DNA of 64,000 bases from positions 1-64,000 of the forward strand of contig NZ_JAEKKT010000114.1 of NCBI RefSeq assembly GCF_019510245.1, read 5' to 3'. Positions 1-64,000 of this stretch are shown here, in pieces. How positions within the stretch are numbered: position 1 is the first letter of the stretch; each line of letters opens with the position of its first letter. Position numbers and translations under genes: made by a program. The notes below the pieces were generated by a model. That model saw nothing but the letters and a program-made list of their open reading frames with translations. It was not told the DNA's origin and did not search any database. Source of the stretch: Streptomyces sp. (lineage in GTDB: Bacteria > Actinomycetota > Actinomycetes > Streptomycetales > Streptomycetaceae).

Positions 1-219
1 ACCCAGGTCCCGCTGCACCGTGGGCCCCCGGTCGACCAGCACCAGCAGCACCGCGAAATGCCGCAACTCGATACCCAGCGGACGCAGCGCCTCCGTCATC
101 ACCCCGGCCACCCGCCCATGCGCCCGCCGCAACAGCAGGCCGAGAGCGAAGGGCGAGGCGTCCCCGGGACGGTCGGTCGCACGCGAGGCCGCCGAGGGGT
201 GAGGAGTGTCGGCTGTCAC
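1..219 (-). CDS. MarR-family transcriptional regulator, N-terminal part (runs off left edge)
   Basis: From GTG 219 the frame stays open for 73 codons to the window edge, so only the N-terminus is visible. After a polar lead of about 22 residues comes FALGLLLRRAHGRVAG, a helix that in MarR proteins builds the dimer interface. It is followed by LGIELRHFAVLLVLVDRGP and TVQRDLG, the usual run into the winged helix. MarR proteins are dimeric repressors of nearby stress, efflux or catabolic genes. The target cannot be inferred because the downstream genes lie outside the window. The inverted hexamers ACGCTA (226-231) and TAGCGT (257-262) just upstream could be an autoregulatory site, but this is weak. 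Confidence 0.75.
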   Translation of the reverse strand, partial: MTADTPHPSAASRATDRPGDASPFALGLLLRRAHGRVAGVMTEALRPLGIELRHFAVLLVLVDRGPTVQRDLG

Positions 220-353
220 GGCTCCACGCTATCAGCTGTCCGCTCACCCAATACGGTAGCGTTTGACACAAAAGACCGGCGGGCCCGCCTCCCGTGAGCA
301 CAGGCACCAGGCCGCACCCGCTGCGCGCGTGCGGCCGCGCTCTCGGTCACCGC

Positions 354-632
354 TCACGCACCGGCAGGACGCCCCGGACGGCCGTAGCGATCACGAGCCT
401 CGGCAACGGTCTCCGAGGCGATCGCGCCCTGCCGCGCCAACCGGTCCAGGGCGGCGATGACGATCGACTCGGCGTCGACGGGGAAATAGCTGCTCTCGAT
501 CCGGACCTGCGTTCCGTACGACGGCGTCGAGGGATGCCTGCCATTCGGCGGTCTCCTCGGTGTCCCTGTCGGGTATCTGGTGTCCAGTTCGCTCGTCTCG
601 GAGAACTCGGTGGGCCGGGACGGATCACTCAT
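354..632 (-). CDS. small hypothetical protein (92 aa)
   Basis: I do not recognise a family. The start is ATG 632, with AGAAAGG seven bases upstream. The first half is polar and Pro/Ser/Thr-rich. The C-terminal half (about residues 45-85) is a plausible folded segment with TQVRIESSYFPVDAES followed by an amphipathic helix IVIAALDRLARQG and ETVAEARDRYG. No membrane segment or signal peptide is visible. The ribosome-binding site and start codon lie inside a 23-bp tandem duplication (630-675), so the translation start region exists twice. The upstream copy would encode an 8-residue peptide ending in an ATGA overlap with this start. The gene is convergent with nothing and is followed by a 134-bp gap before the MarR gene on the same strand. 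Confidence 0.5.
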   Translation of the reverse strand: MSDPSRPTEFSETSELDTRYPTGTPRRPPNGRHPSTPSYGTQVRIESSYFPVDAESIVIAALDRLARQGAIASETVAEARDRYGRPGRPAGA

Positions 633-675
633 GGCGGCCTTTCTGGCACAGCCATGGCGGCCTTTCTGGCACAGC
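630..675. repeat. 23-bp tandem duplication carrying an RBS and start codon
   Basis: Units 630-652 and 653-675 are identical over 23 bp. On the minus strand each unit reads from GCTGTGCCAG through AAAGGCCGCC to ATG, so each carries a Shine-Dalgarno sequence and an ATG. The inner copy starts the 354-632 gene. The outer copy opens a mini-ORF (655 to 629, peptide MAVPERPP) whose TGA overlaps that start as ATGA. Confidence 0.85.
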
Positions 676-841
676 GCGGGCGGGGAGGGACCGGCTGCCG
701 CCGCGGGGAAGTCAGCCGGCCACGACACCTGGGACCGCACGCGTGCGGTTTCTGTGACCGCCTTCGGCGCACAGCACGCAACCCCCGGACCGGGCGCTGT
801 GACGACATGACAACTGCGACCCGGGTCACACCAGGCCTCGG

Positions 842-868
842 TGTCACACCTCGGCGGGCTGCGCGGTC
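842..868 (+). promoter_or_regulatory. ECF41-type promoter of the CMD gene
   Basis: -35 TGTCACA (842-848), 16-nt spacer, -10 GGTC (865-868). The -10 lies about 35 nt before the start of the carboxymuconolactone decarboxylase gene. CMD genes are a classic partner of ECF41 sigma factors. It is one of 11 matching sites in this window. Confidence 0.8.
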
Positions 869-903
869 AGTAGTGCGTACCAGCAATTCCGCAAGGAGGA
901 TCC

Positions 904-1377
904 ATGGACGCGCGTCTCAACTACTACGGCAATCCCGTCGCGGGCAAGGTGCTCAAGCACCTCGTCTCGGCCAGCAAGGCGCTGTCGGACTCGACGCTGC
1001 CGGCCACCGTCCAGCACCTGGTGGAGATCCGCGCCAGCCAGATCAACGGCTGCGGTTTCTGCACCGACATGCACACCAAGGAGGCAACCCACGCCGGGGA
1101 GACCTCGGTGCGGCTCAACCTCGTCGCCGCCTGGCGGGAGGCGACGGTCTTCACCGAGGCCGAGCGCGCCGCGCTGGAGCTGACCGAGCAGGGCACCCGC
1201 GTGGCGGACGCGGCCGGCGGTGTCTCCGGTGAGGCCTGGGCGAACGCCGCCAAGCACTTCGACGAGGACCAACTCGCCGCGCTGACCAGCCTGATTGCCA
1301 TCATCAACGCCTACAACCGCATCAACATCATCACCCAGCAGCCGGCCGGCGGCTACCAGGTCGGCATGTTCGGCTGA
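904..1377 (+). CDS. carboxymuconolactone decarboxylase family (AhpD-like) protein
   Basis: 157 aa, started by ATG 904 with AAGGAGG just upstream. The AhpD-type core is clear: residues 37-62 hold the helix with EIRASQINGCGFCTDMH, where the CxxC cysteines and the following His form the redox/proton-relay centre of alkylhydroperoxidase-like CMD proteins. The remainder is helical (AERAALELTEQGT; LAALTSLIAIINAYNRINI), as in this small all-alpha family. The likely role is cytosolic peroxide or radical detoxification rather than true protocatechuate-branch decarboxylation, since no pca genes are adjacent. The TGTCACA promoter directly upstream places it in the predicted ECF41 regulon. Published ECF41 factors typically control such CMD/oxidoreductase/epimerase genes. 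Confidence 0.88.
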   Translation: MDARLNYYGNPVAGKVLKHLVSASKALSDSTLPATVQHLVEIRASQINGCGFCTDMHTKEATHAGETSVRLNLVAAWREATVFTEAERAALELTEQGTRVADAAGGVSGEAWANAAKHFDEDQLAALTSLIAIINAYNRINIITQQPAGGYQVGMFG

Positions 1378-1631
1378 ACCGGAAGCCGGGGGCCGGAGGC
1401 CGGCCGGGACGCAGCCGGGTACGGAGAATCCCCGGTCCCGCCATCGACGCCTTCGGCACGCAGAACGACGTCCGGGCGCCGGCCGACTGGGCTCAAGCCG
1501 TGGTCGGCCGAACGGTGGCGGGTGAGCGCCGGCCCGGCCGCCTTCTGTCTTCGCTGTGAATCAACTCGTTGTGAGCCTGGAACCGCCGACGCGAACTCGG
1601 CCGTTCCGGGCCGGTATTCGGAGGTAGCACC
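1378..1631. other. intergenic region upstream of cupin 1
   Basis: 254 bp without a convincing gene. It lacks a TGTCACA-type promoter. The last ~35 bp (CCGTTCCGGGCCGG followed by CGGAGGT) nearly repeat the leader of the third cupin gene at about 35740-35780, which suggests a shared leader or promoter element. Confidence 0.6.
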
Positions 1632-2042
1632 ATGCACGAAATGCACTCAGAGGACGGTTTCGGACCGAAGATGCTGGCGGACGTCAAGCCGCCCTTCGTT
1701 CCCGAGGGCGCTTCGGGAATGACCGTCCTCGTCGAGTGGGCTCCGGGTGACCCCGGGACTCCTCCGCACCGCCACTCCGGGCCGTGTTTCGGCTACGTCA
1801 TCGAGGGGGCGCTCCGGTGGGAGCTCGAGGGCGAGCCGGAGCACGTGATCAAGGCCGGCGAGACGTTCTGGGAGCCGGGCGGTGACGTGATCCACTATCA
1901 GAACGGCAACGCCTCCTCGGAGGAGCCGGCCAAGTACATCGTGTTCATGATGTGCGCGCCGAACCAGCCGATGCTCACCCTGGTCGAGGACGAGGAACTC
2001 GAGAAGCGGGCCCACCTGCGCGCCCCGCGCCCCACCGACTGA
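1632..2042 (+). CDS. cupin-domain protein (paralog 1 of 3)
   Basis: 136 aa, ATG 1632 preceded by GGAGG. It is a single conserved-barrel cupin. Motif 1 is PPHRHSGPCFGYVIEGALRW (two His for metal binding), and motif 2 is FWEPGGDVIHYQNGN. The tail RAHLRAPRPTD is shared with two other cupins in this window (21275-21685 and 35308-35739). Small cupins bind a metal and act as dioxygenases, isomerases or sensors; nothing here fixes the substrate. The opening MHEMHSEDGFGPKMLADVK differs from the other two copies, but from VPEGASGMT onward all three align. It is convergent with the NmrA gene across a strong hairpin. Confidence 0.82.
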   Translation: MHEMHSEDGFGPKMLADVKPPFVPEGASGMTVLVEWAPGDPGTPPHRHSGPCFGYVIEGALRWELEGEPEHVIKAGETFWEPGGDVIHYQNGNASSEEPAKYIVFMMCAPNQPMLTLVEDEELEKRAHLRAPRPTD

Positions 2043-2055
2043 GCTCCCGCCTGCG

Positions 2056-2083
2056 CACCGCCATGGATCTCGCCATGGCGGTG
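2056..2083. terminator. bidirectional hairpin terminator
   Basis: Perfect 11-bp stem CACCGCCATGG / CCATGGCGGTG around the loop ATCTCG, placed between the convergent cupin 1 and NmrA genes. There is no U-tract, as is common in streptomycetes. Confidence 0.7.
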
Positions 2084-2148
2084 CCGCCGTGTGCACGGCA
2101 GCCCCTGGCGGACGCTCGGTGCCACGGGACGCCCGCACCGCGCCTGCG

Positions 2149-2877
2149 TCAGGAAAGCCAGTCGGTGTAGCGGGTGGGTGCGAGGTGGGCGTTCTTGTCG
2201 GTGAGGACGTCGCCCTTGACCACGGCGAACATTCCGGCGGTGGGGTCGGTGACGACGGTACGCGGGTCGCCCTTGTGGGACAGGGTGATCCGGCCCAGTT
2301 CGTCCAGGGGGAAGATCTCGGGGCCGGCGACGTTGCGGATCCCGTTCAGCGGGGGGCCCGCGGCGACCTCCGCCACCGCCTGCGCCACGTCCTTGGAGGC
2401 GATGGGCTGAATGGGCGTGGCGGGAAGCCGGACGCTGTCCGCGTCGGCGGTCCAGGACAGCACCGCATCCATGAAGTCCATGAACTGCGTGGCCCGGACG
2501 ATCGAATAGGGGATCGGCCCGTCCGCGAGGATCTTCTCCTGGAGCGCCTTGGCGCGGTAGTAGTCCAGCTCGGGCACCTGGTCCGTGCCGACGATCGACA
2601 GGATGACGAAGTGGCCGACGCCGCCCTTGTCGGCCGCCGTCAGGAGGTTGTCCATCGAGGTCTGGAAGAACGCGAGGGAGGCGTCGTCAAAGGTCGGGGA
2701 GTTCGTCAGGTTGATGACGACGTCGACTCCCCTGACCGCCTCTTCCAGCCCCTGACCGGTGATGATGTCTACTCCTGTGGACTGCGAGTGCGGCACCGCC
2801 TCGTGCCCGGCGGCGTTCAGGTCCTTCACGACCTGCGACCCGATCAGTCCCGTACCGCCGATGACCGCGAACTTCAT
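2149..2877 (-). CDS. NmrA/atypical SDR NAD(P)-binding epimerase-like protein
   Basis: 242 aa from ATG 2877, with GGAAGGG upstream. It begins with the Rossmann motif MKFAVIGGTGLIGSQVVKDL (GGTGLIG) and continues VDVVINLTNSP and FVILSIVGTDQVPELDYYRAK, the usual atypical-SDR order, including a YxxxK-like YYRAK. Then comes YSIVRATQFMDFM, typical of NmrA-like proteins annotated as LysR-adjacent epimerases. It probably binds NADP(H) and either reduces a small molecule or senses redox state. Epimerases of this type form the E of the COE gene sets linked to ECF41 sigma factors, which fits the CMD gene 1.2 kb away. I see no TGTCACA promoter in front of this gene, so regulon membership is not shown. Confidence 0.82.
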   Translation of the reverse strand: MKFAVIGGTGLIGSQVVKDLNAAGHEAVPHSQSTGVDIITGQGLEEAVRGVDVVINLTNSPTFDDASLAFFQTSMDNLLTAADKGGVGHFVILSIVGTDQVPELDYYRAKALQEKILADGPIPYSIVRATQFMDFMDAVLSWTADADSVRLPATPIQPIASKDVAQAVAEVAAGPPLNGIRNVAGPEIFPLDELGRITLSHKGDPRTVVTDPTAGMFAVVKGDVLTDKNAHLAPTRYTDWLS

Positions 2878-3024
2878 GACATGCCCTTCCGCCGGAAGCG
2901 TGTCTGGAACGTGGCATAAGTCACTATATGCGGACGCCAAGGGTTTGGCTCGGACGCATGTCCGAGTGCGCGACAGCCTCCGTCAGCCGCGGAGCGGTCC
3001 GCCCGCACCCGCCGCGACCGCGGA

Positions 3025-3051
3025 TGTCACAGCGGCGGGGCTCTGTCGGTC
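3025..3051 (+). promoter_or_regulatory. ECF41-type promoter of the OsmC gene
   Basis: TGTCACA (3025-3031), 16 nt, GGTC (3048-3051), about 50 nt before the OsmC start. Confidence 0.8.
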
Positions 3052-3101
3052 AACTGACTGTCCGCATCTGGAAACCCTCCACACGCGAAGGTGCCCCACC
3101 T

Positions 3102-3641
3102 ATGGCATTCGACATCACCAGTCCCTCGGGTTCTGCCCCTGCAGAAGGGTCGGCGAGCGTGAGCCCCGGTCTGTCCACCGACAAGGACTTCGACGGAGAG
3201 GCCTTCGCGCCGATCTACACCACCACCGTGACGGTGAGCGGGGGGACGGCGAGTCACGGGCGGGCCTCGGGAAGGGCTCGCTCGGGCGACGGCGTCCTGG
3301 ATCTCGACCTGCGCATGCCCGCGGAACTGGGCGGAGACGGCCGGGGGACGAATCCGGAGCAGTTGTTCGCCGCCGGTATCGCCGCCTGTTTCCACGGTGC
3401 ACTGAGTCTGGTCGCGCGGCAGGCCGCCCACGACCCCGCAGCGATCTCCGTGGAAGCGACCGTGGCTTTCGGACGGGACCCGGAAGACGGCGGCTACCTG
3501 CTGCATGTCGACCTCGAGGTCAAGTGGCCGGACATCGACCTCGCCGTCGCCGCCCCGCTCGTGGAGAAGGCCGATTCGCTCTGCCCCTACACGAAGATGG
3601 CCCTGCGGGGAACACCGACGAGCATCAGGCTGGCCTCATAG
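3102..3641 (+). CDS. ohr: OsmC/Ohr-family organic hydroperoxide resistance protein
   Basis: 179 aa. ATG 3102 (MAFDITSPSG) is preceded by GAAGG at suitable spacing. The two redox-active cysteines of Ohr/OsmC are present: one in GIAACFHGALSL and one in SLCPYTKMALRG. The motif NPEQLFAAG precedes the first Cys, as in Ohr. These cytosolic thiol peroxidases reduce organic and fatty-acid hydroperoxides with lipoyl or mycothiol-type reductants. About 35 residues precede the TTTVTVSGGTASHGR strand, slightly longer than typical Ohr (about 140 aa). The ECF41-type promoter upstream makes it a predicted member of the same regulon as the AhpD-like CMD gene. It ends at an 18-bp hairpin shared with the convergent DUF1003 gene. 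Confidence 0.88.
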   Translation: MAFDITSPSGSAPAEGSASVSPGLSTDKDFDGEAFAPIYTTTVTVSGGTASHGRASGRARSGDGVLDLDLRMPAELGGDGRGTNPEQLFAAGIAACFHGALSLVARQAAHDPAAISVEATVAFGRDPEDGGYLLHVDLEVKWPDIDLAVAAPLVEKADSLCPYTKMALRGTPTSIRLAS

Positions 3642-3673
3642 CCGACGGGATCGGCTGCTTGCACGGCCGTACG

Positions 3674-3729
3674 CCGTTTCGACGGCTGTCGGGTGCCTCG
3701 CGCCGGCACACGACAGCCGTCGGAAACGG
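3674..3729. terminator. long bidirectional hairpin
   Basis: Left arm 3674-3691 (CCGTTTC then GACGGCTGTCG) pairs with 3711-3729 over 18 bp with a single-base bulge and a 19-nt loop. It lies between the convergent OsmC and DUF1003 genes. Confidence 0.7.
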
Positions 3730-3764
3730 GAGCCCCACCGATGCCGGCCGTCGGAAGGCAGCGT

Positions 3765-4301
3765 TCACAGCGAATCCGGGGCCACGGGCGGAACGTCGGA
3801 GCCCGATTCCAGGGCGCTCCTGCTCTGCCTGATGATCTCCTGGACGTGCAGCTCGATCTCCTGTGGATTCAGGCCGAGCGCCTTGCCTGTGTGCACGGCC
3901 CAGATCTCGGCACGCAGATTGGTCTCGAAATCCAGATCGGCCCGGACGTTCTCCCGTGCGGCCTGCCGGTTCTGGCTCACCATGACGAAGGTGGACAGGA
4001 AGATGGCCTCAAGGCTCACGATCATGGTGAGCAGCCCGAAGGGGTAGGGGTCGAAGACCGCTGCGGCGCCGAACAGCCTGAGGTTGAGGGCGATCCACAC
4101 CGCGAACCAGACGGCATGCACGTAGACGAAGCCCATCGTGCCCGCGAAGGCCGTGATCGCGTCCGCGAACCGGTCCTGCGACGTGCGCAGCCTGGCGAAC
4201 ACCAGCCGCTCGTGGCGTGCCCGGAGGCCGAGGCGTTCCGTGCCGCCGGAAGCGGAGCCCGGCCGGGACGCCCGACCCTCGGATCGAACGGTCATTCGCA
4301 C
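3765..4301 (-). CDS. DUF1003 family membrane protein
   Basis: 178 aa. GTG 4301 has GAGGG five bases upstream; ATG 4295 is the alternative. A polar Arg/Ser-rich N-terminus of about 45 residues is followed by two hydrophobic spans, AITAFAGTMGFVYVHAVWF and, after the conserved FDPYPFGLL turn, LLTMIVSLEAIFLSTFVMVSQ. Then comes the cytoplasmic helix NRQAARENVRADLDFETNLR, the most conserved block of DUF1003. The C-terminus (AEIWAVHTGKALGLNPQEIE) is also family-like. Function is unknown. The gene has its own ECF41-type promoter (CGTCACA-N16-GGTC), divergent from that of the neighbouring flavoprotein gene. Its leader carries a duplicated 16-bp unit containing GAGGGTGT. Confidence 0.85.
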   Translation of the reverse strand: MRMTVRSEGRASRPGSASGGTERLGLRARHERLVFARLRTSQDRFADAITAFAGTMGFVYVHAVWFAVWIALNLRLFGAAAVFDPYPFGLLTMIVSLEAIFLSTFVMVSQNRQAARENVRADLDFETNLRAEIWAVHTGKALGLNPQEIELHVQEIIRQSRSALESGSDVPPVAPDSL

Positions 4302-4303
4302 TT

Positions 4304-4337
4304 ACACCCTCATTCCGTCTCACACCCTCATTCCGTC
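4304..4337. repeat. two 16-bp direct repeats in the DUF1003 leader
   Basis: ACACCCTCATTCCGTC occurs at 4304-4319 and 4322-4337. On the minus strand each copy supplies GAATGAGGGTGT, so the ribosome-binding sequence of the DUF1003 gene is duplicated. Confidence 0.75.
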
Positions 4338-4363
4338 GCCGAGGACGCCATCACCGGAGGTAT

Positions 4364-4390
4364 GACCGTGGAGCCGAGGAGATTGTGACG
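4364..4390 (-). promoter_or_regulatory. ECF41-type promoter of the DUF1003 gene
   Basis: Minus strand: CGTCACA (4390-4384), 16 nt, GGTC (4367-4364). One mismatch from TGTCACA. It is divergent from the flavoprotein promoter 31 bp away. Confidence 0.65.
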
Positions 4391-4421
4391 GCCGGCGCCT
4401 GATCCGAGCGCACAGGAAAGC

Positions 4422-4448
4422 TGTCACAGATTCCCGGACGGCCCGGTC
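4422..4448 (+). promoter_or_regulatory. ECF41-type promoter of the flavoprotein gene
   Basis: TGTCACA (4422-4428), 16 nt, GGTC (4445-4448), 38 nt before the GTG start at 4486. Confidence 0.8.
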
Positions 4449-4485
4449 CTGGTGAGTGACAATCCCACGGCGATCGGAGTAGGTC

Positions 4486-6216
4486 GTGACAATCACGGAA
4501 CAACGCATTTCCGCCACGGTGCTCGTCATCGGAACCGGAGGTGCCGGGCTGCGCGCGGCGATCGAACTGGCCGAGGCCGGCGTCGACGTCCTCGCGGTCG
4601 GCAAGCGCCCCAAGGAGGACGCGCACACGGCGCTTGCCGCCGGAGGCATCAACGCAGCCCTCGGCACCATGGATCCCGAGGACAGCTGGCAGCAGCACGC
4701 GGCCGACACGCTCAAGGAGAGCTACCTGCTCGCCGATCCCCGCACCGTGGAGATCGTCACCCAGGGCGCCGCCCGGGGCATCGGCGACCTGGAGCGCTAC
4801 GGCATGGCCTTCGCCCGTGAGAAGGACGGACGGATCTCCCAGCGCTTCTTCGGCGCTCACACCTTCCGGCGGACCGCGTTCGCCGGCGACTACACCGGCC
4901 TGGAGATCCAGCGCACGCTCATCCGGCGCGCGGGCCAGCTGAACATTCCGGTGCTCGACGGTGTCTACATCACCCGGCTGCTGGTCCACGACGGCGCCGT
5001 CTTCGGCGCCTACGGCTTCGATCTCACCCAGGGAACGCGGTACCTGATCCACGCCGACGCCGTCATCCTCGCCGCAGGTGGTCACACCCGCATCTGGCGG
5101 CGGACGTCCTCCCGGCGCGACGAGAACACGGGCGACTCGTTCCGGCTGGCCGTGGAGGCCGGCGCCCGGCTGCGCGACCCAGAGCTGGTGCAGTTCCATC
5201 CCTCCGGGATCATCGAGCCCGAGAACGCGGCCGGCACCCTCGTCAGCGAGGCCGCGCGCGGTGAGGGCGGCATCCTGCGCAACGCGCTCGGCGAACGGTT
5301 CATGAACCGCTACGACCCCGCGCGCATGGAGCTGTCGACCCGCGACCGCGTGGCCCTGGCCTCGTACACGGAGATCAAGGAGGGGCGGGGCACGGCCAAG
5401 GGCGGAGTGTGGCTCGACGTCTCCCACCTGCCGCGGCAGACGATCATGACGCGTCTCCCCCGCGTCTACCAGACCCTGCTGGACCTGCAGATGCTCGACA
5501 TCACCCGCGATCCGATCGAGATCGCGCCCACCGCGCACTACTCGATGGGCGGGGTGTGGGTACGCCCGGAGGACCACAGCACCGACGTGCGCGGCCTCTA
5601 CTCCATCGGTGAGGCGTCGAGCGGCCTGCACGGCGCCAACCGCCTCGGCGGGAACAGCCTCATCGAACTGCTGGTCTTCGGCCGTATCACGGGCCAGGCG
5701 GCCGCCGCCTACTCGCGGTCGCTGACCGCCCAGCCGCGGTCGGCGTCGGCTGTCGCACAGGCCCGCGCGGAGATCGACGAACTGCTGGTGGCCGACGGAC
5801 CGGAGAACGTCCGCGCCCTGCAGCGAGCCATCCGCAACACCATGACCGAGCACGCCGGAGTCGTACGCGACGAAGAGGGCCTGCGCGCCGGGCTCGCTGA
5901 GCTCGCGGCGATCGAGAAGCGCATGGAGGACGTCGGTGTGCACCCGGACATCGCCGGTTTCCAGGATCTCGCGCACGCCTTCGACCTCAAGTCCGCGGCG
6001 CTGGCGGCCCGGGCCACTCTCGAAGCGGCACTTGAGCGCCGCGAGACCCGTGGCTGCCACAACCGCAGCGACTACCCCCACCTGGACCCCGCTCAGCAGG
6101 TCAACCTCGTGTGGTCGCCCACGACCGGAATCACCCGGGAGAGCATCCCTGGCATCCCCGACGAGATTTCCTCTCTGATGGCAGAGGTCTCGACCGACGG
6201 AAAACTCGCCGAATAA
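4486..6216 (+). CDS. SdhA/FrdA-like FAD-binding oxidoreductase without partner subunits
   Basis: 576 aa from GTG 4486 (GGAG upstream). The N-terminal FAD dinucleotide motif is VIGTGGAGLRAAIELAEAG (residues 14-32). AHTALAAGG places a His at residue 47, equivalent to the His that carries covalent FAD in SdhA/FrdA; L-aspartate oxidases lack it. Further family motifs are HTFRRTAFAGDYTG, QFHPSG, EAARGEGGILRN, HYSMGGVWV and GLHGANRLGGNSLIELLVFG. The C-terminal helical domain ends at HNRSDYPHLD. Succinate dehydrogenase or fumarate reductase normally needs an iron-sulfur subunit and a membrane anchor; neither is nearby. This may be a soluble fumarate reductase-like enzyme or may borrow subunits. It is driven by an ECF41-type promoter and probably co-transcribed with the hydrolase 77 bp downstream. 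Confidence 0.85.
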   Translation: MTITEQRISATVLVIGTGGAGLRAAIELAEAGVDVLAVGKRPKEDAHTALAAGGINAALGTMDPEDSWQQHAADTLKESYLLADPRTVEIVTQGAARGIGDLERYGMAFAREKDGRISQRFFGAHTFRRTAFAGDYTGLEIQRTLIRRAGQLNIPVLDGVYITRLLVHDGAVFGAYGFDLTQGTRYLIHADAVILAAGGHTRIWRRTSSRRDENTGDSFRLAVEAGARLRDPELVQFHPSGIIEPENAAGTLVSEAARGEGGILRNALGERFMNRYDPARMELSTRDRVALASYTEIKEGRGTAKGGVWLDVSHLPRQTIMTRLPRVYQTLLDLQMLDITRDPIEIAPTAHYSMGGVWVRPEDHSTDVRGLYSIGEASSGLHGANRLGGNSLIELLVFGRITGQAAAAYSRSLTAQPRSASAVAQARAEIDELLVADGPENVRALQRAIRNTMTEHAGVVRDEEGLRAGLAELAAIEKRMEDVGVHPDIAGFQDLAHAFDLKSAALAARATLEAALERRETRGCHNRSDYPHLDPAQQVNLVWSPTTGITRESIPGIPDEISSLMAEVSTDGKLAE

Positions 6217-6293
6217 CGCCGGGCCCGCGCCCGCCTGCCGTTCCGGTTCTCCGGAAACGGCCGAAATCCAGCTCACGCCTCGAAAGGGCTTTT

Positions 6294-7169
6294 GTGAACC
6301 ACCGTTCTGTGTACCGACGTATCCGCACCCCGCTCGCCGTCCTGGCCACGGTGAGCGTCGGAGCCGCTCTCCTGTTCACCACGGTCGGTCCGGCGAATGC
6401 GTCGGGCTCGCCGTCCCCGGCCGCCTCGCCCGACCGGTCCGGCACCGCGAGCAAGCCGACTGTGGTGCTCGTTCACGGCGCCTGGGCCGACGGATCGAGC
6501 TGGCACGGTGTCATCACCCGGCTGCGGAGCCAGGGATACCGCGTCGTGGCCCCGCCGAACCCGCTGCGCGGTGTGCGCAGCGACTCCGCTTACCTGGCCG
6601 GTTACCTCAAGACGGTCAAGGGCCCGATCGTCCTGGTCGGCCACTCGTACGGCGGCATGGTCATCACGAACGCCGCCCTCGGCAACACCGAGGTCAAGGC
6701 GCTCGTGTACATCGACGCGTTCATCCCCGCGAAGGGACAGTCCGCGGGGGAGATCGCCGCTTCCGAGCCCGGTTCAGCAGTGATCATGCGGGATCCGACG
6801 ACGGTGTTCGACCTCGTCCCCTTCCCGGGCGCATCGGAGGGGGACGCGGACCTCTACCTGAAGCCGCGGGTCGTGCGCTCCTCGTTCGCGCAGGCCCTCT
6901 CCGCCGCACAGCAGAACCAGATCGTGGCGGCCCAGCGCCCGCTGGCAGCTTCCGCGGTCACCGAGCCGTCGGGGGAGCCGGCGTGGAAGACGATCCCCTC
7001 GTGGGCGCTGATCGGACGCCAGGACAAGATCATTCCGGCGGCCGCGCAGGAGGTGGCGGCGAAGGTCGCGCACACCACCATCAAGGAGATCGACTCCTCG
7101 CACCTCTCCCTGGTCTCCCACCCCGGCGCCGTGGTCAAGCTCATCACCACGGCGTCCCGCACCAGCTGA
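6294..7169 (+). CDS. secreted alpha/beta hydrolase
   Basis: 291 aa. GTG 6294 (VNHRSVYRRIRTPLAVLA) has GAAAGGGC upstream. Residues 1-37 form a Sec signal peptide: an Arg-rich n-region, the hydrophobic core LAVLATVSVGAALLFTT and a cleavage site near PANA-S. A Ser/Pro/Ala linker follows. The fold then starts with VVLVHGAWADGSSW. The nucleophile elbow is GHSYGG, and the catalytic His is probably in DSSHLSLVSHP. This matches the EstC/pyrethroid-hydrolase-like family of small esterases; the substrate is unknown. It follows the flavoprotein gene in the same orientation, so it may share its promoter. An imperfect hairpin at 6238-6260 in the gap could modulate read-through. A strong terminator follows. 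Confidence 0.85.
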   Translation: MNHRSVYRRIRTPLAVLATVSVGAALLFTTVGPANASGSPSPAASPDRSGTASKPTVVLVHGAWADGSSWHGVITRLRSQGYRVVAPPNPLRGVRSDSAYLAGYLKTVKGPIVLVGHSYGGMVITNAALGNTEVKALVYIDAFIPAKGQSAGEIAASEPGSAVIMRDPTTVFDLVPFPGASEGDADLYLKPRVVRSSFAQALSAAQQNQIVAAQRPLAASAVTEPSGEPAWKTIPSWALIGRQDKIIPAAAQEVAAKVAHTTIKEIDSSHLSLVSHPGAVVKLITTASRTS

Positions 7170-7222
7170 TCCGTACGCAGCCGATCGCGGCCGCGGGTCG
7201 GGACACGTCAAAGAGAAGAAGC

Positions 7223-7252
7223 GCCGCCCCCGACGACACCGTCGGGGGCGGC
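7223..7252. terminator. strong bidirectional hairpin terminator
   Basis: Perfect 13-bp stem GCCGCCCCCGACG / CGTCGGGGGCGGC with the tetraloop ACAC, between the convergent hydrolase and TetR genes. Confidence 0.85.
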
Positions 7253-7273
7253 TGTCCATGATGCGAAGACCGC

Positions 7274-7879
7274 TCAGCGCTCGCCGGCCGGCCCCGGCCA
7301 CAGGGCCCGCACCGCGTCCGGCACCTCGGCCACCACGGCCTGATCGAGCAGAGCCACTTGCAGGATGTAGCCGGGGAGCACGGAGAGCATCGTGGAGGCG
7401 ATCCCCTCGGCCGACGCGCTCGTGGGCAGACCGCCCCGTTCCTGGTGGTCACGGACCAGGGTGACGAGATTGGCGCGTATGCGGCCCATGAGGTGGTCGA
7501 GCTTGCGCGCCAGCGAAGGGTTGCGCATGGCCTCTCCCCAGACCAGGACCGCGAGGCCGGCCACGTCCTCCTCGGCCGACTTGACCCTGATCACGTCGAG
7601 CAGTTCCGCCATGACCGCCCCCATGGACTGACCCTGCCGGTGCTTGGCGACGGCGAGCGTGATGTCGAGGACATCGCTCATGTTCTCCTCGGCGATCGCG
7701 AGGATCATCTCGTCCTTGCTGGTGAAGTGGCGGTACACCGCACCCGCGGACAGCCCCGCCTCCGCGAACAGGTCCTGCATGGACGTGGAGTGGAACCCGT
7801 CCCGGAGGAAACAACGGCGCGCCGCGTCCAGGATCTGCCTGCGGCGGGCGTCCATGTGCTGCTGGGTGACCTTGGGCAT
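7274..7879 (-). CDS. TetR-family repressor
   Basis: 201 aa, ATG 7879. Residues 8-55 are a standard TetR DNA-binding domain: RRRQILDAARRCFLRDGFHS, SMQDLFAEAGLSAGAVYRHF, SKDEMILAIAEEN. The remaining helical ligand domain contains VWGEAMRNPSLARKLDHLMG. It is divergently transcribed from a multi-span membrane protein gene. The 113-bp gap contains two copies of an A-rich palindromic box (7901-7912 and 7959-7970) bracketing a promoter, the classic arrangement for a repressor controlling itself and a transporter. The inducer is probably a hydrophobic compound, as usual for such pairs, but that is inference. Confidence 0.88.
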   Translation of the reverse strand: MPKVTQQHMDARRRQILDAARRCFLRDGFHSTSMQDLFAEAGLSAGAVYRHFTSKDEMILAIAEENMSDVLDITLAVAKHRQGQSMGAVMAELLDVIRVKSAEEDVAGLAVLVWGEAMRNPSLARKLDHLMGRIRANLVTLVRDHQERGGLPTSASAEGIASTMLSVLPGYILQVALLDQAVVAEVPDAVRALWPGPAGER

Positions 7880-7900
7880 GAGCTCAGTTTACCAAAGAAA

Positions 7901-7970
7901 ACGAACATTCGTGTTGACGTTTACGAACACGGCAGGCCAGACTGGGGACTCAAGAAAAACGATCATTCTT
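7901..7970. promoter_or_regulatory. promoter flanked by two TetR operator-like boxes
   Basis: Box 1 ACGAACATTCGT (7901-7912) is palindromic (ACGAA-CA-TTCGT). Box 2 ACGATCATTCTT (7959-7970) is a close copy. Both follow an AAGAAAA run. Between them lie -35 TTGACG (7914-7919) and -10 CAGACT (7938-7943), 18-nt spacer, directed at the membrane protein gene. Confidence 0.65.
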
Positions 7971-7992
7971 TTTTACGAGAGGGCAGCAGACC

Positions 7993-9222
7993 GTGAGGAA
8001 CCCCTTGTCAGGACATCGGGCATGGCGCGAGGTGCTCATTGCCGCCGTGGCGCTGCCCATAGCGATCGCTCTGGCCGTGATGGCGTTCGCCTGGCCGGCG
8101 GGGCGGATCTCGCCCCGCGACGTCCCGGTCGGGATCGTGGGCACGGGGTCGGCCAGCCAGCGCGCGGTGGAAGGACTGACCCGGCAGAAGCCCGGCGCCT
8201 TCGACTTCCGCCTCTATCCCGACCAGCAGGCCGCGCGATCGGCGATCAGGAACCGGGAGATCTACGGCGCGTTCGCCGTCTCCGGCGCCGGCATCACCGT
8301 ACTGAAAGCCACCGCGGCGAGCCCCTCCGTGGCACAGTTGCTGACCGATGTCGGCCAGCAACTGGCGGACAAGGCCACCCAGCAGATGGCCGCCCGGCAG
8401 AAGGCTGCCGAACAGAAGGCCGAGGAGAAGGCCGACGGTGCGCGTTCCCCGGCGAAGGCCCACAAGCAGGCGGCCGCCGGACAGGCAGCCGTGCACGCCG
8501 GTTCCCCGGCCAAGGTCCTCGTGAAGGGGGTCGACGTGGTGCCCGTCGCCGCGGCGGATCCCCGGGGCGTGGTGTTCAGCTCATCGGTCTTCCCGCTCAC
8601 GATCTGCGGCATCCTGATCGGGGCGTTCGTCACGATGGCTCGGGGTCTGGCCCGCCCGCGCCACCGCGTGCTGACCCTTCTCGTCGCCTGCGCCGTCGCG
8701 GCCTTCGGCGTCTATCTCGTGGCCCAGGGTTTCCTCGGGGCACTGCCCCATCATCCCGTGGCCACGTGGGCGATCCTGTCGCTCGATCTGCTTTCCGTCA
8801 GCGCCACCGCCGCCGGCGTGATCCGGCTCCTCGGGCCGGTGGGCCTCGGGCTCAGCGCCGCGCTCATGGTCTTCGTCGGAAACGCCTTCTCCGGCGCCAC
8901 CTCCGCCCCGGAAATGCTCCCCGAGGGCGTGGACCACGTCGGCCAGTGGCTGCCCCCGGGCGCCGGGGCCAGCCTGCTGCGCGACACCACCTACTTCGAC
9001 GGCGCCGCCGACGCCGGCCACCTCGCGGTCCTCGCCCTGTGGAGCGTCTGCGGGATCACGGCGGTCATGTTCGGCCACTGGGTCATCAGGGAAGGCCGCG
9101 GCACGAAGAGCGGTGCGCCTGCCTCCGGGGAGTTGCTCCCGGCCCTGCCGGGGTCCGGCACCGCTGTGGCGGTTCGGCGGCACGCACACGCCCACGCACG
9201 CCGCCATGACGGCGACGACTGA
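7993..9222 (+). CDS. multi-span membrane protein, ABC-2/YhgE-like permease
   Basis: 409 aa from GTG 7993. One transmembrane segment sits near residues 13-35 (EVLIAAVALPIAIALAVMAF). An extracytoplasmic region follows (VPVGIVGTGSASQRAV), with an Ala/Lys/Glu-rich helical stretch (residues 130-165). About five more spans run from residue 195 on: SSSVFPLTICGILIGAFVTM, VLTLLVACAVAAFGVYLVA, TWAILSLDLLSVSATAAGV, LGLSAALMVFVGNAFSG, LAVLALWSVCGITAVMFGHW. One TM, a large outside loop and a C-terminal TM bundle is the layout of ABC-2-type export or YhgE/DUF3533 proteins. No ATPase is adjacent. The His-rich tail (RRHAHAHARRHDGDD) could bind metal. A 58-aa fragment of a homolog survives at 45396-45569. Predicted efflux under the divergent TetR. 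Confidence 0.75.
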   Translation: MRNPLSGHRAWREVLIAAVALPIAIALAVMAFAWPAGRISPRDVPVGIVGTGSASQRAVEGLTRQKPGAFDFRLYPDQQAARSAIRNREIYGAFAVSGAGITVLKATAASPSVAQLLTDVGQQLADKATQQMAARQKAAEQKAEEKADGARSPAKAHKQAAAGQAAVHAGSPAKVLVKGVDVVPVAAADPRGVVFSSSVFPLTICGILIGAFVTMARGLARPRHRVLTLLVACAVAAFGVYLVAQGFLGALPHHPVATWAILSLDLLSVSATAAGVIRLLGPVGLGLSAALMVFVGNAFSGATSAPEMLPEGVDHVGQWLPPGAGASLLRDTTYFDGAADAGHLAVLALWSVCGITAVMFGHWVIREGRGTKSGAPASGELLPALPGSGTAVAVRRHAHAHARRHDGDD

Positions 9223-9371
9223 TCCAGCGCCCTTCATGCGCACCACCAGGCCTCGGCCGACAGGAACGCCGGCCTGGCGGTGAGGGCGAACAAGGCGCTG
9301 CCCCCGTCGGCAGCGCACCGCGGGCGCGGCCGGCAGCGACGGCTCGCGCCGTACCGGAACGGACACAGACC

Positions 9372-9779
9372 ATGCCCACCCCACCGAACCCCCGGCCGGC
9401 ACCCCGGACCGAGAATCCGCAGTCGGCCGACGCCTCGCCGGCCATCACCCGGGCCTTCGCCCTGCTCAGCAAGGGCTGGAACGGCCTGATCCTCATGGCT
9501 CTGGCCAAAGGCCCGGCCGACGCCGCGCAGATCCGCGAGCGCGTCCCGGGCATCAGCAACCGCATGCTCAGCCGGCGGCTCCAGGAGCTCACCGCGATCG
9601 ACCTGGTCACCCAGGACGTCCGGCCCGGGATGTCGCCGCGCACCCGATACGCGCTCTCTCCGCACGGCAACGCCTTCCTCATCCCCCTGGCCGTTCTCTT
9701 CCTGTGGGCCGAAGACCACCTTCCGGCCATCGACTCACCGGCATCCGATCGACCGGCCCCGCCGCGCCACCCTCGATGA
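9372..9779 (+). CDS. HxlR-family transcriptional regulator
   Basis: 135 aa, ATG 9372. A Pro-rich N-terminus is followed by a compact winged helix: ITRAFALLSKGWNGLILMAL, ADAAQIRERVPGISNRMLSR, RLQELTAIDLVTQDV and the wing SPRTRYALSPHG. HxlR proteins normally start with a cysteine-containing CPV motif before the first helix; that Cys is absent here, so thiol sensing as in HypR/QorR is unlikely. It is followed 104 bp later by a nitroreductase gene in the same direction, a frequent partnership (regulator of quinone or electrophile detoxification). A palindrome (9827-9839) lies between them and may be its operator. The 149-bp region upstream holds nothing I can call. Confidence 0.82.
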   Translation: MPTPPNPRPAPRTENPQSADASPAITRAFALLSKGWNGLILMALAKGPADAAQIRERVPGISNRMLSRRLQELTAIDLVTQDVRPGMSPRTRYALSPHGNAFLIPLAVLFLWAEDHLPAIDSPASDRPAPPRHPR

Positions 9780-9826
9780 CCCCGCGCCGGCCTCGGGTTC
9801 CGTCACGACTTCCTGAATTTGTGCAT

Positions 9827-9839
9827 CTTGTTACACAAG
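9827..9839. promoter_or_regulatory. palindromic operator candidate before the nitroreductase gene
   Basis: CTTGT-TAC-ACAAG, overlapping a second wider pair TTGTG (9819-9823) / CACAA (9834-9838). It lies 45 bp before the nitroreductase start in unusually A+T-rich DNA. It is a likely target of the upstream HxlR protein. Confidence 0.5.
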
Positions 9840-9883
9840 AAGATCTTTCGCATGATAAAGGGAATATCGGGCGAGAGAGGCTG

Positions 9884-10585
9884 ATGATCTTGGATGTCTA
9901 CGAGGCAGTGACGAGCCGACGAGCCGCACGTGGATTCATCGACCGCCCCGTCCCGAGGGAGGTACTGGAGCGGGTGCTCGCCGCGGCGGCCTGGGCGCCC
10001 TCCGGGTCGAACCTCCAGCCCTGGCACGTCTACGTGCTGACCGGCCGGCCGCTGGACGAACTCAAGAAGCTCGCCGGCGGGCGTGTGACCGCACACGATC
10101 CCTGGGACGAGCGGGAATACGAGATGTACCCGCAGACACTCAAGTCCCCCTACCGCGAGCGCCGGTCCGCCTTCGGCGCGGAGCGCTACAGCGCACTCGG
10201 CATCGAACGCGAGGACTGGGAGGCGCGCCAGAGGGCCGCTTCCGCGAACTGGGACTGTTTCGGCGCCCCCGCCGCCCTGTTCTGCTACATCGACCGCGGT
10301 CTGGGCCGGCCCCAGTGGTCCGACGTGGGCATGTATCTGCAGACCGTGATGCTGCTGCTCCGCGCCGAAGGCCTGCACAGCTGCCCGCAGATGGCGTGGT
10401 CGGTCTACCGCAGGACCGTCGCGGAGGTCCTGTCGCCTCCCGACGGCCTCATCCTCTTCTGCGGGATGTCGATCGGGTTCGAAGACACCACCGTGCCCTA
10501 CAGCCGTACAGGCCGCGCACCGCTCGCCGAGACGGTCACCTTCGTCGGCGACCAGGCGGTTCCCCTGGGCCCGGCCGGTCGTTGA
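9884..10585 (+). CDS. nitroreductase-family FMN oxidoreductase
   Basis: 233 aa, ATG 9884 (MILDVYEAVTSRRAARGF) with GAGAGG upstream. FMN-contact motifs of the family are visible: SRRAARGF at residues 11-18, AAAAWAPSGSNLQPWHVYVL, and the C-terminal LCG-like block ILFCGMSIGFED. The central segment (SDVGMYLQTVMLLLRAEGLHSCPQ) is the dimerisation helix found in nitroreductases of the NfnB/YdgI group. These are cytosolic NAD(P)H-dependent enzymes reducing nitroaromatics, quinones or flavins. It is probably controlled by the HxlR protein encoded just upstream. It is convergent with the ferritin-like gene, with 124 bp between containing only a weak GC-rich hairpin. Confidence 0.87.
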   Translation: MILDVYEAVTSRRAARGFIDRPVPREVLERVLAAAAWAPSGSNLQPWHVYVLTGRPLDELKKLAGGRVTAHDPWDEREYEMYPQTLKSPYRERRSAFGAERYSALGIEREDWEARQRAASANWDCFGAPAALFCYIDRGLGRPQWSDVGMYLQTVMLLLRAEGLHSCPQMAWSVYRRTVAEVLSPPDGLILFCGMSIGFEDTTVPYSRTGRAPLAETVTFVGDQAVPLGPAGR

Positions 10586-10709
10586 CCGGCCCCCGGCGGG
10601 CGTTCGGGACCGCCGGAGTCCACAGCCACCGCCGTACCGCGTCGGCGCCGTCCCCGCGTCTGTGTCGAACGCGACGGCGTCCCGGCCGCCCAGGACTCCG
10701 ACGACGGTC

Positions 10710-11504
10710 TCAGGCAGCGATGCCGCGGCTGTCCATGGCGTCCTCGACTATGTGCAGCCCGTCCAGGCCCGGCAGCTTCGCGATGTGCGAGTCGATGTCG
10801 CGGATGAGTTTGCGGCCCTCGGAGCCCGCGAAGAGGTGCGTCATGACGTGCGTGACCTCGGCCTCGGGCATGACGCCCGAGCCGACCGGGCCCCAGGCCT
10901 TCTCCAGCGCCAGGCGGGCGACCACGCGGGCCTTCCTGCTCGCGGCGAGCCGGTCGCGCGCCTGCGACGCGTAGAACGCGACGTGCTTCGTCTCCTGCTG
11001 TGCGATCCGCTTGAGCAGCGGTACCAGCACGGGGTGGCTCTCCAGCGCGGCGAGCCGGTGGTAGGCGGCGGTCGCCGACCACTCGTTCGCCGCCCCCCAT
11101 GCCATGTGCACGGCGACGAAGTCGTTTCCGACCAGCCGGCCGATCACCGTCTGCTTCACCGTCCCCAGGCGGTCCCGCCAGCCGAGCTTCAGACGGGTCG
11201 CCTTGAGCTCGTCGAAGTCGACTCCGAGGCCGTGGCGCTCCAGCACGGCGGCGAGCGCTTCGCCGTGCCAGAACTCCTCGCGGTTCCACATCGTCATGAA
11301 GGCGCCCACCGCGGGCTCGTCGTGAGACGGGGTGGTCAGGAGATCACGCAGGTAACACACGGTGTGGTACTCGATGTCGCACATGTAGCGCAGGGTGCGC
11401 AACGTCTCCTCGGGCAGCGGGTTGCGCTCGAACTCGTCGAAGTCGAGATCGGCCCACTGCACGCCGGTGGAGTTCTTCGTGTACTTGTCTATGTCGAAGG
11501 CCAT
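10710..11504 (-). CDS. ferritin-like diiron protein 1 (last gene of ether-lipid operon)
   Basis: 264 aa. ATG 11504 overlaps the TGA of the upstream reductase gene (TGATG), with GGAAGAG as ribosome-binding site. It has a four-helix-bundle ferritin/acyl-desaturase-like pattern. Helix 1 has DIEYHTVCYL, helix 2 has NREEFWHGEALAA (ExxxHxE-like), helix 3 has AANEWSATAAYHRLA and helix 4 has QQETKHVAFYAS (ExxH). These Glu/His sets could bind two iron atoms as in acyl-ACP desaturases or N-oxygenases. The partner gene at 13816-14643 is a diverged paralog that has lost the helix-2 His. Position behind a fatty acyl reductase suggests oxidation of a lipid chain, perhaps desaturation of an alkyl ether, but this is inference. 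Confidence 0.72.
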   Translation of the reverse strand: MAFDIDKYTKNSTGVQWADLDFDEFERNPLPEETLRTLRYMCDIEYHTVCYLRDLLTTPSHDEPAVGAFMTMWNREEFWHGEALAAVLERHGLGVDFDELKATRLKLGWRDRLGTVKQTVIGRLVGNDFVAVHMAWGAANEWSATAAYHRLAALESHPVLVPLLKRIAQQETKHVAFYASQARDRLAASRKARVVARLALEKAWGPVGSGVMPEAEVTHVMTHLFAGSEGRKLIRDIDSHIAKLPGLDGLHIVEDAMDSRGIAA

Positions 11505-13819
11505 CAGCCGCTCTTCCCGTCGGTGCGCGCCGGATGCGCCGCCCGGGCCGTGACGACCTCGCGGCGCACCCCCGAACCGCCGCTCTTCCAGCGGTGGATG
11601 TCCCAGTTCCTCTTGTGCGACGCGCGCGCCAGTTCGGCGTCGGGGTTGATCGCCGAGGGCTTGCCCAGCAGCGACAGCCACGGCAGGTCGGCGTGGCTGT
11701 CGCCGTAGCCGTAGGAGGCGGCGAGGTCGTAGCCGCCCTCCTCGGCGTACCGCCGAAGCCACGTGGCCCGCGCCTCGTCCACCAGCGGCGGCTTCGCCAG
11801 GTAGCCGGTGAGCACCCCGTCCCGCACGTGCATGGAGCTCCCGACGACCTCGTCGAACAGGTCGGCGAGCGGAGCGGCGAGAAGGGCGACCGAGCCGGTG
11901 ACCAGGACGGTGCGGTGGCCTGCCGCGCGGTGCTCACGGATGCGCGCCAGAGCGTCCGCGCTGGTGTGCCGCAGCATCGTGTCGGCGTAGCCGCGCTGCA
12001 CCACCTCCTCCAGGCGGGCGACCGGCATGCCGCGGTAGCGGCGCAGGAAGGCGCGGATGAACTCGCCGCGGTCACGTCGCTCGGCGCGGAGGTAGCCGGG
12101 CAGCGAGACGAGCAGGTCCGCCACCTCCTTCGGCCAGGCCGCCTTGCGGAAGCCCGCGGTCCGCACCCAGAGGTACTGCTCGACGATGTTGGAGTCGACG
12201 ACGGTCCGTTCGAGGTCGAAGACGGCGACCACGTCGGTACGCCGCGGCAGTGCGCGTTTCGGACGGGCCTTCTCCGGCCGGGCGGCCGCTGTCTTCCGGC
12301 GGCGGTGGGCCGCCGTCAGCTCGCCGAGGGCGGGCAGGTGCACCTTCTGCAGGTACTCCTCCCAGTCGATCCGCTCCACATCGAAGCCGCGGTCCTCGCG
12401 CACCTCGTCCGGAAGGGCGCTGTTCAGCGCGCGGGCGTTGCGGTCGTCGAAGACGATCTCGGTCTGCGCGTACGCGCGGTAGAGGTCGGTGAAGTTGCCG
12501 AGGGTGGCGATGCCGGCGCGCAACCTGGCGTTCCCGTTCGCGAGAGCGCGCTTGCGCTCGTCGTTCGGCATCAGCCGTAGAGCGGCGTCCCACAGGTCGG
12601 CCTTCGCCTTCGCCAGCCGAAGGTTCCGGTTGAACCTGCGCTCGCCCGCGAACTTCCACGCCGGCACTTCGACGAATCCGTCGTCCTTCGGCATCGGGTG
12701 CCGCGTGTAGTAGTCGCGTACGTTCTCGTACATGCGGTGGAAGGGCAGCGGATTCGACGCGCCCGAGGCGATGTGGAAGTACTCCGGCTCGTCGACGGGG
12801 GCCGGGTTGGCCGCCACGGCCAGGATGGCGTTGACGACGAAGTCGACGGGGATGACATCGAGGATCGAGTCGGGGAGCCCGGGGAAGTCGGGCAGCTGGC
12901 CGCGGCCGTAGGCGAAGATCAGCGGATCGGCGACCTTGAAGCCGTCGATCCAGCCGGGGAACGGGTGCCGGAGCGCGCTCTCGATGATCGCGGGCCGGAC
13001 CACCGAGAGCCGGTGGCCGGCCTCGCCCCAGAGGTCTTCCGCGGCGCGTTCGGCGAGTGCCTTCGTCAGGGTGTAGACGTCGGTCCACCCGAGGCTCTGC
13101 GCGCGCCGCCGGCCGGCGGCGACGAGCTGGGAACGCACCCATGCGCGCCGCGCGTTCTCGCTCGCGCGGGCCGCCGCGATCGGGCCTTCCTTCCCGTGGT
13201 CGCCGCGGGCGCGGGACATGAACCGCTCCAGCATCGCCGGTTCCCGCGAGGTGAGTTCGGTCTGTTCGTGGGTCCGGGTGGCCAAGGTCCACTCGGTGTG
13301 CCAGAGGACGTCGTGTTCGAGCCTGGCCTCGGGCACCACACCACGGCGCAGCCCTCCGACGTAACAGGTCGACACATGGACGACGTGCGGGTCGGATCCG
13401 GAGGCGAGCAGGGCTTCGTAGAGGCCCACGGCGCCGTTGACGTTCGTGTCGAACGCCTCGTGGATGGGCGGGTCGAACGAGACGGTCGACGCCGCGTGGA
13501 TGACGACGTCGAGGTCGGAGGGCAGATCGGGGATGCTGCTCATGCTGCCGTCGAGCACGGCGATCCGCGCCCGGACGATGCGCTCGGCCTCTTCGGCGCC
13601 CACGGTGTCCCGCCAGCGCCGGAAGACGGGTTTGCGCAGCAGCTGCCGGAGCCGGTCCTGCCCGCTCTGGCTGCCCTTGCGGCGCACGAGGAGCGAGACA
13701 CGGGTGCCGGGGTGGTCGCTGAGCAGCCGCTCGAGCACGGCCTGCCCGACGAAGCCGGTGGCGCCGGTCAGCAGGACGTGCGCGTCGCCGAGTCCGGTGT
13801 TCGCGTGGTGCGGTGTCAC
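11504..13819 (-). CDS. fatty acyl-CoA reductase fused to HAD-IB phosphatase
   Basis: 771 aa from GTG 13819, overlapping the previous gene as GTGA. Residues 10-380 are a male-sterility/NAD_binding_4 reductase: nucleotide motif VLLTGATGFVGQAVLERLL, HVVHVSTCYVGGLRRG and catalytic YTLTKALAE (YxxxK). A C-terminal FAR-like segment follows (NFTDLYRAYAQTEIVFDDRN). From about residue 545 a HAD-IB domain begins. Its motifs are VFDLERTVVDSN (nucleophile Asp; the usual second Asp is Glu), VLVTGS, a Lys in AKPP and YGYGDSHADLPWL. The reductase would make fatty alcohol from acyl-CoA, the donor for alkyl-DHAP synthase encoded in the divergent operon. The HAD part may dephosphorylate a lipid intermediate. 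The fusion links both steps in one cytosolic protein. Confidence 0.85.
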   Translation of the reverse strand: MTPHHANTGLGDAHVLLTGATGFVGQAVLERLLSDHPGTRVSLLVRRKGSQSGQDRLRQLLRKPVFRRWRDTVGAEEAERIVRARIAVLDGSMSSIPDLPSDLDVVIHAASTVSFDPPIHEAFDTNVNGAVGLYEALLASGSDPHVVHVSTCYVGGLRRGVVPEARLEHDVLWHTEWTLATRTHEQTELTSREPAMLERFMSRARGDHGKEGPIAAARASENARRAWVRSQLVAAGRRRAQSLGWTDVYTLTKALAERAAEDLWGEAGHRLSVVRPAIIESALRHPFPGWIDGFKVADPLIFAYGRGQLPDFPGLPDSILDVIPVDFVVNAILAVAANPAPVDEPEYFHIASGASNPLPFHRMYENVRDYYTRHPMPKDDGFVEVPAWKFAGERRFNRNLRLAKAKADLWDAALRLMPNDERKRALANGNARLRAGIATLGNFTDLYRAYAQTEIVFDDRNARALNSALPDEVREDRGFDVERIDWEEYLQKVHLPALGELTAAHRRRKTAAARPEKARPKRALPRRTDVVAVFDLERTVVDSNIVEQYLWVRTAGFRKAAWPKEVADLLVSLPGYLRAERRDRGEFIRAFLRRYRGMPVARLEEVVQRGYADTMLRHTSADALARIREHRAAGHRTVLVTGSVALLAAPLADLFDEVVGSSMHVRDGVLTGYLAKPPLVDEARATWLRRYAEEGGYDLAASYGYGDSHADLPWLSLLGKPSAINPDAELARASHKRNWDIHRWKSGGSGVRREVVTARAAHPARTDGKSG

Positions 13820-14643
13820 GGAAGGAGCCTCGATTCCACGGTGGATGCGACACCGGGGCGGATGCCGGGCAGCGCGGCGACCATCCCCCGGACACGGCGG
13901 GCCTCGGCCCGTCCGCGCTGGTCGCCGAAGACATGACGTTCGAAGAAGGTGCGCTCGTGCCCGGAGCGGTCGACCGAGCCGAGCGGCCAGGCGGCGTGCC
14001 GGAGGGCGCGGCAGGTCAGGCGCTGTGCGCGGGCCGAGCCACGGAGCCGGCGCTCCGCCTCCTCGGCGAGGAAGCGGACGTGACGGTGCTTGGTCTCCAG
14101 CACGGGGTTGACGATCGACGCCATGGCGGGGGACACGCCGGCCAGACGCCGGTAGGCCGCCTGCGTGATCCACTCGTCCACGAGGCCCGTCGTCACGTGT
14201 ACGGCGACGATCTGCGTACCGGTGACGTTGGCGATGAGGGAGCGGCGCACCGGGCCACGGCGTTCACGGCGCTCCGCGGGGACCCGCCGTGCCGGACCGG
14301 CGCTCGTCGGCAGGTCGCGGGCGGCGGGAGAGGCGTCCAGGACGGCGTCGAGGGCGTCGGCCGTCCAGAACCTCTCGAACATCCACGTGGTGAGGAACGC
14401 GGTGACCCGGGCGTCCTTGTGTGTCGCCGTGACGAGCAGGTCGCGCACGCGCCGCAGCGTCGTACGTTCCATGTCGCGCAGCGCGCGTACGAGCCGGACG
14501 GAGTCGGCGTCGAGCGGGTCTTCGGCGAGCGGCCCGAGGGCGAGCGTTCCGCGACGGCTGCCATGTGCCGTACGGGCGAACTCACGCACGTCGAAGCCCG
14601 CTGTCTCGGGCGGCACGGTCGTCGTCTCGTTGTTCGGGGTCAT
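13816..14643 (-). CDS. ferritin-like protein 2, degenerate paralog
   Basis: 275 aa, ATG 14643 (MTPNNETTTVPPE), first gene of the minus-strand operon. It aligns along its length with the protein at 10710-11504: LRDMERTTLRRVRDLL versus MCDIEYHTVCYLRDLL, ERFWTADALDAVLD versus EEFWHGEALAAVLE, DEWITQAAYRRLA versus NEWSATAAYHRLA, and ETKHRHVRF versus ETKHVAFY. The helix-1 and helix-2 His residues are replaced by Thr, while the helix-4 ExxH is kept. Iron binding at a full diiron site is therefore doubtful. It may be a regulatory or structural partner of the intact paralog. It also carries an Arg-rich insert around residues 120-140. An ECF41-type promoter lies 82 bp upstream. Confidence 0.7.
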   Translation of the reverse strand: MTPNNETTTVPPETAGFDVREFARTAHGSRRGTLALGPLAEDPLDADSVRLVRALRDMERTTLRRVRDLLVTATHKDARVTAFLTTWMFERFWTADALDAVLDASPAARDLPTSAGPARRVPAERRERRGPVRRSLIANVTGTQIVAVHVTTGLVDEWITQAAYRRLAGVSPAMASIVNPVLETKHRHVRFLAEEAERRLRGSARAQRLTCRALRHAAWPLGSVDRSGHERTFFERHVFGDQRGRAEARRVRGMVAALPGIRPGVASTVESRLLP

Positions 14644-14724
14644 GCACGGGCTTTCTGGGCGGGAGCGGGGGAACTCTGCAGCGGTCCCGAAGCCTGCGAA
14701 AAGCCGTCGGGGACCGACACATGA

Positions 14725-14751
14725 GACCGCGTAACCGGCACATGTGTGACA
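14725..14751 (-). promoter_or_regulatory. ECF41-type promoter of the minus-strand ether-lipid operon
   Basis: Minus strand: TGTCACA (14751-14745), 16 nt, GGTC (14728-14725), driving the ferritin-like 2, reductase-HAD and ferritin-like 1 genes. Confidence 0.8.
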
Positions 14752-14781
14752 CCACTCGTCTTCGTCATGTGCGGACCCTCG

Positions 14782-14808
14782 TGTCACAAGGCGGAGGCGT
14801 GCCCGGTC
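14782..14808 (+). promoter_or_regulatory. ECF41-type promoter of the plus-strand ether-lipid operon
   Basis: TGTCACA (14782-14788), 16 nt, GGTC (14805-14808), followed by TAAGCGATGACC. It is 30 bp from the divergent promoter. The downstream leader to the SDR start is about 150 nt and holds no convincing gene. Confidence 0.8.
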
Positions 14809-14960
14809 TAAGCGATGACCCCGGAAACGAAAGGTGTGTCAGGCGCGTGGACTCAGCCATCTGCCGTTGCACGAGACAAGTCACCTGGTTCGGCTGTCGG
14901 AGCCGGTCGGCGGCCGGGCGGGCGGGCATCCCGGATGCCCGGCAGAGGGCATGTGAGCCC

Positions 14961-15752
14961 GTGCTGAGCCGTCCGCGGGTCGCGCTCGTCACCGGTGCCA
15001 CGTCCGGGATCGGGGCGGCGTTCGCGCGCGCCCTCGCGGACCGCGGATGGGACCTGGTCCTGGTGGCGCGCGACAGGGAGCGGCTCGGCCGGATGGCCGC
15101 CGAGCCCGAGTTCCGGGGCCGTGCCGTCGAGGTGCTGCCCGCCGACCTGGCCGAGCGTGCCGACGTCGCGCGTGTCGCAGCCCGGCTGGAGGATTCCGCC
15201 CGTCCGGTGGACATGCTCGTGAACAACGCCGGTTTCGGCGTGCGCGCACCGATGACCTCGGCCGACAGCACGCCGCACGACCGGGCGATCGAGGTCATGG
15301 GGCGTGCGGTACTGGTGCTCGCCGGCGCCGCCGGCCGGGCCATGCGCGTGCGCGGGCACGGTGCGGTCGTCAATGTGTCGAGCACGGCCGGCTTCGTCAC
15401 GATGGGCAGCTATTCGGCCGTCAAGGCCTTCGTGACCTCGCTCTCCGAAGGGCTGGCGAACGAGCTCCACGGAACGGGCGTCACCGTGACGGCACTCTGT
15501 CCGGGCTGGGTCCGCACCGAATTCCACACGCGGGCCGGAATCGGGTCGTCGCGCATTCCGGACTTCCTCTGGCTGGACGCCCGGCGAGTCGTCGAGACGG
15601 CGCTGCGCGACGTGCGCCGCGGGCGGGTGATCTCCGTACCGAGCTTCCGGTACCGGCTGCTGATCTGGTGCACACGCCGTCTTCCACGCCGCGCGGTGCG
15701 GTGGATCTCGCGACGGATCTCGTCCGGCCGCAACGACAGTCTCACTCACTGA
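14961..15752 (+). CDS. short-chain dehydrogenase, predicted alkyl/acyl-DHAP reductase
   Basis: 263 aa. GTG 14961 (VLSRPRVALVTGATSGIG) is chosen because it sits just before the Rossmann strand; an in-frame GTG at 14847 would add 38 atypical residues. The classical SDR set is present: TGATSGIGAAFARAL, LVNNAGFG and INVSS-type VVNVSSTAGF. The usual catalytic Tyr-x-x-x-Lys appears as YSAVKAFV. The C-terminus (RYRLLIWCTRRLPRRAVRWISRR) is basic and hydrophobic, suggesting membrane attachment, as in DHRS7B-type enzymes. In animal ether-lipid synthesis an SDR reduces the ketone of alkyl-DHAP. The gene leads an operon with PlsC and alkyl-DHAP synthase genes, which supports that role here. Confidence 0.83.
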   Translation: MLSRPRVALVTGATSGIGAAFARALADRGWDLVLVARDRERLGRMAAEPEFRGRAVEVLPADLAERADVARVAARLEDSARPVDMLVNNAGFGVRAPMTSADSTPHDRAIEVMGRAVLVLAGAAGRAMRVRGHGAVVNVSSTAGFVTMGSYSAVKAFVTSLSEGLANELHGTGVTVTALCPGWVRTEFHTRAGIGSSRIPDFLWLDARRVVETALRDVRRGRVISVPSFRYRLLIWCTRRLPRRAVRWISRRISSGRNDSLTH

Positions 15753-15791
15753 AGGAATCAGTGCGGGCGAACCCGCACGGAAAGGAAGCGG

Positions 15792-16514
15792 ATGCCTGCG
15801 GCGACACGCGGCCGTTTCACCTCGCGCTCACACGCTGCGGCGCGTTTCATCGCACAGCGGGGGCTGCTCAAGCCCCTCGTCTGGAGCCTGACCAGCGTCA
15901 CGGTACTCGGGCGCGAGCGGTTGGCGGACGTCGAGGACGCGTATGTCGTCGTCGCCAATCACACCTCCCACCTCGACACGCCGCTCATCATGGGCGCGCT
16001 GCCGCGCCGGCTGGCGCGCTACCTCGCGGTGGGAGCCGCCGCGGACTACTTCTTCGACGTGTGGCGGCGGCGCGGCCTCACGGCCCTCTTCTTCAACGCC
16101 TTCCCGGTCGACCGCACCGGAACGAACGCACGCGGAGTGAGCGCCAAGGCCCTGCTGAACCGGGGAGTGCCGCTCCTGATCTTTCCCGAGGGGACCCGAT
16201 CACGCGACGGCTCACTCGGAGCGTTCAAGCCCGGGGCGGCGGCGCTCGCCTCGTCGGCCAGGGTGCCGGTGCTCCCTGTCGCCGTCATCGGCGCGCACGC
16301 GGCGCATCCTCGCGGATCGAACTGGCCGAAGCCCGGCCGGCTGCCGGTCGGCGTCGTCTTCGGCGAACCGCTCACTGCCTTTCCCGGGGAGTCGAGGAGC
16401 GAGTTCACCGAACGTGTCCGCTCGGCGATCCTCACCCTCACCGAGGAGAACTCCGACCGCATCCTCGGCGTGCGGACGACCTCACGCCGTATCCCCGAAG
16501 GAGACCGCTCGTGA
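15792..16514 (+). CDS. PlsC-family glycerolipid acyltransferase
   Basis: 240 aa, ATG 15792 with GGAAGCGG upstream. Acyltransferase block I is NHTSHLDTPLIM (HX4D), block III is FPEGTRSRDG and block IV is VPVLPVAVIG. Block II-like residues FFNAFPVDRTG lie between. The N-terminal helix RFIAQRGLLKPLVWSL may associate with the membrane face. Such enzymes move acyl chains to glycerol-3-phosphate, DHAP or 1-acyl/alkyl-glycerol-3-phosphate. In this operon it could supply acyl-DHAP (the substrate of alkyl-DHAP synthase) or add the sn-2 chain after ether formation. The stop overlaps the next start as GTGA, so it is translationally coupled to the synthase. Confidence 0.88.
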   Translation: MPAATRGRFTSRSHAAARFIAQRGLLKPLVWSLTSVTVLGRERLADVEDAYVVVANHTSHLDTPLIMGALPRRLARYLAVGAAADYFFDVWRRRGLTALFFNAFPVDRTGTNARGVSAKALLNRGVPLLIFPEGTRSRDGSLGAFKPGAAALASSARVPVLPVAVIGAHAAHPRGSNWPKPGRLPVGVVFGEPLTAFPGESRSEFTERVRSAILTLTEENSDRILGVRTTSRRIPEGDRS

Positions 16515-18214
16515 CCGAATCCGCCCGCCGCACCGACGCGACGCCCACCGCTGATGTGAGACACATGAAGTGGTGGGGCTGGGGCGTGGAAGGTGTCGGC
16601 TTCCGACACGAGGACAAACCTGGTTTCGCGCCGTTCGTGCAGAGGGCCATCGGCCTCGACCTGCGCGCGGGCGAGCGCGACCCGGAACGGCCCGACGTCG
16701 CGCGGCTGCAGGTGCCGGCCTCGACGGCGCCGGAGGGGTTCGTCGCGCTGCTGACCGGCATCGTCGGAGCCGGGAACGTCCTCGTGGACGACCTGTCCCG
16801 GGTGGTCCACACCTACGGCAAGAGCCTGCGTGACCTGGTCCGCATCCGGGCCGGCGAAATCGCGCGCAGTCCCGATGTGATCGTCTACCCGGCCGACGAG
16901 GCGGAGGTGCGGAGCGTCGTCGACGCGGCCGTCGAAGCGGACGCCGTGATCATTCCCTTCGGGGGCGGCAGCAACATCGCGGGCAGCCTGGAGCCGCACG
17001 CGGACGAAACCCGGGTGGTCGTCTCCCTCGACCTCGGCCGCCTGGGCCGGGTGCTGGAGATCGACCCCGACTCCGGCCTGGCACGGGTCCAGGCCGGGGT
17101 ACTGGGGCCTGATCTGGAGGCGCAACTCAACCGGGAAGGCTGGACGATGGGGCACTTCCCCGACTCGTTCACCCACTCGACCCTGGGCGGGTGGGTCGCC
17201 ACCCGCTCCTCCGGCATGCAGTCGGACAAGTACGGCGACATAGCGGACATCGTCAAGGGGCTGCGTGTCGTGCGGGCCGGCGGGGTCCTGGTGGTCCGTG
17301 CCGTGCCGAGCGCGTCGACCGGGCCGAGCGTCCGGGAGATGGTGGTGGGCTCCGAGGGGCGGCTCGGCGTCATCACCGAGGTCACGGTGCAGGTGCACCG
17401 CCTTCCCGCGAAGCGCGCGATCCACGCCTACTTCTTCGAGAGCCTCGACCACGGTCTCGCGGCGATGCAGGAGATCGCGGAGAGCGACGTCTCGCCCTCG
17501 GTCACCCGTGTCTCGGACGCGCACGAGACGGCCTTCTCCCTGGCGACGAGCAAGGAGTCGAAGGGCATCCGCAAGGCGGCACAGGCCGGCCTCATGGCGT
17601 ACCTGAGGAGGCGTGGCTGGAACCTCGACGAGATGTGCCTCTCCTTCATCGGCTTCGAGGGCGACAAGGCACACGTGAGGCGGCAGAAGTCGGTCGTCGA
17701 CCGGATCGTGCGCAGGCATCACGGCATCGGCGTCGGCACGGGACCCGGTGCGCTCTACGACCAGAAGAAGTTCGACACCCCGTACATCCGCGACTTCCTG
17801 CTCGACCGCGGCGCCGCAGGCGACGTGAGTGAGACCGCGGGCCCGTGGTCGAAGCTCCGCGGCATCCACGCTGCGGTCCACGAGGCGGCCGATCTCGCCT
17901 ACGAGAGGATCGGCCGCGCCGGCTGGACCATGTCGCACCTGTCGCACTCCTACCACTCCGGAGCCTGCCTCTACTTCACCTTCGCCTTCGTCTTCGGTGA
18001 CGACCCGCTCGGCGAGTACGACACCGTCAAGCGCGCGATCCAGCAGGCGTTCGTCGACGCCGGCGGCACGATCTCGCACCACCACGGGGTGGGCCTGGAG
18101 CACGCGCCCTGGCTGGAGGAGGACATCTCGCCCCAGGGTGTCGCGATCATGTCGGGGCTATTCGGCGCCGCCGACCCGGGCGGCAACTTCAACCCCCGCA
18201 AGATCGTGGTCTGA
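16511..18214 (+). CDS. agpS: alkyldihydroxyacetonephosphate synthase (FAD-linked)
   Basis: 567 aa from GTG 16511. The family signature is unusually complete: MKWWGWG near residue 18, the PCMH-type FAD domain with IIPFGGGSNIAGSLEP, FPDSFTHSTLGGWVATRSSG, SDKYGDI, and SHLSHSYHSGACLYF near the active site. The terminal HHHGVGLEH carries the catalytic His cluster of AGPS. The end GNFNPRKIVV is also typical. The enzyme swaps the acyl chain of acyl-DHAP for a fatty alcohol to form the ether bond. The alcohol would come from the reductase-HAD fusion of the divergent operon. Being last of the SDR-PlsC-AGPS operon under an ECF41-type promoter makes an ether-lipid role likely, although mycobacterial AgpS-like proteins are not all biochemically proven. 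Confidence 0.9.
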   Translation: MTESARRTDATPTADVRHMKWWGWGVEGVGFRHEDKPGFAPFVQRAIGLDLRAGERDPERPDVARLQVPASTAPEGFVALLTGIVGAGNVLVDDLSRVVHTYGKSLRDLVRIRAGEIARSPDVIVYPADEAEVRSVVDAAVEADAVIIPFGGGSNIAGSLEPHADETRVVVSLDLGRLGRVLEIDPDSGLARVQAGVLGPDLEAQLNREGWTMGHFPDSFTHSTLGGWVATRSSGMQSDKYGDIADIVKGLRVVRAGGVLVVRAVPSASTGPSVREMVVGSEGRLGVITEVTVQVHRLPAKRAIHAYFFESLDHGLAAMQEIAESDVSPSVTRVSDAHETAFSLATSKESKGIRKAAQAGLMAYLRRRGWNLDEMCLSFIGFEGDKAHVRRQKSVVDRIVRRHHGIGVGTGPGALYDQKKFDTPYIRDFLLDRGAAGDVSETAGPWSKLRGIHAAVHEAADLAYERIGRAGWTMSHLSHSYHSGACLYFTFAFVFGDDPLGEYDTVKRAIQQAFVDAGGTISHHHGVGLEHAPWLEEDISPQGVAIMSGLFGAADPGGNFNPRKIVV

Positions 18215-18231
18215 GCGGGTGCGCACCGCCT

Positions 18232-18258
18232 TGTCACACGCCGGCCAGGTGCCCCGTC
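18232..18258 (+). promoter_or_regulatory. ECF41-type promoter of the whiB-like gene
   Basis: TGTCACA (18232-18238), 16 nt, CGTC (18255-18258), the exact published ECF41 -10. It begins 17 bp after the alkyl-DHAP synthase stop. Confidence 0.82.
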
Positions 18259-18290
18259 TCAGATGACAACCCCTGGAGGTCTTCTCTGCC

Positions 18291-18620
18291 ATGGCTACTG
18301 CACAACGCGACCACGCCACGCACTGGCGTGAACAGGGAGCTTGCGTGCGCCTCGACCCCGATCTGTTCTTCCCCATAGGCGACGGCGGCCTGACGCACGT
18401 TCAGGTCGCCGAGGCCAAGGCCGTCTGCCGTCGGTGCCCGGTCATGGAGCAGTGTCTCGGCTGGGCCATGCGGGTCGAGCAGGTGGACGGCATCTGGGGT
18501 GGGACGACGGAAGGCGAGCGCCGTCTGATGAGGCGGCGCGACGGCGCCGAGCACCACCTCGGGGCCACGCATGTCACATCCACGCCTCCTGCACGGTCAT
18601 ACGGGTGGAAGCAGTCATGA
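18291..18620 (+). CDS. WhiB-like iron-sulfur regulator
   Basis: 109 aa, ATG 18291 with GGAGG upstream. The four cluster cysteines are C18 (GAC), C46 and C49 (CRRC) and C55 (MEQC). The G(I/V)WGG turn follows as DGIWGGTTEGERR, then the basic tail RRLMRRRD. Wbl proteins hold a [4Fe-4S] cluster sensitive to O2 and NO and act with the principal sigma factor at target promoters. The gene lies between the ether-lipid synthase and an orphan cytochrome b gene and has its own ECF41-type promoter. It may therefore relay redox state within the regulon. The 3' end contains a second ECF41-type promoter for the cytochrome b gene. Confidence 0.92.
   Translation: MATAQRDHATHWREQGACVRLDPDLFFPIGDGGLTHVQVAEAKAVCRRCPVMEQCLGWAMRVEQVDGIWGGTTEGERRLMRRRDGAEHHLGATHVTSTPPARSYGWKQS
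18572..18598 (+). promoter_or_regulatory. ECF41-type promoter inside the 3' end of whiB
   Basis: TGTCACA (18572-18578), 16 nt, GGTC (18595-18598). It is embedded in whiB coding sequence and points at the small ORF and cytochrome b gene. Confidence 0.75.
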
Positions 18621-18763
18621 GCCTGCTCGCCCAGGGAGCGCAGATCAGGCGCCCCGCTGACTCGGTTCTGCCCACGATCAGCGACCGACCTGCCGTATCC
18701 GTTCCCTGTCCGGCTGCAGGGCGGGCTCATGTCGTCAACGGCGTCCCTTTGCGGGCCGGGTGA
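18617..18763 (+). CDS. possible 48-aa small protein between whiB and cytochrome b
   Basis: ATG 18617 overlaps the whiB stop as ATGA and has GTGGAAG six bases upstream. The frame runs 48 codons and stops 17 bp before the cytochrome b start. The peptide (MSLLAQGAQIRRPADSVLP...) has no recognisable domain or membrane span. It would be the first ORF on the transcript from the promoter at 18572-18598, so it could be a leader peptide or a small accessory protein. It could also be chance. Confidence 0.35.
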   Translation: MSLLAQGAQIRRPADSVLPTISDRPAVSVPCPAAGRAHVVNGVPLRAG

Positions 18764-18780
18764 GGAATGGTTGCCGGGGC

Positions 18781-20394
18781 ATGGATGATCAGAGCCAGAA
18801 GGAAGAAGCGGCCGAAGGAGGCGGTGGGGAGCGCATTGCCCGCTGGGCGGACGGACGCCTCGGCCCGTACGGCCTGTTGCGGGCCAGAGCGCGCAGGGCC
18901 TCCCCCGACCACTGGTCCTTCTTGTTGGGAGAGATCTGTCTCTACAGCTTCCTCGTCATCGTCGTGACCGGGATCTACCTGAGCCTGTACTTCCATCCGT
19001 CGATGAAAGAGGTGCAGTACGACGGCAGTTACCTGCCGTTGCGGGGGCGGACGGTGTCGGAGGCGTTCGACTCCACCATGCACGTCTCCTTCGACGTCCG
19101 TGGCGGCCTGTTGATCCGGCAGGCGCACCACTGGGCGGCCCTGGTGTTCATCGGGGCCGCGCTCGTCCACATGCTGCGCGTGTTCTTCACCGGCGCCTTC
19201 CGCAAACCCCGTGAATTCCAGTGGCTGTTCGGCTTCCTGCTGCTGGTCCTCGGGATGTTCGGAGGGCTGACGGGATACGACCTGCCGGACGACCTGCTGT
19301 CCGGCACCGGGCTCGCCGTCGTGAACGGGACGATCCTTTCCATACCGGTCGTCGGAACCTACCTTTCGATGTTTCTCTTCGGAGGCGAGTTCCCGGGCGG
19401 CGAACTGGTGGCGCGCTTCAACGCGATCCATGTCCTGGTCATCCCGGCCGTCATGGTGGGCCTGCTCGTGGCCCACCTGATCCTGCTGCTCCACCACAGG
19501 CACACGCAGTATCCGGGCCCGGGACGGCACAACAGGAACCTGGTGGGCCCGCCGCTGAAGGTGCGGGCGGTGAAGTCCGCGGGCGTCTTCTTCCTGGTCG
19601 CCGGTGTCGTCCTCGCGATCGCGGCACTCGTGCAGATCAATCCGATCTGGCTGTACGGCCCTTACCGCGTCGACCAGGTCTCGGCCGGATCGCAGCCCGA
19701 CTGGTACATGGGCGTGGCGGACGGACTGCTGCGCGTCATGCCCGGCTGGGAGATCGCCCTCTGGGGCCACACCCTGGCCCTGGACAACCTGATTCCGCTG
19801 GTGGTGGGCGTCGGTTTCTTCCTGGCCATGGGCGCGTATCCGTTCGTGGAGTCCTGGGTGACCGGGGACGATCGTGAGCAGCACCTGCTCGACAGACCGC
19901 GCAACCGCCCCGTGCGCACGGCCCTCGGTGTCGCCTGGATCGGCTTCTACCTGGTGTCGCTCGTCGGCGCGGCGAACGACATCATCGCCACCCGGTTCCA
20001 CCTCTCGGTCGAATCAGTGACGTGGGCGGTCCGCATCGGCCTGTTCGTCGTGCCGGTCGCGGCCTACGCGGTGGCCAAGCGGTGGGCGCTCGGTCTGCAG
20101 CGCACAGATCGCGACAAGGTGCTGCACGGTCGCGAGACGGGCGTCGTCAAGCGCCTGCCGCACGGCGAGTTCGTCGAGGTCGACGAGCCTCTCGGCCGGG
20201 CGGAGCTGCACCTCCTGACCCAGCACGAGCAGTACACGCCGATCGCGCCCGGTGCGAACGGCGGGGGTGCCGGCGCCCGTCTCACCCGGCGCCTGCGGGC
20301 CGGGTTCAGCCGCGCCCTCTACGGCGAGGGCTCGCAGGTCCCCAAGCCGACTCCGCAGGAGTACCGGGAGATCACCGACAACCACCGTGTGTGA
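18781..20394 (+). CDS. orphan cytochrome b (QcrB-like) of actinobacterial bc1 type
   Basis: 537 aa from ATG 18781 (MDDQSQKEEAAEGG), with an upstream GTG at 18760 as alternative. Eight or more hydrophobic spans are visible. Heme ligands are in RQAHHWAALVFIGAALVHML and, on the paired helix, NAIHVLVIPAVMVGLLVAHL. The Qo-site motif is PDWYMG, the actinobacterial form of PEWY. The hydrophilic C-terminal extension (KVLHGRETGVVKRLPHGEF, then PTPQEYREI) matches QcrB of the cytochrome bc1-aa3 supercomplex. The housekeeping qcrCAB operon normally carries cytochrome c and Rieske genes; here neither is present. It may replace QcrB under stress or form a separate quinol-oxidising membrane protein. It is driven by an ECF41-type promoter. 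Confidence 0.88.
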   Translation: MDDQSQKEEAAEGGGGERIARWADGRLGPYGLLRARARRASPDHWSFLLGEICLYSFLVIVVTGIYLSLYFHPSMKEVQYDGSYLPLRGRTVSEAFDSTMHVSFDVRGGLLIRQAHHWAALVFIGAALVHMLRVFFTGAFRKPREFQWLFGFLLLVLGMFGGLTGYDLPDDLLSGTGLAVVNGTILSIPVVGTYLSMFLFGGEFPGGELVARFNAIHVLVIPAVMVGLLVAHLILLLHHRHTQYPGPGRHNRNLVGPPLKVRAVKSAGVFFLVAGVVLAIAALVQINPIWLYGPYRVDQVSAGSQPDWYMGVADGLLRVMPGWEIALWGHTLALDNLIPLVVGVGFFLAMGAYPFVESWVTGDDREQHLLDRPRNRPVRTALGVAWIGFYLVSLVGAANDIIATRFHLSVESVTWAVRIGLFVVPVAAYAVAKRWALGLQRTDRDKVLHGRETGVVKRLPHGEFVEVDEPLGRAELHLLTQHEQYTPIAPGANGGGAGARLTRRLRAGFSRALYGEGSQVPKPTPQEYREITDNHRV

Positions 20395-20445
20395 CCGTGC
20401 TGCCCGGCTGTCGGCGGACGGTGTGGGAGAGAGGTTCGGAAGACT

Positions 20446-21096
20446 GTGCCGAGAACATGTCTCATCGTGGACTTCGGCGGTGTGCTCACCACGTCACTCG
20501 ATGACGCGGTACGTCGCTTCGAGGCCCGCGAGGGCCTTTCCGAGGGGGCGGTGGCGCACGGCTGGTACCGGAACCCGGCGATGGTCGCGCTCACCCACGA
20601 CCTCGAACGTGGCCGGGCCACTCAGTCCGACTGGAACCGGCACCTGGGCCGGACGCTGGGCATCGACAGCACCGACCTGCTGGGCCGGATCTTCGCGGAC
20701 TCCCGTCTCGACGATTCCATGGTGTCGGTGCCGGCCCGGGCCCGCTCCTGCGGCCTGAAGACTGGTCTGCTGTCCAACAGCATGGGCCTGGCGCCGTGGA
20801 ACATGTACCAGGGCTTCGACATCGACGCGGCCTTCGACGCGGCGCTCGTCTCCGGGCGGCACGGCGTGCGCAAACCGGAGCCGGCGGCGTATCGGCTGCT
20901 CCTCACGATGCTCGAAGTGCCCGGCGAGGACTGCGTCTTCGTCGACGACAACGCGGAGAACCTGCCGCCCGCCGAGGCCCTGGGCATGGCCACTGTTCTG
21001 CATCGCAGCGCAGAGGACACCAGGACGCGACTCGGGGAACTGCTGGGCGTCGCCCTCGCGCCGGAGCCCGGTACGGCGCTCACGCCGATGGTGTGA
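20446..21096 (+). CDS. HAD-superfamily hydrolase (HAD-IA)
   Basis: 216 aa from GTG 20446 (VPRTCLIVDFGGVLTTS). HAD motif I is DFGGVL: the nucleophile Asp is present, while the usual second Asp is Gly, common in the epoxide-hydrolase-N-like/haloacid group. Motif II is LLSNSMG, motif III is in RKPEPAAY, and motif IV is CVFVDDNAEN. The cap between motifs I and II is helical. Members hydrolyse small phosphates; the substrate is unknown. The start lies 51 bp after the cytochrome b stop, so it could be the last gene of that transcript. No separate promoter is recognised. Confidence 0.85.
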   Translation: MPRTCLIVDFGGVLTTSLDDAVRRFEAREGLSEGAVAHGWYRNPAMVALTHDLERGRATQSDWNRHLGRTLGIDSTDLLGRIFADSRLDDSMVSVPARARSCGLKTGLLSNSMGLAPWNMYQGFDIDAAFDAALVSGRHGVRKPEPAAYRLLLTMLEVPGEDCVFVDDNAENLPPAEALGMATVLHRSAEDTRTRLGELLGVALAPEPGTALTPMV

Positions 21097-21116
21097 CATC
21101 GCGGCACGGCTGCGCG

Positions 21117-21143
21117 TGTCACGGACCCACGGTGCGTCCGGTC
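21117..21143 (+). promoter_or_regulatory. ECF41-type promoter of cupin 2
   Basis: TGTCACG (21117-21123; one mismatch), 16 nt, GGTC (21140-21143), about 130 nt before the cupin 2 start. Confidence 0.65.
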
Positions 21144-21274
21144 ATCACTGCGAGACGTGCGCGGAACCAGGACGTGGGAACACGCGGCCGGCCAACGGCA
21201 TGTCTGTCCGGAGATGTTCCGGTCGCCCGGTATGTCTGGCTCAGGACGCAGCAGATCTACGGAGGTGCAAGACG

Positions 21275-21685
21275 ATGCCGGAGAAATCGGAAGGCTGGAA
21301 GACGGCGGTGACGGTGCTCCAGGATGCCGCACCGCTCGCCATTCCCGAGGGTGCGTCGGCGATGACCATTCAGGTCGAGTGGGAGCCCGGCGACCCGGGA
21401 ACCCCGCCGCACCGCCACTCGGGCCCCTCCTTCGGGTACGTCGTCGAGGGAGCGGTCCGCTTCGAGCTCGAGGGCGAGCCCGAGCGCGTCGTCGAAGCCG
21501 GCGGGACGTTCTGGGAGCCGGGTGGTGATGTGATCCACTACCAGGACGGCAACGCGCTGGCGGATGCGCGGACCAGGTTCGTCGTGACCATGATGTGCGC
21601 GCCAGGCAAGCCGATGCTCGAACTCGTCGGCGACCAGGAACTGGCCGAACGGGCCCACCTGCGCGCCCCGCGCCCCACCGGCTGA
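21275..21685 (+). CDS. cupin-domain protein (paralog 2 of 3)
   Basis: 136 aa, ATG 21275 with CTACGGAGGTGCA before it, almost the same leader as cupin 3. Cupin motif 1 is PPHRHSGPSFGYVVEGAVRF and motif 2 is FWEPGGDVIHYQDGN; the tail is RAHLRAPRPTG. Compared with paralogs 1 and 3 it is the most diverged: it has SFGYV in place of CFGYV and LADARTRFVVTMMCAPGKP in place of the SSEEPAKY block. The metal-binding His pair is kept. It is probably a small metal-dependent enzyme or sensor of unknown substrate. It is the only one of the three with a clear ECF41-type promoter of its own. Confidence 0.82.
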   Translation: MPEKSEGWKTAVTVLQDAAPLAIPEGASAMTIQVEWEPGDPGTPPHRHSGPSFGYVVEGAVRFELEGEPERVVEAGGTFWEPGGDVIHYQDGNALADARTRFVVTMMCAPGKPMLELVGDQELAERAHLRAPRPTG

Positions 21686-21754
21686 CCACCCGCCCGTCCA
21701 CACGCCGCTGTTCGACACGGATGCCGACCGCTCCGTGGGAGGGTGCACCTCGGC

Positions 21755-22378
21755 ATGAGTGCCACTGAAGTCGTCCACTGCATGCTGACCACCCTGTTCG
21801 CGGCGGCCGCTGTCCGGGCGCTCCGGCTGAGCGTCCGGCCCCGGACCGGTGGTTGGCGCAACCGCGTCGACCACCTGCTGCACGCCGCCATGGCCCTGGC
21901 CATGGCGGTGATGCCGTGGAGCTGGGGCGGCGCCCTGCCCGCGCTGCCGCAGTCGGTCTTCTTCGCCGCCGCCGCACTGTGGTTCCCGCTGACAGCCGTC
22001 AGGAGCGGCCAGGAGGGACGGCTGCCGGCAACCGTGAGGCGACTGCCCTACGCGGTGGGCATGGCGGCGATGACCTGGATGTCGTACCGCGCGACCGGTC
22101 ATGCGCACCGGACCATGACCGACGGCGTCCCGCCGGCCCACCAGGCCATGCAGGTCGGCCACTCCATGGGCGGATCGACGGCCGACAGCATCGTGACAGG
22201 CGTGCTGGCGCTGTACCTGCTCACATGTGCTCTGCACTCGCTGACCCGCGGCATGCCCGCACTGCGCACCACCACCGGCACGGTGGCCGACTCGACCAGC
22301 CTCAGCAGTGTCTGCCGCCGCTTCTGGGACGGAGCGACGGCCATGGGAACGCTGGTCATGCTGCTGATGCCCCATTGA
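21755..22378 (+). CDS. DUF5134-type membrane protein
   Basis: 207 aa from ATG 21755 (MSATEVVHCMLTTLFAAAAV); GTG 21743 is an alternative. Five or so membrane spans alternate with short polar loops: VHCMLTTLFAAAAVRALRL, LLHAAMALAMAVMPWSWGG, QSVFFAAAALWFPLTAV, LPYAVGMAAMTWMSYRATG and SIVTGVLALYLLTCALHSL. His residues (HAHRTM, HQAMQVGHSMGG) lie on the long loop between spans, as in DUF5134 proteins that often sit beside copper or redox genes. Function is unknown. It starts 69 bp after cupin 2 and may share its transcript. Confidence 0.75.
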   Translation: MSATEVVHCMLTTLFAAAAVRALRLSVRPRTGGWRNRVDHLLHAAMALAMAVMPWSWGGALPALPQSVFFAAAALWFPLTAVRSGQEGRLPATVRRLPYAVGMAAMTWMSYRATGHAHRTMTDGVPPAHQAMQVGHSMGGSTADSIVTGVLALYLLTCALHSLTRGMPALRTTTGTVADSTSLSSVCRRFWDGATAMGTLVMLLMPH

Positions 22379-22407
22379 CGGAAACCGACTTCCTCCAGGA
22401 GAACGAC

Positions 22408-22555
22408 ATGACCACCACTCCCCCTGCGCTGTCCGACGACCTGCTCGGCGCCGACTTCTACCGCGACGAGGCTTCTCGCGGAGGAGGAACGCAAGATACT
22501 GCGCAAGGCCGCACCCTCCCGCGAGAAGCTCCGCGGGTACGGCCTGACAGCCCTG
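22408..22555 (+). pseudogene. acyl-CoA dehydrogenase N-terminal stub, frameshifted and truncated
   Basis: ATG 22408 (CAGGAGA upstream) opens MTTTPPALSDDLLGADFYRDEA. The expected continuation LLAEEERKILRKAAPSREKL is found in another frame from about 22473. Together they resemble the start of glutaryl-CoA-type acyl-CoA dehydrogenases. The reading ends near 22555, where the DNA changes into the truncated 3' end of the minus-strand IclR gene. This looks like a deletion join between two genes. Confidence 0.55.
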
Positions 22556-23068
22556 TGGTGTGCTGGGTGTACGTCTGGAGCGGTGCCGTGAGGTACTCGT
22601 CGAGCTCGTCGTCGCGGAGCCTGCCGAGCAGCACCGGGCCCGACGCGGTGGCGTGGGCGGGCAGGCGGGATCCGATGCGGCCGCCTATGGTCATCACCCG
22701 CCTGGTGCGGACCCGGGCGACGTAGACGATGTCCGGCAGGTCGAGCGTGTCCAGGGAACAGGATTCGTCGACCTGATCGGCCAGGTCGCGCATCAGGGGT
22801 TTCGCCATCTCGTCGACGCCGAGGGAGGCGAAGTGGTTCCAGCCCGGTTCGAGGATGCGGGGGGGAGCGAGAAGTGCCGGCCGTCCGACCGCATGTGTCC
22901 GAGGGACTTGAACATCAGCAGGATGCGGCGCGCGGAGGCCCGGGTGCTCTCGGTGAGCTGCGCGACCTCGCCGGCCGTGAGCCGTGGGTGCTCCGCGTCG
23001 AAGGTCCGCAGGACGGCGATGGCCCTCTCCAGCTGCTCCAGGCGAGGCTCGTCCAACTCCGTGTTCAC
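22550..23068 (-). pseudogene. IclR-family regulator, frameshifted and 3'-truncated
   Basis: GTG 23068 starts VNTELDEPRLEQLERAIAVL, an IclR N-terminal helix, followed by TAGEVAQLTESTRASARRIL (helix-turn-helix) and LGHMRSDGRHFSL. A run of seven C (22860-22865 region) then breaks the frame. The ligand domain continues in another frame: ILEPGWNHFASLGVDEMA, DESCSLDTLDLPDIVYVARV, ATASGPVLLGRLRDDELD. It stops matching after about APLQTYTQ, roughly 70 residues short of a normal IclR C-terminus. PcaR/PobR-type IclR proteins regulate beta-ketoadipate genes like those downstream, so this is probably the lost regulator of the aromatic cluster. The C7 indel could be a sequencing error; the truncation could not. 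Confidence 0.7.
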
Positions 23069-23167
23069 GGCAGAGTGGACGGCCGGGCGGGCCCGCAGCG
23101 TCCAGGTGCTCGCCAAGGGCCCGGCCACGGCCGTCCGCGGCAGGCCGGACCCTGCCGCGGACACGGA

Positions 23168-24061
23168 TCACCCTCGGCCGTCGGCGGGGGCGAGGACGAT
23201 GTCGAAACGGACCTGCGTCCAGGTGCCGTCCACGTCCCGCCCGTCGGGCGTCGGCGTGCCGGCCGGGCGCTGCTCGAAGTCCTTGACCAGGGAGTCCTTG
23301 ACGCCGAAGACGGTGTCGGAGTCGAGCAGCTCGTCGCCCCTGACGAAGATGTGCGTCACCAGCGTCCGGCACTCGGGCGCCTCGACCATGAAGTGCAGGT
23401 GCGAGGCCCGCATGGGCGAGCGGCCGGTCGCCGCCAGCATCCTGCCCACGGGACCGTCGTAGGGGATCGGGTACGGCGTCGGCGTGACGCCCCAGAAGCG
23501 GTAGCTGCCGTCGGCCTCCGTGAACAGGTGGGCGCGGGCGGCGGTCCGGTCGTCGCCGTACTGGACGTCGTAGAAGCCGTCCTCGTCCGCCTCCCACACC
23601 TCGATCTTCGCCCCGGCGATCGGGGCGCCGTCGGCGTCGCGGACGGTTCCCTCGACCCAGCACGGCTCCCCGGCCGCCCCGAAGGACATGTCCCCACCCG
23701 GCTCGATCCGCTGGGACCCCTCGACGAAGAAGGGGCCGAAGACGGTGGCCTCGGTGGCGTCGCCGTAGGCCTCGTTGTTGATCGCGATGGTCTGCATCGA
23801 GGCGCCGAGGGTGTCCGAGAGCAGGATGAACTCCTGGCGCTTTTCGTCGGTGAGGTGGCCGACGGCGGTCAGGAACTCGATGCCCTGGCTCCACTCCTCC
23901 TCGGTGAGACGGACGTCGCGCAGAAAAGCGTGGAGGTGCTTGACGATCCCCTGCATCAGCTCCCTCAGCCGGGCGTTCTCGCAGGAGTCGAAGGAGCGCT
24001 GCACTCGTGCGATCAGGTCCTCCTCGCGGGCCGTCTGCTCCGAGGACACGTGGTGGGTCAT
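23168..24061 (-). CDS. intradiol ring-cleavage dioxygenase, predicted hydroxyquinol 1,2-dioxygenase
   Basis: 297 aa from ATG 24061, coupled to the upstream gene by ATGA. The N-terminal helical linker domain (residues 15-100) holds [18 protein letters not shown]. The catalytic beta-sandwich follows, with [20 protein letters not shown]. The Fe(III) ligands are probably the Tyr in [10 protein letters not shown], the Tyr in [11 protein letters not shown], and both His of ASHLHFMV. The SHLHFMV and [20 protein letters not shown] region is typical of hydroxyquinol rather than catechol dioxygenases. The reaction is hydroxyquinol + O2 to maleylacetate. The neighbouring maleylacetate reductase and flavin hydroxylase genes support this assignment. 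Confidence 0.88.
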
Positions 24062-25119
24062 GAGGGGTCACTTCCTTCCCAGGCCGCACGCAGCAGCGCG
24101 GTGAGGTTCTCCTCGGTGACGGGGGTGGGGTTGCCGGCGGGGACGGCGGCGAGGACGGGGGCCACGGCCCGGGCGATGCCGGCCTCGGGCATGCCGTGGT
24201 CGCGCAGCGCCCGCGGGGCGTGGAGCGTCTCACGCAGTGCGGCGAGGCCCCCCACCGCCGTCGGGGCGCCGAAGGCCTCCGCGATGCGCCGCTCGGTCTC
24301 CGGCACGGCCGGGGCGTTGAAGGCCAGCACGTGCGGCAGTACCACGGCGTGGGTCTGGGCGTGCGGGAGGTTGAACATGCCGCCCAGCACATGGCAGATC
24401 TTGTGGTGCAGGCCCGAGCCGGCGGAGGCGAAGGCGACAGCGGCCAAGTAGGCGCCGTACAGGGTCTGTTCGCGTCCTTCGAGCCCGGTCGGGTCGGTGA
24501 CCACGGCGGGCAGCCCCTGGGCCAGGCCCCGGATGCCCTCCCCCGCCAGCGCCCGGTCGACCGGGTCGGCGCGCGGGCCCCACATGGAGTCGACGCAGTG
24601 GGCCAGCGCGTTGAGGCCGCTGGCCACGGACAGCCCGACCGGCAGGCTGAGCAGCAGCGAGGCGTCGTAGACGATCGAGCGCGGCAGGACGCGGGGGTCG
24701 ACGCCGGTGGTCTTCACGTCGCCCTCGGTCAGTCCCCAGACGTTCGTCGCCTCCGAGCCGGCGTACGTGGTGGGGACGGCCACGATCGGCACGCCGGTGG
24801 TCAGCGCCACCGCCTTGGCCAGGCCGGTCGTCGAGCCGCCGCCGACGCACACCAGCGCGTCCACGGCCCCCTCGGCGGCGGCCTTGCGGGCACGCTCGGC
24901 CACGTCGACCGGTACGTGCATGACGACCTCGTCGTGGCGCACCGCGACCGGCAGGTCCGCGCCGACGCGGTCGGCGTGGGCCGCCTCGGCGGGAGCGGCG
25001 ATGAGCATCACCTTCGACGCCTTCAGCGCCGCCACTTCGGCGGCGACCGCGGCCGGTGCGTCACCGGGGGCGAAGACGACGCGCTGCGGGAGCGTCTCGT
25101 GGAGGAACCGCACGGTCAC
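24058..25119 (-). CDS. maleylacetate reductase
   Basis: 353 aa from GTG 25119 ([20 protein letters not shown]). It has an iron-type alcohol dehydrogenase fold. The NAD-binding loop is [17 protein letters not shown], then [18 protein letters not shown]. The family-specific [14 protein letters not shown] and [27 protein letters not shown] are clear (the latter shortened to [11 protein letters not shown] as key motif). It reduces maleylacetate to 3-oxoadipate with NADH, following hydroxyquinol cleavage. The overlaps with both neighbours (GTGA with the monooxygenase stop, ATGA with the dioxygenase start) show a tightly coupled three-gene operon. Confidence 0.9.
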
Positions 25120-26906
25120 GCCTTTCCGAGGATCCGGGTGAGGGCGTCGCGCAGGGCCGCCTCGGGGTCGTCGGCGAGGCTCGCCGAGCGCCAGCCGACG
25201 TGCTTGTCGGGGCGTACGAGGATCGCGCCGGACTCCTCGACCTCGCGCAGCTTGGCCCAGTCGTAGTAGAGGTCCGTCACCTCGCGGCCGGGGCCGATCA
25301 CCACGGTACCGAGCGGGATGCCGAGGTCCTGCGCGACCTTCTCGGCCGCGTCGGCCCAGTCCTCGCCGGCGATCCCGGTGATGAGGGTCCAGCGGGTGTA
25401 CGGCGCCAGGTCCATCATGGCGTGCTTGGTGATGTTGTCACCGACCCAGGCGTGCGGAAGGTGCGCGCCGGGGCTGGTCGACATGGTGTAGTAGAGGTCC
25501 TCGTCCTCGCTCGGGGCGGGGCGGGTGCCGTCGGAGACGACAGCCGCGGACTCGTAGAACTGGCCGAGTTCGACGCCGTGCGCGTTGAACTCGTAGTTCT
25601 TGGTCTCCATCGCCGTCACGAGGGCGGCCCGCTTGGCTGCTCCTGCGGGTGTGTTGGCCTTCCGCTCCTCGATCAGGGCCCGCATCTCGTCCTCGTCCTT
25701 GGCGCCGAGGACGCCGAGGGCCTGGAAGATGTCGCCGAACTCGCGGCTGGACTTGTTGGCGCGGGTGACGATCCGCTTCGCGACGGGTGCCCGCTCCTGC
25801 GAGTACGTCTCCAGCAGCGAAGGACCGGCCTGCCCACGCAGGACCGCGGCGAGTTTCCAGGCCAGGTTGTAGGAGTCCTGGACGCTGGTGTTGGAGCCCA
25901 GGCCGTTGCTCGGCGGGTGCCGGTGGATCGCGTCGCCGGCACAGAAGACGCGGCCCTTGTGGAGGTGGGTGGCGTACATCTCGTTGTTGCCCCAGAGGCT
26001 GGTGCCCGTGATCTCGACGTCGAGGTCGGGGATGCCCAGCAGCTGGCGCACGATGCGGATCGCCTCGGCTTCGTCGACCACGGGGGGCTCGCCCGCGATG
26101 TCGTAGCCCCAGACGATGAGCCACTCGTTCCAGGGGCGCACCATCCGGACCAGGCCGGCGCCGATGCCACCGACGTTGGCGCCCGGCTGGATCACCCAGT
26201 ACAGGACCGACGGGCGATGGCCGACGTAGGAGGCGATGTCGGCCTTGAAGGTGATGTTCATCGATCCGGCGATGTCCATCGCACCTTCGTAGGGCAGGCC
26301 GATGTCCTCGGCGACCCGGGAGCGGGCGCCGTCGGCGCCGATGAGGTACTTCGCCCGGATGTCGTACTCCTGGCCGGTGAGCCGGTCGCGGACCCGGACC
26401 GTGACGGCGGTGTCGTCCTGGGTGTGCGAGAGGTACTCGGTGGAGAAGCGGGTCTGGGTGCCGCGGACGGTGGCGTTCTTGACGAGGATCGGTTCGAGGT
26501 ACGTCTGCGGGATGTCGACGGTGAGACAGGGCGAGGCCAGCCGGTAGTCCGCCTCGCGGTCGGGGCGGGTGCCCCAGGTGTGGATACGGCCGATCTCCTC
26601 GCCCGCGATGGCGGTGCAGAAGACCGTGTCGCCGACGAGGCCGTGCTCGGTGGCGTCGGCCAGTACCTGGTCCTCGATCCCCATGTCGCGGAAGATCTCC
26701 ATCGCCCGCTGGTTGGTGATGTGCGCCCGAGGGGTGTTCGCGGTCCACCGGTACTTGGTGATCACGATGTTGTCGACGCCCAGGGTCGACAGGAACAGGG
26801 CCGCCGAGGCGCCGGCCGGGCCGGAGCCGACGATCAGGACATCGGTCTCCACCTGTGCCGATGCCGGCAGTGCGGTCTCTTGCTGACCGTCGTTGAAGTC
26901 GGGCAT
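25116..26906 (-). CDS. FAD-dependent aromatic hydroxylase (TfdB/phenol hydroxylase-like)
   Basis: 596 aa; ATG 26906 (MPDFNDGQQETALPA) with GGTGAG upstream is preferred, and GTG 26918 or an earlier start is possible. Class A flavoprotein monooxygenase motifs: VLIVGSGPAGASAALFL (FAD Rossmann), YLIGADGARSRVAEDIG (DG motif), and GRVFCAGDAIHRHPPSNGLG then NTSVQDSYNLAWKL (GD motif). The C-terminal thioredoxin-like domain (residues 430-596) is as in TfdB/phenol 2-monooxygenase. It probably hydroxylates resorcinol or another phenol to hydroxyquinol using NAD(P)H and O2. First gene of the operon with maleylacetate reductase and dioxygenase; the AraC gene upstream on the same strand is the likely regulator. 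Confidence 0.88.
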   Translation of the reverse strand: MPDFNDGQQETALPASAQVETDVLIVGSGPAGASAALFLSTLGVDNIVITKYRWTANTPRAHITNQRAMEIFRDMGIEDQVLADATEHGLVGDTVFCTAIAGEEIGRIHTWGTRPDREADYRLASPCLTVDIPQTYLEPILVKNATVRGTQTRFSTEYLSHTQDDTAVTVRVRDRLTGQEYDIRAKYLIGADGARSRVAEDIGLPYEGAMDIAGSMNITFKADIASYVGHRPSVLYWVIQPGANVGGIGAGLVRMVRPWNEWLIVWGYDIAGEPPVVDEAEAIRIVRQLLGIPDLDVEITGTSLWGNNEMYATHLHKGRVFCAGDAIHRHPPSNGLGSNTSVQDSYNLAWKLAAVLRGQAGPSLLETYSQERAPVAKRIVTRANKSSREFGDIFQALGVLGAKDEDEMRALIEERKANTPAGAAKRAALVTAMETKNYEFNAHGVELGQFYESAAVVSDGTRPAPSEDEDLYYTMSTSPGAHLPHAWVGDNITKHAMMDLAPYTRWTLITGIAGEDWADAAEKVAQDLGIPLGTVVIGPGREVTDLYYDWAKLREVEESGAILVRPDKHVGWRSASLADDPEAALRDALTRILGKA

Positions 26907-27016
26907 GGGGCCGCTCACCTTCTTGTCGCGCGGTTCTGAAGGCAGCGTGCGCCCCATCCCGGTGGTACACGGCGGGTTGGGGCGGCGGACGGCCGAAATC
27001 CGTATGCCGCGGTTCT

Positions 27017-27964
27017 TCAGCCGCGCTTCGCGGCCGTACGGCGCAACGCGCCCGCCGTGATGCCGAAGCGGGCGTGGAAGGTCTGCGAGAAGTGGGCGAC
27101 CGAGCTGAAACCGCAGGCGGTCGCCACGGTCGCGGTACGGGCCGAACCGGCGCCGGGGCCGGTCAGCAGACCGTAGGCGAGTTCGAGGCGCCGTCCGAGG
27201 ACGTAGCGCGGGAAGCTCGTGCCGGCGTCCGCGAAGACGCGGGTGAGCTGACGCACGCTGATCCCGACGGCTTCGGCGACCTCGGAGGCCGACAGGCGCG
27301 GATCGTGCAGCCGGTCCTCGGCGTGGGCGCAGGCCAGCGCACGGTGTACGACCGGTGGCCGGGTGATGCCGTCGCCCACGAGCGCGGACGCGAGATCGAT
27401 GACCGTCTGCTCGTCGGGCCGGGTGGGGGTCTCCACGCCGACGGCGCGTCCGACAAGGCGGGCGATCGCGCGAGCGTACGGGTTTTTCTCGCCGCGGCGG
27501 ACGATGAGCGGTTCCCCGGCCCGCACGCCGTCCGGCAGCGCACGGCGGTCCACACGCACCGCCAGCTCGTCCAGCCCGTGGCCGAACCCGCGGACGAAGC
27601 TCCCGTCCGCGTCACAGACCAGAACGTCGCCGGGCCGGATGATCTGCGACCGGCCCGCCTGCCGGAACTGCGCTTCTCCGCGCAGGGAGACGTAGATCGC
27701 GAGGGATCCCGTGGGCCGACGTTCGATGAGATCGGCGGGGCGCTCCACCACGTGGGCCGTCGTACGGACCCTGGCCAGACGGACCCGCCCGAGGCCGAGG
27801 TTGTCCTCGCGCGCCCGGAAGTCCTCGCCGCCCGGCGTACGGCACTCCAGGGCGATCAGGGCGCTGGCGTTGTGCTCCTCCCAGGCCCGCAGCCGTTCCG
27901 CCGACGGCACATGTGCCGTCGAGAAGGCTTGCGCCGGGCGGGGTGCTGCGGGTGCGGGCTGCAT
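27017..27964 (-). CDS. AraC-family regulator of the aromatic operon (AraC-binding-like domain)
   Basis: 315 aa from ATG 27964 (MQPAPAAPRPAQAF). The N-terminal AraC_binding_2 domain (residues 25-190) includes GSLAIYVSLRGEAQFRQAG and IIRPGDVLVCDADG. The C-terminal double helix-turn-helix spans residues 215-310, with SASEVAEAVGISVRQLTRVF, then VATACGFSSVAHFSQTFHAR and FGITAGALRR. This feruloyl/NphR-type architecture regulates phenol hydroxylase and related catabolic genes. It lies 110 bp upstream of the hydroxylase gene on the same strand, so it is probably the direct activator. The 202 bp between it and the LysR gene hold no other gene. Confidence 0.88.
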   Translation of the reverse strand: MQPAPAAPRPAQAFSTAHVPSAERLRAWEEHNASALIALECRTPGGEDFRAREDNLGLGRVRLARVRTTAHVVERPADLIERRPTGSLAIYVSLRGEAQFRQAGRSQIIRPGDVLVCDADGSFVRGFGHGLDELAVRVDRRALPDGVRAGEPLIVRRGEKNPYARAIARLVGRAVGVETPTRPDEQTVIDLASALVGDGITRPPVVHRALACAHAEDRLHDPRLSASEVAEAVGISVRQLTRVFADAGTSFPRYVLGRRLELAYGLLTGPGAGSARTATVATACGFSSVAHFSQTFHARFGITAGALRRTAAKRG

Positions 27965-28166
27965 GACTCTCAGGGTAGGCCCGGCTCGTCGGACGTAGAA
28001 GGCGATGAAGAGTGCTCGATGCTGCGCCGGGGGACGGCGTCCGGCCCGGCGTGGGGGTTCCGGACTGCGGTGTGCATCACAGGCCATTGTTCGATCAATG
28101 CCCGTCTGTTCGCTGAACCCATGGCTTGGATGCTCAGGTGCCGGCGGAGGGGACAAGGACGGTCGG

Positions 28167-29054
28167 TCAGGGCCGGAGCATCCGGTGGATGACGTCGATC
28201 GTCCGGCCCAGGTGCGGCTCCGTCCGGTCGGTCCGGTGTGCGACGGCGAGTTCGACGGTGGCGGCCGGGCGGACCAGCGGTCGGTAGGTCACACCCGCCA
28301 GGGCCAGTGCGGTCACCGGTTCGGGCACGACCGCGACGCCGAGGCCGCCGGCCACCAGGGTGACCAGTGTGGAGGTCTCGCCGACCTCGTGCCGGACGTG
28401 CGGGTCGAGGCCGGCGTCCCGGAGCAGCCCGAGCACCACGCCGTACATCACCGAGCGCCGGTCCGCGGAGTGGACGATGAGTTCGGTGCGCCCCAGGTCG
28501 GCCGCGCGGATCTGCTTCCGTCGGGCCAGCGGGTGGTCGGCGGGCAGCGCGACCACCAGCCGGTCGCGCCGCAGCGGGGTGACCGTGAGCGAGAGGTCCG
28601 TGACCGGCGGCCGCAGCAGCGCGATGTCGATCTCACCCGCCCGCAGGGCCTCGACCTGGTCGGGCGCGAGCATCTCGCCGCGGAAGGCGAAGTCCACGCC
28701 CGGCAATTCGGTCGCGAGGTGGCGGGACAGTGCCGGGAGCAGGCTGTACGTCGCCGAGCCGACGCAGCCGATCGCGAGGTGACCGACGGCTCCGGCCGCC
28801 ACCCTGCGGGCCTCGTGGGCGGCCTCGTCGACGTCGGCGAGGATCGCGCGGGACCGGGCGAGGTAGGCGCGGCCCGCTTCGGTCAGGTCGACGCGGCGCG
28901 TGGTGCGGTGCAGCAGCTCGACGCCGAGTTCGGCCTCCAGCTGGCGGATCGCCTGGGAGAGCGGCGGCTGGGCCATGTGCAGCCGGTCGGCGGCGCGGCC
29001 GAAGTGGCGCTCCTCGGCGACGGCGACGAAGTAGGTGAGGTGGCGCAGATTCAC
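28167..29054 (-). CDS. LysR-type regulator of the pcaFIJ-like operon
   Basis: 295 aa using GTG 29054 (VNLRHLTYFVAVAEERHF); ATG 29072 is an alternative six codons upstream. The N-terminal winged helix-turn-helix has FGRAADRLHMAQPPLSQAIR, then QLEAELGVELLHRTTR. The periplasmic-binding-like effector domain holds HLAIGCVGSATYSLLPALSR and GVAVVPEPVTALAL. LysR proteins of this group (CatR/PcaQ-like) bind ring-cleavage products and activate the divergent operon. Here the divergent operon encodes the thiolase and CoA transferase of the beta-ketoadipate pathway, 78 bp away. Confidence 0.9.
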   Translation of the reverse strand: MNLRHLTYFVAVAEERHFGRAADRLHMAQPPLSQAIRQLEAELGVELLHRTTRRVDLTEAGRAYLARSRAILADVDEAAHEARRVAAGAVGHLAIGCVGSATYSLLPALSRHLATELPGVDFAFRGEMLAPDQVEALRAGEIDIALLRPPVTDLSLTVTPLRRDRLVVALPADHPLARRKQIRAADLGRTELIVHSADRRSVMYGVVLGLLRDAGLDPHVRHEVGETSTLVTLVAGGLGVAVVPEPVTALALAGVTYRPLVRPAATVELAVAHRTDRTEPHLGRTIDVIHRMLRP

Positions 29055-29085
29055 CACTAAGACTCTCAACATCTCAATTGGGTGG

Positions 29086-29107
29086 GATATCGGTCCTTCA
29101 CTGTATC
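29086..29107. promoter_or_regulatory. LysR-type T-N11-A box
   Basis: GATA (29086-29089) and TATC (29104-29107) form an interrupted dyad spaced as in LysR recognition boxes, within the 78-bp LysR/thiolase divergent gap. Confidence 0.45.
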
Positions 29108-29132
29108 AAGGTTCGTGCCTAGCGTGGTCGCC

Positions 29133-30320
29133 ATGACAGCTTTCGTCTATGCCGCAGCCCGCACGCCGTTCGGGCGCTTCAACGGCGCTCTCGCGGACGT
29201 CCGTCCCGACGACCTCGCGGCGACCGCGATCAACGGCGTACTCGCCAAGGCCCCCGGCCTCGACCCCGCCGCGATCGGCGAGATCGTGTGGGGCAACGCC
29301 AACCAGGCCGGCGAGGACAACCGGAACGTCGGCCGGATGGCCGCCCTGCTGGCCGGGGTCCCGGTCTCGGTGCCCGCCACGACGGTCAACCGGCTGTGCG
29401 GGTCCTCGCTCGACGCCGCGATCATCGGCTCGCGCACCATCGAGGTGGGGGACGCCGACGTCGTACTCGTCGGCGGGGTGGAGTCGATGACCCGGGCGCC
29501 CTGGGTGCTCCCCAAGCCCGACCGCGCCTTCCCGGCCGGCAACGTCACCGCGGTCTCCACCACGCTGGGCTGGCGGCTGGTGAACTCCCGGATGCCGGCG
29601 GAGTGGACGGTCTCGCTCGGCGAGTGCAACGAGCAGTTGCGGGAGCGGTTCGGCATTTCGCGCGAGCGTCAGGACGACTTCGCGCTCCGCTCCCACCGAC
29701 TGTCCGCCGCGGCCTGGGACGAAGGGTTCTACGACGATCTCGTCGTCCCCGTCGAGGGCATCGACCTCGCCCGCGACGAGGGCATCCGTACGGACTCCTC
29801 GCCGGAGAAACTGGCCGCGCTGAAGCCGTGGTTCCGCAAGGACGGCACGATCACCGCGGGCAACTCCTCGCCGCTCAACGACGGTGCCTCGGCTGTGCTG
29901 TTGGGCTCCGAGTCGGCTGCGGACGCCATCGGGCGGGCTCCGCTGGCCAGGATCGCCGGTCGCGGTGCGCACGCGCTGGAGCCGCAGGCCTTCGGTTTCG
30001 CGCCGGTCGAGGCGGCCGATCGGGCCCTGGCCCGGGCGGGCGTGAAGTGGGACCAGGTCGGCGCGGTGGAGCTCAACGAGGCGTTCGCCGTGCAGTCCCT
30101 CGCCTGTGTGGACGCCTGGGGCATCGACCCGGACATCGTGAACGTCAAGGGGGGCGCCATCGCGATCGGGCACCCACTCGGCGCCTCCGGGGCGCGCCTC
30201 CTCGGCACGCTCGCGAAGGTGCTGGCCGAGCGCGGCGAGCGGTACGGCGTGGCGGCGATCTGCATCGGGGTGGGACAGGCGCTGGCAGTGGTGCTGGAGA
30301 ACGTGGAGGTGACCCGTTGA
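29133..30320 (+). CDS. pcaF: 3-oxoadipyl-CoA thiolase
   Basis: 395 aa from ATG 29133. Thiolase active-site motifs: nucleophile C89 in TTVNRLCGSSLDAA, VELNEAFAVQSL (NEAF His/Asn block), GHPLGASGARLLGTL (catalytic His) and the C-terminal AICIGVGQAL (second Cys, CxGxG-like with Val instead of the usual Gly). It cleaves 3-oxoadipyl-CoA to acetyl-CoA and succinyl-CoA. The next two genes encode the CoA transferase that makes its substrate, so thiolase identity in the beta-ketoadipate path is more likely than general beta-oxidation. TTGA overlap with the next gene. Confidence 0.9.
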   Translation: MTAFVYAAARTPFGRFNGALADVRPDDLAATAINGVLAKAPGLDPAAIGEIVWGNANQAGEDNRNVGRMAALLAGVPVSVPATTVNRLCGSSLDAAIIGSRTIEVGDADVVLVGGVESMTRAPWVLPKPDRAFPAGNVTAVSTTLGWRLVNSRMPAEWTVSLGECNEQLRERFGISRERQDDFALRSHRLSAAAWDEGFYDDLVVPVEGIDLARDEGIRTDSSPEKLAALKPWFRKDGTITAGNSSPLNDGASAVLLGSESAADAIGRAPLARIAGRGAHALEPQAFGFAPVEAADRALARAGVKWDQVGAVELNEAFAVQSLACVDAWGIDPDIVNVKGGAIAIGHPLGASGARLLGTLAKVLAERGERYGVAAICIGVGQALAVVLENVEVTR

Positions 30321-31012
30321 GCCGGGCCGAGGTGCTCGAGAGCGTCGACGACGCGGTGGCCGGAATCAAGGACGGCAGTACCGTACTGGTGGGCGGCTTC
30401 GGGATGGCCGGTATGCCCTTCGACCTCCTCGACGGGCTCATCCGGCAGGGCGCGCGGGACCTGACGATCGTCAGCAACAACGCCGGCAACGGTGAGGTCG
30501 GCCTGGCCGCGCTGCTCAAGGCCGGGCGGGTGCGGAAGGTGATCTGCTCCTTCCCACGGCAGAGCGACTCCTATGTCTTCGACGAGCTCTACCGGGCAGG
30601 CGAGGTCGAACTCGAAGTGGTCCCCCAGGGCAACCTGGCCGAACGGCTGCGCGCGGCCGGTGCGGGCATCGGCGCGTTCTTCTGCCCGACGGCGGTGGGC
30701 ACTCCGCTCGCCGAGGGCAAGGAGGTCCGCACCATCGACGGGCGCGAGTACGTCCTTGAGTACCCGATCAGAGGCGACGTCGCCCTCGTCGGGGCGCACC
30801 GCGCCGATGGCATGGGCAACCTCGTCTACCGCAGGACGGCCCGCAACTTCGGGCCCGTCATGGCCACCGCCGCCACCCTCACGGTCGTCCAGGTCGCCGA
30901 GGTGGTGCCGGTCGGCGCCCTGGACCCCGAGGCCGTCGTGACACCGGGCATCTACGTCGACCGGATCGTGCCGGTCCGGCAGCGTCAGTACCTGACCCGA
31001 GGAGCCCGCTGA
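30317..31012 (+). CDS. pcaI: 3-oxoadipate CoA-transferase subunit A
   Basis: 231 aa. The start is TTG 30317, overlapping the thiolase stop (TTGA); GGAGG sits seven bases upstream, and no better ATG or GTG precedes the conserved N-terminus. Class I CoA-transferase alpha features are DDAVAGIKDGSTVLVGGFGM, GMPFDLLDGLIRQGARDLTI, LTIVSNNAGNG, and YPIRGDVALVGAHRADGMGN. It works with the beta subunit encoded next to move CoA from succinyl-CoA to 3-oxoadipate. Product of ring cleavage and maleylacetate reduction feeds directly into it. Confidence 0.9.
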   Translation: MSRAEVLESVDDAVAGIKDGSTVLVGGFGMAGMPFDLLDGLIRQGARDLTIVSNNAGNGEVGLAALLKAGRVRKVICSFPRQSDSYVFDELYRAGEVELEVVPQGNLAERLRAAGAGIGAFFCPTAVGTPLAEGKEVRTIDGREYVLEYPIRGDVALVGAHRADGMGNLVYRRTARNFGPVMATAATLTVVQVAEVVPVGALDPEAVVTPGIYVDRIVPVRQRQYLTRGAR

Positions 31013-31641
31013 TGGCACTCTCCCCCGACGAACTCGCCGCCGTCGTCGCCCGCGACATCCCGGCCGGCTCCTACGTCAATCTGGGCATCGGACACCCGAC
31101 GAAGGTCGCAGACCATCTGCCGGCGGACTCCGGCGTCGTCCTGCACACCGAGAACGGCATGCTCAACATGGGCCGGGCCGCCACCGGCGACGAGATCGAC
31201 CCGGACCTGACCAACGCGGGCAAGGTGCCGGTGACCGAGTTGCCGGGCGCGTCGTACTTCCACCACGCCGACTCCTTCGCGATGATGCGCGGCGGCCACC
31301 TGGATGTCTGCGTGCTCGGCGCCTACCAGGTCGCGTTCAACGGGGACCTGGCCAACTGGCACACCGGCCGCCCCGGCGACATCCCCGCCGTCGGGGGTGC
31401 GATGGACCTGGCCATCGGCGCCAAGGACGTCTACGTGATGATGACGCTGTTCGCCAAGAACGGCTCCCCCAAACTGGTGCCGGCCTGCACCTACCCGCTC
31501 ACCGGCCGGGGCTGCGTGAGCCGGGTCTACACCGACCACGGGATCTTCGACCTCGCCGGCGGCGAGGTGAGGATGCTTCAGACGTACGGCACCAGCGCCG
31601 AGGACCTGTCGGCCAGGCTCGGGCTCGACCGCGTCACCTGA
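31012..31641 (+). CDS. pcaJ: 3-oxoadipate CoA-transferase subunit B
   Basis: 209 aa, ATG 31012 overlapping the previous stop (TGATG). The beta-subunit catalytic Glu is in LHTENGMLNMG, preceded by VNLGIGHPTKVADHL. Further motifs are GAYQVAFNGDLANWHTG, and GAMDLAIGAKDVYVMM. This completes the heterodimeric transferase. Together with the maleylacetate reductase, dioxygenase and hydroxylase encoded 6 kb upstream, it closes a route from a phenol to central metabolism. Confidence 0.9.
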   Translation: MALSPDELAAVVARDIPAGSYVNLGIGHPTKVADHLPADSGVVLHTENGMLNMGRAATGDEIDPDLTNAGKVPVTELPGASYFHHADSFAMMRGGHLDVCVLGAYQVAFNGDLANWHTGRPGDIPAVGGAMDLAIGAKDVYVMMTLFAKNGSPKLVPACTYPLTGRGCVSRVYTDHGIFDLAGGEVRMLQTYGTSAEDLSARLGLDRVT

Positions 31642-32130
31642 GGTGATCGGCGCCGCCGGGCCAGACGCCGTAACGGCCCGGCGAGAGCACGCCGCCCGGG
31701 TCCACCGCGTCCTTTGGCTTCGCCGGGAACCGGTGGGACGCGCCGTCGTCGAAGGACAGCACAGCCCGGCCGCGTCGTCCATCAGGTCGAGGTGGGCGCG
31801 GTAGGCGACGTACCCCATGGGGCCGAGTTCCCGCACGACCCGGTGCGCGGCGGCCACCCGCGGCCTTCACCGCGTCCGCGTCGTTCTTGTCGTTCTTGTC
31901 GTTCTTTCGTTCTTGTCGAAGCCGATGGCCGTGCCGACGGCCGCCGCCCGGGCGCCCACCGGCGGCACGCCGATCTGCGGGAGGAAGCCCGCGGCCACCA
32001 CGGTCTCCTGGACGGCCGCGCCGGCCTCGGCCACGGCGGTGCCGTGCATCGGCACCACCGGGGAGACCTCCAGGTGGCCGACGAAGTCCGGCAGGAGTCC
32101 GGCAGTTCCGGGCGCGGCATGCCGATCGGG
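31637..32130 (-). pseudogene. VAO-type flavoprotein (4-cresol dehydrogenase-like), C-terminal remnant
   Basis: Three frames must be joined to read it on the minus strand: PDFVGHLEVSPVVPMHG and VVAAGFLPQIGVPPVGA with GTAIGFDKN; then NDADAVKAA and MAAAHRVVRELGPMGYVAYR with HLDLMDDAAG; then DGASHRFPAKPKD, AVDPGGVLSPGRYGVWPGG at the end. This is the substrate and cap domain of vanillyl-alcohol-oxidase/4-cresol-dehydrogenase proteins; the FAD domain is missing. A 9-bp repeat (AAGAACGAC, 31880-31918) interrupts and shifts the frame at the FDKND site. Such enzymes oxidise p-alkylphenols and would fit the neighbouring aromatic catabolism genes. It is now non-functional. Confidence 0.65.
31880..31918. 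repeat. 9-bp microsatellite (about four units)
   Basis: GTCGTTCTT repeats at 31880, 31889 and 31898, then an imperfect fourth unit to 31918. On the minus strand it encodes Lys-Asn-Asp repeats inside the VAO-type remnant; one unit lacks a base and shifts the frame. Confidence 0.9.
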
Positions 32131-32374
32131 GTCTTCTCGGAACCCCGCCGACTCGCGCTGTCGCGCACCTCGCGTACGGCGACCGCCACCGGCCAGGATC
32201 GGAACGCCGCCGGACCGCGCAGCCCGGAGGTGCCGTTGGCCACCTTCGGCATCGCTCCTGGACCACGTCGTCCACGTCCGCGTGGCCCTGCAGGGCACGG
32301 CCGACGATGTTGTAGACCAGGGGCAGAGACTTCGGCACCGTCGGCAGCGCATCCAGAGCCGGGGCGCCGCTCAC
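32131..32374 (-). pseudogene. sigma-factor-like gene, N-terminal remnant
   Basis: GTG 32374 overlaps the LuxR stop as GTGA and opens LDALPTVPKSLPLVYNIVGR with ALQGHADVDDVVQE, the region 2.1-2.2 pattern of ECF sigma factors. After a frameshift it continues MPKVANGTSGLRG and PAAFRSWPVAVAVREVRD, then merges with the VAO remnant near 32130. Regions 2.3 to 4 are missing. It was probably once co-transcribed with the LuxR-type regulator. Confidence 0.55.
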
Positions 32375-35223
32375 CCGGTGCCGTCGGCGACACCGCCCCG
32401 TTCGACCGCCAGCCGGGTCAGTTCGACGCGGGTGTTGATCCCGAGCTTGGTGAAGATGTGTCTCATGTGGGTGTTGACGGTGTGCACGGACACGTGGAGC
32501 CGGTCGGCGATCGCCCGGTTGGTGAGTCCTTCCACGACGAGCGGGATCAGTTTCCGCTCGGATCCGGTCAGACTCCCCCACCCCGGAGAGATGTCCTTGC
32601 CCAGCCGCGGGGCGCCCGCGCGCACGCCCAGTTGCCGCAGACGCCGCACGAGCCGCTCGTGATCGCCCACGGCTCCCGAGGCCGACGCCAGCCGGCCCGC
32701 TTCTTCCAGACAGCGGATCGCCTGCGCCGTATCGGCCGAGGCGGCCATGAGCTCGCCGAGGTCCTCGCAGGCCGCGGCCAGAGCCAGTCGCCTGCCGGTG
32801 CTCCGGTAGCCGGCGACGGCGGAGGTGAGTGCACGCGGGTCGCCGTGGAGCAGCCCGTCCACGTGGGCACGGACGGCCGCGCTGATCAACTGGCCGTCGT
32901 CCCGGGCGGTCAGGGTACTCAGTGCGCCGGACACGGCCTGCGCGACCGACGGCGCCCCGCCGCGCAGCGCGATACGCGCGATGGCGGGCCAGTGTGACGG
33001 CGGGAGGGTGAGCAGCCGCGTCGGCTCGCTGTCCTCGACGGTCCCGGCGAGCGCCGCTGCCGCTGCCTGGTCCCTGCCCTCCGCGTCCGCCAGACAGGCG
33101 CGCGCGAGCGACACCCACAAGGCGTACCGCCGGGCGTTCGTGCCGGGGACGGCTTCGGCCTCACGGAGATGCTCCCCCGCCCTGGCGAGGTCGCCGCGCC
33201 TGATCTCCACCAGCGCCAGCACGGCGCGGGCCTGCGGATCCGGCTGGGTGATCTCGAGTTCGCCCGCCACCGCCAGACTGGCCTCGGCCTCCACGGCCGC
33301 GTCGTCCAGCGCGCCCTGTTCGAGCAGGGCGCAGGCACGGCGGGCGTGCCAGTGCGGAAGTGACCAGCCGAGGCCCAGCGCCTCCGCTTCGTGCTGGCCC
33401 TCACGCAGCACCCGCTCGGTGTCAGCGAGCCGGTCGGTGCTGGTCAGTACCGTGGCCAGCCACAGCGCCGGAATGCGCGGGGGCCTCAGGTAGGGCACGG
33501 CGGGCTCGGCACAGGCGCGTGCGGTGGCGGCCTCGGCGAGCTCCAGCGCTCGGCCGAGGCGCCCGCGGTAGAAGGACGTCTGCGACTGGAACACCATGAC
33601 GCTGACCACGACGGCCGGATCGTGGCTCTGGTAGGCGGCCGCGACCAGGCCGGTGTCCGTCTGCTCGGCAGCCGTGATGTTCCCGAGGTGCACATGGCCC
33701 GTCGCCCGGGTCTTCAGCAGCAGGACCCGCAGGTCCTGCGGCAGCGCGGGAAGGTCCAGGGCCTGCTGGAGGTGGGTCATGGCGGCGGCGTCGTCGCCCG
33801 CGGCCTGGTGTATCTCGGCGGCCACCAGGCGCAGGTTCGCCTCCTGCGGCGGCTCCAGACCGTCCGACAGGGTCGCGTCGACCAGTTCGAGCGCCTCGTG
33901 GACCCGGCGGGTCCGGCCGAGGTACTCGGCGGCGTCGGTGAGCAGACCGACGCGGCGCCGGTCGCGCGGGGGCAGCAGGCCGGCGATCCGCCGGGCCAGG
34001 TCCGCGGCGGCGTCGGGGGCCGTCGACGACAGTTCCCGTACGGCGGTGTGCAGCCTGGTCACGGCGTCGTCGTCCACCGGGCCGCCCGCCATGACGACAT
34101 GCCAGGCCACCTCCGCCGACCGTGCCCCGTCGGCGCGCAGGCTCTCGGCGGCCTCCCGGTGCAGCGCGGTCCGCACGGCAGGCGGCAGGCTCTCGTGGAC
34201 GGCCTGGCGCAGGAGGTCGTGGCGGAAGGCGAGTCGCGGGCCGTCCGCCGAGAGCAGGCCGCTGTTCAGGGCGGCCTCCGCGCCGAAGAGCAGGCTGCCG
34301 ACCTGCCTGCCGAGCATGCGGGCGGCGGTGCCGAAGTCGAATTCGCGGCCGAGGACGGAGCCGATCTGGACGAGGCGTACGGCGTCCTCCGGCAGCTGGT
34401 GCAGACGTGCGGCGACTCTCTGACGGAAGGCGACGGGGATGTCGCGGTACAGGCGGTCCGCCGCACCCGCCTCTGCTTCGGCGGCGTCCGGGCCGGGGAA
34501 AGAGCGCACCAGTTCGATCGCGAGGAACGGATTGCCCGCGACGCCTCGCAGCATCCTGGCCAGACCGGGGGACGGTTCCGTCCCGAGCACGTCGGCCGCG
34601 ATGTGTTCCAGTTCCCGCTGGGGCAGCGGGCCGAGGGTCAGCCATCGGGCGCCGAGGCGCTCGAGGTCCTCCCGCACCCTGGCCACGGTCGGGCGCTCGG
34701 TCTCCGACCGTACCGCCAGCACCCACAGGATCCGCGAGGCAGCCAGTCGTCCGGGGAGCGTGCGCAGCGCGAAGAGCGTGGCCGGATCCGACCATTGCGC
34801 GTCGTCGACGAGCACCAGTACCGGGGCACGCTGGGCCCGGTCCTCCAGCGCGTCCGCGATGCCGTCCAGCAGCCGCAGGCGCTGGTCGTCCAGGCCCGCG
34901 GCGGCCCGGGGAGAACCGTCGTGGGCCTGCAGGGCCGACTGGAGGGCGGCTCCTGCCGCATACTGATCGAACTCGTCGGCCCTTACGGGGACCACGTCGA
35001 ACCCGCAGCGCCGGGCCCGCTCGTCCAGCTCCGCGAGGAGCCGGCTCTTGCCGACGCCGGGCGCGCCTTCCACGACGACGCAGGCGCCCCGTCCGCCGCG
35101 CACCGCCACCAGAGCCTCGCGGACGGCCGCGATCTCACGGTCCCGGCCCCGCAGGCGCAGCCCGGTCCCGGCCTGGTTCCCACGCCCGGGGTCCAGGTGG
35201 CCCGTGGGGTCTGTGCCGCGCAT
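32371..35223 (-). CDS. large ATP-binding LuxR-family (LAL/MalT-type) regulator
   Basis: 950 aa from ATG 35223. The N-terminal AAA/STAND ATPase has Walker A VVEGAPGVGKSRLLAELDE and Walker B PVLVLVDDAQWSD. The middle (residues 300-850) is a helical TPR-like sensor with repeated Ala/Leu-rich helices. The C-terminal LuxR helix-turn-helix (residues 885-945) is SLTGSERKLIPLVVEGLTNR, AIADRLHVSVHTVNTHMRHI and FTKLGINTRVEL. LAL regulators bind an inducer, hydrolyse ATP and activate catabolic or secondary-metabolite genes. Neighbours do not define the target. A decayed sigma-factor gene is coupled to its stop codon. Confidence 0.9.
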   Translation of the reverse strand: MRGTDPTGHLDPGRGNQAGTGLRLRGRDREIAAVREALVAVRGGRGACVVVEGAPGVGKSRLLAELDERARRCGFDVVPVRADEFDQYAAGAALQSALQAHDGSPRAAAGLDDQRLRLLDGIADALEDRAQRAPVLVLVDDAQWSDPATLFALRTLPGRLAASRILWVLAVRSETERPTVARVREDLERLGARWLTLGPLPQRELEHIAADVLGTEPSPGLARMLRGVAGNPFLAIELVRSFPGPDAAEAEAGAADRLYRDIPVAFRQRVAARLHQLPEDAVRLVQIGSVLGREFDFGTAARMLGRQVGSLLFGAEAALNSGLLSADGPRLAFRHDLLRQAVHESLPPAVRTALHREAAESLRADGARSAEVAWHVVMAGGPVDDDAVTRLHTAVRELSSTAPDAAADLARRIAGLLPPRDRRRVGLLTDAAEYLGRTRRVHEALELVDATLSDGLEPPQEANLRLVAAEIHQAAGDDAAAMTHLQQALDLPALPQDLRVLLLKTRATGHVHLGNITAAEQTDTGLVAAAYQSHDPAVVVSVMVFQSQTSFYRGRLGRALELAEAATARACAEPAVPYLRPPRIPALWLATVLTSTDRLADTERVLREGQHEAEALGLGWSLPHWHARRACALLEQGALDDAAVEAEASLAVAGELEITQPDPQARAVLALVEIRRGDLARAGEHLREAEAVPGTNARRYALWVSLARACLADAEGRDQAAAAALAGTVEDSEPTRLLTLPPSHWPAIARIALRGGAPSVAQAVSGALSTLTARDDGQLISAAVRAHVDGLLHGDPRALTSAVAGYRSTGRRLALAAACEDLGELMAASADTAQAIRCLEEAGRLASASGAVGDHERLVRRLRQLGVRAGAPRLGKDISPGWGSLTGSERKLIPLVVEGLTNRAIADRLHVSVHTVNTHMRHIFTKLGINTRVELTRLAVERGGVADGTG

Positions 35224-35307
35224 GGGGCAAGCATGCCGCAGGCCACAGGTGCCCTCAACGCCGGTCCCCCGCCTCGCCGGCCGCGACCCTCGTCGTGAGC
35301 CGGCGGA

Positions 35308-35739
35308 TCACTCCGCGGGGCGCGGGGCGCGCAGGTGGGCCCGCTTCTCCAGTTCCTCGTCGTCGACCAGGGTGAGCATCGGCTGGCCCGGCGCGCACAT
35401 CATGAACACGATGTATTTGGCCGGCTCCTCCGAGGAGGCGTTGCCGTTCTGGTAGTGGATCACCTCACCGCCCGGCTCCCAGAACGTGTCACCTGCCTTG
35501 ATCACACGTTCCGGCTCGCCTTCGAGCTCCCACCGGACCGCGCCTTCGAGGACGTAGCCGAAACACGGCCCCGAGTGACGGTGCGGAGGTGTCCCGGGGT
35601 CGCCCGGCGGCCACTCGACGAGGACGGTCATGCCCGAAGCACCCTCGGGAACGAAGGGCGGCCTGACGTCCGCCAGCATCCTGGGACCGTACTCGCTGTC
35701 CTGTGCGGCGCTCTCGGTCGCCGAGTCCTGTGCCGACAT
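35308..35739 (-). CDS. cupin-domain protein (paralog 3 of 3)
   Basis: 143 aa; ATG 35739 (MSAQDSATESAAQDSEYGPR) preceded by CTACGGAGGTGCA. Very close to cupin 1 from GPRMLADV on: PPHRHSGPCFGYVLEGAVRW, FWEPGGEVIHYQNGN, SSEEPAKYIVFMMCAP and the tail RAHLRAPRPAE. The metal-binding His pair is intact. Its leader shares CCGTTCCGGGCCGG with cupin 1, so these two look like a recent duplication. It lies 117 bp after the SpoIIE-type gene on the same strand and may be reached by read-through from the ECF41-type promoter at 38544. Confidence 0.83.
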   Translation of the reverse strand: MSAQDSATESAAQDSEYGPRMLADVRPPFVPEGASGMTVLVEWPPGDPGTPPHRHSGPCFGYVLEGAVRWELEGEPERVIKAGDTFWEPGGEVIHYQNGNASSEEPAKYIVFMMCAPGQPMLTLVDDEELEKRAHLRAPRPAE

Positions 35740-35855
35740 TGCTGCACCTCCGTAGGCCGGCCCGGAACGGATGGTCCGGCACTGCTGCTCCACGATCCAC
35801 CCTGCATCCTGTCGGCGGCCCTCACAAACCAGGAGCGCGCGACGCGGCGTACGCA

Positions 35856-38414
35856 CTACCACGGCAACGGCCGGCGTCCCGCGACGTCACCGGAGCCCGC
35901 CGTCGCGGAGACGAGGACGGGCCGCTCCGCGACTACAGGTGGCACCCCGGGCTCCCGTGGGTCTGACGATGCGGGGGCCAGGTCCTCCTCGGCCCAGACC
36001 ACTTTGCCGCCCGGCACGGTGCGGAAACCCCATCTGCGGGACAGCTGGGCGACCAGGAAGAGGCCGCGGCCGTTCTCGTCATGGGTGCATGCGCTGCGCA
36101 GACGTGGGGCGCAGGCGCTGGAGTCGAACACTTCGCAGGTCAGGACCTGGTGCCGGATCAGGCGCAAAGTGATCTGACCGGTGCCGTGGCGGACGGCGTT
36201 GGTGACCAGTTCGCTGACGATCAGCTTCGTGGCGTCCGCGACGTCCCCCAGGCCCCATTCGGTCAGCTGACGGGCGGCCAGGTGCCGGGCGCTGCGGGCG
36301 GCGGTCTGGTCGCTGGGCAGCGTCCAGGAGGCCACCTGGGCGGGGTCGAGCGTACGGGTGCGGACGAGGAGCAGCGTGCGGTCGTCGGGGGGTGCCTGCC
36401 CCGGGAAGGTCTCCATCGCGCTGCTGCAGAGTTCTTCCAGGGAGCGGCCGGGTTGTGCCAGGGCGCTGCCGAGGCGGCGCATTCCCACGTCGATGTCGTG
36501 TTCGCGGGTCTCGACGAGGCCGTCGGTGTACAGGCCGAGGAGACTTCCCTCGGGCAGTTCCAGCTCCGCCGCCTCGTAGGGGACGCCCAGGCCCATGCCC
36601 AGCGGGGTTCCGGTGGGCAGGTCGGGGAAAGCGACCCGCCCCTGCGGGTCGATGACCGCGGGCGGCGGGTGCCCGGCCCGCGCCATGGTGCACCTGCGGG
36701 TGACCGGGTCGTACACCGCGTACAGGCAGGTGGCGCCCACGGCCGGGGAGTACTGCTCCGGAGCGTCGGCGTCGTCCTCGGCCAGCCGCCGGACCGTGTC
36801 GTCGAGGTGGGTGAGCAGTTCGTCGGGGGGCAACTCCATGTCGGCGAGGGTGCGTACGGCGGTGCGGAGCCGGCCCATGGTCGCGGCGGCGTTGATCCCG
36901 TGTCCGACCACATCGCCGACGACGAGGGCCACGCGCGCGCCGGACAGCGGGATCACGTCGAACCAGTCGCCCCCGACGCCGTGATCCATGTCGGCGGGGA
37001 GGTAACGCGACGCCGTGTCGACCGCCGCGCCCCCTTTCAGACGGTGCGGGAGCAGGTTCCGCTGGAGGGCGAGGGCGGCGGTGTGCTCGCGGGCGTACTG
37101 GCGCGCGTTGTCCAGGGCCAGCGCGGCGCGGCTGACGAGTTCCTCGGCGAGGAGCACGTCGACCTCCTGGAACGGCCCCGGGGCCGAGGTGCGGATGAAC
37201 AGCACCATGCCCAGCAGGACGCGCCGTGCACGGATGGGGATGAGCATCAGGGAGTGGGTGCCGTTCTCGTGGATCGTCCGCGCCCGCGCCGGGTCCTGGT
37301 CGATCCAGGTGCCCGCAGCGGTGTCCAGGACCGGCTCCAGGTGGGACGTCCCGGTGCGCAGGACCTCGGTGAAGGGTGAGGCGGGCGGCCAGGGGACCAC
37401 CTCGCCGTGCGCCCACGGGGACTCCGGGACCCCCTGGCGGATCGACGCCAGACCGGCGCGCCGGAAGACCGGGAGGCGCCGGCCCGAGGCGCCGATGTGG
37501 ACCGGGGGCCCTTCGCCGAACGGGACCGACTGTTCGAGGTCCACGGCGACGTAGTCGGCGAGCAGCGGCACGGCCAGGTCGGCCAGTTCCTGGCTGGTGC
37601 GCATCACGTCCAGACTGCTGCCGAGGCGGGTACTGCCCTCGCTGAGGATGGCCAGGCGATCGCGCGCCCGCCGGCTCCCGCTGAGGTCGACGCTGATGAC
37701 GCACACCCCCAGCACCTGGCCGTCGGCGTCCTGGAGGCAGAAGACCGAAGCCGCGTACGTGTGCTCCCGGTGCGGGCTCGACGGCAGCCACGTCCGGTGG
37801 TCGTGGACCTGCGCGGGCCCGCCCCGCATCACCTCCCGCATCGCCTCTTCGAGTGCTTCGGCCTCGGCCCCCGGCCGCACGTCGCTGAACCGCCGTCCGA
37901 GCCGGCGGTCGCGGGGGATGCCGTCGTGGCTCTCCATCGTGTCGTTCACCCAGGTGCACCGCAGGTGCGGGTCCCGCACGACGATGCCCATGGGGACGCG
38001 GGCGAGCAGCGACTCCCGCACCAGTTCGTTCGTCGTCTCCCCGGAGGCCTCCCCGATGTCGGTCACGGAGACGAGCCACCGGACCGTTTCGCCGTGCCCC
38101 GACAGCATCGAGACCCGCAGGCTCACGTCGAGCCCGTGCCCGTCCCTGTGCCGTACCGTCGTCGTGCCCGACCAGCCGCGCCGGGCGAGGCACCGGCCGA
38201 CGAACTCGGCGGTCGTCGGCGCTTCTTCGGGGTACGGCAGAACGGCCGAGGCCGACCGGCCCACCATGTCGGCGGCGGAGTACCCGACCAGCCGCTCGGC
38301 GGCCCGCGTCCATCCGACCACCGTCCCCTGCTCGTCGAGCATCGCGATCGCCGACTCCGAGGGCTCACGGATGCTCGGCTGTGTACGGGGTACCGCTGTG
38401 TCTGTGCTGATCAT
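35856..38414 (-). CDS. PAS-PAS-GAF-PP2C (SpoIIE)-HATPase regulator
   Basis: 852 aa from ATG 38414. Order: PAS 1 (AMLDEQGTVVGWTRAAERLV), PAS 2 (ARVPMGIVVRDPHLRCTWVN), GAF (LADLAVPLLADYVAVDLEQS), then a PP2C/SpoIIE phosphatase domain (residues 470-700) with GGDWFDVIPLSG, VVGDVVGHGINAAATMG, ARAGHPPPAVI and LYTDGLVETREHDID. A C-terminal anti-sigma-type histidine kinase-like ATPase has KLIVSELVTNAVRHG and GRGLFLVAQLSRRWG. Such proteins dephosphorylate anti-anti-sigma factors in partner-switching modules, so it could connect light, redox or ligand signals to sigma control. An ECF41-type promoter lies 130 bp upstream, divergent from the second phosphatase gene. Confidence 0.9.
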   Translation of the reverse strand: MISTDTAVPRTQPSIREPSESAIAMLDEQGTVVGWTRAAERLVGYSAADMVGRSASAVLPYPEEAPTTAEFVGRCLARRGWSGTTTVRHRDGHGLDVSLRVSMLSGHGETVRWLVSVTDIGEASGETTNELVRESLLARVPMGIVVRDPHLRCTWVNDTMESHDGIPRDRRLGRRFSDVRPGAEAEALEEAMREVMRGGPAQVHDHRTWLPSSPHREHTYAASVFCLQDADGQVLGVCVISVDLSGSRRARDRLAILSEGSTRLGSSLDVMRTSQELADLAVPLLADYVAVDLEQSVPFGEGPPVHIGASGRRLPVFRRAGLASIRQGVPESPWAHGEVVPWPPASPFTEVLRTGTSHLEPVLDTAAGTWIDQDPARARTIHENGTHSLMLIPIRARRVLLGMVLFIRTSAPGPFQEVDVLLAEELVSRAALALDNARQYAREHTAALALQRNLLPHRLKGGAAVDTASRYLPADMDHGVGGDWFDVIPLSGARVALVVGDVVGHGINAAATMGRLRTAVRTLADMELPPDELLTHLDDTVRRLAEDDADAPEQYSPAVGATCLYAVYDPVTRRCTMARAGHPPPAVIDPQGRVAFPDLPTGTPLGMGLGVPYEAAELELPEGSLLGLYTDGLVETREHDIDVGMRRLGSALAQPGRSLEELCSSAMETFPGQAPPDDRTLLLVRTRTLDPAQVASWTLPSDQTAARSARHLAARQLTEWGLGDVADATKLIVSELVTNAVRHGTGQITLRLIRHQVLTCEVFDSSACAPRLRSACTHDENGRGLFLVAQLSRRWGFRTVPGGKVVWAEEDLAPASSDPREPGVPPVVAERPVLVSATAGSGDVAGRRPLPW

Positions 38415-38543
38415 CGAATCGTCGTCCTCGGATAGGTGACGGCGAGGCAGGCACCTTCGGTACGCCGGGCTTCGTCGCCGTTGTCGGTTCCGGTCTCGGA
38501 CTTGAGCGCGATTGCGCCCCCACTTGTCGCTTTTCAGACCATT

Positions 38544-38570
38544 GACAGGGCGGCACTTTGATCTGTGACA
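38544..38570 (-). promoter_or_regulatory. ECF41-type promoter of the SpoIIE phosphatase gene
   Basis: Minus strand: TGTCACA (38570-38564), 16 nt, TGTC (38547-38544). It uses T at the first -10 position, as does the NDH-2 site. Confidence 0.7.
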
Positions 38571-38644
38571 GGAGCCACTGCGGCGAAAGGGGGGCCGGCG
38601 GCTCTCCCGCGCGGGGCCGGCCGGTGCGGACGTACGGTGCTGTT

Positions 38645-40873
38645 ATGTGCGCCATGCGGGAAGACGGCGCGGTACCGCGCTACGGGCCTCGTCCGTCCCC
38701 GGCTGCCACCGGGCCGGCGCGCCGGGCGGAGCTGGACCGGCTGCTGGAGTCCGCCGTGCGCGACACGGGGGTGCTCGCGGGTGCGGTCTTCCTGCTGGCG
38801 CCCGACGGGCAGACACTGCGGCTGGAGGTGACCGCGGGGCTGCCGGCGGAGTATCTGACGCCCTGGTCCCGAGTGGCGCTGTCGAGCCCCGTGGCGGTTG
38901 CGGAGGCGCTGCGCCGGCGACGGCTGGTCTGGCTGAGCGATCCGGAGGAGTTCGCCCGGCGCTATCCGCGTACGGCGATCGCACTTCCCTACCACTGCGC
39001 GGCAGCGGCGGCACCGATCGTCACCGGCACCACGGCCTGGGGCACGCTGCTGCTCCTGTGGCCCGGGACCGACATCGCCGGGGCCGCCGGTCCGGGACCC
39101 GACCGGGTTGCCGCCGCCTGTCGCCGCCTGGGACGGTTCCTGCACGACGCCGTCGGCACCGGCGACGCCGTACGTCCGGGACCGGCACCGCGCACCCTGC
39201 CGCGGCCTCCGGCCCGCAGCCGGGATCCGGCCGGGGCGCCGGCCGCGGCGGACCTCGTCGAACGGCTGCCGGAGGGCAACTGCTCGCTCGACCTCGAGGG
39301 CACGTTCACCTACGTCAGCGCCACCGCCGCGACCTTGCTGGGCGGCAGCGTCCGCGACCTGACCGGCACCCGCCCCTGGCGCTCCTTGCCCTGGTGCGCG
39401 GACTCGCCGCTCAAGGAATGCTTCCGCGGCGCGCTGGTCAGCCGCAGGCCCGCCTATTTCACCGCCCTGCGCCCGCCGGACCACTGGCTCGCCTTCCAGC
39501 TCTACCCGGACGCATCCGGGGTGAGCCTGCGCATCTCGCCGGCCGGCCCGGGTCCGGCCGCACCGGCCGGGCCCGCACGGGCGGGGAGGTTCCTGGGCGA
39601 GTCGATCCCCCTGGGCGAGGTCTACCAGGTGCTCCACCTGGCCGCCGCCCTCTCGGAGGCCGTGGGCGTGCGCGACGTGGTCGATCTGATCACCGAGGAG
39701 ATGCTGCCGGCCTTCGGCGCCCGTACCGTGGCCCTGCTCGCGGCGGAGGACGGCAGAATGCGTGTCATCGGCCGTCGTGGATACGACCCCGGGCTCCTGG
39801 AACTGTTCGACGGAGCACCGCTGACCTGCCTGGCGCCCCCGGTGCGGGTCCTCGCCACCGGCCGGCCCGCCTTCTTCGCCACGTTCGAGGAACTGTCCCG
39901 CGCCTACCCGCCCGCCGTCCGGCAGGAGAACCTGCACGCCTGGGTCTTTCTGCCGCTGATCACCTCCGGGCGCCCGGTGGGCTCGTGCGTGTTCGCCTTC
40001 GACCGCCCGCACACCTTCTCCGAGCAGGAACGGGTCGTCTTCACCGCACTCGCGGGACTCGTCGCACAGGCACTGGAACGCGCCCGCCTGTACGACGCCA
40101 GCAAGGAGCTCGCGCAGACCCTGCAAGCCGCCCTGCTCCCCGACTCGCTGCCCGACGTCCCGGGCCTGGACGCGGCCGCCCGCTACCTGCCCGCCGCCCG
40201 TGGCATGGACATCGGCGGCGACTTCTACGACCTGGTCCGGGTGGACGACACCACCGCGGCCGCGTTCATCGGCGACGTCCAGGGCCACAACGTCACCGCC
40301 GCCGCGCTCATGGGCCGGATCCGCCCGTCCCTCCGCTCCCACGCCGCCACCGGAACCACGCCGGCGCAGGCTCTCACGCAGGCGAACCGTCAGCTGGTCG
40401 ACCTGGACGCGGGCCGCTTCGTCAGCTGTCTCTACGCGCATCTCGACCTCGCGCGCAACCGTGCCGTCCTGGCCACCGCCGGGCACCCCCCGCCGGTCCT
40501 GCGCCGCCCGGACGGACACGCCGAGGTACTTTCCCTGCCGCCCGGGCTGCTGCTCGGCATCGACCCCGACACGGACTATCCCGTCACCGAGATCCCGCTG
40601 ACACCCGGCACCGTCCTCGCCCTGTACACCGACGGACTCGTCGAGACGCCCGGGGTCGACCTGGACGACGCCATGTCCGGACTCGCCACCCAGCTCGCCC
40701 GGGCCCGGTTCCAGCCGATGGAGGGGCTCGCCACGGCCCTGATCGACCACGCACGATGGACCGCCCCCAGGACGGACGACATCGCCCTGCTGCTCATCGG
40801 GCTCGCCACCGCGGACCAGGACGGTGCGATGCCGCTGCCGGCGCGGGGTTCGAGAGCCATCGACGACCGGTGA
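38645..40873 (+). CDS. GAF-PAS-GAF-PP2C (SpoIIE) phosphatase
   Basis: 742 aa from ATG 38645; ATG 38654 is an alternative and neither has a strong ribosome-binding site. Domain order: a GAF-like N-terminus (DRLLESAVRDTGVLAGAVFL), PAS (VERLPEGNCSLDLEGTFTYV), GAF (LSEAVGVRDVVDLITEEMLP) and a C-terminal PP2C domain from about residue 500. The PP2C motifs are GGDFYDLVRVDDT, AAFIGDVQGHNVTAAALMG, ATAGHPPPVLRRP and LYTDGLVETPGVDLDD. The metal-binding Asp residues are present. It lacks the HATPase domain of its divergent neighbour. It likely acts on an anti-sigma antagonist; no partner gene is adjacent. Confidence 0.88.
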   Translation: MCAMREDGAVPRYGPRPSPAATGPARRAELDRLLESAVRDTGVLAGAVFLLAPDGQTLRLEVTAGLPAEYLTPWSRVALSSPVAVAEALRRRRLVWLSDPEEFARRYPRTAIALPYHCAAAAAPIVTGTTAWGTLLLLWPGTDIAGAAGPGPDRVAAACRRLGRFLHDAVGTGDAVRPGPAPRTLPRPPARSRDPAGAPAAADLVERLPEGNCSLDLEGTFTYVSATAATLLGGSVRDLTGTRPWRSLPWCADSPLKECFRGALVSRRPAYFTALRPPDHWLAFQLYPDASGVSLRISPAGPGPAAPAGPARAGRFLGESIPLGEVYQVLHLAAALSEAVGVRDVVDLITEEMLPAFGARTVALLAAEDGRMRVIGRRGYDPGLLELFDGAPLTCLAPPVRVLATGRPAFFATFEELSRAYPPAVRQENLHAWVFLPLITSGRPVGSCVFAFDRPHTFSEQERVVFTALAGLVAQALERARLYDASKELAQTLQAALLPDSLPDVPGLDAAARYLPAARGMDIGGDFYDLVRVDDTTAAAFIGDVQGHNVTAAALMGRIRPSLRSHAATGTTPAQALTQANRQLVDLDAGRFVSCLYAHLDLARNRAVLATAGHPPPVLRRPDGHAEVLSLPPGLLLGIDPDTDYPVTEIPLTPGTVLALYTDGLVETPGVDLDDAMSGLATQLARARFQPMEGLATALIDHARWTAPRTDDIALLLIGLATADQDGAMPLPARGSRAIDDR

Positions 40874-40939
40874 CCCCGCGCGGCCCTTCCCACGGCCCGC
40901 GACGACGAGACGACGAGACGACGTGAAGGAGGCGGGCTC

Positions 40940-41695
40940 ATGACCGGGACACCCGGCAGGGTGGCGTTGGTGACGGGCGCCAGCAGCGGAATCGGGGCGA
41001 CCACCGCACGGCTCCTGGCCGCACGGGGGATGCGCGTGGTGGTCAACTACCTCAGCAGTGCCCAAGCGGCCAAGGAGATCGTGGCCGGCATCGAGGGCGC
41101 CGGCGGACAGGCCATGGCCGTGCAGGCCGACGTGCGGGAGGCGGCGGCGGTCGGGGACATGGTCGAGCAGGTCCGGGCGGCGTGGGGCGGCGTCGACGTA
41201 CTCGTCCACAACGCGCTCGTCCCGTACGCGGTCAGGTCGTTCCAGGACATGACGTGGGAGGAGCTGGGCGGCAAGCTCGACGCCGAGATGCACGCGGCGT
41301 TCGCGGTCACCAAGGCGGTCCTGCCGCACATGACCGAACAGGACTGGGGACGCATCGTCTTCCTCGGTACCGGCCTCAGCCGCCGCCCCCGGGCGGGCAT
41401 GGTCGCGCTCGGGACGGCCAAGGCCGCGCTGGAAGCGCTGGCCCGCTATCTCGCCCAGGAACTGGGTCCGCACCACATCACGGTCAACGTGGTCGCGCCC
41501 GGTGCGGTGGAGGACACCCGGATGGCCGGCGTGACCGACGACGCGGTCAAGCGGCGGCAGGTGGCCGCCACCCCGCTGGGCCGCCTGGCGCGTCCGGCCG
41601 ACGTCGCCCAGGCGATCGCCTTCTACACCGGTGAGGACAACTCCTTCATGACCGGCACCACCGCCGTGGTCAACGGCGGAATGACGATGTACTGA
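40940..41695 (+). CDS. SDR-family protein lacking the catalytic tyrosine
   Basis: 251 aa, ATG 40940 with AAGGAGG upstream. It has the SDR cofactor motif VALVTGASSGIGATTARLLA and the domain ending ITVNVVAPGAV, FMTGTTAVVNGGMTMY. The NNAG motif is replaced by VHNALV. Where YxxxK is expected it reads LGTAKAAL, so the catalytic Tyr is Leu while the Lys is kept. FLGTGLSRRPR stands in place of the Ser-containing strand. Such inactive-looking SDRs (FabG-like or reductase-like proteins in polyketide and fatty acid clusters) may bind NADP(H) without turning over. The gene stands alone and ends at a strong hairpin. Confidence 0.8.
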   Translation: MTGTPGRVALVTGASSGIGATTARLLAARGMRVVVNYLSSAQAAKEIVAGIEGAGGQAMAVQADVREAAAVGDMVEQVRAAWGGVDVLVHNALVPYAVRSFQDMTWEELGGKLDAEMHAAFAVTKAVLPHMTEQDWGRIVFLGTGLSRRPRAGMVALGTAKAALEALARYLAQELGPHHITVNVVAPGAVEDTRMAGVTDDAVKRRQVAATPLGRLARPADVAQAIAFYTGEDNSFMTGTTAVVNGGMTMY

Positions 41696-41712
41696 CGCAC
41701 CCGCCGTCCGGC

Positions 41713-41739
41713 GCGCACGGAGCACCGCCGTCCGTGCGC
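41713..41739. terminator. hairpin terminator after the SDR gene
   Basis: GCGCACGGA (41713-41721), 9-nt loop, TCCGTGCGC (41731-41739): perfect 9-bp stem 18 bp after the SDR stop. Confidence 0.65.
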
Positions 41740-41741
41740 CC

Positions 41742-42223
41742 GGCGACTACGGCCTGGACCTGCGCGGGCTGCGCGAGGGCAGCATCGACGCCGCCTGCGT
41801 GGGGAGCACCATGGCGCCGGAGGCGGTGGCCGCCGAGCACGGCTGGCAGCTCCTCGCCTGGGTCGGCGACCCGCTTCCGGATCCCCACCGTGGGCATGGC
41901 CGTGGACCCCACCCACGTCCCGCCCGACGACCCCGCGGTCCAGGTCGTCGTACGGGCGCACCGCCGTGCCCTGTGGGTGATCCGCGACGACCCCGGCACC
42001 GCGCTGCGGCACATCCGCACCTTCCTGGGCGGACAGACCGCGCAAGAGGCCCGAGCACACTACGAGACGTTCATCGCGCCGTACTTCACCGACGCCGGCC
42101 AGGCCGACCTCGCGGTCGGCGGGAGCGCGATCACGGCGGTCGCCGCCGAGCTCGGCGTCCCCGTCTCCGTCACCCGTCACCGCGGCCGAGATGTACCGCA
42201 CCGCGACGGTCGAGTCCGGCTGA
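41742..42223 (+). pseudogene. ABC transporter substrate-binding protein (SsuA/NMT1-like), truncated and frameshifted
   Basis: No start or signal peptide remains. The first readable part is GDYGLDLRGLREGSIDAACV with GSTMAPEAVAAEHGWQLLAW. An extra C at 41870-41872 then shifts the frame, and reading continues RFRIPTVGMAVDP, VVVRAHRRALWVIRDDPGTA, LRHIRTFLGGQTAQEARAHY. Near the end a tandem duplication CGTCACC (42168-42181) shifts again before AAEMYRTATVESG and the TGA at 42221. The two lesions are independent. The proteins bind nitrate, sulfonates or thiamine precursors; this copy is dead. Confidence 0.7.
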
Positions 42224-42241
42224 GGAGACCGGGGGTGCGGC

Positions 42242-43174
42242 TCACCCGTCAACCGGCGCGAGGCCGGGCGCAGTTGCCCGGGCGCCGGAGTCCAGGAACG
42301 CGGCGATCTTGCTGGGGTTGAACAACCACATCACCCTATGGATGCCGTCCCTAGAAGCAGCGATCGTCAGGATCGTGGTGGGGGAACCGTCGCGGTAGAT
42401 CATCACGCCCGTACGGCCGTTGGCCTGGACCGGTCGCGGGTCCGTCCCCTGCCAGAACCGCGGCGTGGCCGTGGCCAGGTTGGCCACACGCGCACGGCCC
42501 ACCACGGGTATCCGGGCGGCCCCCCGGATACCGTTGCCGTCGGACAGGCTGACGACGTCAGGGGCGAGGACGGCTTCCAGCGAGGCCACATCACCGGTGC
42601 GCGCCGCCGAGACGAAGGCGTCCAGAAGGCGTCGATGCTCCAGCGCGTCCACACTCCCGCGCGGCTCGCCCGCCAGGCGCTTGCGCGAACGGCTCACGAT
42701 CTGTCGGACGTTGACGACGCTGAGCTGGAGGATCTCGGCAATCTCCGGGTAGGAGTAGTCGAACGCCTCGCGCAGGACGTACGCGGCCCGCTCGGTGGGG
42801 CTCAGCTTCTCCAGCACGAGCAACAGGGCCAACTCCAGAGCCTCCGCCCGCTGTGCGCCCACCTCCGGGTCACAACTGGTGTCGACGGGCTCCGGCAGCC
42901 ACGGCCCGATGTAGGTCTCCCGGCGCACCCGCGCCGACTGCGCCACGTTGATGGCCAGACGGGTCGTCGCACTGGAGAGGAAGGCCCCGGGGCTCACCAC
43001 CACGGAGCGGTCGGTCTTCTGCCAGCGCAGCCACACCTCCTGGACCACGTCCTCGGCCTCGGCCACGCTGCCGAGCACGCGGTAGGCGATCCCGAAGAGG
43101 CGCGCCCGGTACTGCACGAAGTCGGAGACGGCCTCGTCGAGGTCACTCGTGGTAGGGGACGGCTTGAGGTACAT
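42242..43174 (-). CDS. ECF41-type extracytoplasmic-function sigma factor with fused SnoaL domain
   Basis: 310 aa from ATG 43174 (MYLKPSPTTSDLDEAVSDFV). Sigma region 2 (residues 10-80) contains LFGIAYRVLGSVAEAEDVVQ and RWQKTDRSVVVSPGAFLSS. The linker motif WLPEPVDT is followed by region 4 (EKLSPTERAAYVLREAFDYS, then YPEIAEILQLSVVNVRQIVS). The C-terminal SnoaL-like NTF2 domain (residues 190-300) carries LSDGNGIRGA (family DGGGR) and LFNPSKIAAF (family NPDKL). These three motifs define ECF41, in which the C-terminal domain itself limits activity in place of an anti-sigma factor. It most likely reads the TGTCACA-N16-GTC promoters in this window. Its own upstream DNA has no such promoter but has a 14-bp direct repeat. 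Confidence 0.9.
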   Translation of the reverse strand: MYLKPSPTTSDLDEAVSDFVQYRARLFGIAYRVLGSVAEAEDVVQEVWLRWQKTDRSVVVSPGAFLSSATTRLAINVAQSARVRRETYIGPWLPEPVDTSCDPEVGAQRAEALELALLLVLEKLSPTERAAYVLREAFDYSYPEIAEILQLSVVNVRQIVSRSRKRLAGEPRGSVDALEHRRLLDAFVSAARTGDVASLEAVLAPDVVSLSDGNGIRGAARIPVVGRARVANLATATPRFWQGTDPRPVQANGRTGVMIYRDGSPTTILTIAASRDGIHRVMWLFNPSKIAAFLDSGARATAPGLAPVDG

Positions 43175-43396
43175 GATCCTGTGGTCCAATCGCAGCTGAA
43201 CCAGAGATCCGGAGCGGCCCCGCCGCGCCGGCGGAACCGGCCCATGGGAGTGCCGTGGGCTGTTGCCGGAGCGACGGCGGTCAGGCGGGGGCATCGCGGT
43301 CTCGCGGTCCGCCCCTCGGCTCACATCAGGACTCTGCTCAGGTGATGAGTGCATTCTTCGCGAACAAGGCCAGACTGGGTCACGGCGATGCCTGCA

Positions 43397-43410
43397 CGCA
43401 TCGCATGATC
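43397..43410. repeat. 14-bp direct repeat, copy 1
   Basis: CGCATCGCATGATC, followed by GAGTGATTCGGCCGG. Copy 2 is 43514-43527. Confidence 0.75.
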
Positions 43411-43513
43411 GAGTGATTCGGCCGGTACCGGCACGGGCAGCTGATCGCGCGGCCCGCGGGCACCGCGTCAGGGCGGGTCCGAACAGCCGGAGTGGCCCGG
43501 TGCACGCACGGGG

Positions 43514-43527
43514 CGCATCGCATGATC
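43514..43527. repeat. 14-bp direct repeat, copy 2
   Basis: CGCATCGCATGATC, followed by TGGTGATGCCGACCGG. Same motif as 43397-43410. Confidence 0.75.
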
Positions 43528-43608
43528 TGGTGATGCCGACCGGGCCGGCCCACCGGCAGGGGCACCGCGGGCCGGAGGCGGCGTTTCCGGCGGCTCGGCT
43601 CAGCGACT

Positions 43609-43950
43609 TCAGCCCAGCGACTTCAGGAGCACGGCGAAGCACAGGGTCATGGCCACGCTGACCAGGATCATCGCGGTGAGCGTTCCTCGCAGCCAGCGCG
43701 TGAAGCGGTCGCGGTGCCGCTGCTGCGCCTCGCTGACGTTCGCCGCGATGTGTTCCGTCACCATGCGTGCGACGTAGGTCTGTTCCCTGAGGTACCAGCC
43801 CTCGATGTCCGCCTTTTGCTCCCGGGTCAGTCCGGGCACCCGCGTGGTGAAGTGGGCGACGCGCCGCCGCGCCGCCTCCAGATGAGCGTGCCGGTACAGG
43901 AAGGTCTCGATGTCGGTCAGGCCGCGCGCGGCCTCCTTGCTCGTGTTCAT
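43609..43950 (-). CDS. small single-span membrane protein in the NDH-2 operon
   Basis: 113 aa from ATG 43950 (MNTSKEAARGLTDIETFLYR). A helical, charged N-terminal part (residues 10-85, HLEAARRRVAHFTTRVPGLT, YVARMVTEHIAANVSEAQQR) is followed by one C-terminal transmembrane span, TLTAMILVSVAMTLCFAVLL. I do not recognise the family. It begins 13 bp after the NDH-2 gene on the same strand, so it is probably translated from the same mRNA and may anchor or tune the dehydrogenase at the membrane. Predicted member of the ECF41 regulon through that promoter. Confidence 0.7.
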   Translation of the reverse strand: MNTSKEAARGLTDIETFLYRHAHLEAARRRVAHFTTRVPGLTREQKADIEGWYLREQTYVARMVTEHIAANVSEAQQRHRDRFTRWLRGTLTAMILVSVAMTLCFAVLLKSLG

Positions 43951-43963
43951 GGCGTGCTCCGCG

Positions 43964-45328
43964 TCAGGCGGCCGTGCGGTGACTCGTCGGGCTCTCGCCG
44001 GGGTCGCCGGGGCGCTGCGGATCGCCGCTCGTGACGAAGGCGTCCCGTGGATGCTGGACGGAGGCGAGGGAGACGAGGTCCCGGCCGAAGACCGCGGCCG
44101 TGAGCCAGACGGTGAGGACGCGGATCTTGCGTTCCCACGAGGGCACGGCCAGGACGTGGTAGCCGCGGTGCATCAGCCAGGCGGGAAGTCCCTTGATGAC
44201 GATCCGCTTGTACTGGAAGACGCCCCGTCCCAGCCCGAGGGTGGCCACCACTCCCAGACTGCTGTGGCGGTAGTTCCTGATGCGTCGCCCGCGCAGGTCG
44301 GCGACGATGTTCTTCGCGAGGCGTCTGCCCTGCCGTACGGCGTGCTGGGCGTTCGGCACCGTGTGAGCCCCCGGCACCGTGGAGGCCAGGTCGGGTACGG
44401 CCGCGTCGTCACCGGCCGCCCAGGCGTCCGGGACGAGTTCGCCGCCGGTGCCCACGCGCAGGTCGGGGCGGACCACGAGCAGGCCCCGTTCGTCGATCGG
44501 GAGATCCGAGTGGTTGTGCACGACCGGGTTGGAGGCGTTGCCGGCGGTCCACACGACCAGCGCGGAATCGAACTCCTCCCCGTCGGAGAGCACCACCCGG
44601 CCGTCGGCGAGGGAGCGGACCTGTGTGTCGAGGTGGACGTGTGCGCCACGGCGCTCCAGAGAGCGCACCACCCAGGCGCCCGGCTTGTCCCCCACCTCGG
44701 GCAGGATGCGGCCCCGGGCCTCGACCAGGTGGAAGGAGAGTTCGTCGGCGCTCAGCTCCGGGTACGACTTGAGCATCGCCGTCGCGAGCGACAGCAGTTC
44801 CCCGAAGCCCTCGACTCCGGAGAACCCGCCACCCACGAACGTGACGGTCAGCAGCCGTCGCCGCTCGGGGCCGGGAGGCAGGGAGGCCGCCTGGTCGAAC
44901 GCGGTCATCAGCCGGTCGCGGATGGCCACCGCCTCTTCGACGTGCTTCAGACCGATCGCGTGCTGGGCGAGCCCCGGGACGGGGAAGGTGCGGGTCACGG
45001 CACCGGCGGTCACGACGAGGGTGTCGTAACGCAGTTCGTAGTCCGCTCCGTTGACGGGCCGTACCGTGACCGTCCGGTCCGCGTGGCGGATCGAGGTCAC
45101 GGTTCCCGCGATCAGCCGGGCGCGCCGCAGGTGCCGCCGGAGCGACACGGCGGCGTGCCGGGCCTCGACCGATCCGGCCGTCACCTCTGGAAGAAACGGT
45201 TGGTACGTCATGTAGGGGCGGGGGTCGACCACCGTCACCCGCGCCTCCGCCGCACTGAGCCTCTTCTCCAGGCCCCATGCGGCGTAGAAGCCTGCGTAGC
45301 CGCCACCGACGATCACAATTTCGCGCAT
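43964..45328 (-). CDS. type II NADH dehydrogenase (NDH-2)
   Basis: 454 aa from ATG 45328 (MREIVIVGGGYAGFYAAWGL). The FAD motif GGGYAGFYAAW at the N-terminus and the NADH motif VTFVGGGFSGVEGFGELLSL near residue 175 are those of NDH-2. PYMTYQPFLPEVTAGSV, LRYDTLVVTAGAVTRTF, WTAGNASNPV, DAWAAGDDAAVPDL and NAQHAVRQGRRLAKNI follow. The C-terminal membrane-facing region has VFQYKRIVIKGLPAWLMHRG. It passes electrons from NADH to menaquinone without pumping protons, which suits redox stress. The promoter 33 bp before the start is TGTCACA-N16-TGTC. Downstream is a small membrane protein gene. Confidence 0.9.
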   Translation of the reverse strand: MREIVIVGGGYAGFYAAWGLEKRLSAAEARVTVVDPRPYMTYQPFLPEVTAGSVEARHAAVSLRRHLRRARLIAGTVTSIRHADRTVTVRPVNGADYELRYDTLVVTAGAVTRTFPVPGLAQHAIGLKHVEEAVAIRDRLMTAFDQAASLPPGPERRRLLTVTFVGGGFSGVEGFGELLSLATAMLKSYPELSADELSFHLVEARGRILPEVGDKPGAWVVRSLERRGAHVHLDTQVRSLADGRVVLSDGEEFDSALVVWTAGNASNPVVHNHSDLPIDERGLLVVRPDLRVGTGGELVPDAWAAGDDAAVPDLASTVPGAHTVPNAQHAVRQGRRLAKNIVADLRGRRIRNYRHSSLGVVATLGLGRGVFQYKRIVIKGLPAWLMHRGYHVLAVPSWERKIRVLTVWLTAAVFGRDLVSLASVQHPRDAFVTSGDPQRPGDPGESPTSHRTAA

Positions 45329-45360
45329 CAGACCCTCTGTTGGTTGTTCGACACCCCTTA

Positions 45361-45387
45361 GACAGGGCAGGGCCAGAAGGTGTGACA
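45361..45387 (-). promoter_or_regulatory. ECF41-type promoter of the NDH-2 operon
   Basis: Minus strand: TGTCACA (45387-45381), 16 nt, TGTC (45364-45361), then TAAG as in the 14782 promoter. About 33 nt from the NDH-2 ATG. Confidence 0.75.
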
Positions 45388-45395
45388 CGGCGGCC

Positions 45396-45569
45396 TCACG
45401 ATCTCGCGGCGTGCACGATCCCGGCCGATGCGGCGATCCGGTCCAGCAGGAACAGACCCGCCACGCAGAGCGCGATCCAGGTGGACAGCACCACGACGCC
45501 GGTGGTCGGTCCGTCGTGGTGGAAGTAGGTGATCCCGTCCAGCGCGCGGACGCCGACGCCCGCGGGCAG
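45396..45569 (-). pseudogene. C-terminal fragment of an ABC-2/YhgE-like membrane protein
   Basis: 58 codons: LPAGVGVRALDGITYF, then a membrane span VVVLSTWIALCVAGLFLLDR ending HAARS and a stop. It aligns with the C-terminus of the protein at 7993-9222 (LPPGAGASLLRDTTYF; LAVLALWSVCGITAVMFGHW). Nothing upstream continues the homology, so it is a remnant of a second copy of that family. Confidence 0.6.
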
Positions 45570-45672
45570 GCGAGCGGCTTGAGCCAGCCCGGCAGACGCA
45601 CGGTGAGCCGGCACGCACGACACACCCGGCGGGCTGCGGAAGGCTCAGGTATGCCGGTCCGATACTCGGTCC

Positions 45673-46281
45673 ATGCGTGTGGAATACGACCCTGAGGCGA
45701 TGAGCAGCACGGACTTCTACAGGTTTCTGACATCGGTCGTGATTCCCCGGCCGATCGCCTGGGTCTCCACCGTCACACCCGACGGAAGGACCGACAACCT
45801 GGCCCCGCACTCCTTCTTCAGCATCGCCAGCACCGATCCCCCGATCGTCCAGTTCACCTCGATCGGCCGGAAGGACTCGCTGCGGAACGTCGAGGAGACC
45901 GGGGAGTTCGTCGTCAACTTCTCGTCCGAACCGCTCCTGCAACTGATCAACGCCACGGCCGTCGACTTCCCGCGCTCGGTGAGCGAGTTCGACACCGCAG
46001 GCATCGAGCGCGAGGCCAGCCGGAGCGTGCGCCCGCCCAGGGTGGCAGCCGCGCACGTGGCTCTGGAGTGCCGTTCCCACACCACCCTGCGGATGGGCAA
46101 CTGCACCCTCGTCTTCGGCCGGGTGCTCCATGCCGCGGTCGACGAGGACTACCTCGCCGGCGGCCGCCCCAGCAGCGAGTTGCTGCGCCCCCTGACCAAG
46201 CTCGGCGGCGACGAATGGGGCACCCTGGGCGAGGTGCTGCACCTGAACCGCATCCCGTACGAGGAGCCCGGCACCGCCTGA
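45673..46281 (+). CDS. flavin reductase-like domain protein
   Basis: 202 aa from ATG 45673 (MRVEYDPEAMSSTDFYRFL). The FMN-binding split-barrel of flavin reductase/DIM6-NTAB proteins is visible: PRPIAWVSTVTPDGRTDNLA with PHSFFSIASTDPPIVQF, then KDSLRNVEETGEFVVNF and the late RMGNCTLVFGRVLHAAVDED. These bind FMN tightly and reduce it or act as small oxidoreductases. The substrate is unknown. The gene is divergent from NDH-2 across the membrane-protein remnant, and I find no TGTCACA promoter upstream. Confidence 0.85.
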   Translation: MRVEYDPEAMSSTDFYRFLTSVVIPRPIAWVSTVTPDGRTDNLAPHSFFSIASTDPPIVQFTSIGRKDSLRNVEETGEFVVNFSSEPLLQLINATAVDFPRSVSEFDTAGIEREASRSVRPPRVAAAHVALECRSHTTLRMGNCTLVFGRVLHAAVDEDYLAGGRPSSELLRPLTKLGGDEWGTLGEVLHLNRIPYEEPGTA

Positions 46282-46372
46282 TTCCCCTCGCGCCCCACCC
46301 GGCCGGCAGGGCCCCAGCGGCACCCCGTCCCCGCTCACGGGCTCACAGACGTTTGACAGCGCGACCGGACAT

Positions 46373-46412
46373 CCACCATGCTTCCATTAATTCATTAGCA
46401 CAAGCATGGTGG
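46373..46412. promoter_or_regulatory. GntR operator: 11-bp inverted repeat
   Basis: CCACCATGCTT (46373-46383) and AAGCATGGTGG (46402-46412), perfect arms around an 18-nt A+T-rich centre. A -35 TTGACA lies at 46353-46358 with CATGCT 18 nt later, so the repeat covers the -10 region of the GntR operon. Confidence 0.7.
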
Positions 46413-46428
46413 AACCGAGGAAGACGAC

Positions 46429-46869
46429 GTGATCGACTACCGGATCGACCGCGGCAGCGGCGTACCGGCCTATGTGCAGATCGTCGAGCAGACCGAACGA
46501 GCGCTCCGGATGGGCTTCCTCAAGGTCGGGGACAAGCTGCCCACGGCCAAGGAGGTGGTGGCGGCGACCGCCATCAACCCCAACACCGTGCTCCGGGCCT
46601 ACCGCGACCTGGAGCAGACCGGCCTGGTAGAACTGCGCCGCGGCCTCGGAACCTTCGTGACGCGCTCACTCGCCCGGCCCGGCGCGGAGGACGACTCGCC
46701 GCTGCGCCGGGAGGTCACCGGCTGGGTGGCACGCGCCCGGGCCGAAGGCCTGGAACGGGCCGATGTCCTCGCCATGGTCACGGCGGCCCTGGACGCCCAC
46801 GACAACGAACACGACAGCCACCCCCGGGCGACCGGGAACGCAGGAAGGAGGACGCATGACCGGGCCTGA
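46429..46869 (+). CDS. GntR-family regulator, YtrA subfamily
   Basis: 146 aa from GTG 46429 (VIDYRIDRGSGVPAYVQIVE), GAGGA upstream. The N-terminal winged helix spans residues 10-75: QTERALRMGFLKVGDKLPTA, KEVVAATAINPNTVLRAYRD, LEQTGLVELRRGLGTFV. The short C-terminal helical segment (about 55 residues, DVLAMVTAALDAHDNEHDSH) marks the YtrA group, which regulates ABC exporters. It overlaps the ATPase gene by 14 bp and leads the operon. The 11-bp inverted repeat upstream is probably its own operator, so the operon would be autorepressed. Confidence 0.88.
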   Translation: MIDYRIDRGSGVPAYVQIVEQTERALRMGFLKVGDKLPTAKEVVAATAINPNTVLRAYRDLEQTGLVELRRGLGTFVTRSLARPGAEDDSPLRREVTGWVARARAEGLERADVLAMVTAALDAHDNEHDSHPRATGNAGRRTHDRA

Positions 46870-47770
46870 CGCGCCGGCCGCGCTGCGCGCCACGGGACTC
46901 GGATTCCGGTACCGAAGGCGGGGCGGCTGGGCCCTGCGGGACTGCGAGTTCACCGTACCCGGCGGTCGCATAGCGGCCCTCGTCGGACGCAACGGCGCCG
47001 GCAAGAGCACCCTGCTGCACCTGGCCGGCGGCCTGCTGCGAGCCGGCTCCGGGGACCTGCGGGTGCTGGGCGCCGCGCCCGGCACCACCGAGGCCCGCAC
47101 CCGGGTCGCCCTGCTCACCCAGGACAAGCCGCTCTACCCCCGTTTCACCGTGGCGGACACTCTGCTGATGGGCGAGAAGCTGAACTTCTCGTGGGACCGG
47201 ACGGCCGCCGAGCGGATCGTCCGCGAGGGCGGCATCCCGCTCCACGCCCGCGTCGGTGAACTCTCGCCCGGCCGGCGCACCCGCGTCGCGCTCGCCCTGG
47301 CTCTCGGCAAGCGTCCCGAACTCCTGCTGCTCGACGAGCCGTTGGCCGACCTCGATCCCGTGGCACGCGGCGAGATCATGGCGGAGCTGATGGCCGATGC
47401 CGCCGAGCGCGGCACGAGCATCGTGCTCTCCTCGCACGTCCTGCCGGAACTGGAGGAGACCTGCGACTGGGTGCTGGTGCTGCGCGACGGCCGCGCCGAG
47501 CTGAGCGAGGACACCGACACGCTGCGCGAGAGCCACGCCGTACTGACCGGCCCCGCCGACCGGGCCGACGCCCTGGCCGCACAGCACACCGTCGTACACC
47601 GCCGTACCGCCGGCCGGCAGGTGACCGCCCTGGTGCGGCGACACGGACCACTGCGCGGCGACTGGCACGCCGCACGGCCCCGGCTGGAGGACATCCTGAT
47701 CGGCTACCTCCAGACCGGGGACGAGCCAGGCCGGCCCGCCGTCGGCGTGCGGACGGAGGCGGCGGCGTGA
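46856..47770 (+). CDS. ABC transporter ATP-binding protein
   Basis: 304 aa from ATG 46856 (MTGPDAPAALRATGLGF), GGAGG upstream. Walker A is VGRNGAGKSTLLHLAGG, the Q-loop LLTQDKPLYPRFTV, the signature region GELSPGRRTRVALALAL (LSPGR for LSGGQ) and Walker B LLLLDEPLADLDPVARGE. The C-terminal extension after residue 225 includes VLRDGRAELSEDTDTLRESH. It couples ATP hydrolysis to the membrane protein encoded next, whose GTG start overlaps this stop (GTGA). As in other YtrA-type operons, the substrate may be an envelope-active compound; this is inference. Confidence 0.9.
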   Translation: MTGPDAPAALRATGLGFRYRRRGGWALRDCEFTVPGGRIAALVGRNGAGKSTLLHLAGGLLRAGSGDLRVLGAAPGTTEARTRVALLTQDKPLYPRFTVADTLLMGEKLNFSWDRTAAERIVREGGIPLHARVGELSPGRRTRVALALALGKRPELLLLDEPLADLDPVARGEIMAELMADAAERGTSIVLSSHVLPELEETCDWVLVLRDGRAELSEDTDTLRESHAVLTGPADRADALAAQHTVVHRRTAGRQVTALVRRHGPLRGDWHAARPRLEDILIGYLQTGDEPGRPAVGVRTEAAA

Positions 47771-48723
47771 AAGGCTCCCTCTGGCTCGCCTGGCGCCAGC
47801 AGCGCGTCGCCGCCGGCATCGGCGCGGCCGCCCTGCTCCTCACCGCGGCGATCGCCGCGTACTACCGCTCGGACATGCTGGACGCCCTGCACAGCGGGCT
47901 GTTCGACCACTGCGCCACCGGGCCGCTGTACTGCACACGGTCCGACACCGGCCTGCCACTGCTGCTGGACGTGGAGCCGCTGAAGTACCTCGGCGCGCTG
48001 AACATCGTCCTGCCCGTCGTCATCGGCGTCTTCTGGGGCGCCCCGCTGCTGGGCCGCGACCGGGAACTGGGCACCCATCGCCTGGTCCTCGCCCAGGGCC
48101 CGAGCCGCGGTCAGTGGTTCGCCTCCCGGTTCGCGCTGGCCGCGGTGACCACCACCGCCCTCTCCGGCCTGCTCGCCGGAGTGTTCGCCTGGTGGTGGCG
48201 GCCGGCCGCCGACCGCAGCTACGGCCTGTTCTGGTACGACACCACGGCACTGAGCGGCTCGGGCCCCCGGGTCGTCGCGGCCGCCCTGTTCGGCCTGGCA
48301 GCCGGCACACTGCTGGGCCTGCTGGCCCGCCGGGTCCTGGCAGCCATGGGCCTGACCCTGCTGGTGACGGGGACGACGGCACTCCTGCTGGAGTGGACCC
48401 ACTGGACCCGGCTCCTCGTGCCGCCGCACACCTACGTCAGCGCCGGCAGCACCCCCAAGGCTCCGATGGGCGAGAAGTGGTCGACCGGCGACTACGGCCT
48501 GATCACGGCCTCCGGCCGCCACGACTCCGTGTTCAACTGCGCCTACCCGTCGGGTGCCCGGCTCAAGGAGTGCATGACGGCACACGGATACGTGGCCCGC
48601 TTCTACGAGGCCAACCCGGCCGGTGACTACTGGACCTTCCAGTGGACCGACACCGCGGTCCTCGGCGGCCTGGCCGTCCTGCTCACGGTCGTCACGGTGC
48701 TGCTCCTGCGCCGCCGCGTCTGA
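47767..48723 (+). CDS. ABC transporter permease
   Basis: 318 aa from GTG 47767 (VKGSLWLAWRQQRVAAGI). Six hydrophobic spans are visible: AAGIGAAALLLTAAIAAYYR, LGALNIVLPVVIGVFWGAPL, FALAAVTTTALSGLLAGVFA, VVAAALFGLAAGTLLGLLAR, AAMGLTLLVTGTTALLLEW and AVLGGLAVLLTVVTVLLLRR. A large extracytoplasmic loop before the last span contains paired cysteines (VFNCAYPSG, KECMTAHG). The loop between span 1 and 2 also has a Cys pair (FDHCATGPLYC). It is the membrane partner of the preceding ATPase, forming an ABC-2-like exporter. Confidence 0.85.
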   Translation: MKGSLWLAWRQQRVAAGIGAAALLLTAAIAAYYRSDMLDALHSGLFDHCATGPLYCTRSDTGLPLLLDVEPLKYLGALNIVLPVVIGVFWGAPLLGRDRELGTHRLVLAQGPSRGQWFASRFALAAVTTTALSGLLAGVFAWWWRPAADRSYGLFWYDTTALSGSGPRVVAAALFGLAAGTLLGLLARRVLAAMGLTLLVTGTTALLLEWTHWTRLLVPPHTYVSAGSTPKAPMGEKWSTGDYGLITASGRHDSVFNCAYPSGARLKECMTAHGYVARFYEANPAGDYWTFQWTDTAVLGGLAVLLTVVTVLLLRRRV

Positions 48724-48752
48724 CGTCGCCGCCGCACCGCCGCCCCACCCGG

Positions 48753-48803
48753 TCTCCCCTCCCCCCTCTTCCCCTCTGCTCCCCTTCCCCTCTTTCCTTT
48801 CCT
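48753..48803. repeat. 51-bp polypyrimidine tract
   Basis: On the plus strand all bases but one (G 48778) are C or T. It lies between the permease stop and the leader ORF at 48823. Such tracts can form triplex DNA or act as transcription pause sites; no function is shown here. Confidence 0.8.
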
Positions 48804-48822
48804 GTACGGAGGTCGCTTCGCC

Positions 48823-48909
48823 ATGCCCGCCCGCACCAGGTCGCCGAAGAAAGCGCGCCCCAGCCGCGCCGCCATATGCGCCGGCCGCTCGCTGCCCGCC
48901 GTCTGCTGA
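48823..48909 (+). CDS. possible 28-aa leader peptide upstream of the acyltransferase gene
   Basis: ATG 48823 has GGAGG eight bases upstream. It runs 28 codons (MPARTRSPKKARPSRAAICA...) and stops at 48909, 17 bp before the acyltransferase start. The peptide is very basic (Arg/Lys/Pro). The strong ribosome-binding site contrasts with the absence of one at the acyltransferase ATG. This suggests translation of the peptide opens the downstream start, or that the annotated acyltransferase start is wrong (ATG 48876 is in frame). Confidence 0.4.
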   Translation: MPARTRSPKKARPSRAAICAGRSLPAVC

Positions 48910-48926
48910 CCCGGACCGGTTCCGAC

Positions 48927-50063
48927 ATGCCCTCCCCCGAAACCCACAGCGGGCCGTCACGCCTCGTCGCGATCGACGGGCTTCGCCTGGTGGCAGCGCT
49001 GATGGTCGCCGCGTACCACTTCCTGGGCACGCCCACGCCGCACTTCTGGGGCAGAACCGAGCTACGGGACTCCGCCCCGCTCCTGCACGGGATCAGCGCC
49101 TACGGCTGGCTCGGCGTCGAGTTCTTCTTCCTCATCAGCGGCTTCGTGATCTGCATGAGCTGCTGGGGACGGACCCCGGCGCAGTTCACCGTCTCCCGCG
49201 TCTCACGGCTCTTCCCGGCCTACTGGTGCGCGGTGCTCCTGGTCGTCCTGCTCGTCCTGGTCTCACGGCTGGGCCGGTGGCCCGCCGCCACGCGCATCGA
49301 CCCGCGAACGGTCCTGGGGAACCTGACCATGGCCCCCGGGCCACTGGGACTCGATCCGGTCGACGGGGTCAGCTGGACCCTCTGGGTGGAGGCACGCTTC
49401 TACCTGCTGATGGCCGTGCTCCTCGTCTTCGGCCTCTCCTACCGGCGGGTGGTGGCCTTCTGCGGAGCCTGGCTCCTGGCCGGTGTCCTCGCCCGTGAAC
49501 TCCACTCACCCCTGCTCGACGAGTTCGTCCTGACCCGGTACACCGGCCTGTTCGTCGCCGGGATCGTGCTCTACCTCATGCACAGATTCGGACAGAGTCT
49601 TCTGCTCTGGCTGCTGCTCGGTTTCGCCTGGTGCTACCAACTCACCGTGCTCGAACTCAGGGTGGCCGACCACGCCGCCGTACCTCCCGGCGAGAGCCGG
49701 CCCTCCTGGGCCGTCTGCGCGGCCGTGCTCACCGGCTGCCTCGGGCTGCTGGCCCTCGCCGGAATCGGCCCGCTCACCGGACTGCGATGGCGCTGGCCGG
49801 TCACCGCGGGGGCGCTCACCTACCCCTTCTACCTCGTCCACCAGAGCCTCGGGATCCCCCTGGCCAAGGGCCTGGTCCGGGCGTTCCCGTGGCTGGGGCC
49901 GCTGCCTGCGACGGCGCTGTCCGTCGTCTGCATGCTGGGGCTCTCCCTGCTGGTCCACAGGCTGGTGGAGCGTCGGCTCGGACGCCGTCTGAGACACCGC
50001 CTGACGCTCGACATGCGCCCGCGGGACCTCTCCGCGCGGCCCGCCCTCACCCACACGCGGTAA
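48927..50063 (+). CDS. acyltransferase-3 (OafA/NodX-like) membrane protein
   Basis: 378 aa from ATG 48927 (MPSPETHSGPSRLVAIDGLR); ATG 48876 is an in-frame alternative. The family opening IDGLRLVAALMVAAYHFLG with the catalytic His, then YGWLGVEFFFLISGFVICMS and RVSRLFPAYW are clear. Around ten membrane spans follow, including TLWVEARFYLLMAVLLVFGL, RYTGLFVAGIVLYLMHRFGQ and LTYPFYLVHQSLGIPL. The C-terminus is basic (RLVERRLGRRLRHR). It transfers acetyl or other acyl groups to extracellular sugars or peptidoglycan. The next gene is a secreted polysaccharide deacetylase, so acylation and deacylation of a wall or exopolymer may be linked. Confidence 0.88.
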   Translation: MPSPETHSGPSRLVAIDGLRLVAALMVAAYHFLGTPTPHFWGRTELRDSAPLLHGISAYGWLGVEFFFLISGFVICMSCWGRTPAQFTVSRVSRLFPAYWCAVLLVVLLVLVSRLGRWPAATRIDPRTVLGNLTMAPGPLGLDPVDGVSWTLWVEARFYLLMAVLLVFGLSYRRVVAFCGAWLLAGVLARELHSPLLDEFVLTRYTGLFVAGIVLYLMHRFGQSLLLWLLLGFAWCYQLTVLELRVADHAAVPPGESRPSWAVCAAVLTGCLGLLALAGIGPLTGLRWRWPVTAGALTYPFYLVHQSLGIPLAKGLVRAFPWLGPLPATALSVVCMLGLSLLVHRLVERRLGRRLRHRLTLDMRPRDLSARPALTHTR

Positions 50064-50093
50064 CCCCGCGCCTCCACCGAAGAAAGGACTCGT

Positions 50094-50873
50094 ATGCTTT
50101 TCAACGCACGTACCAGACGGTCCCGCATACTCATCGCCGTCGCGACGGCGGCGGCCGCCGTCGTGGCCGTCGCCGTGACCCTGGCCCTGACGGTGACGAC
50201 CTACGACCACACCTCGCCGCGCGCCGCCCGGGCCAAGGCATCGGGATCGGTGACCGGAGGCGTCGACTGCCGCAAGGCGAAGTGTGTGGCCCTCAGCTTC
50301 GACGGCGGTCCCAGCGCGACGACCCCCAAGCTGCTGGACATCCTCAAGCAGCGGCACCTGCACGCCACGTTCTTCGTGCAGGGCAGGGGCCACATCTCGA
50401 AGTACCCCGACATCCTGCGGCGGATCGCGGAGGAGGGGCACGAGATCGGCAACCACACCTGGACCCACCCGAGACTGACGGACCTCGACGAGGCCGGCGC
50501 CCGTGCGGAGCTGACCCGGACCCAGGACGCCATCGAGAAGATCACTGGAACCCGGCCCGTCCTGATGCGTCCGCCGGAGGGCCGCACCAACCGCAAGGTG
50601 GAGAAGATCTGCCGGGAGCTGGGTCTGGCGCAGGTGCTGTGGAGCGTCACGGCCAAGGACTACGAGACGACCGACTCGGCCCTGATCACCAAGCGGGTGC
50701 TCGACCAGACCCACCGCGACGGCATCATCCTGCTGCACGACCTGCACAAGGGGACCGTGCCCGCCGTCCCCGGCATTCTCAGCGCACTCGAGGAGCGTGG
50801 CTACACCGTCGTCACGGTGTCGCAACTGCTCGCCCCCGCCAAGCCCGAGCCCGGGATGGTCTACCGGCCCTGA
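50094..50873 (+). CDS. membrane-anchored NodB-type polysaccharide deacetylase with altered motif 1
   Basis: 259 aa from ATG 50094 with GAAAGGA upstream. Residues 10-35 form an anchor or uncleaved signal: RILIAVATAAAAVVAVAVTL. The NodB domain begins at about residue 62. Motif 1 is SFDGGPSA where TFDDGP is usual: the catalytic-base Asp is kept, but the second Asp, a metal ligand, is Gly. Motif 2 is intact (GNHTWTHP), motif 3 is RPPEGRTN and motif 5 ILLHD. The change should weaken metal binding, so activity is uncertain. It is located 30 bp after the acyltransferase gene. Confidence 0.85.
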   Translation: MLFNARTRRSRILIAVATAAAAVVAVAVTLALTVTTYDHTSPRAARAKASGSVTGGVDCRKAKCVALSFDGGPSATTPKLLDILKQRHLHATFFVQGRGHISKYPDILRRIAEEGHEIGNHTWTHPRLTDLDEAGARAELTRTQDAIEKITGTRPVLMRPPEGRTNRKVEKICRELGLAQVLWSVTAKDYETTDSALITKRVLDQTHRDGIILLHDLHKGTVPAVPGILSALEERGYTVVTVSQLLAPAKPEPGMVYRP

Positions 50874-50897
50874 GGCGCCTCGACGGCGGTCCACCCC

Positions 50898-50957
50898 TTG
50901 TCGCTCTCCCCCGCGGGAACCTAGACTCCCGGCATGAACTGAAGTTGGTTCAGTTCA
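50898..50957 (+). promoter_or_regulatory. promoter with overlapping TetR-type operator
   Basis: -35 TTGTCG (50898-50903), 18 nt, -10 TAGACT (50922-50927). Just downstream lies a perfect dyad TGAACTGAA-GTTGG-TTCAGTTCA (50935-50957). The half site recurs at 56480-56488 (TTCAGTTCA), before the SnoaL operon. The TetR repressor at 56539-57165 is the likely binder. Confidence 0.75.
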
Positions 50958-50987
50958 GGAGCTGTCGCGGGCGGAAGGGAGCGGACG

Positions 50988-51791
50988 ATGGATGGTTCCC
51001 TCGTGGAGAGGATCGCTCTCGTCACCGGCGCCGGCGGGGGCATCGGCCGGGCCGTCGCGGTGGAGCTGGCCCGGCAGGGCGCGTCGGCCGTGGCCGTCGC
51101 CGACCTCGACGAGGCGGCCGCCGGCGAGACCGCCGCGATGGTGCGGGCCGAGGGGGCGAAGGCCGAGGCGATCGGGTGCGACCTGCGGGCGCGTGACGAC
51201 ATCGAGGCCATGGTGACGCGGTGTGCCGAGCGCTTCGGCGGCCTCGACGTGCTGGTCAACAACGCCGGAGTGATCGACACCGCGTTCACGGCCGGCCAGG
51301 ACCACGGTGTCGCCTCGCTCCCCGAGGAGGTCTGGGACGTCGTCTACGAGGTCAATCTCAAGGCCGTCTGGCTGACGACCAAGTTCGCGGCACCCCATCT
51401 GCGCCGCTCCACACGTGGCCCGGCCATCGTCAACACCGCCTCGGTCTCCGGCCTGGTCGGCTTCCCCGACTGCCCCGCCTACGGCGTCACCAAGGCCGGT
51501 GTCATCCACCTGACCAAGGTCACCGCGGTCGACCTGGCCCCGGTGCGCTGCAACTGCCTCTGCCCCGGCGTCATCGACACCCGGCTGACGCAGGACCACT
51601 TCGCCGCGGCCGAGGATCGCGCGGCCACGGAACGGGCGCTGCTGGCCCCGCAGTTGGTGGACCGGCTGGGGCGGCCGGAGGAGGTGGCCCGGCTCGCCTG
51701 CTTCCTCGCCTCGGGGAACGCGGCGTTCATCACGGGCGCCGCCTGCGTGATCGACGGCGGCGCGCTGGCCTGGCGCGGTGTCAGGGACTGA
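50988..51791 (+). CDS. SDR-family oxidoreductase
   Basis: 267 aa from ATG 50988 (MDGSLVERIALVTGAGGGIG), AAGGGAG upstream. Classical SDR: TGAGGGIGRAVAVELA cofactor loop, GLDVLVNNAGVID, IVNTASVSGLVG with catalytic Ser and PAYGVTKAGVIHLTK (YxxxK). The last part, AAFITGAACVIDGG, is typical. It probably oxidises an alcohol intermediate in the acyl-CoA catabolic cluster. First gene after the TetR-type operator; the next SDR begins 16 bp on. The pair is convergent with the metallo-hydrolase gene. Confidence 0.88.
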   Translation: MDGSLVERIALVTGAGGGIGRAVAVELARQGASAVAVADLDEAAAGETAAMVRAEGAKAEAIGCDLRARDDIEAMVTRCAERFGGLDVLVNNAGVIDTAFTAGQDHGVASLPEEVWDVVYEVNLKAVWLTTKFAAPHLRRSTRGPAIVNTASVSGLVGFPDCPAYGVTKAGVIHLTKVTAVDLAPVRCNCLCPGVIDTRLTQDHFAAAEDRAATERALLAPQLVDRLGRPEEVARLACFLASGNAAFITGAACVIDGGALAWRGVRD

Positions 51792-51806
51792 GGAAGGACG
51801 GGCGTG

Positions 51807-52556
51807 ATGGAGACGAGGCTGGCCGGCCGGGTGGCCCTGGTGACCGGCGCGACCGGAGGCATCGGCGACGCCGTCGTACGGCGGTTCGCGGCCGAAGGTG
51901 CCACCGTGGTGGTGACGGACGTCGACGCGGAGCGCTGCGAGAAGCTCGCCGGGGAGGCCGGCGGCGGCTCCGTCGGGCTTGCCCTGGACGTGACCGACGA
52001 GTCGGCCTGGGAGGCCGTCGTGGACCGGGTGACCGGCCGGCTCGGCTCCCTGTCCGTACTGGTGAACAACGCCGGCATCGCCGCGATGCGCACCGTCGAG
52101 ACGGAGACCCGGGAGTCCTGGGACCAGGTGGTCGCGGTCACCCAGACCGGTGTCTGGCTCGGCATGAAGCACGCCGGCGCGGCCATCGAACGGTCCGGCG
52201 GCGGCTCGGTCGTCAACGTCGCGTCGATCTTCGGTACGGTCGGCGGCTTCGGCTCCCAGTTCTCGTACCACGCGGCCAAGGGCGCCGTACGGCTCATGAC
52301 GAAGAACGCCGCGCTGCACTGGGCGCGGCGCGGCGTCCGGGTCAACTCCCTGCACCCCGGCTTCATCGAGACGCCCCGGTCCCGTGAACTGTGGCGGGGC
52401 ACACCGCGGTTGGCCGCGATGCTCGAGGGCACCCCGCTCGGCCGGCTCGGCACCCCCGAGGAGGTCGCGGCGGCCGTGGCGTTCCTGGCCTCCGACGACG
52501 CGAGCTTCATGACCGGCTCGGAGCTGTACGTCGACGGAGGCTGGACGGCGCGCTGA
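51807..52556 (+). CDS. SDR-family oxidoreductase
   Basis: 249 aa; ATG 51807 with GAAGGACGG upstream (GTG 51804 is immediately before it). SDR motifs: VALVTGATGGIGDAVVRRFA, SVLVNNAGIAA, VVNVASIFGTV and SYHAAKGAVRLMTK (YxxxK). It ends FMTGSELYVDGGWTAR. It is the second SDR of a two-gene operon controlled by the dyad at 50935. Typical of hydroxyacyl or cyclic-alcohol dehydrogenases. The convergent gap to the next gene (109 bp) contains only GC-rich sequence with no clear stem. Confidence 0.88.
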   Translation: METRLAGRVALVTGATGGIGDAVVRRFAAEGATVVVTDVDAERCEKLAGEAGGGSVGLALDVTDESAWEAVVDRVTGRLGSLSVLVNNAGIAAMRTVETETRESWDQVVAVTQTGVWLGMKHAGAAIERSGGGSVVNVASIFGTVGGFGSQFSYHAAKGAVRLMTKNAALHWARRGVRVNSLHPGFIETPRSRELWRGTPRLAAMLEGTPLGRLGTPEEVAAAVAFLASDDASFMTGSELYVDGGWTAR

Positions 52557-52665
52557 GCGCTCCGCCGGCAGTGCCCCGTCGGGTCGTCCGGCGTCCGCGG
52601 TGCCGTAGTGGCTGGTCGCGCGGTTCCCCGCGTCCCTCTGCGGCGCCGCCGAACCGCGGTTGACT

Positions 52666-53745
52666 TCACCCGGCCTGTTCTCCGGCGTCGATGCGAGGGT
52701 GCGCGGTGTAGTGGTCGACGCCGTCGGCCGACCGTGTGCGGCGGACGTGACCGCGGGCCGCCAGCACGTCGAGGTGGGCCGCGGTCTCGTTGACCGCGAG
52801 CATCTGGTTGAAGGCGTTCAGCTCGGCGAAGGCGATCTTGCGCCGGGTCCACCCCAGCTCTCCGGCCACTGCGTGGGCGTCGAGCGTGCGGTCGCCGAGG
52901 ACGGCCCGGGTCTGGGCGAGCCGGTCGTCGTGATGGGCCAGCAACTCGCCGACCCGGGCGTGCACACTGTCGCCCACCGGGCCGTGCGCCGGCAGCAGCC
53001 GGGCGTCCGCGAGCGCCGTCATCCTGCGCAGCGAGTCGAGGTAGTCCCCCAACGGCAGCCGAGACGGGCCGAGTTCGAAGCCGATGGACGGGGTGATGTG
53101 CGGCAGGACGTGGTCCCCGGAGAACAGCAGGCCCCGGGCGGGGTCGAGGTAGACGACGTGCCCCCGGGTGTGGCCCGGGGTCGGGACGACCTGCAGCCTC
53201 GTGTCGCCGAAACGGAGTTCCTCCGCCTCCAGCCAGCGGTCCGGGGCCTCCCAGACGTCCGGGTCGAAGTCGCCGTGGTCCATCGCGGCCACCCGTTCGG
53301 CGAGTTCGCCCGCACCGGCCCGGGCCAGCGTCTCCAGCGAACCGGCCGGCTGCGTCGTACGGAGCGATCCGAGCAGTTCCAGGCCCCGGCGCTCGCCCGA
53401 GCCCAGGTAGACCCGGGAGCCGAGCAGCCTGCGCAGGGCGACGGCCTGCGTGTAGTGGTCGCGGTGGATGTGGGTGACCAGGATGTGGCTGATCTCGCCG
53501 AGGTCGTGGCCCAGGTCCGCGAGCGCGTCCTCAAGTGCCTGGAGAGACTCGGGGATCGACCAGCCCCCGTCGACCAGGACCAGCCCCTCCGCCAGGCCTT
53601 CCAGCGCGTACACGTTGACCGCGCGCAGTCCGTCGTCCGGCAGCGGCAGCGGGATGCGGTGGACGCCGGGCCGTACGGTCTCGGCGCCGGCCTCCGCCCA
53701 CCGGCCGCGGTCGAAGCGAGGGGTGCGGGTCGTGGGGGAGGTCAT
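52666..53745 (-). CDS. metallo-beta-lactamase-fold hydrolase
   Basis: 359 aa from ATG 53745 (MTSPTTRTPRFDRGRWAEAG), coupled to the ligase gene by ATGA. Zn motif: HILVTHIHRDHYTQAVAL (HxHxDH), then PTPGHTRGHVVYLDPA and LFSGDHVLPHI, and the terminal LLPAHGPVGD. The C-terminal winged-helix-like tail (residues 290-355, LGWTRRKIAFAELNAFNQML) is common in the LACTB2/MBL-fold group acting on CoA thioesters or RNA. In this catabolic operon a thioesterase-like role is likely. It is downstream of the acyl-CoA ligase gene. Confidence 0.85.
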   Translation of the reverse strand: MTSPTTRTPRFDRGRWAEAGAETVRPGVHRIPLPLPDDGLRAVNVYALEGLAEGLVLVDGGWSIPESLQALEDALADLGHDLGEISHILVTHIHRDHYTQAVALRRLLGSRVYLGSGERRGLELLGSLRTTQPAGSLETLARAGAGELAERVAAMDHGDFDPDVWEAPDRWLEAEELRFGDTRLQVVPTPGHTRGHVVYLDPARGLLFSGDHVLPHITPSIGFELGPSRLPLGDYLDSLRRMTALADARLLPAHGPVGDSVHARVGELLAHHDDRLAQTRAVLGDRTLDAHAVAGELGWTRRKIAFAELNAFNQMLAVNETAAHLDVLAARGHVRRTRSADGVDHYTAHPRIDAGEQAG

Positions 53746-55292
53746 GCGTCTCCTTGCTGGTGAGGTTCCCGGTGCGGTTGCGGGACCGGCTCCGGGGCGG
53801 GCCGGGTGTGCAGTTCGTGTGCGAGCCTGCGGGCTCCGGGGCGGTCGAGCTTGCCCACCGTGGTCTGGGGCAACTCGGCCACGGTGAAGGCGAACTCGGG
53901 CCACTTGGCCTTGGACAGGCCGGTGCGGTCGAGGTGTGCGGTGATGTCGTCGAGACCGATGCCGTCGTGGCCGTCCTCCGGGACCACGAGCACGGCCGCC
54001 CGCTCGCCGAGCAGCGGGTCCGGCACCGGCACCACACACGCTCGGGCGACACCCGGGTGGGCGGCGACGGCGCGTTCGATCTCGGTGATGTCGAGGTTGC
54101 GGCCGCCCCGGATGATGACGTCCTTCTCCCGGCCCATGACGGTGACCGTCCCGTCGTCGCCGGTGACCAGCAGGTCCCCGGTGGGGAAGAAGCCGTCCGG
54201 GGTGAGGTCCGGCGGTTCGACCCGGCCGTCGCGGGCGTACCCCACGAACAGGGAAGGACCGCGGACCTCGGCCCGGCCGGTCGTGCCCGGGCCGAGGACG
54301 GTGCCGTCGGCGGCTACCGCGCGCAACTCGGTCCCGGGGAACGGGCGTCCGTCGCGGCCCAGCCGGATCTCCTCCGGGTCGTCGGGCCGTGGGGAGGTGT
54401 GCCCGAGGCATTCGGACATGCCGAAGACGCGCAGGATCCGGGTCCCGAGCGAGCGTTCGGCACGGGCGAGGGCGCCGCGGTCCATGGGACCACCGCCGAC
54501 CGTGATGGAGCGGACGCCTTCGAGGACCCGTGATCCGGCGGCCGCCGAGCCCATCTGCAGGGCCATGGTCGGCACGCACATGGTCCATCGGACGTCGTTC
54601 GCGGACATCCGCGCCAGTGCCTCCTCGCGGTCCCAGCGGCCGCTCAGGACCAGTGGGCCGCCGAGCATCAGCGCCATGGCCACGCCGAAGCAGTAGGCGG
54701 CGGTCGAGGAGAGGGGCACGACGGCGGCCACCGCGTCGCCGTCGCGCAGCCCGTTGATCTCCGCGGTGCGGGCGCACGCGTAGCGCAGGGCAGTCTCGGA
54801 CTGGACCACTCCTTTGGGCCGGCCGGTCGAGCCGGACGTGAGGCCGATGAGCGCGCCGCCGGACCAGCGGGAGACCTCGCGCGGGCCCTGGCCGACGAGC
54901 GCCTGCCAGCCGTCGAGCACCCCGGCCGTCCGCGCACCCCGCATTCCCTCCCGCGCCTGCCATCCCCCGGCCGCGGACGGCTCGGCGACGACGGTGTCGG
55001 GGCGGATGTCCTCCAGGGCCGCCGCGAACTCGGCCCGGGTCGTGTGCCGGTTGACCAGGGCCAGGACGCCACCGGTCATTCCCACGGCGAGGGTGGCGGC
55101 GACGGTGCGCCAGGAGTTGTCCGCCTGGAGCAGGACGGTCCCGCCGGGCGAGCCGTCCGGTGCCATGGCGCCGGCCAGTTCGGCCGCGTGCGCCAGCAGG
55201 CGGCGCGCGCCGTGCCGGCCCGTGTCGTCGACGACGGCTGTGAAGTCGGCCTTCTCCGCGCGTCGCTGGAACTCCCGCACTGTCTGTCGCAT
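53742..55292 (-). CDS. acyl-CoA synthetase (class I adenylate-forming)
   Basis: 516 aa from ATG 55292 (MRQTVREFQRRAEKADFTAV). Adenylation core motifs: IGLTSGSTGRPKGVVQSETA (A3), SITVGGGPMDRG, RVFGMSECLGHTSPRP (A5), FPTGDLLVTGDDGTVTVMGR (A7/A8) and GRNLDITEIERAVAAHPGVA. The C-terminal domain has TVGKLDRPGARRL with the catalytic Lys. It activates a carboxylic acid to the CoA ester and feeds the ACAD and hydratase enzymes encoded further downstream. The small genes 55356-56425 upstream belong to the same strand and probably the same transcript. Confidence 0.88.
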   Translation of the reverse strand: MRQTVREFQRRAEKADFTAVVDDTGRHGARRLLAHAAELAGAMAPDGSPGGTVLLQADNSWRTVAATLAVGMTGGVLALVNRHTTRAEFAAALEDIRPDTVVAEPSAAGGWQAREGMRGARTAGVLDGWQALVGQGPREVSRWSGGALIGLTSGSTGRPKGVVQSETALRYACARTAEINGLRDGDAVAAVVPLSSTAAYCFGVAMALMLGGPLVLSGRWDREEALARMSANDVRWTMCVPTMALQMGSAAAGSRVLEGVRSITVGGGPMDRGALARAERSLGTRILRVFGMSECLGHTSPRPDDPEEIRLGRDGRPFPGTELRAVAADGTVLGPGTTGRAEVRGPSLFVGYARDGRVEPPDLTPDGFFPTGDLLVTGDDGTVTVMGREKDVIIRGGRNLDITEIERAVAAHPGVARACVVPVPDPLLGERAAVLVVPEDGHDGIGLDDITAHLDRTGLSKAKWPEFAFTVAELPQTTVGKLDRPGARRLAHELHTRPAPEPVPQPHREPHQQGDA

Positions 55293-55355
55293 CCGCTGCT
55301 TCCTCGCCTCGTCGCGCGAAAGGTGGTGGTGGCTGTCCGGCTCCGGCGGGCGCGC

Positions 55356-55676
55356 TCAGCCCGGGTACATCTCCAGCTCGCCGCCCATGACGGCGATCCT
55401 CCGGCCCCTCATGTCGCCGACCTGGGCGACCGCGGCCGCCCACTCGGGGCTGTCCAGTGCCCCGCGCAGGTCCTCGGCGGTGTCGAAGCACAGGACGGAG
55501 ACCCCGTCCCAGCCCTCGGAGCGCGGTTCGAGGGCCGTGTCGATGTCGGTGTGCCGCCAGGACCGCAGGCCGGGCAGGGCCAGGGCGAGTTCGGCGTGCT
55601 CGCCGCGCCACCAGGTGATGAACCGCTCGTGCGTCCACTCGGGCGGCCGGGCGGCCAGCAGGACCAGGTTGTACAT
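55356..55676 (-). CDS. EthD-domain protein
   Basis: 106 aa from ATG 55676. It has a ferredoxin-like EthD fold: MYNLVLLAARPPEWTHERFI with TWWRGEHAELALALPGLRS, and VSVLCFDTAEDLRGALDSPE, WAAAVAQVGDMRGRR. EthD proteins accompany P450 and steroid or polycyclic catabolism genes, but their reaction is unresolved. It lies 63 bp before the ligase gene and 18 bp after the SnoaL gene on the same strand, indicating co-transcription. Confidence 0.82.
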   Translation of the reverse strand: MYNLVLLAARPPEWTHERFITWWRGEHAELALALPGLRSWRHTDIDTALEPRSEGWDGVSVLCFDTAEDLRGALDSPEWAAAVAQVGDMRGRRIAVMGGELEMYPG

Positions 55677-55694
55677 CGCGCCTCCTCGGGCATC

Positions 55695-56078
55695 TCAGGT
55701 GAACAGCACCTCGGGCGAGCGCCCGATCATCAGCCGCCGCAGCCGGCCGGTCTCGTCCAGCCGCGCGCCGGCCACGAACGTCGCCTCCGGCACCCCGGAG
55801 CGCCGCACCTCGCCGAGGAACAGCTCGTCCCGGCCGACGGTGCCCGCCGTGAGCAGGTGGTGGGTGCGGACGCCCACCTGGCGCTGGGCGAGGTAGCCCG
55901 CCATCTCGGCCCGGCCGCCGTGGAAGTCGGTCGCACCGCCGGCGCCGGTCGAGAAGAGGATGGAGAACGAGAAGTCGTCGCTGATCAGGTCCAGGACGCG
56001 GTCCGCGTCCTCGCTGTCGAGGATGGCGAACCAGCGGGTCAGGAACGCTGCGGTGGACTGCGCGGCCGGGGCGGTCAC
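55695..56078 (-). CDS. SnoaL-like NTF2-fold protein
   Basis: 127 aa from ATG 56078 (MTAPAAQSTAAFLTRWFAIL). NTF2 cone fold: DADRVLDLISDDFSFSILFS, ATDFHGGRAEMAGYL, THHLLTAGTVGRDELFLGEV and LDETGRLRRLMIG. These are lyases, isomerases or non-catalytic ligand binders. It overlaps the preceding SnoaL gene by ATGA (56075-56078). Two tandem NTF2 proteins suggest a heteromer or sequential handling of a cyclic intermediate. Confidence 0.8.
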   Translation of the reverse strand: MTAPAAQSTAAFLTRWFAILDSEDADRVLDLISDDFSFSILFSTGAGGATDFHGGRAEMAGYLAQRQVGVRTHHLLTAGTVGRDELFLGEVRRSGVPEATFVAGARLDETGRLRRLMIGRSPEVLFT

Positions 56079-56425
56079 GGCCGGTCCACCAGGTCGAAGC
56101 CGGTGGTGAAGAAGGACTGGTAGCGGGCCATCAGCCCGGCGGGCGAGACCTGTACGGCGGAGAGGAACGCCCCCGTGGTCACGCCGTGCTCGACGACGAA
56201 GCCGTACGCGGTCTCGACGTCGCCGTCGACCGCGTACCTCTGGATCTCATGGGTACGGTCCACGGCCCGGCGCCCGGCTATGTACGCGGCGAACTCGTCG
56301 CGCGAGGTCCCGCTGCGCTCGCCGCCGGGCAGGGCGATGAGGAAACGGAATCCGGGCTCCACCAGCTCCAGGGCCTTCTCCGGATCCTGGCCGTCCATAC
56401 GGGCCATGTATTCGCGAAGCACCAT
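56075..56425 (-). CDS. SnoaL-like NTF2-fold protein
   Basis: 116 aa from ATG 56425 (MVLREYMARMDGQDPEKALE). NTF2 fold with DPEKALELVEPGFRFLIALP, SRDEFAAYIAGRRAVDRTHE and VETAYGFVVEHGVTTGAFLS, ending YQSFFTTGFDLVDRP. It starts the five-gene minus-strand operon SnoaL-SnoaL-EthD-ligase-MBL. An operator half-site TTCAGTTCA at 56480-56488, 55 bp upstream, ties it to the TetR regulator encoded behind it. Confidence 0.8.
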   Translation of the reverse strand: MVLREYMARMDGQDPEKALELVEPGFRFLIALPGGERSGTSRDEFAAYIAGRRAVDRTHEIQRYAVDGDVETAYGFVVEHGVTTGAFLSAVQVSPAGLMARYQSFFTTGFDLVDRP

Positions 56426-56479
56426 TGCCGATCGCTCTCCCTACGGACATCGAGCTACAGAACACTTCCACGACCTGAG

Positions 56480-56488
56480 TTCAGTTCA
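56480..56488. promoter_or_regulatory. TetR half-site before the SnoaL operon
   Basis: TTCAGTTCA within GAGTTCAGTTCAGTTTG; the same 9-mer forms one arm of the perfect dyad at 50935-50957. A related imperfect site CCAAGTTCAGGTTGG (57225-57239) lies upstream of the TetR gene. Confidence 0.55.
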
Positions 56489-56538
56489 GTTTGATCCCTG
56501 GACGGCCGCCCCGGCAAGAGGCGGGACGGACCCGGAAG

Positions 56539-57165
56539 TCATTCGGCGACCATGCGTACCACGCATCCCTCGATCATCTCGCTGATCTCGGAGAGCGGGA
56601 TCGCCCCGGTCGGGCGGTACCAGCGCCAGACGCTGACGATCATGCCGAGCACGGCCAGACCGAGGGTGTGGGCGTCACGCAGCGGGAAGGCCCCCTTGGA
56701 CATGCCGCGCATCAGCAGGTTGGTCCAGTCCCGTTCGACCATCTGCACGAGCTGGCGGGCCGCGACCCGCTCGGTCTCCTCCCGCTTCGACTTGCGCGGG
56801 TTGGCCAGCAGGGACATGTTCGCCTGCAGGATGCGCATCTGGCGGATCTCCTGTTCGGTGACCGCGAAGGCGGAGCGCACCGCCGCGCGCACCTCCTCGA
56901 CCGGCTCCGTCACGTCCTTCGTGGCCTCGACGAACTGGTCGTGGGAGCGCTGGAGTTCCAGGCGCATGATGGTGAGCAGGCAGTGGGCCTTCGACTCGAA
57001 GTAGTGGTAGAGCGCCGTCTGCCCGATGCCGACCCGGTCGGCGACCTCGGACCACTTGGTGCTCTCGTAGCCGTCCTCCCCGAACCGCTCCACGGCGGCC
57101 ACCAGGATGGCCGCACGCTTCGACCTGGGCCCCTCCTCCGGATCCACGATCCGCGCCCTTGCCAT
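56539..57165 (-). CDS. TetR-family regulator of the acyl-CoA catabolic cluster
   Basis: 208 aa from ATG 57165 (MARARIVDPEEGPRSKRAAI), GGGAGAG upstream. DNA-binding domain residues 15-65: RAAILVAAVERFGEDGYEST, KWSEVADRVGIGQTALYHYF, ESKAHCLLTI. The ligand domain (residues 75-205) resembles KstR-like sensors of acyl-CoA metabolites: EEVRAAVRSAFAVTEQEIRQ, FPLRDAHTLGLAVLGMIVSV. It lies between two catabolic operons. Copies of a TTCAGTTCA-type site precede its own gene, the SnoaL operon and the SDR pair, so it likely represses all three and responds to a pathway CoA ester. Confidence 0.88.
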   Translation of the reverse strand: MARARIVDPEEGPRSKRAAILVAAVERFGEDGYESTKWSEVADRVGIGQTALYHYFESKAHCLLTIMRLELQRSHDQFVEATKDVTEPVEEVRAAVRSAFAVTEQEIRQMRILQANMSLLANPRKSKREETERVAARQLVQMVERDWTNLLMRGMSKGAFPLRDAHTLGLAVLGMIVSVWRWYRPTGAIPLSEISEMIEGCVVRMVAE

Positions 57166-57281
57166 CGTCTCTCCCTCTGCTCCACGGCCGGTTCCGATCA
57201 CCGTCCGGTCGTCCGAGAGTAGACCCAAGTTCAGGTTGGCTTCGAATCGGCGGGACGTGAGGGTGCGGCGGCGGCCCCCGG

Positions 57282-58070
57282 TCACCGCGCTGCCGCACGC
57301 GTGAAGTCCGGGCGTCGCCGGCCGAGGAACGCGGCCATCCCCTCCCGCCCCTCCCCGGACACGGCGGCCGCGGCCAGCAGGCGGGCCTCAGCGTCGAGCT
57401 GTTCGTCCAGCCCGGCCGAGAACGCGCCGGCGACCAGCCGCCGGGTCACGCCGTACGCCCCGGTGGCCCCGTGCGCCAGTCTCCGCGCGACGCCCTCGGC
57501 TTCCGCCCGGAGCAGCTCCGGCGCGACCACCCTGCCCACCAGCCCGATCTCCAGGGCCTCCGCGGCGGACACCCTCCGGTTGGTCAGCAGGAGGTCCAGG
57601 GCCCGCTTGGGGCCGACGAGCCGGGGCAGCAGCCAGCTCACCCCGGCGTCCGGCGAGTAGCCGATCGCGGTGTACGCCGCCGTGAAGTGCGCGTCCGCGG
57701 CGGCGAACCCGAGGTCGGCGGCCATGGCCAGCCCGAGTCCGGCCCCGGCGACCGCTCCCTGCACGGCCGCCACCAGCGGAGCGTCCAGACCGGCGAAGAT
57801 CCGCAGCGCACCGTGCAGTGCGCCGGTGACGCGGGCGAGATGCCCGGCCAGCCGCTCCCCGGACAGAGCGCCGAACTCCTTCAGATCGCCGCCCACGCAG
57901 AAGGAGGACCCCCGCCCGGTCAGCAGCACCACCCGTGCCCGGGCCGCCTCGCACTCCCGGGCCGCCTCCAGCAGTCCCTCGGCCGTCGCCAGGTCGATCG
58001 CGTTGCCCGAGCCGCGGCACATCTCGACGTGCGCCACCCCGGCGTCGTCGACCCCGACCGTGACCCTCAT
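57282..58070 (-). CDS. enoyl-CoA hydratase/isomerase
   Basis: 262 aa from ATG 58070 (MRVTVGVDDAGVAHVEMCRG). Crotonase fold: GRGSSFCVGGDLKEFGALSG (oxyanion loop), APLVAAVQGAVAGAGLGLAM (second oxyanion block), AADLGFAAADAHFTAAYTAI and GVSWLLPRLVGPKRALDLLL. The second catalytic position reads GYSPDAGVSW, with Asp where many hydratases have Glu, so it may be an isomerase or hydrolase variant. It is last of the minus-strand operon; ATGA overlap with the SDR gene upstream. Confidence 0.87.
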   Translation of the reverse strand: MRVTVGVDDAGVAHVEMCRGSGNAIDLATAEGLLEAARECEAARARVVLLTGRGSSFCVGGDLKEFGALSGERLAGHLARVTGALHGALRIFAGLDAPLVAAVQGAVAGAGLGLAMAADLGFAAADAHFTAAYTAIGYSPDAGVSWLLPRLVGPKRALDLLLTNRRVSAAEALEIGLVGRVVAPELLRAEAEGVARRLAHGATGAYGVTRRLVAGAFSAGLDEQLDAEARLLAAAAVSGEGREGMAAFLGRRRPDFTRAAAR

Positions 58071-58834
58071 CGCGCCGTCCACCCGCCGTCCACGGTGAGC
58101 ACCTGGCCCGTGCAGTACGAGGACGCGTCCGAGGCCAGGTACAGCAGCGCTCCGTCCAGCTCGCCCGGTGCGCCGCCGCGCCCCAGCATCGTGCCGCGCT
58201 CCACCCAGCGCCGGGAGCGTTCGTCGGCGAACAGGCCGCCGGTCATCTCGGAGCGGAACCACCCGGGTGCGAGGGCGTTCACCCGCACCCCCGCCTCTCC
58301 CCACTGCCCGGCCAGTTCGCGGGTCAGTCCGAGGAGCCCCGCCTTGGAGGCGGCGTAGGCGGCCCCGCCGAGCGGGGCACCGGCCACGAGTCCGAGGACG
58401 GAGGAGACGTTGACGACCGATCTCGTACGGTCGTGATCGCTCCGTGCCTCGGCGAGCAGCCGGGCGAGGTGGAACGGTGCCACGAGGTTGACGGCCAGGA
58501 CGTCCGCGAAGTCGCCGGGGCTCTCGTGCTCGGCGCGTACGGCGCCGGGTGCCCCCGCGTTGTTGACGAGGACGTCGAGCCGGCCGCCGTGCGCGAAGGC
58601 GGTCTCCGCGAGCCGGACGCGGTCCGCCTCGCTCGCCACGTCGCAGACGACCGGGTGGATGCGCGGTTCGCCGTCGGCCAGTTGCTTCAGCCGGTCCGGT
58701 CGCCTGGCCGCCGCGAACACCGTGGCCCCGGCGGCGGCGAGCACCGTGGCGAAGCGCGCGCCCAGCCCCGACGAGGCTCCGGTGACCACGGCCGTCCGGC
58801 CTTCCAGCGAGAACAGGTCCGCCGCGCCGGTCAC
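58067..58834 (-). CDS. SDR-family oxidoreductase
   Basis: 255 aa from GTG 58834 (VTGAADLFSLEGRTAVVTGA), coupled by GTGA to the previous SDR. Cofactor loop TGASSGLGARFATVL, LDVLVNNAGAPG, VVNVSSVLGLVAG and AYAASKAGLLGLTREL (YxxxK). The end CTGQVLTVDGGWTAR is standard. Probably a 3-hydroxyacyl-CoA dehydrogenase of the operon, acting after hydration by the enoyl-CoA hydratase encoded next. Confidence 0.88.
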   Translation of the reverse strand: MTGAADLFSLEGRTAVVTGASSGLGARFATVLAAAGATVFAAARRPDRLKQLADGEPRIHPVVCDVASEADRVRLAETAFAHGGRLDVLVNNAGAPGAVRAEHESPGDFADVLAVNLVAPFHLARLLAEARSDHDRTRSVVNVSSVLGLVAGAPLGGAAYAASKAGLLGLTRELAGQWGEAGVRVNALAPGWFRSEMTGGLFADERSRRWVERGTMLGRGGAPGELDGALLYLASDASSYCTGQVLTVDGGWTAR

Positions 58835-59607
58835 GCTTCCACCCCGATCGGCAGCGCGGTCGCCCCGCCGTCCAGGACGAGCGTCTGACCGGTCATCCAG
58901 GACGAGGCCCCGGACCCGAGGAACACCGCCGCGTTCGCCACGTCCTCGACCGTTCCCAGCCTGCGCAGGGGAAGCTTCGCGGTGAGGATCGGCTCCCTCG
59001 GCTCCCATACGGCCCGCGCCAGTTCGGTCTTGATCAGGCCGGGCGCGATCGCGTTGACCCTGGCGTGCGGGCCGAGTTCGTAGGCGAGCTGCCGGGTCAG
59101 GTGGAGCATCGCCGCCTTGGTGGCGTTGTACCAGCCGATGTGCGGATCGACGACCAGCCCGCCGACGGAGGCGATGTTGACGACGGCTCCGCCGTGCTCG
59201 TGCATCCAGGCCCGCCAGGCGTGCCGGGTCCAGACGACCATGCCGTACTGATTGACCTCGACGGTCTTCTGGGCGCGCGGTGGGTCGAGGTCGAGGAGGG
59301 GGCCCATGTAGGGGTTGGTGGCCGCGTTGTTGACCAGGACGTCGAGTCGGCCGAACCGGCTCATGGTCTCCTCGACGCACCGCTCGGCGTCCTCCGGCCG
59401 GCCCGCGTGGGCGGCCACCTCGTGCACCTCGCCGTCCCCCTTGACCCGCAGCAGCTCCGCGCGGGCGGCGGCCAGTCCGTCCGGCTTGCGGGCGGCGATC
59501 ACCACGTGGGCACCCGCCTCCCGGTACGCCTTCGCGATGCCGAGCCCGATCCCCCGGGAACCGCCGGTGATCACGGCCACCCTTCCGTCCAGGACCTGTG
59601 CGTTCAT
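58831..59607 (-). CDS. SDR-family oxidoreductase
   Basis: 258 aa from ATG 59607 (MNAQVLDGRVAVITGGSRGI). Cofactor loop TGGSRGIGLGIAKAY, LDVLVNNAATNPYMGPLLDL, VVNIASVGGLVVD, and GWYNATKAAMLHLTRQL (YxxxK). NNAATNPYMGP matches the DHRS4/peroxisomal reductase-like subgroup. It is tightly coupled to the acyl-CoA dehydrogenase gene upstream (ATGA) and the next SDR (GTGA). Two adjacent SDRs could act on different positions or chain lengths. Confidence 0.88.
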   Translation of the reverse strand: MNAQVLDGRVAVITGGSRGIGLGIAKAYREAGAHVVIAARKPDGLAAARAELLRVKGDGEVHEVAAHAGRPEDAERCVEETMSRFGRLDVLVNNAATNPYMGPLLDLDPPRAQKTVEVNQYGMVVWTRHAWRAWMHEHGGAVVNIASVGGLVVDPHIGWYNATKAAMLHLTRQLAYELGPHARVNAIAPGLIKTELARAVWEPREPILTAKLPLRRLGTVEDVANAAVFLGSGASSWMTGQTLVLDGGATALPIGVEA

Positions 59608-60818
59608 GCCGACTCCTCGGGGTACCGGGCCAGTTCGCGGCGTGCGACGGTGCGCAGGTGCACCTCGTCCGGGCCGTCCGCGATCCGCAGCGCCCGGGTG
59701 ATGGCGTAGAGGCGGGCCAGCACGGTGTCGTCGCTGACCCCGGCCGCCCCGTGCGCCTGGACCGCCCGGTCGACCACCCGGTGGGCCACCTCCAGCGCGG
59801 CCACCTTGATCGCGGCGACCTCGGTGCGGGCGGCCGCGTTGCCCGAGGTGTCCATCAGCCAGGCCGACTTCAGTACCAGCAGGCGCAGTTGCTCGATCTC
59901 GATCCTGCTGCGGGCGATCCACTCGCGCACGACACCCTGTTCGGCGAGCGGGCCGCCGAAGGCGGTACGGGTCAGGGTCCGGCGGCACATCAGCTCGAGG
60001 GCGCGTTCGGCGAATCCGACCGCCCGCATGGCGTAGTGCATGCGGCCGGGCCCCAGCCGCCCCTGGGCCAGCGCGAATCCCTCGCCCTCGCCTCCGAGCA
60101 GCGCGGACACCGGCACCCGCACGTCCTCGAAGAGCACGTCCCCGTGGCCGCAGCGGTCGGTGTAGCCGAACATGGGCAGATCGCGCAGGACGGTGATGCC
60201 CGGGGCCTCGCGCGGGACGAGCAGCATGCTCTGCTGCCGGTAGGCGGGTGCGTCCGGATCGGTGACCCCCATCAGGACGATCAGCCGGCAGTCCGGGTCC
60301 AGGATCCCGGAGGTGTACCACTTGTGGCCGTTGACGACGTACTCGTCGCCGTCCCGGGTGATCCGGGTGCGGATGTTGCGTGCGTCGGAGCTGGCCACCT
60401 CGGGCTCGGTCATGGCGAAGCACGAACGGATCCGGGCGGTCAGCAGCGGTCGCAGCCAGCGGTCCTGCTGTTCGGGGGTGCCGAAGAGGGCGAGCAGTTC
60501 CATGTTGCCGGTGTCGGGGGCCGAGCAGTTGAACACCTCGGGTCCGATGACGGAGCGCCCGGCCAGTTCGGCGAGCGGGGCGTATTCGAGGTTGGTGAGG
60601 CCCGCGCCCCAGTCGCCGTGGGCGAGGAAGAGGTTCCACAGCCCCTCGGCGCGCGCCTTCTCCTGCAGCTCCCGCATGACCGGCGGGAGCCGGTGCGGGT
60701 CGTCCGCCTCTGCCAGCTGGCGGTCGTGGACGGGCTCGGCGGGCAGGACGTGCTCCGTCATGAACGCGGCCATGCGGGAACGGAGTTGGTCGGCCCTGGG
60801 CGAGAGTCCGAAATCCAT
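59604..60818 (-). CDS. acyl-CoA dehydrogenase, ACAD10/11-like
   Basis: 404 aa from ATG 60818 (MDFGLSPRADQLRSRMAAFM). ACAD order: N-terminal helices, middle barrel with CFAMTEPEVASSDARNIRTR (FAD site) and YVVNGHKWYTSGILDPDCRL, and C-terminal helices with RTAFGGPLAEQGVVREWIAR and AIKVAALEVAHRVVDRAVQA, AHGAAGVSDDTVLARLYAI. EPEVASSDARNI and KWYTSGILDPD are features of the ACAD10/11 group, which act with an APH-type kinase on 4-hydroxyacyl-CoAs. An APH-family gene is directly upstream here, supporting that reading. Confidence 0.87.
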   Translation of the reverse strand: MDFGLSPRADQLRSRMAAFMTEHVLPAEPVHDRQLAEADDPHRLPPVMRELQEKARAEGLWNLFLAHGDWGAGLTNLEYAPLAELAGRSVIGPEVFNCSAPDTGNMELLALFGTPEQQDRWLRPLLTARIRSCFAMTEPEVASSDARNIRTRITRDGDEYVVNGHKWYTSGILDPDCRLIVLMGVTDPDAPAYRQQSMLLVPREAPGITVLRDLPMFGYTDRCGHGDVLFEDVRVPVSALLGGEGEGFALAQGRLGPGRMHYAMRAVGFAERALELMCRRTLTRTAFGGPLAEQGVVREWIARSRIEIEQLRLLVLKSAWLMDTSGNAAARTEVAAIKVAALEVAHRVVDRAVQAHGAAGVSDDTVLARLYAITRALRIADGPDEVHLRTVARRELARYPEESA

Positions 60819-60830
60819 GGGGTGGCTCCT

Positions 60831-61817
60831 TCAGGGCCGTCGGGTTCGCCGGGTGGCGGCGAGGAGGTCGGCGGCCGTGCGGATCATCGCCGCGATGGTC
60901 GGGGGCAGCCGTTCCTGGTCCGGGTCGTGGTGCTTGCCCTCGCGGTGCCTGCGCAGGTTGTGCCCCATGATCGCCGCCATCTTGGTGCGGGCCAGAGCGC
61001 GGAACCAGTCGAGGTCGGGAGGTTCGGGACGGCCGTCGAGGTAGGCGGTGAGCAGCTCTTCCTCGGTGGGCAGACCCGGGACCGCGCGGCCGAGGCGCGG
61101 GAAGTTGCGGTGGTCGGTGAAGAGCAGGAACCACGCGAGGTCGATGCGGGGATCGCCGTACTCCCAGATCTCCCAGTCGACGACGGCCGCCGGCCGCTCG
61201 CCCCGGCACAGGACGTTGCCGAGCCGGAAGTCGCCGTGGGTGAGGGTGGGGGCCGTGCTGTCGGGGATGCCCGCGGCCAGTGCGCCGAGGACTTCCTCGG
61301 AGCCGGGGCGAAGTCCGTCCGGAACCGCTCGCATGGTGCGGCTCCACCGCTCCAACTCCGCTGCCGGGTCGAGCGGTTCGGCGGCCTCGGGACCCGCCGT
61401 CCCGTGCAGGTCCCTGAGCACGCCGGCCAGGGCGAGCATGCGGGTCCGGCACAGTCCGGGATCCAGGCGGTGTTCGTCGAGGACCGGCTCGACGGCCTCG
61501 CCGTCCACGAACTCCATGGCGAACCAGGCCGGTTCGGTCTCGTCCACGGCCACGACGGCCGGGACGGGCACCGGCGACCCGGCGAGCGCACGCAGGATCC
61601 GGGCCTGCCGCAGCACGTCGTTGCGGCCGACGGCGCGCTGTCCCGGTGGCACGGCCTTCACGACGTACGGCACCTCTCCCGCCGTGACGGAGTAGGTGAG
61701 GCCGGAGTGGCCGCCGGGCAGGGTGCGCAGGTCGCCCGGCGGCTCGTGCGGGTGCCGGGCCACGAGCCGTGCGCGGACCCGCCGTGCGAGTTCGGCCACT
61801 TCGGTCGTCGTACTCAA
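60831..61817 (-). CDS. APH-family kinase (ACAD10/11 or LvaA-like)
   Basis: 328 aa. TTG 61817 overlaps the previous stop as TTGA; no better start precedes the conserved N-terminus (STTTEVAELARRVRARLVAR). Kinase fold: LPGGHSGLTYSV (nucleotide loop), YVVKAVPPGQ (Lys), AWFAMEFVDGEAVEP, the catalytic loop LTHGDFRLGNVLCRGERP and metal Asp in AVVDWEIWEYGDPRIDLAW. The homologous domain in ACAD10/11 and LvaA phosphorylates the 4-hydroxyl of 4-hydroxyacyl-CoA so that the ACAD can eliminate it. Antibiotic resistance is less likely given the genes on both sides. Confidence 0.85.
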   Translation of the reverse strand: MSTTTEVAELARRVRARLVARHPHEPPGDLRTLPGGHSGLTYSVTAGEVPYVVKAVPPGQRAVGRNDVLRQARILRALAGSPVPVPAVVAVDETEPAWFAMEFVDGEAVEPVLDEHRLDPGLCRTRMLALAGVLRDLHGTAGPEAAEPLDPAAELERWSRTMRAVPDGLRPGSEEVLGALAAGIPDSTAPTLTHGDFRLGNVLCRGERPAAVVDWEIWEYGDPRIDLAWFLLFTDHRNFPRLGRAVPGLPTEEELLTAYLDGRPEPPDLDWFRALARTKMAAIMGHNLRRHREGKHHDPDQERLPPTIAAMIRTAADLLAATRRTRRP

Positions 61818-63025
61818 CTGCTCGTCCCTTTCGGCTCTTTGGGCAGCCGGAGCACGCGCTCGGCCAGGATGTTGCGCTGGATCTCGTCGCTGCCGCCGGC
61901 GATGCGGTAGCCGGGGGCGCCGAGCAGGTGCTCGGTCCAGGCGAAGGTGCCCCACTCCCCCGTGTCGGCGGCCAGCCGTGGCCCGAGGAGCTGCTGGACG
62001 AGGTCGGTGGTGGCGCGCATGGTCGCGGTGGCGTGCAGTTTGCCGACCGATGCCTCGGCGCCCGGTTCCCGACCGGCCGCCAGGGCCGCCGTCACCCGCA
62101 GTCCGGTGAGCCGTTGCACCAACGTGCGGACGTAGAGCTCGGCCGCCTGCTGCCGTTCCGCGCCGGTGAGCGGGCGGGGCAGGTGCCGGGCGAGCTCCAG
62201 GGCGCGCTCGGCGTTGTCCAGGCCGAGGCCGCCGGAGTCGAGGCGTTCGGCGGCGAGCACGGTGAGGGTGACCCGCCAGCCCTCGCCGACCGGGCCGAGC
62301 CGGTCGGTGTCGGGCACGAAGACGTCGTCCAGGTAGACCTCGTTGAAGCTGGCGCCGCCCGTCATCTGCCGGATGGGCCGTACGGTCACGCCGGGCGCGT
62401 CCATCCGGACCAGGAGGACCGTGATGCCCGCATGCCTGGGGGCGCCGGGGTCGGTGCGGCACACCGCGACGCCCCAGGTGGCGACCCGGGCGCCGGACGT
62501 CCAGACCTTGTGTCCGCGCACCACCCAGCCGTCGCCCTCCCGCACGGCCCGGGTGCGGACGCCGGCCAGGTCGGAACCGGCCTCGGTCTCCGAGAAGAGC
62601 TGGCAGGCGAGTTCGTCGGTGCGCAGCATGGGGCGCAGCCAGCGCCGCTTCTGTTCGTCCGTGCCCCAGATGCGGACGGCCGGGGCGACGAGCTGCCGGG
62701 TCACCGGGAAGACCTCGGTGCGCCGCGGCACGTCGAAGGCCGCCTCCTCGGCCCGGTACAACTGCTCGTAGTACGAGGGAAGTTCGCGGCCGCCGTACTC
62801 CGGTGGCCAGTCGAGGGCGCCCCAGCCCTGGTCGTACCGGGTGCGCTCCCACCGCCGTATCAGCTCGGTCTGCGCGCGCTCTTCCGCTTCGGTCCGGTTC
62901 TCGAAGACCGCCACCGAGTCGTCGCCGCGGCCCCAGTCCTGGTGCGCGGCGCGCCTCTTCGCCACGCCGGCCAGCCAGTTCCGCGCCTCGGCGCGGAACT
63001 CCGCCGGCTCGGGAATGCCGCTCAT
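61814..63025 (-). CDS. acyl-CoA dehydrogenase
   Basis: 403 aa from ATG 63025 (MSGIPEPAEFRAEARNWLAG). ACAD domains: LDWPPEYGGRELPSYYEQLY, CQLFSETEAGSDLAGVRTRA (FAD site), WVVRGHKVWTSGARVATWG, and C-terminal TDLVQQLLGPRLAADTG with YRIAGGSDEIQRNILAERVL. FSETEAGSD and GGSDEIQRNI are hallmarks of the FadE-type dehydrogenases found in actinobacterial sterol and cyclic-acid clusters, which often work as heteromers. It could pair with the ACAD encoded 1 kb downstream. It is followed upstream by a thiolase-like gene. Confidence 0.88.
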   Translation of the reverse strand: MSGIPEPAEFRAEARNWLAGVAKRRAAHQDWGRGDDSVAVFENRTEAEERAQTELIRRWERTRYDQGWGALDWPPEYGGRELPSYYEQLYRAEEAAFDVPRRTEVFPVTRQLVAPAVRIWGTDEQKRRWLRPMLRTDELACQLFSETEAGSDLAGVRTRAVREGDGWVVRGHKVWTSGARVATWGVAVCRTDPGAPRHAGITVLLVRMDAPGVTVRPIRQMTGGASFNEVYLDDVFVPDTDRLGPVGEGWRVTLTVLAAERLDSGGLGLDNAERALELARHLPRPLTGAERQQAAELYVRTLVQRLTGLRVTAALAAGREPGAEASVGKLHATATMRATTDLVQQLLGPRLAADTGEWGTFAWTEHLLGAPGYRIAGGSDEIQRNILAERVLRLPKEPKGTSS

Positions 63026-63077
63026 GCTCCTCCGACCTCCCTTCCTGTCCTCGGTGTCCCGATGCGTCTCGGTGCGC

Positions 63078-64000
63078 TCAGCGGGTCAGCACGGTGCAGG
63101 CGCTGACGCCCGGCGCCCCGTACACATGGGTGAAGCCGACCGCGGGGTCACCCGGCACCTGGCGCTCGCCGGCCCGGCCGCGCAACTGCTGTACGACCTC
63201 GTGGACCTGGCGCAGCCCGGAGGCGCCGATGGGTTCGCCGTTGGCGATGCAGCCGCCGTCGGTGTTGACGGGCAGCGAGCCGCCGATCCCGGTCGCCCCG
63301 AAGGGGATGAGCGACTCCTGCTCGCCGTGTGCGCAGAACCCGCACTCGGCCAGGTGCATCACCTCGGCGCCGCTCTCGGTGTCCTGGAGCTGGCAGACGT
63401 CGATGTCTGCGGGTCCCAGACCGGCTTCCTCGAAGGCGTGGCGGGCGGCGTCCGCACTCACGCTGGTCGGGGTCCCGGGCGGTGCCCAGGGGCTGAACAC
63501 CTCGAAGGAGCCGAACCTGCGGGTCCGCACGACGGCCGCCCGCAGCGTGACCGGTGCGCCGCCGAGTTCGCGAGCCACGGCGCGGCTGCACAGGACCAGG
63601 GCGACCGCGCCCTGGCCGGGCGAGCAGAACATGTACCGGGTCAGCGGGTCGTTGACCATGCCGGAGGCGAGGATCTCGTCGGCGTCGAGCGGCTTGCGCC
63701 GCCAGGCGAGCGGGTTGAGCGCGCCGTTCGCGTACGCCTTCTCGGCGACCAGGGCGAGGGTGCGGGGGCTGATGCCGTGGTCGTGCATGTACCGCTGGAT
63801 CTTCATCGCGAAGAACTGTGTGGTGACCATCAGCCCGTCGCGGCCGTAGGCCTCGTCGAGCCCCCAGTCGGCGGGCCGTGGGTCGAAGGCGCCGCGCGGG
63901 TGTTTGTCGAACCCGACGGCGAGGGCGACGTCCGCCGCCCCCGACCGGATCGCGCCGACCGCCGCCACCAGTGCGCTGCCGCCGGTGGCGCAGCCGTTGC
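63078..64000 (-). CDS. thiolase/lipid-transfer-protein-like (5' part outside the window)
   Basis: The C-terminal ~307 residues are visible; the start is beyond the right edge. NGCATGGSALVAAVGAIRSG holds the nucleophile Cys in the thiolase position. FDKHPRGAFDPRPADWGLDE and LAECGFCAHGEQESLIPFGA, then GGSLPVNTDGGCIANGEPIG and GASGLRQVHEVVQQLRGRAG follow the SCP2-thiolase/lipid-transfer pattern (His in the GEPIGASG block region). Such proteins (Ltp-type) act as thiolases or aldolases in sterol side-chain degradation. It is the first visible gene of the minus-strand catabolic operon. Confidence 0.85.
   Translation of the reverse strand, partial: NGCATGGSALVAAVGAIRSGAADVALAVGFDKHPRGAFDPRPADWGLDEAYGRDGLMVTTQFFAMKIQRYMHDHGISPRTLALVAEKAYANGALNPLAWRRKPLDADEILASGMVNDPLTRYMFCSPGQGAVALVLCSRAVARELGGAPVTLRAAVVRTRRFGSFEVFSPWAPPGTPTSVSADAARHAFEEAGLGPADIDVCQLQDTESGAEVMHLAECGFCAHGEQESLIPFGATGIGGSLPVNTDGGCIANGEPIGASGLRQVHEVVQQLRGRAGERQVPGDPAVGFTHVYGAPGVSACTVLTR

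Follow-up and report, generated by a model that had tools for sequence, protein, structure and literature searches.

Eleven 27-bp promoter-like sites in a 64,000-nt stretch of Streptomyces DNA (the window) are, in all probability, promoters of one multi-gene regulon that would be read by ECF41 sigma factors of two related classes, A and B. What is new here, as predicted by sequence comparison, is an ECF41 regulon that spans many promoters and has an altered -10 element (GGTC).

Sites in the window and the genes behind them

All eleven sites listed in the initial annotation, in which coordinates of minus-strand sites are left ends, were located as TGTCACA-N16-[G/T/C]GTC with the invariable 16-nt spacing claimed for them. 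Nine were exact and two, as had also been claimed, carried one mismatch, namely CGTCACA at 4364-4390 (-) and TGTCACG at 21117-21143 (+). The expected number of exact matches was 0.13, in agreement with the earlier estimate of less than one per 64 kb, and the maximum among 100 dinucleotide shuffles was two. With one mismatch tolerated anywhere, the window held 15 matches (3.1 expected, shuffle maximum 9); the four further ones (214+, 733-, 16535-, 21072-) may be chance hits. The full-genome scan that had been proposed gave 31 exact matches in the 11.57 Mb of G000, nine of them in the window, compared with four for the reversed pattern. As had been noted, each site faces a gene start, 33-202 nt downstream of it. 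Ten sites were intergenic according to gene calls while 18572-18598 overlapped the 3' end of whiB, a gene overlooked by the gene caller and added separately (site-to-start distance 33 nt).

On the left side of the window, GGTC sites at 842-868 (+), 3025-3051 (+) and 4422-4448 (+) precede genes for an AhpD-like carboxymuconolactone decarboxylase (CMD) family protein (904-1377, +; Pfam CMD, TIGR00778), an OsmC-like protein (3159-3641, +; Pfam OsmC) and an SdhA/FrdA-like flavoprotein (4486-6216, +), respectively, and the mismatched site at 4364-4390 (GGTC), weakest of the eleven, precedes a DUF1003 gene (3765-4202, -). Two divergent GGTC sites, at 14725-14751 (-) and 14782-14808 (+), precede the ether-lipid operons described below. 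Next is the only CGTC site, at 18232-18258 (+), which precedes whiB (18291-18620, +; Pfam Whib), followed by the GGTC site at 18572-18598 (+) ahead of a QcrB-type cytochrome b gene (18781-20394, +; NCBIfam NF050120, 698.8 against a cutoff of 500) that has no bc1 subunit genes among its called neighbors. The mismatched GGTC site at 21117-21143 precedes genes for a cupin (21275-21685, +) and a DUF5134 protein (21755-22378). The two TGTC sites, both on the minus strand, precede a gene for a PAS-GAF-SpoIIE-ATPase protein (site 38544-38570, gene 35856-38342) with a cupin gene after it (35308-35739) and a type II NADH dehydrogenase (NDH-2) homologue (site 45361-45387, gene 43964-45328; PDB NDH-2 chains from E 6.5e-37) with a gene for a 113-aa protein of no assigned family directly after it (43609-43950, -). 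Beyond the latter lies the class A ECF41 gene (42242-43174, -).

Motif islands, with up to 28 exact sites ahead of these gene families but in varying order, were noted in many Streptomyces, in one Catenulispora bin and on one Streptomyces megaplasmid. Outside Microbacteriaceae, a site preceded the SdhA-like gene in 66 of 67 loci, in most cases at a distance of about 62 nt; L142 had the gene but neither a site nor an ECF41 gene. By comparison, the site was found in none of 13 SdhA-like loci of Microbacteriaceae, and a search of those loci for ECF41 found none. Within the 67 loci, sites with at most one mismatch preceded 67/68 SdhA-like, 24/25 OsmC, 21/23 CMD, 23/26 cupin, 17/19 NDH-2, 5/6 WhiB (plus two in G129), 3/3 SpoIIE (plus two G034 contigs) and 7/15 cytochrome b genes (also one in G165). 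Thus, most members named in the initial annotation recur with a site, cytochrome b less consistently, while DUF1003 is unsupported, no site having been found upstream of the one other such gene (L079). The regulon composition described there as new proved to be, in its core, widespread in Streptomyces and not specific to this genome.

The assembly that contains the window is 91% complete with 7% contamination. Several of its sites on small contigs have sequence counterparts in the main island of G165; a second island is therefore as likely a source as contamination, which was the initial suspicion.

Sigma factors of the islands

The product of 42242-43174 is an ECF41 factor, as had been claimed: it scored 327.8 with TIGR02957 (cutoff 323.25) and 262.2, slightly under the cutoff of 271, with the SigJ model, it exceeded Pfam cut-offs for r2 (42.8) and r4_2 (55.2), and its linker reads GPWLPEP. 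Its C-terminal extension of about 140 aa gave no SnoaL Pfam match at 1e-3. The islands hold two related sigma classes, A (including the window gene) and B, plus a degenerate class C. Classes A and B form one clade (support 100/97) with class D paralogues from the genome of the window outside. Exact WLPEP was present in 31/31 class A, 50/58 class B, 0/40 class C and 7/15 class D proteins. The reverse was seen for DGGGK (0/31, 0/58, 38/40 and 2/15, respectively) and NPDKL (0/31, 2/58, 38/40 and 3/15), which we take to be labels of motifs among the three conserved in the SnoaL-like ECF41 C-terminal extension.

The initial annotation assigned all eleven sites to a single sigma factor, which is too narrow, since two further copies in the genome, one partial at 76% (C224) and one at 56% (C270), match at E<=1e-60 alongside the window gene, and any of the three could read the sites. 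Upstream sites were found for 16/26 class A, 9/54 class B and 25/35 class C genes. With class A genes so often preceded by a site, the class A loop is probably autoregulated. The 435-nt gap upstream of the window sigma gene holds no site with up to two mismatches, and this gene is perhaps expressed by read-through from 45361.

The association of sites with sigma class was evident from counts in 295 Streptomyces genomes, three ambiguous ones being omitted. Median numbers of GGTC sites per genome were 15 with class A (n=31), 3 with class B only (n=32) and 1 with neither (n=229), and the difference between class A and none (p ~3e-20) ignores phylogeny, as do all these statistics. Medians for CGTC, the control, barely differed (4, 3.5 and 3), with a slight difference for class A (p 0.02). 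The association is inflated by co-inheritance because sigma genes and most sites sit in shared islands. Fewer than eight exact GGTC sites were present in four class A genomes. Conversely, at least five were present in 6/229 genomes with neither class, four of which were inspected: the seeming exception G129 turned out to have a genuine cluster, together with a short B-like sigma gene, while G099, G288 and G293 have tandem or scattered sites and no cluster. Among B-only genomes rich in sites, G177 is fragmented with clustered sites and G173 has partly scattered ones. G165 contains 42 sites with G or T ahead of GTC, compared with none for the reversed control.

These counts are unable to separate members of one island, and class C, with its frequent upstream sites, is often in islands; the sites might thus be read by class C or an unrelated ECF factor, with A and B as passengers. 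We regard this as improbable given that TGTCACA is the published ECF41-specific -35, that GGTC number tracks class A (class B less), that cluster G027 yielded a class B gene and no class A gene, and that class C lacks WLPEP in 40/40 proteins and fell below the Pfam sigma-2 cut-off in both members scanned. Even less probable is a separate ECF41 paralogue for each site, with copies of one promoter type but no shared regulon. At E<=1e-3, the genome does yield 25 matches to the window sigma, roughly twelve of them covering most of its length, and the sites by three of its class D genes (C363, C235 and C131) are CGTC, but an island contig of G020 contains 21 exact sites and only a few A or B genes, and island sites have a single GGTC consensus in common.

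If class A and B factors do read the sites, they would contact TGTCACA through sigma-4 and GGTC through sigma-2, and, by analogy with ECF41 proteins already studied, the C-terminal extension would sense a signal or restrain the factor. Upon activation, many separate promoters would then be turned on, with expression of redox and electron-transfer proteins, namely the SdhA-like flavoprotein, NDH-2, a ferredoxin with its reductase and, in some strains, cytochrome b; of peroxide-type detoxifiers (OsmC, AhpD-like CMD) and cupins; of the regulators WhiB, SpoIIE phosphatase and additional ECF41 paralogues; and, in this strain and a few others, of the ether-lipid pathway. We interpret the regulon as a programme for redox and membrane stress. 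A tentative and rather unlikely extension is a split switch in which class A has retained WLPEP and lost the ligand-domain motifs, sometimes with the entire domain, whereas class C has lost WLPEP and retained the motifs. Class C, a sigma factor turned anti-sigma, would then serve as sensor or inhibitor in trans of the neighboring cut-down class A factor, giving a multi-input network with a shared GGTC promoter type that drives the redox and ether-lipid programme.

Anatomy of the motif and relation to known ECF41 systems

In 80 related loci (1.57 Mb), TGTCACA-N17-GTC occurred 405 times and other spacings from N8 to N27 occurred 0-19 times each, except N12, for which 63 of 66 matches shared their -35 with an N17 site. 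The base preceding GTC in the 405 sites was G in 340, T in 56, A in 6 and C in 3. Information content was concentrated in the two boxes, with weaker signal next to the -10 and downstream and approximately none in the upstream flank. Chance origin was ruled out by the shuffles, spacing profile and reversed controls, and a copied repeat by the poor conservation of spacers and upstream flanks. Of 400 non-edge sites, 356 were intergenic with a gene start on the same strand no more than 260 nt away, compared with 230/2595 random positions, 159/400 on the wrong strand and 14/36 at other spacings. A role as operators for a repressor or activator is very unlikely, for while divergent pairs about 20-100 nt apart are frequent, the motif is strand-directional with fixed spacing and no inverted repeat, and the median distance to the start, 65 nt, is promoter-like.

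As putative promoters, the sites have the -35 TGTCACA and 16 +/- 1 nt spacer of ECF41; this part of the initial assignment stood while the published -10, CGTC, occurred in only one of the eleven window sites. According to Wecke 2012 (PMC3426412), the ECF41 factors known from Bacillus licheniformis and Rhodobacter sphaeroides target just one COE gene or operon, with a CGTC -10, and a genome-wide motif search revealed no additional regulon members. The Streptomyces systems resemble those so described in sigma-2/sigma-4, WLPEP linker, long C-terminal extension, -35 and spacer, and in having CMD and NmrA/epimerase-like genes among targets; they differ in islands of up to 28 exact, mostly GGTC, sites at many gene families, judged by sequence, and in some promoters distant from the island. 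Sinorhizobium meliloti RpoE9 (PMC6180224) is an ECF41 with the same -35/-10 type and a CMD target, but only one. Mycobacterium tuberculosis SigJ (PDB 5xe7; named in PMC8999054), a factor with a fused SnoaL-like domain, was the best PDB match of the window sigma by sequence (E 3.6e-41). RIViT-seq with truncated S. coelicolor SCO7099, which may or may not be of class A or B, gave 0 targets. A search of open-access papers, to which neither subscription literature nor the 2021 ECF reclassification belonged, found no description of such a regulon. Azospirillum RpoE10, an ECF41 of another phylum with other targets, reportedly affects lateral flagella and thus more than a COE gene.

ECF41 is a widely distributed group described as controllers of one gene or operon; in streptomycetes, such islands together with a distant target operon would give it the reach of a broad regulator. 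The regulon would also supply a concrete target list for tracing the ECF41 signal and, in the change from CGTC to GGTC, a clear-cut -10 specificity switch that sets sister sigma clades apart, and would put the Streptomyces AgpS-type ether-lipid pathway under sigma control.

Ether-lipid genes

By homology, the window is predicted to encode an AgpS-type pathway, with an alkyl-DHAP synthase homologue (AgpS; 16511-18214, +; PDB 2uuu, E 5e-113), a PlsC-type acyltransferase (15792-16514, +) and a fatty-alcohol-forming reductase, the latter a male-sterility type fatty acyl reductase fused to a HAD phosphatase (FAR-HAD; 11504-13819, -). The first gene of the plus-strand operon encodes a short-chain dehydrogenase (SDR; 14961-15752), a candidate acyl/alkyl-DHAP reductase in view of its neighbors. 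The minus-strand operon (14643-10710) begins with a gene (13816-14643) whose product has no Pfam match and BLAST-clusters with that of the last gene (10710-11504). As in the eukaryotic DHAP/AgpS pathway (PMC9702350), AgpS, acyltransferase, reductase and fatty-alcohol-forming enzyme are encoded together; unlike it, the Streptomyces genes, known from sequence, lie behind ECF41-type promoters and include a soluble di-iron protein.

Membership of these operons, as originally claimed, was upheld by the window itself and by the three close relatives examined, with sites ahead of the FAR-HAD operon in L072, G165 and G155 and ahead of the SDR gene in L072 and G165 (341 nt from the called start in the latter) but not in G155. 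Six distant FAR-HAD homologues (approximately 50% identity; five with wide flanks, L158 with 1.5-kb flanks) were in operons with no immediate upstream site, while in L163 (G208) an exact GGTC site, at 16058, immediately precedes a distant AgpS-like gene (39%). In the near-complete G165, roughly 7.5 Mb separate the ether-lipid promoters from the A and B genes, a distance suggestive of control in trans; a class D ECF41 gene (41% identity), however, is found some 11 kb away from the operon, which may thus be under local control.

The product of 10710-11504 (-) is a ferritin-like di-iron protein in which E45, E77xxH80, E141 and E171xxH174 are invariant across 23 aligned rows. Its AF2 model (pLDDT 86) gave acyl-ACP desaturases and R2-like oxidases as top folds, at prob 1.00 but a weak E of 2.5e-3, and the protein is predicted to be desaturase/oxygenase-like.

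Recurrent sites in the window and in related loci

All eleven sites of the initial annotation were present in the window at the positions given there. Each consists of TGTCACA, with a single mismatch in two of the sites, a 16-nt spacer, a further base and GTC, and each faces a called gene 33–202 nt downstream. That they exceed chance was borne out by nine exact sites in the window against 0.13 expected from shuffles, and the full-genome scan that had been proposed gave 31 exact matches, 9 of them in the window, against 4 for the reversed pattern. Sites near the genome's own class D sigma genes (ECF41 paralogues outside classes A and B, see below; contigs C363, C235 and C131) were of the CGTC type. 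Further sites and the same families as in the window were noted on five short contigs of this genome (C138, C139, C224, C228 and C245; L039–L043), several of which resembled the main island of Streptomyces genome G165; these contigs may belong to a further island or to another strain.

Conservation of the sites was evident from the best 80 of at least 579 relatives of the SdhA-like flavoprotein confirmed in a scan of species genomes. All 80 loci were examined, 67 being mostly from Streptomyces, with others from Actinacidiphila, from bins of Catenulispora and from a single record labelled Nocardiopsis, and 13 from Microbacteriaceae. The 17-nt spacing (16-nt spacer plus the base before GTC) gave 405 matches in these loci, compared with 0–19 for other spacings from 8 to 27 except 12 nt, which gave 66; owing to a second GTC in the spacer, 63 of these shared their -35 with a 17-nt site. 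A site preceded SdhA in 66 of the 80 loci (61 exact), or 66 of the 67 outside Microbacteriaceae, the sole miss being L142. When sites at the ends of loci were set aside, 400 remained, and 356 of them were intergenic and faced a gene start within 260 nt. The order of genes varied between islands, i.e., clusters of sites before the same families.

Among the 13 Microbacteriaceae loci, neither a site before SdhA nor an ECF41 gene was found. In these loci (L138–L141 and L143–L151), which also carried no other sites or window regulon families near the SdhA-like gene, the flavoprotein was 85–86% identical, and so high an identity across bacterial families suggests that the gene was transferred.

The profile of 405 exact flanks comprised TGTCACA, then C (0.86), with G (0.84) or T (0.14) as the base next to GTC, and an A/T-rich triplet after GTC; upstream flanks held nearly no information. 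Compared with the ECF41 -10 consensus CGTC, as given in Wecke 2012 (PMC3426412), the island sites differed in that C directly preceded GTC in only 3 of 405.

Gene families downstream of the sites

Comparisons with Pfam, NCBIfam and PDB assigned the genes of the window to an AhpD-like CMD, OsmC, DUF1003, an SdhA/FrdA-like flavoprotein, WhiB, a QcrB-type cytochrome b, cupins, a PAS-GAF-SpoIIE protein, NDH-2 (backed by solved NDH-2 structures), the sigma factor and two ether-lipid operons, one encoding FAR-HAD with two proteins of no Pfam family and the other SDR, PlsC and AgpS. The flavoprotein retained FHPSG, RGEGG and HYSMGG stretches, which align with succinate dehydrogenase and presumably carry catalytic residues. 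A ferritin-like ether-lipid operon protein of no Pfam family (10710-11504, minus strand) contained invariant E45, E77xxH80, E141 and E171xxH174, and its predicted fold (AF2 pLDDT 86) was closest, with weak E values, to acyl-ACP desaturases and R2-like oxidases; it is a candidate desaturase for ether lipids. Many of its named relatives were from Microbacteriaceae genera. Aromatic degradation genes without sites (catechol dioxygenase, hydroxylase, thiolase and CoA transferase; 23168-31641) lay between regulon genes.

In the 67 loci outside Microbacteriaceae, 446 of 1192 genes had a site with at most one mismatch upstream. By family, in a list that is incomplete and omits small families, sites were noted upstream of SdhA (67/68), NmrA (54/64), class C sigma (25/35), class A/B sigma (23/84), cupin (23/26), OsmC (24/25), a second OsmC family (12/12), CMD (21/23), ferredoxin (17/17), ferredoxin reductase (15/15), NDH-2 (17/19), methyltransferase (13/17), a 316-aa alpha/beta hydrolase (9/9), DUF5134 (9/18), AMP-binding-like (8/14), CytB (7/15), abhydrolase (7/20), WhiB (5/6), transketolase/PDH-E1-like (4/11), SpoIIE (3/3) and UNK113 (2/7) genes, and none upstream of nitroreductase (0/4) or DUF1003 (0/1) genes. 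Large AAA-LuxR (LAL-type) regulators were recurrent (window 32371-35223; islands of G020, G022, G049, G129 and G165), and on contig 88 of G022 an exact site lay just 5' of at least one such gene.

Sigma factor classes

Islands were shared by ECF41 genes of class A (the window type, 42242-43174, minus strand; identity ≥68%), class B (52–67%) and divergent class C. From 144 ECF proteins gathered, 44 rows of ≥255 aa (own proteins plus at most 10 others per class) were used for a tree, in which A (100/100), A+B (100/97) and C (100/100) formed clades, class D fell outside A+B, and B alone was not one clade, one Catenulispora row lying outside.

The link between the A+B clade and the sites was evident from GGTC counts in 295 Streptomyces genomes, 123 of which held a relative at E≤1e-60. 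With three ambiguous genomes omitted, the median was 15 (range 3–25) in 31 genomes with class A, 3 (0–18) in 32 with class B only and 1 (0–10) in 229 with neither (A versus none, p 3e-20; B versus none, p 4e-6; uncorrected for phylogeny and physical linkage), whereas counts of the CGTC control were nearly the same between classes (p 0.02 and 0.69, respectively). Class A was present in 27 of 30 genomes with at least eight GGTC sites; the others were G129, whose sites form a real cluster and whose B-like sigma is short (222 aa, 52%), G177 (B only, fragmented) and G173 (B only, sites partly scattered). We infer that class A and B factors recognise the sites; the signal and physiological meaning of the regulon are putative in the same way. 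No comparable ECF41 regulon with multiple promoters was found in the open-access literature searched. An Azospirillum ECF41 factor reportedly controls lateral flagella, so that effects reaching past COE genes are not unprecedented.

Classes also differed in motifs. WLPEP (exact) occurred in 31/31 A, 50/58 B, 0/40 C and 7/15 D proteins, DGGGK (exact) in 0/31, 0/58, 38/40 and 2/15, and NPDKL in 0/31, 2/58, 38/40 and 3/15, the latter two being labels of conserved ECF41 motifs. In two class C members scanned, sigma-2 was under the Pfam cut-off in both and sigma-4 in one. Our own gene calling gave 56 class A proteins that were complete, the same gene being represented in two loci in some cases, and 9 of the 56 were shorter than 250 aa. 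Of these 9, 6 are encoded immediately 3' of a class C gene, in five genomes (G020 and L103 being the same), versus 7 of 47 longer ones. Such pairs, with class A of about 175–243 aa as called directly 3' of class C, occurred at L041:726-2645, L103, L114, L118, L081 and G165:C2:2996656-2998484. Wecke 2012 (PMC3426412) reports a truncated ECF41 with high activity. Together, these features raise the tentative and rather unlikely reading of a split switch, in which class C would act in trans as sensor or inhibitor of cut-down class A at shared GGTC promoters.

Distant sites and possible island mobility

Distant sites were evident in G165 (near-complete, two contigs). Here, GTC was preceded by G or T in 42 sites, compared with none for the reversed control. 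Its main island of about 72 kb (2.960–3.032 Mb) held 28 sites and the A and B genes, a second cluster of six sites lay at 0.23–0.25 Mb, and the two ether-lipid promoters, located at 10.48 Mb, were separated from the A and B genes by about 7.5 Mb. Since a class D ECF41 (41%) is encoded about 11 kb from this ether-lipid operon, local control by that factor is possible.

FAR-HAD was present in 9 of 295 genomes (E≤1e-100). Ether-lipid genes with sites were noted in the window as well as in L072, G165 and G155, the genes of G155 being rearranged and its SDR lacking a site. Just upstream of the six distant FAR-HAD homologues (about 50%), no site was found. Near one distant FAR-HAD operon, itself without a site, an exact GGTC site just preceded a distant AgpS-like gene (39%; L163:16058-16084, genome G208).

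In Streptomyces sp. NBC_00841, an island core was present on a linear plasmid of 1.5 Mb (L199, NZ_CP108854.1), with six exact sites within about 5 kb, so that the island is perhaps mobile. In Nonomuraea, islands were present with altered sites.
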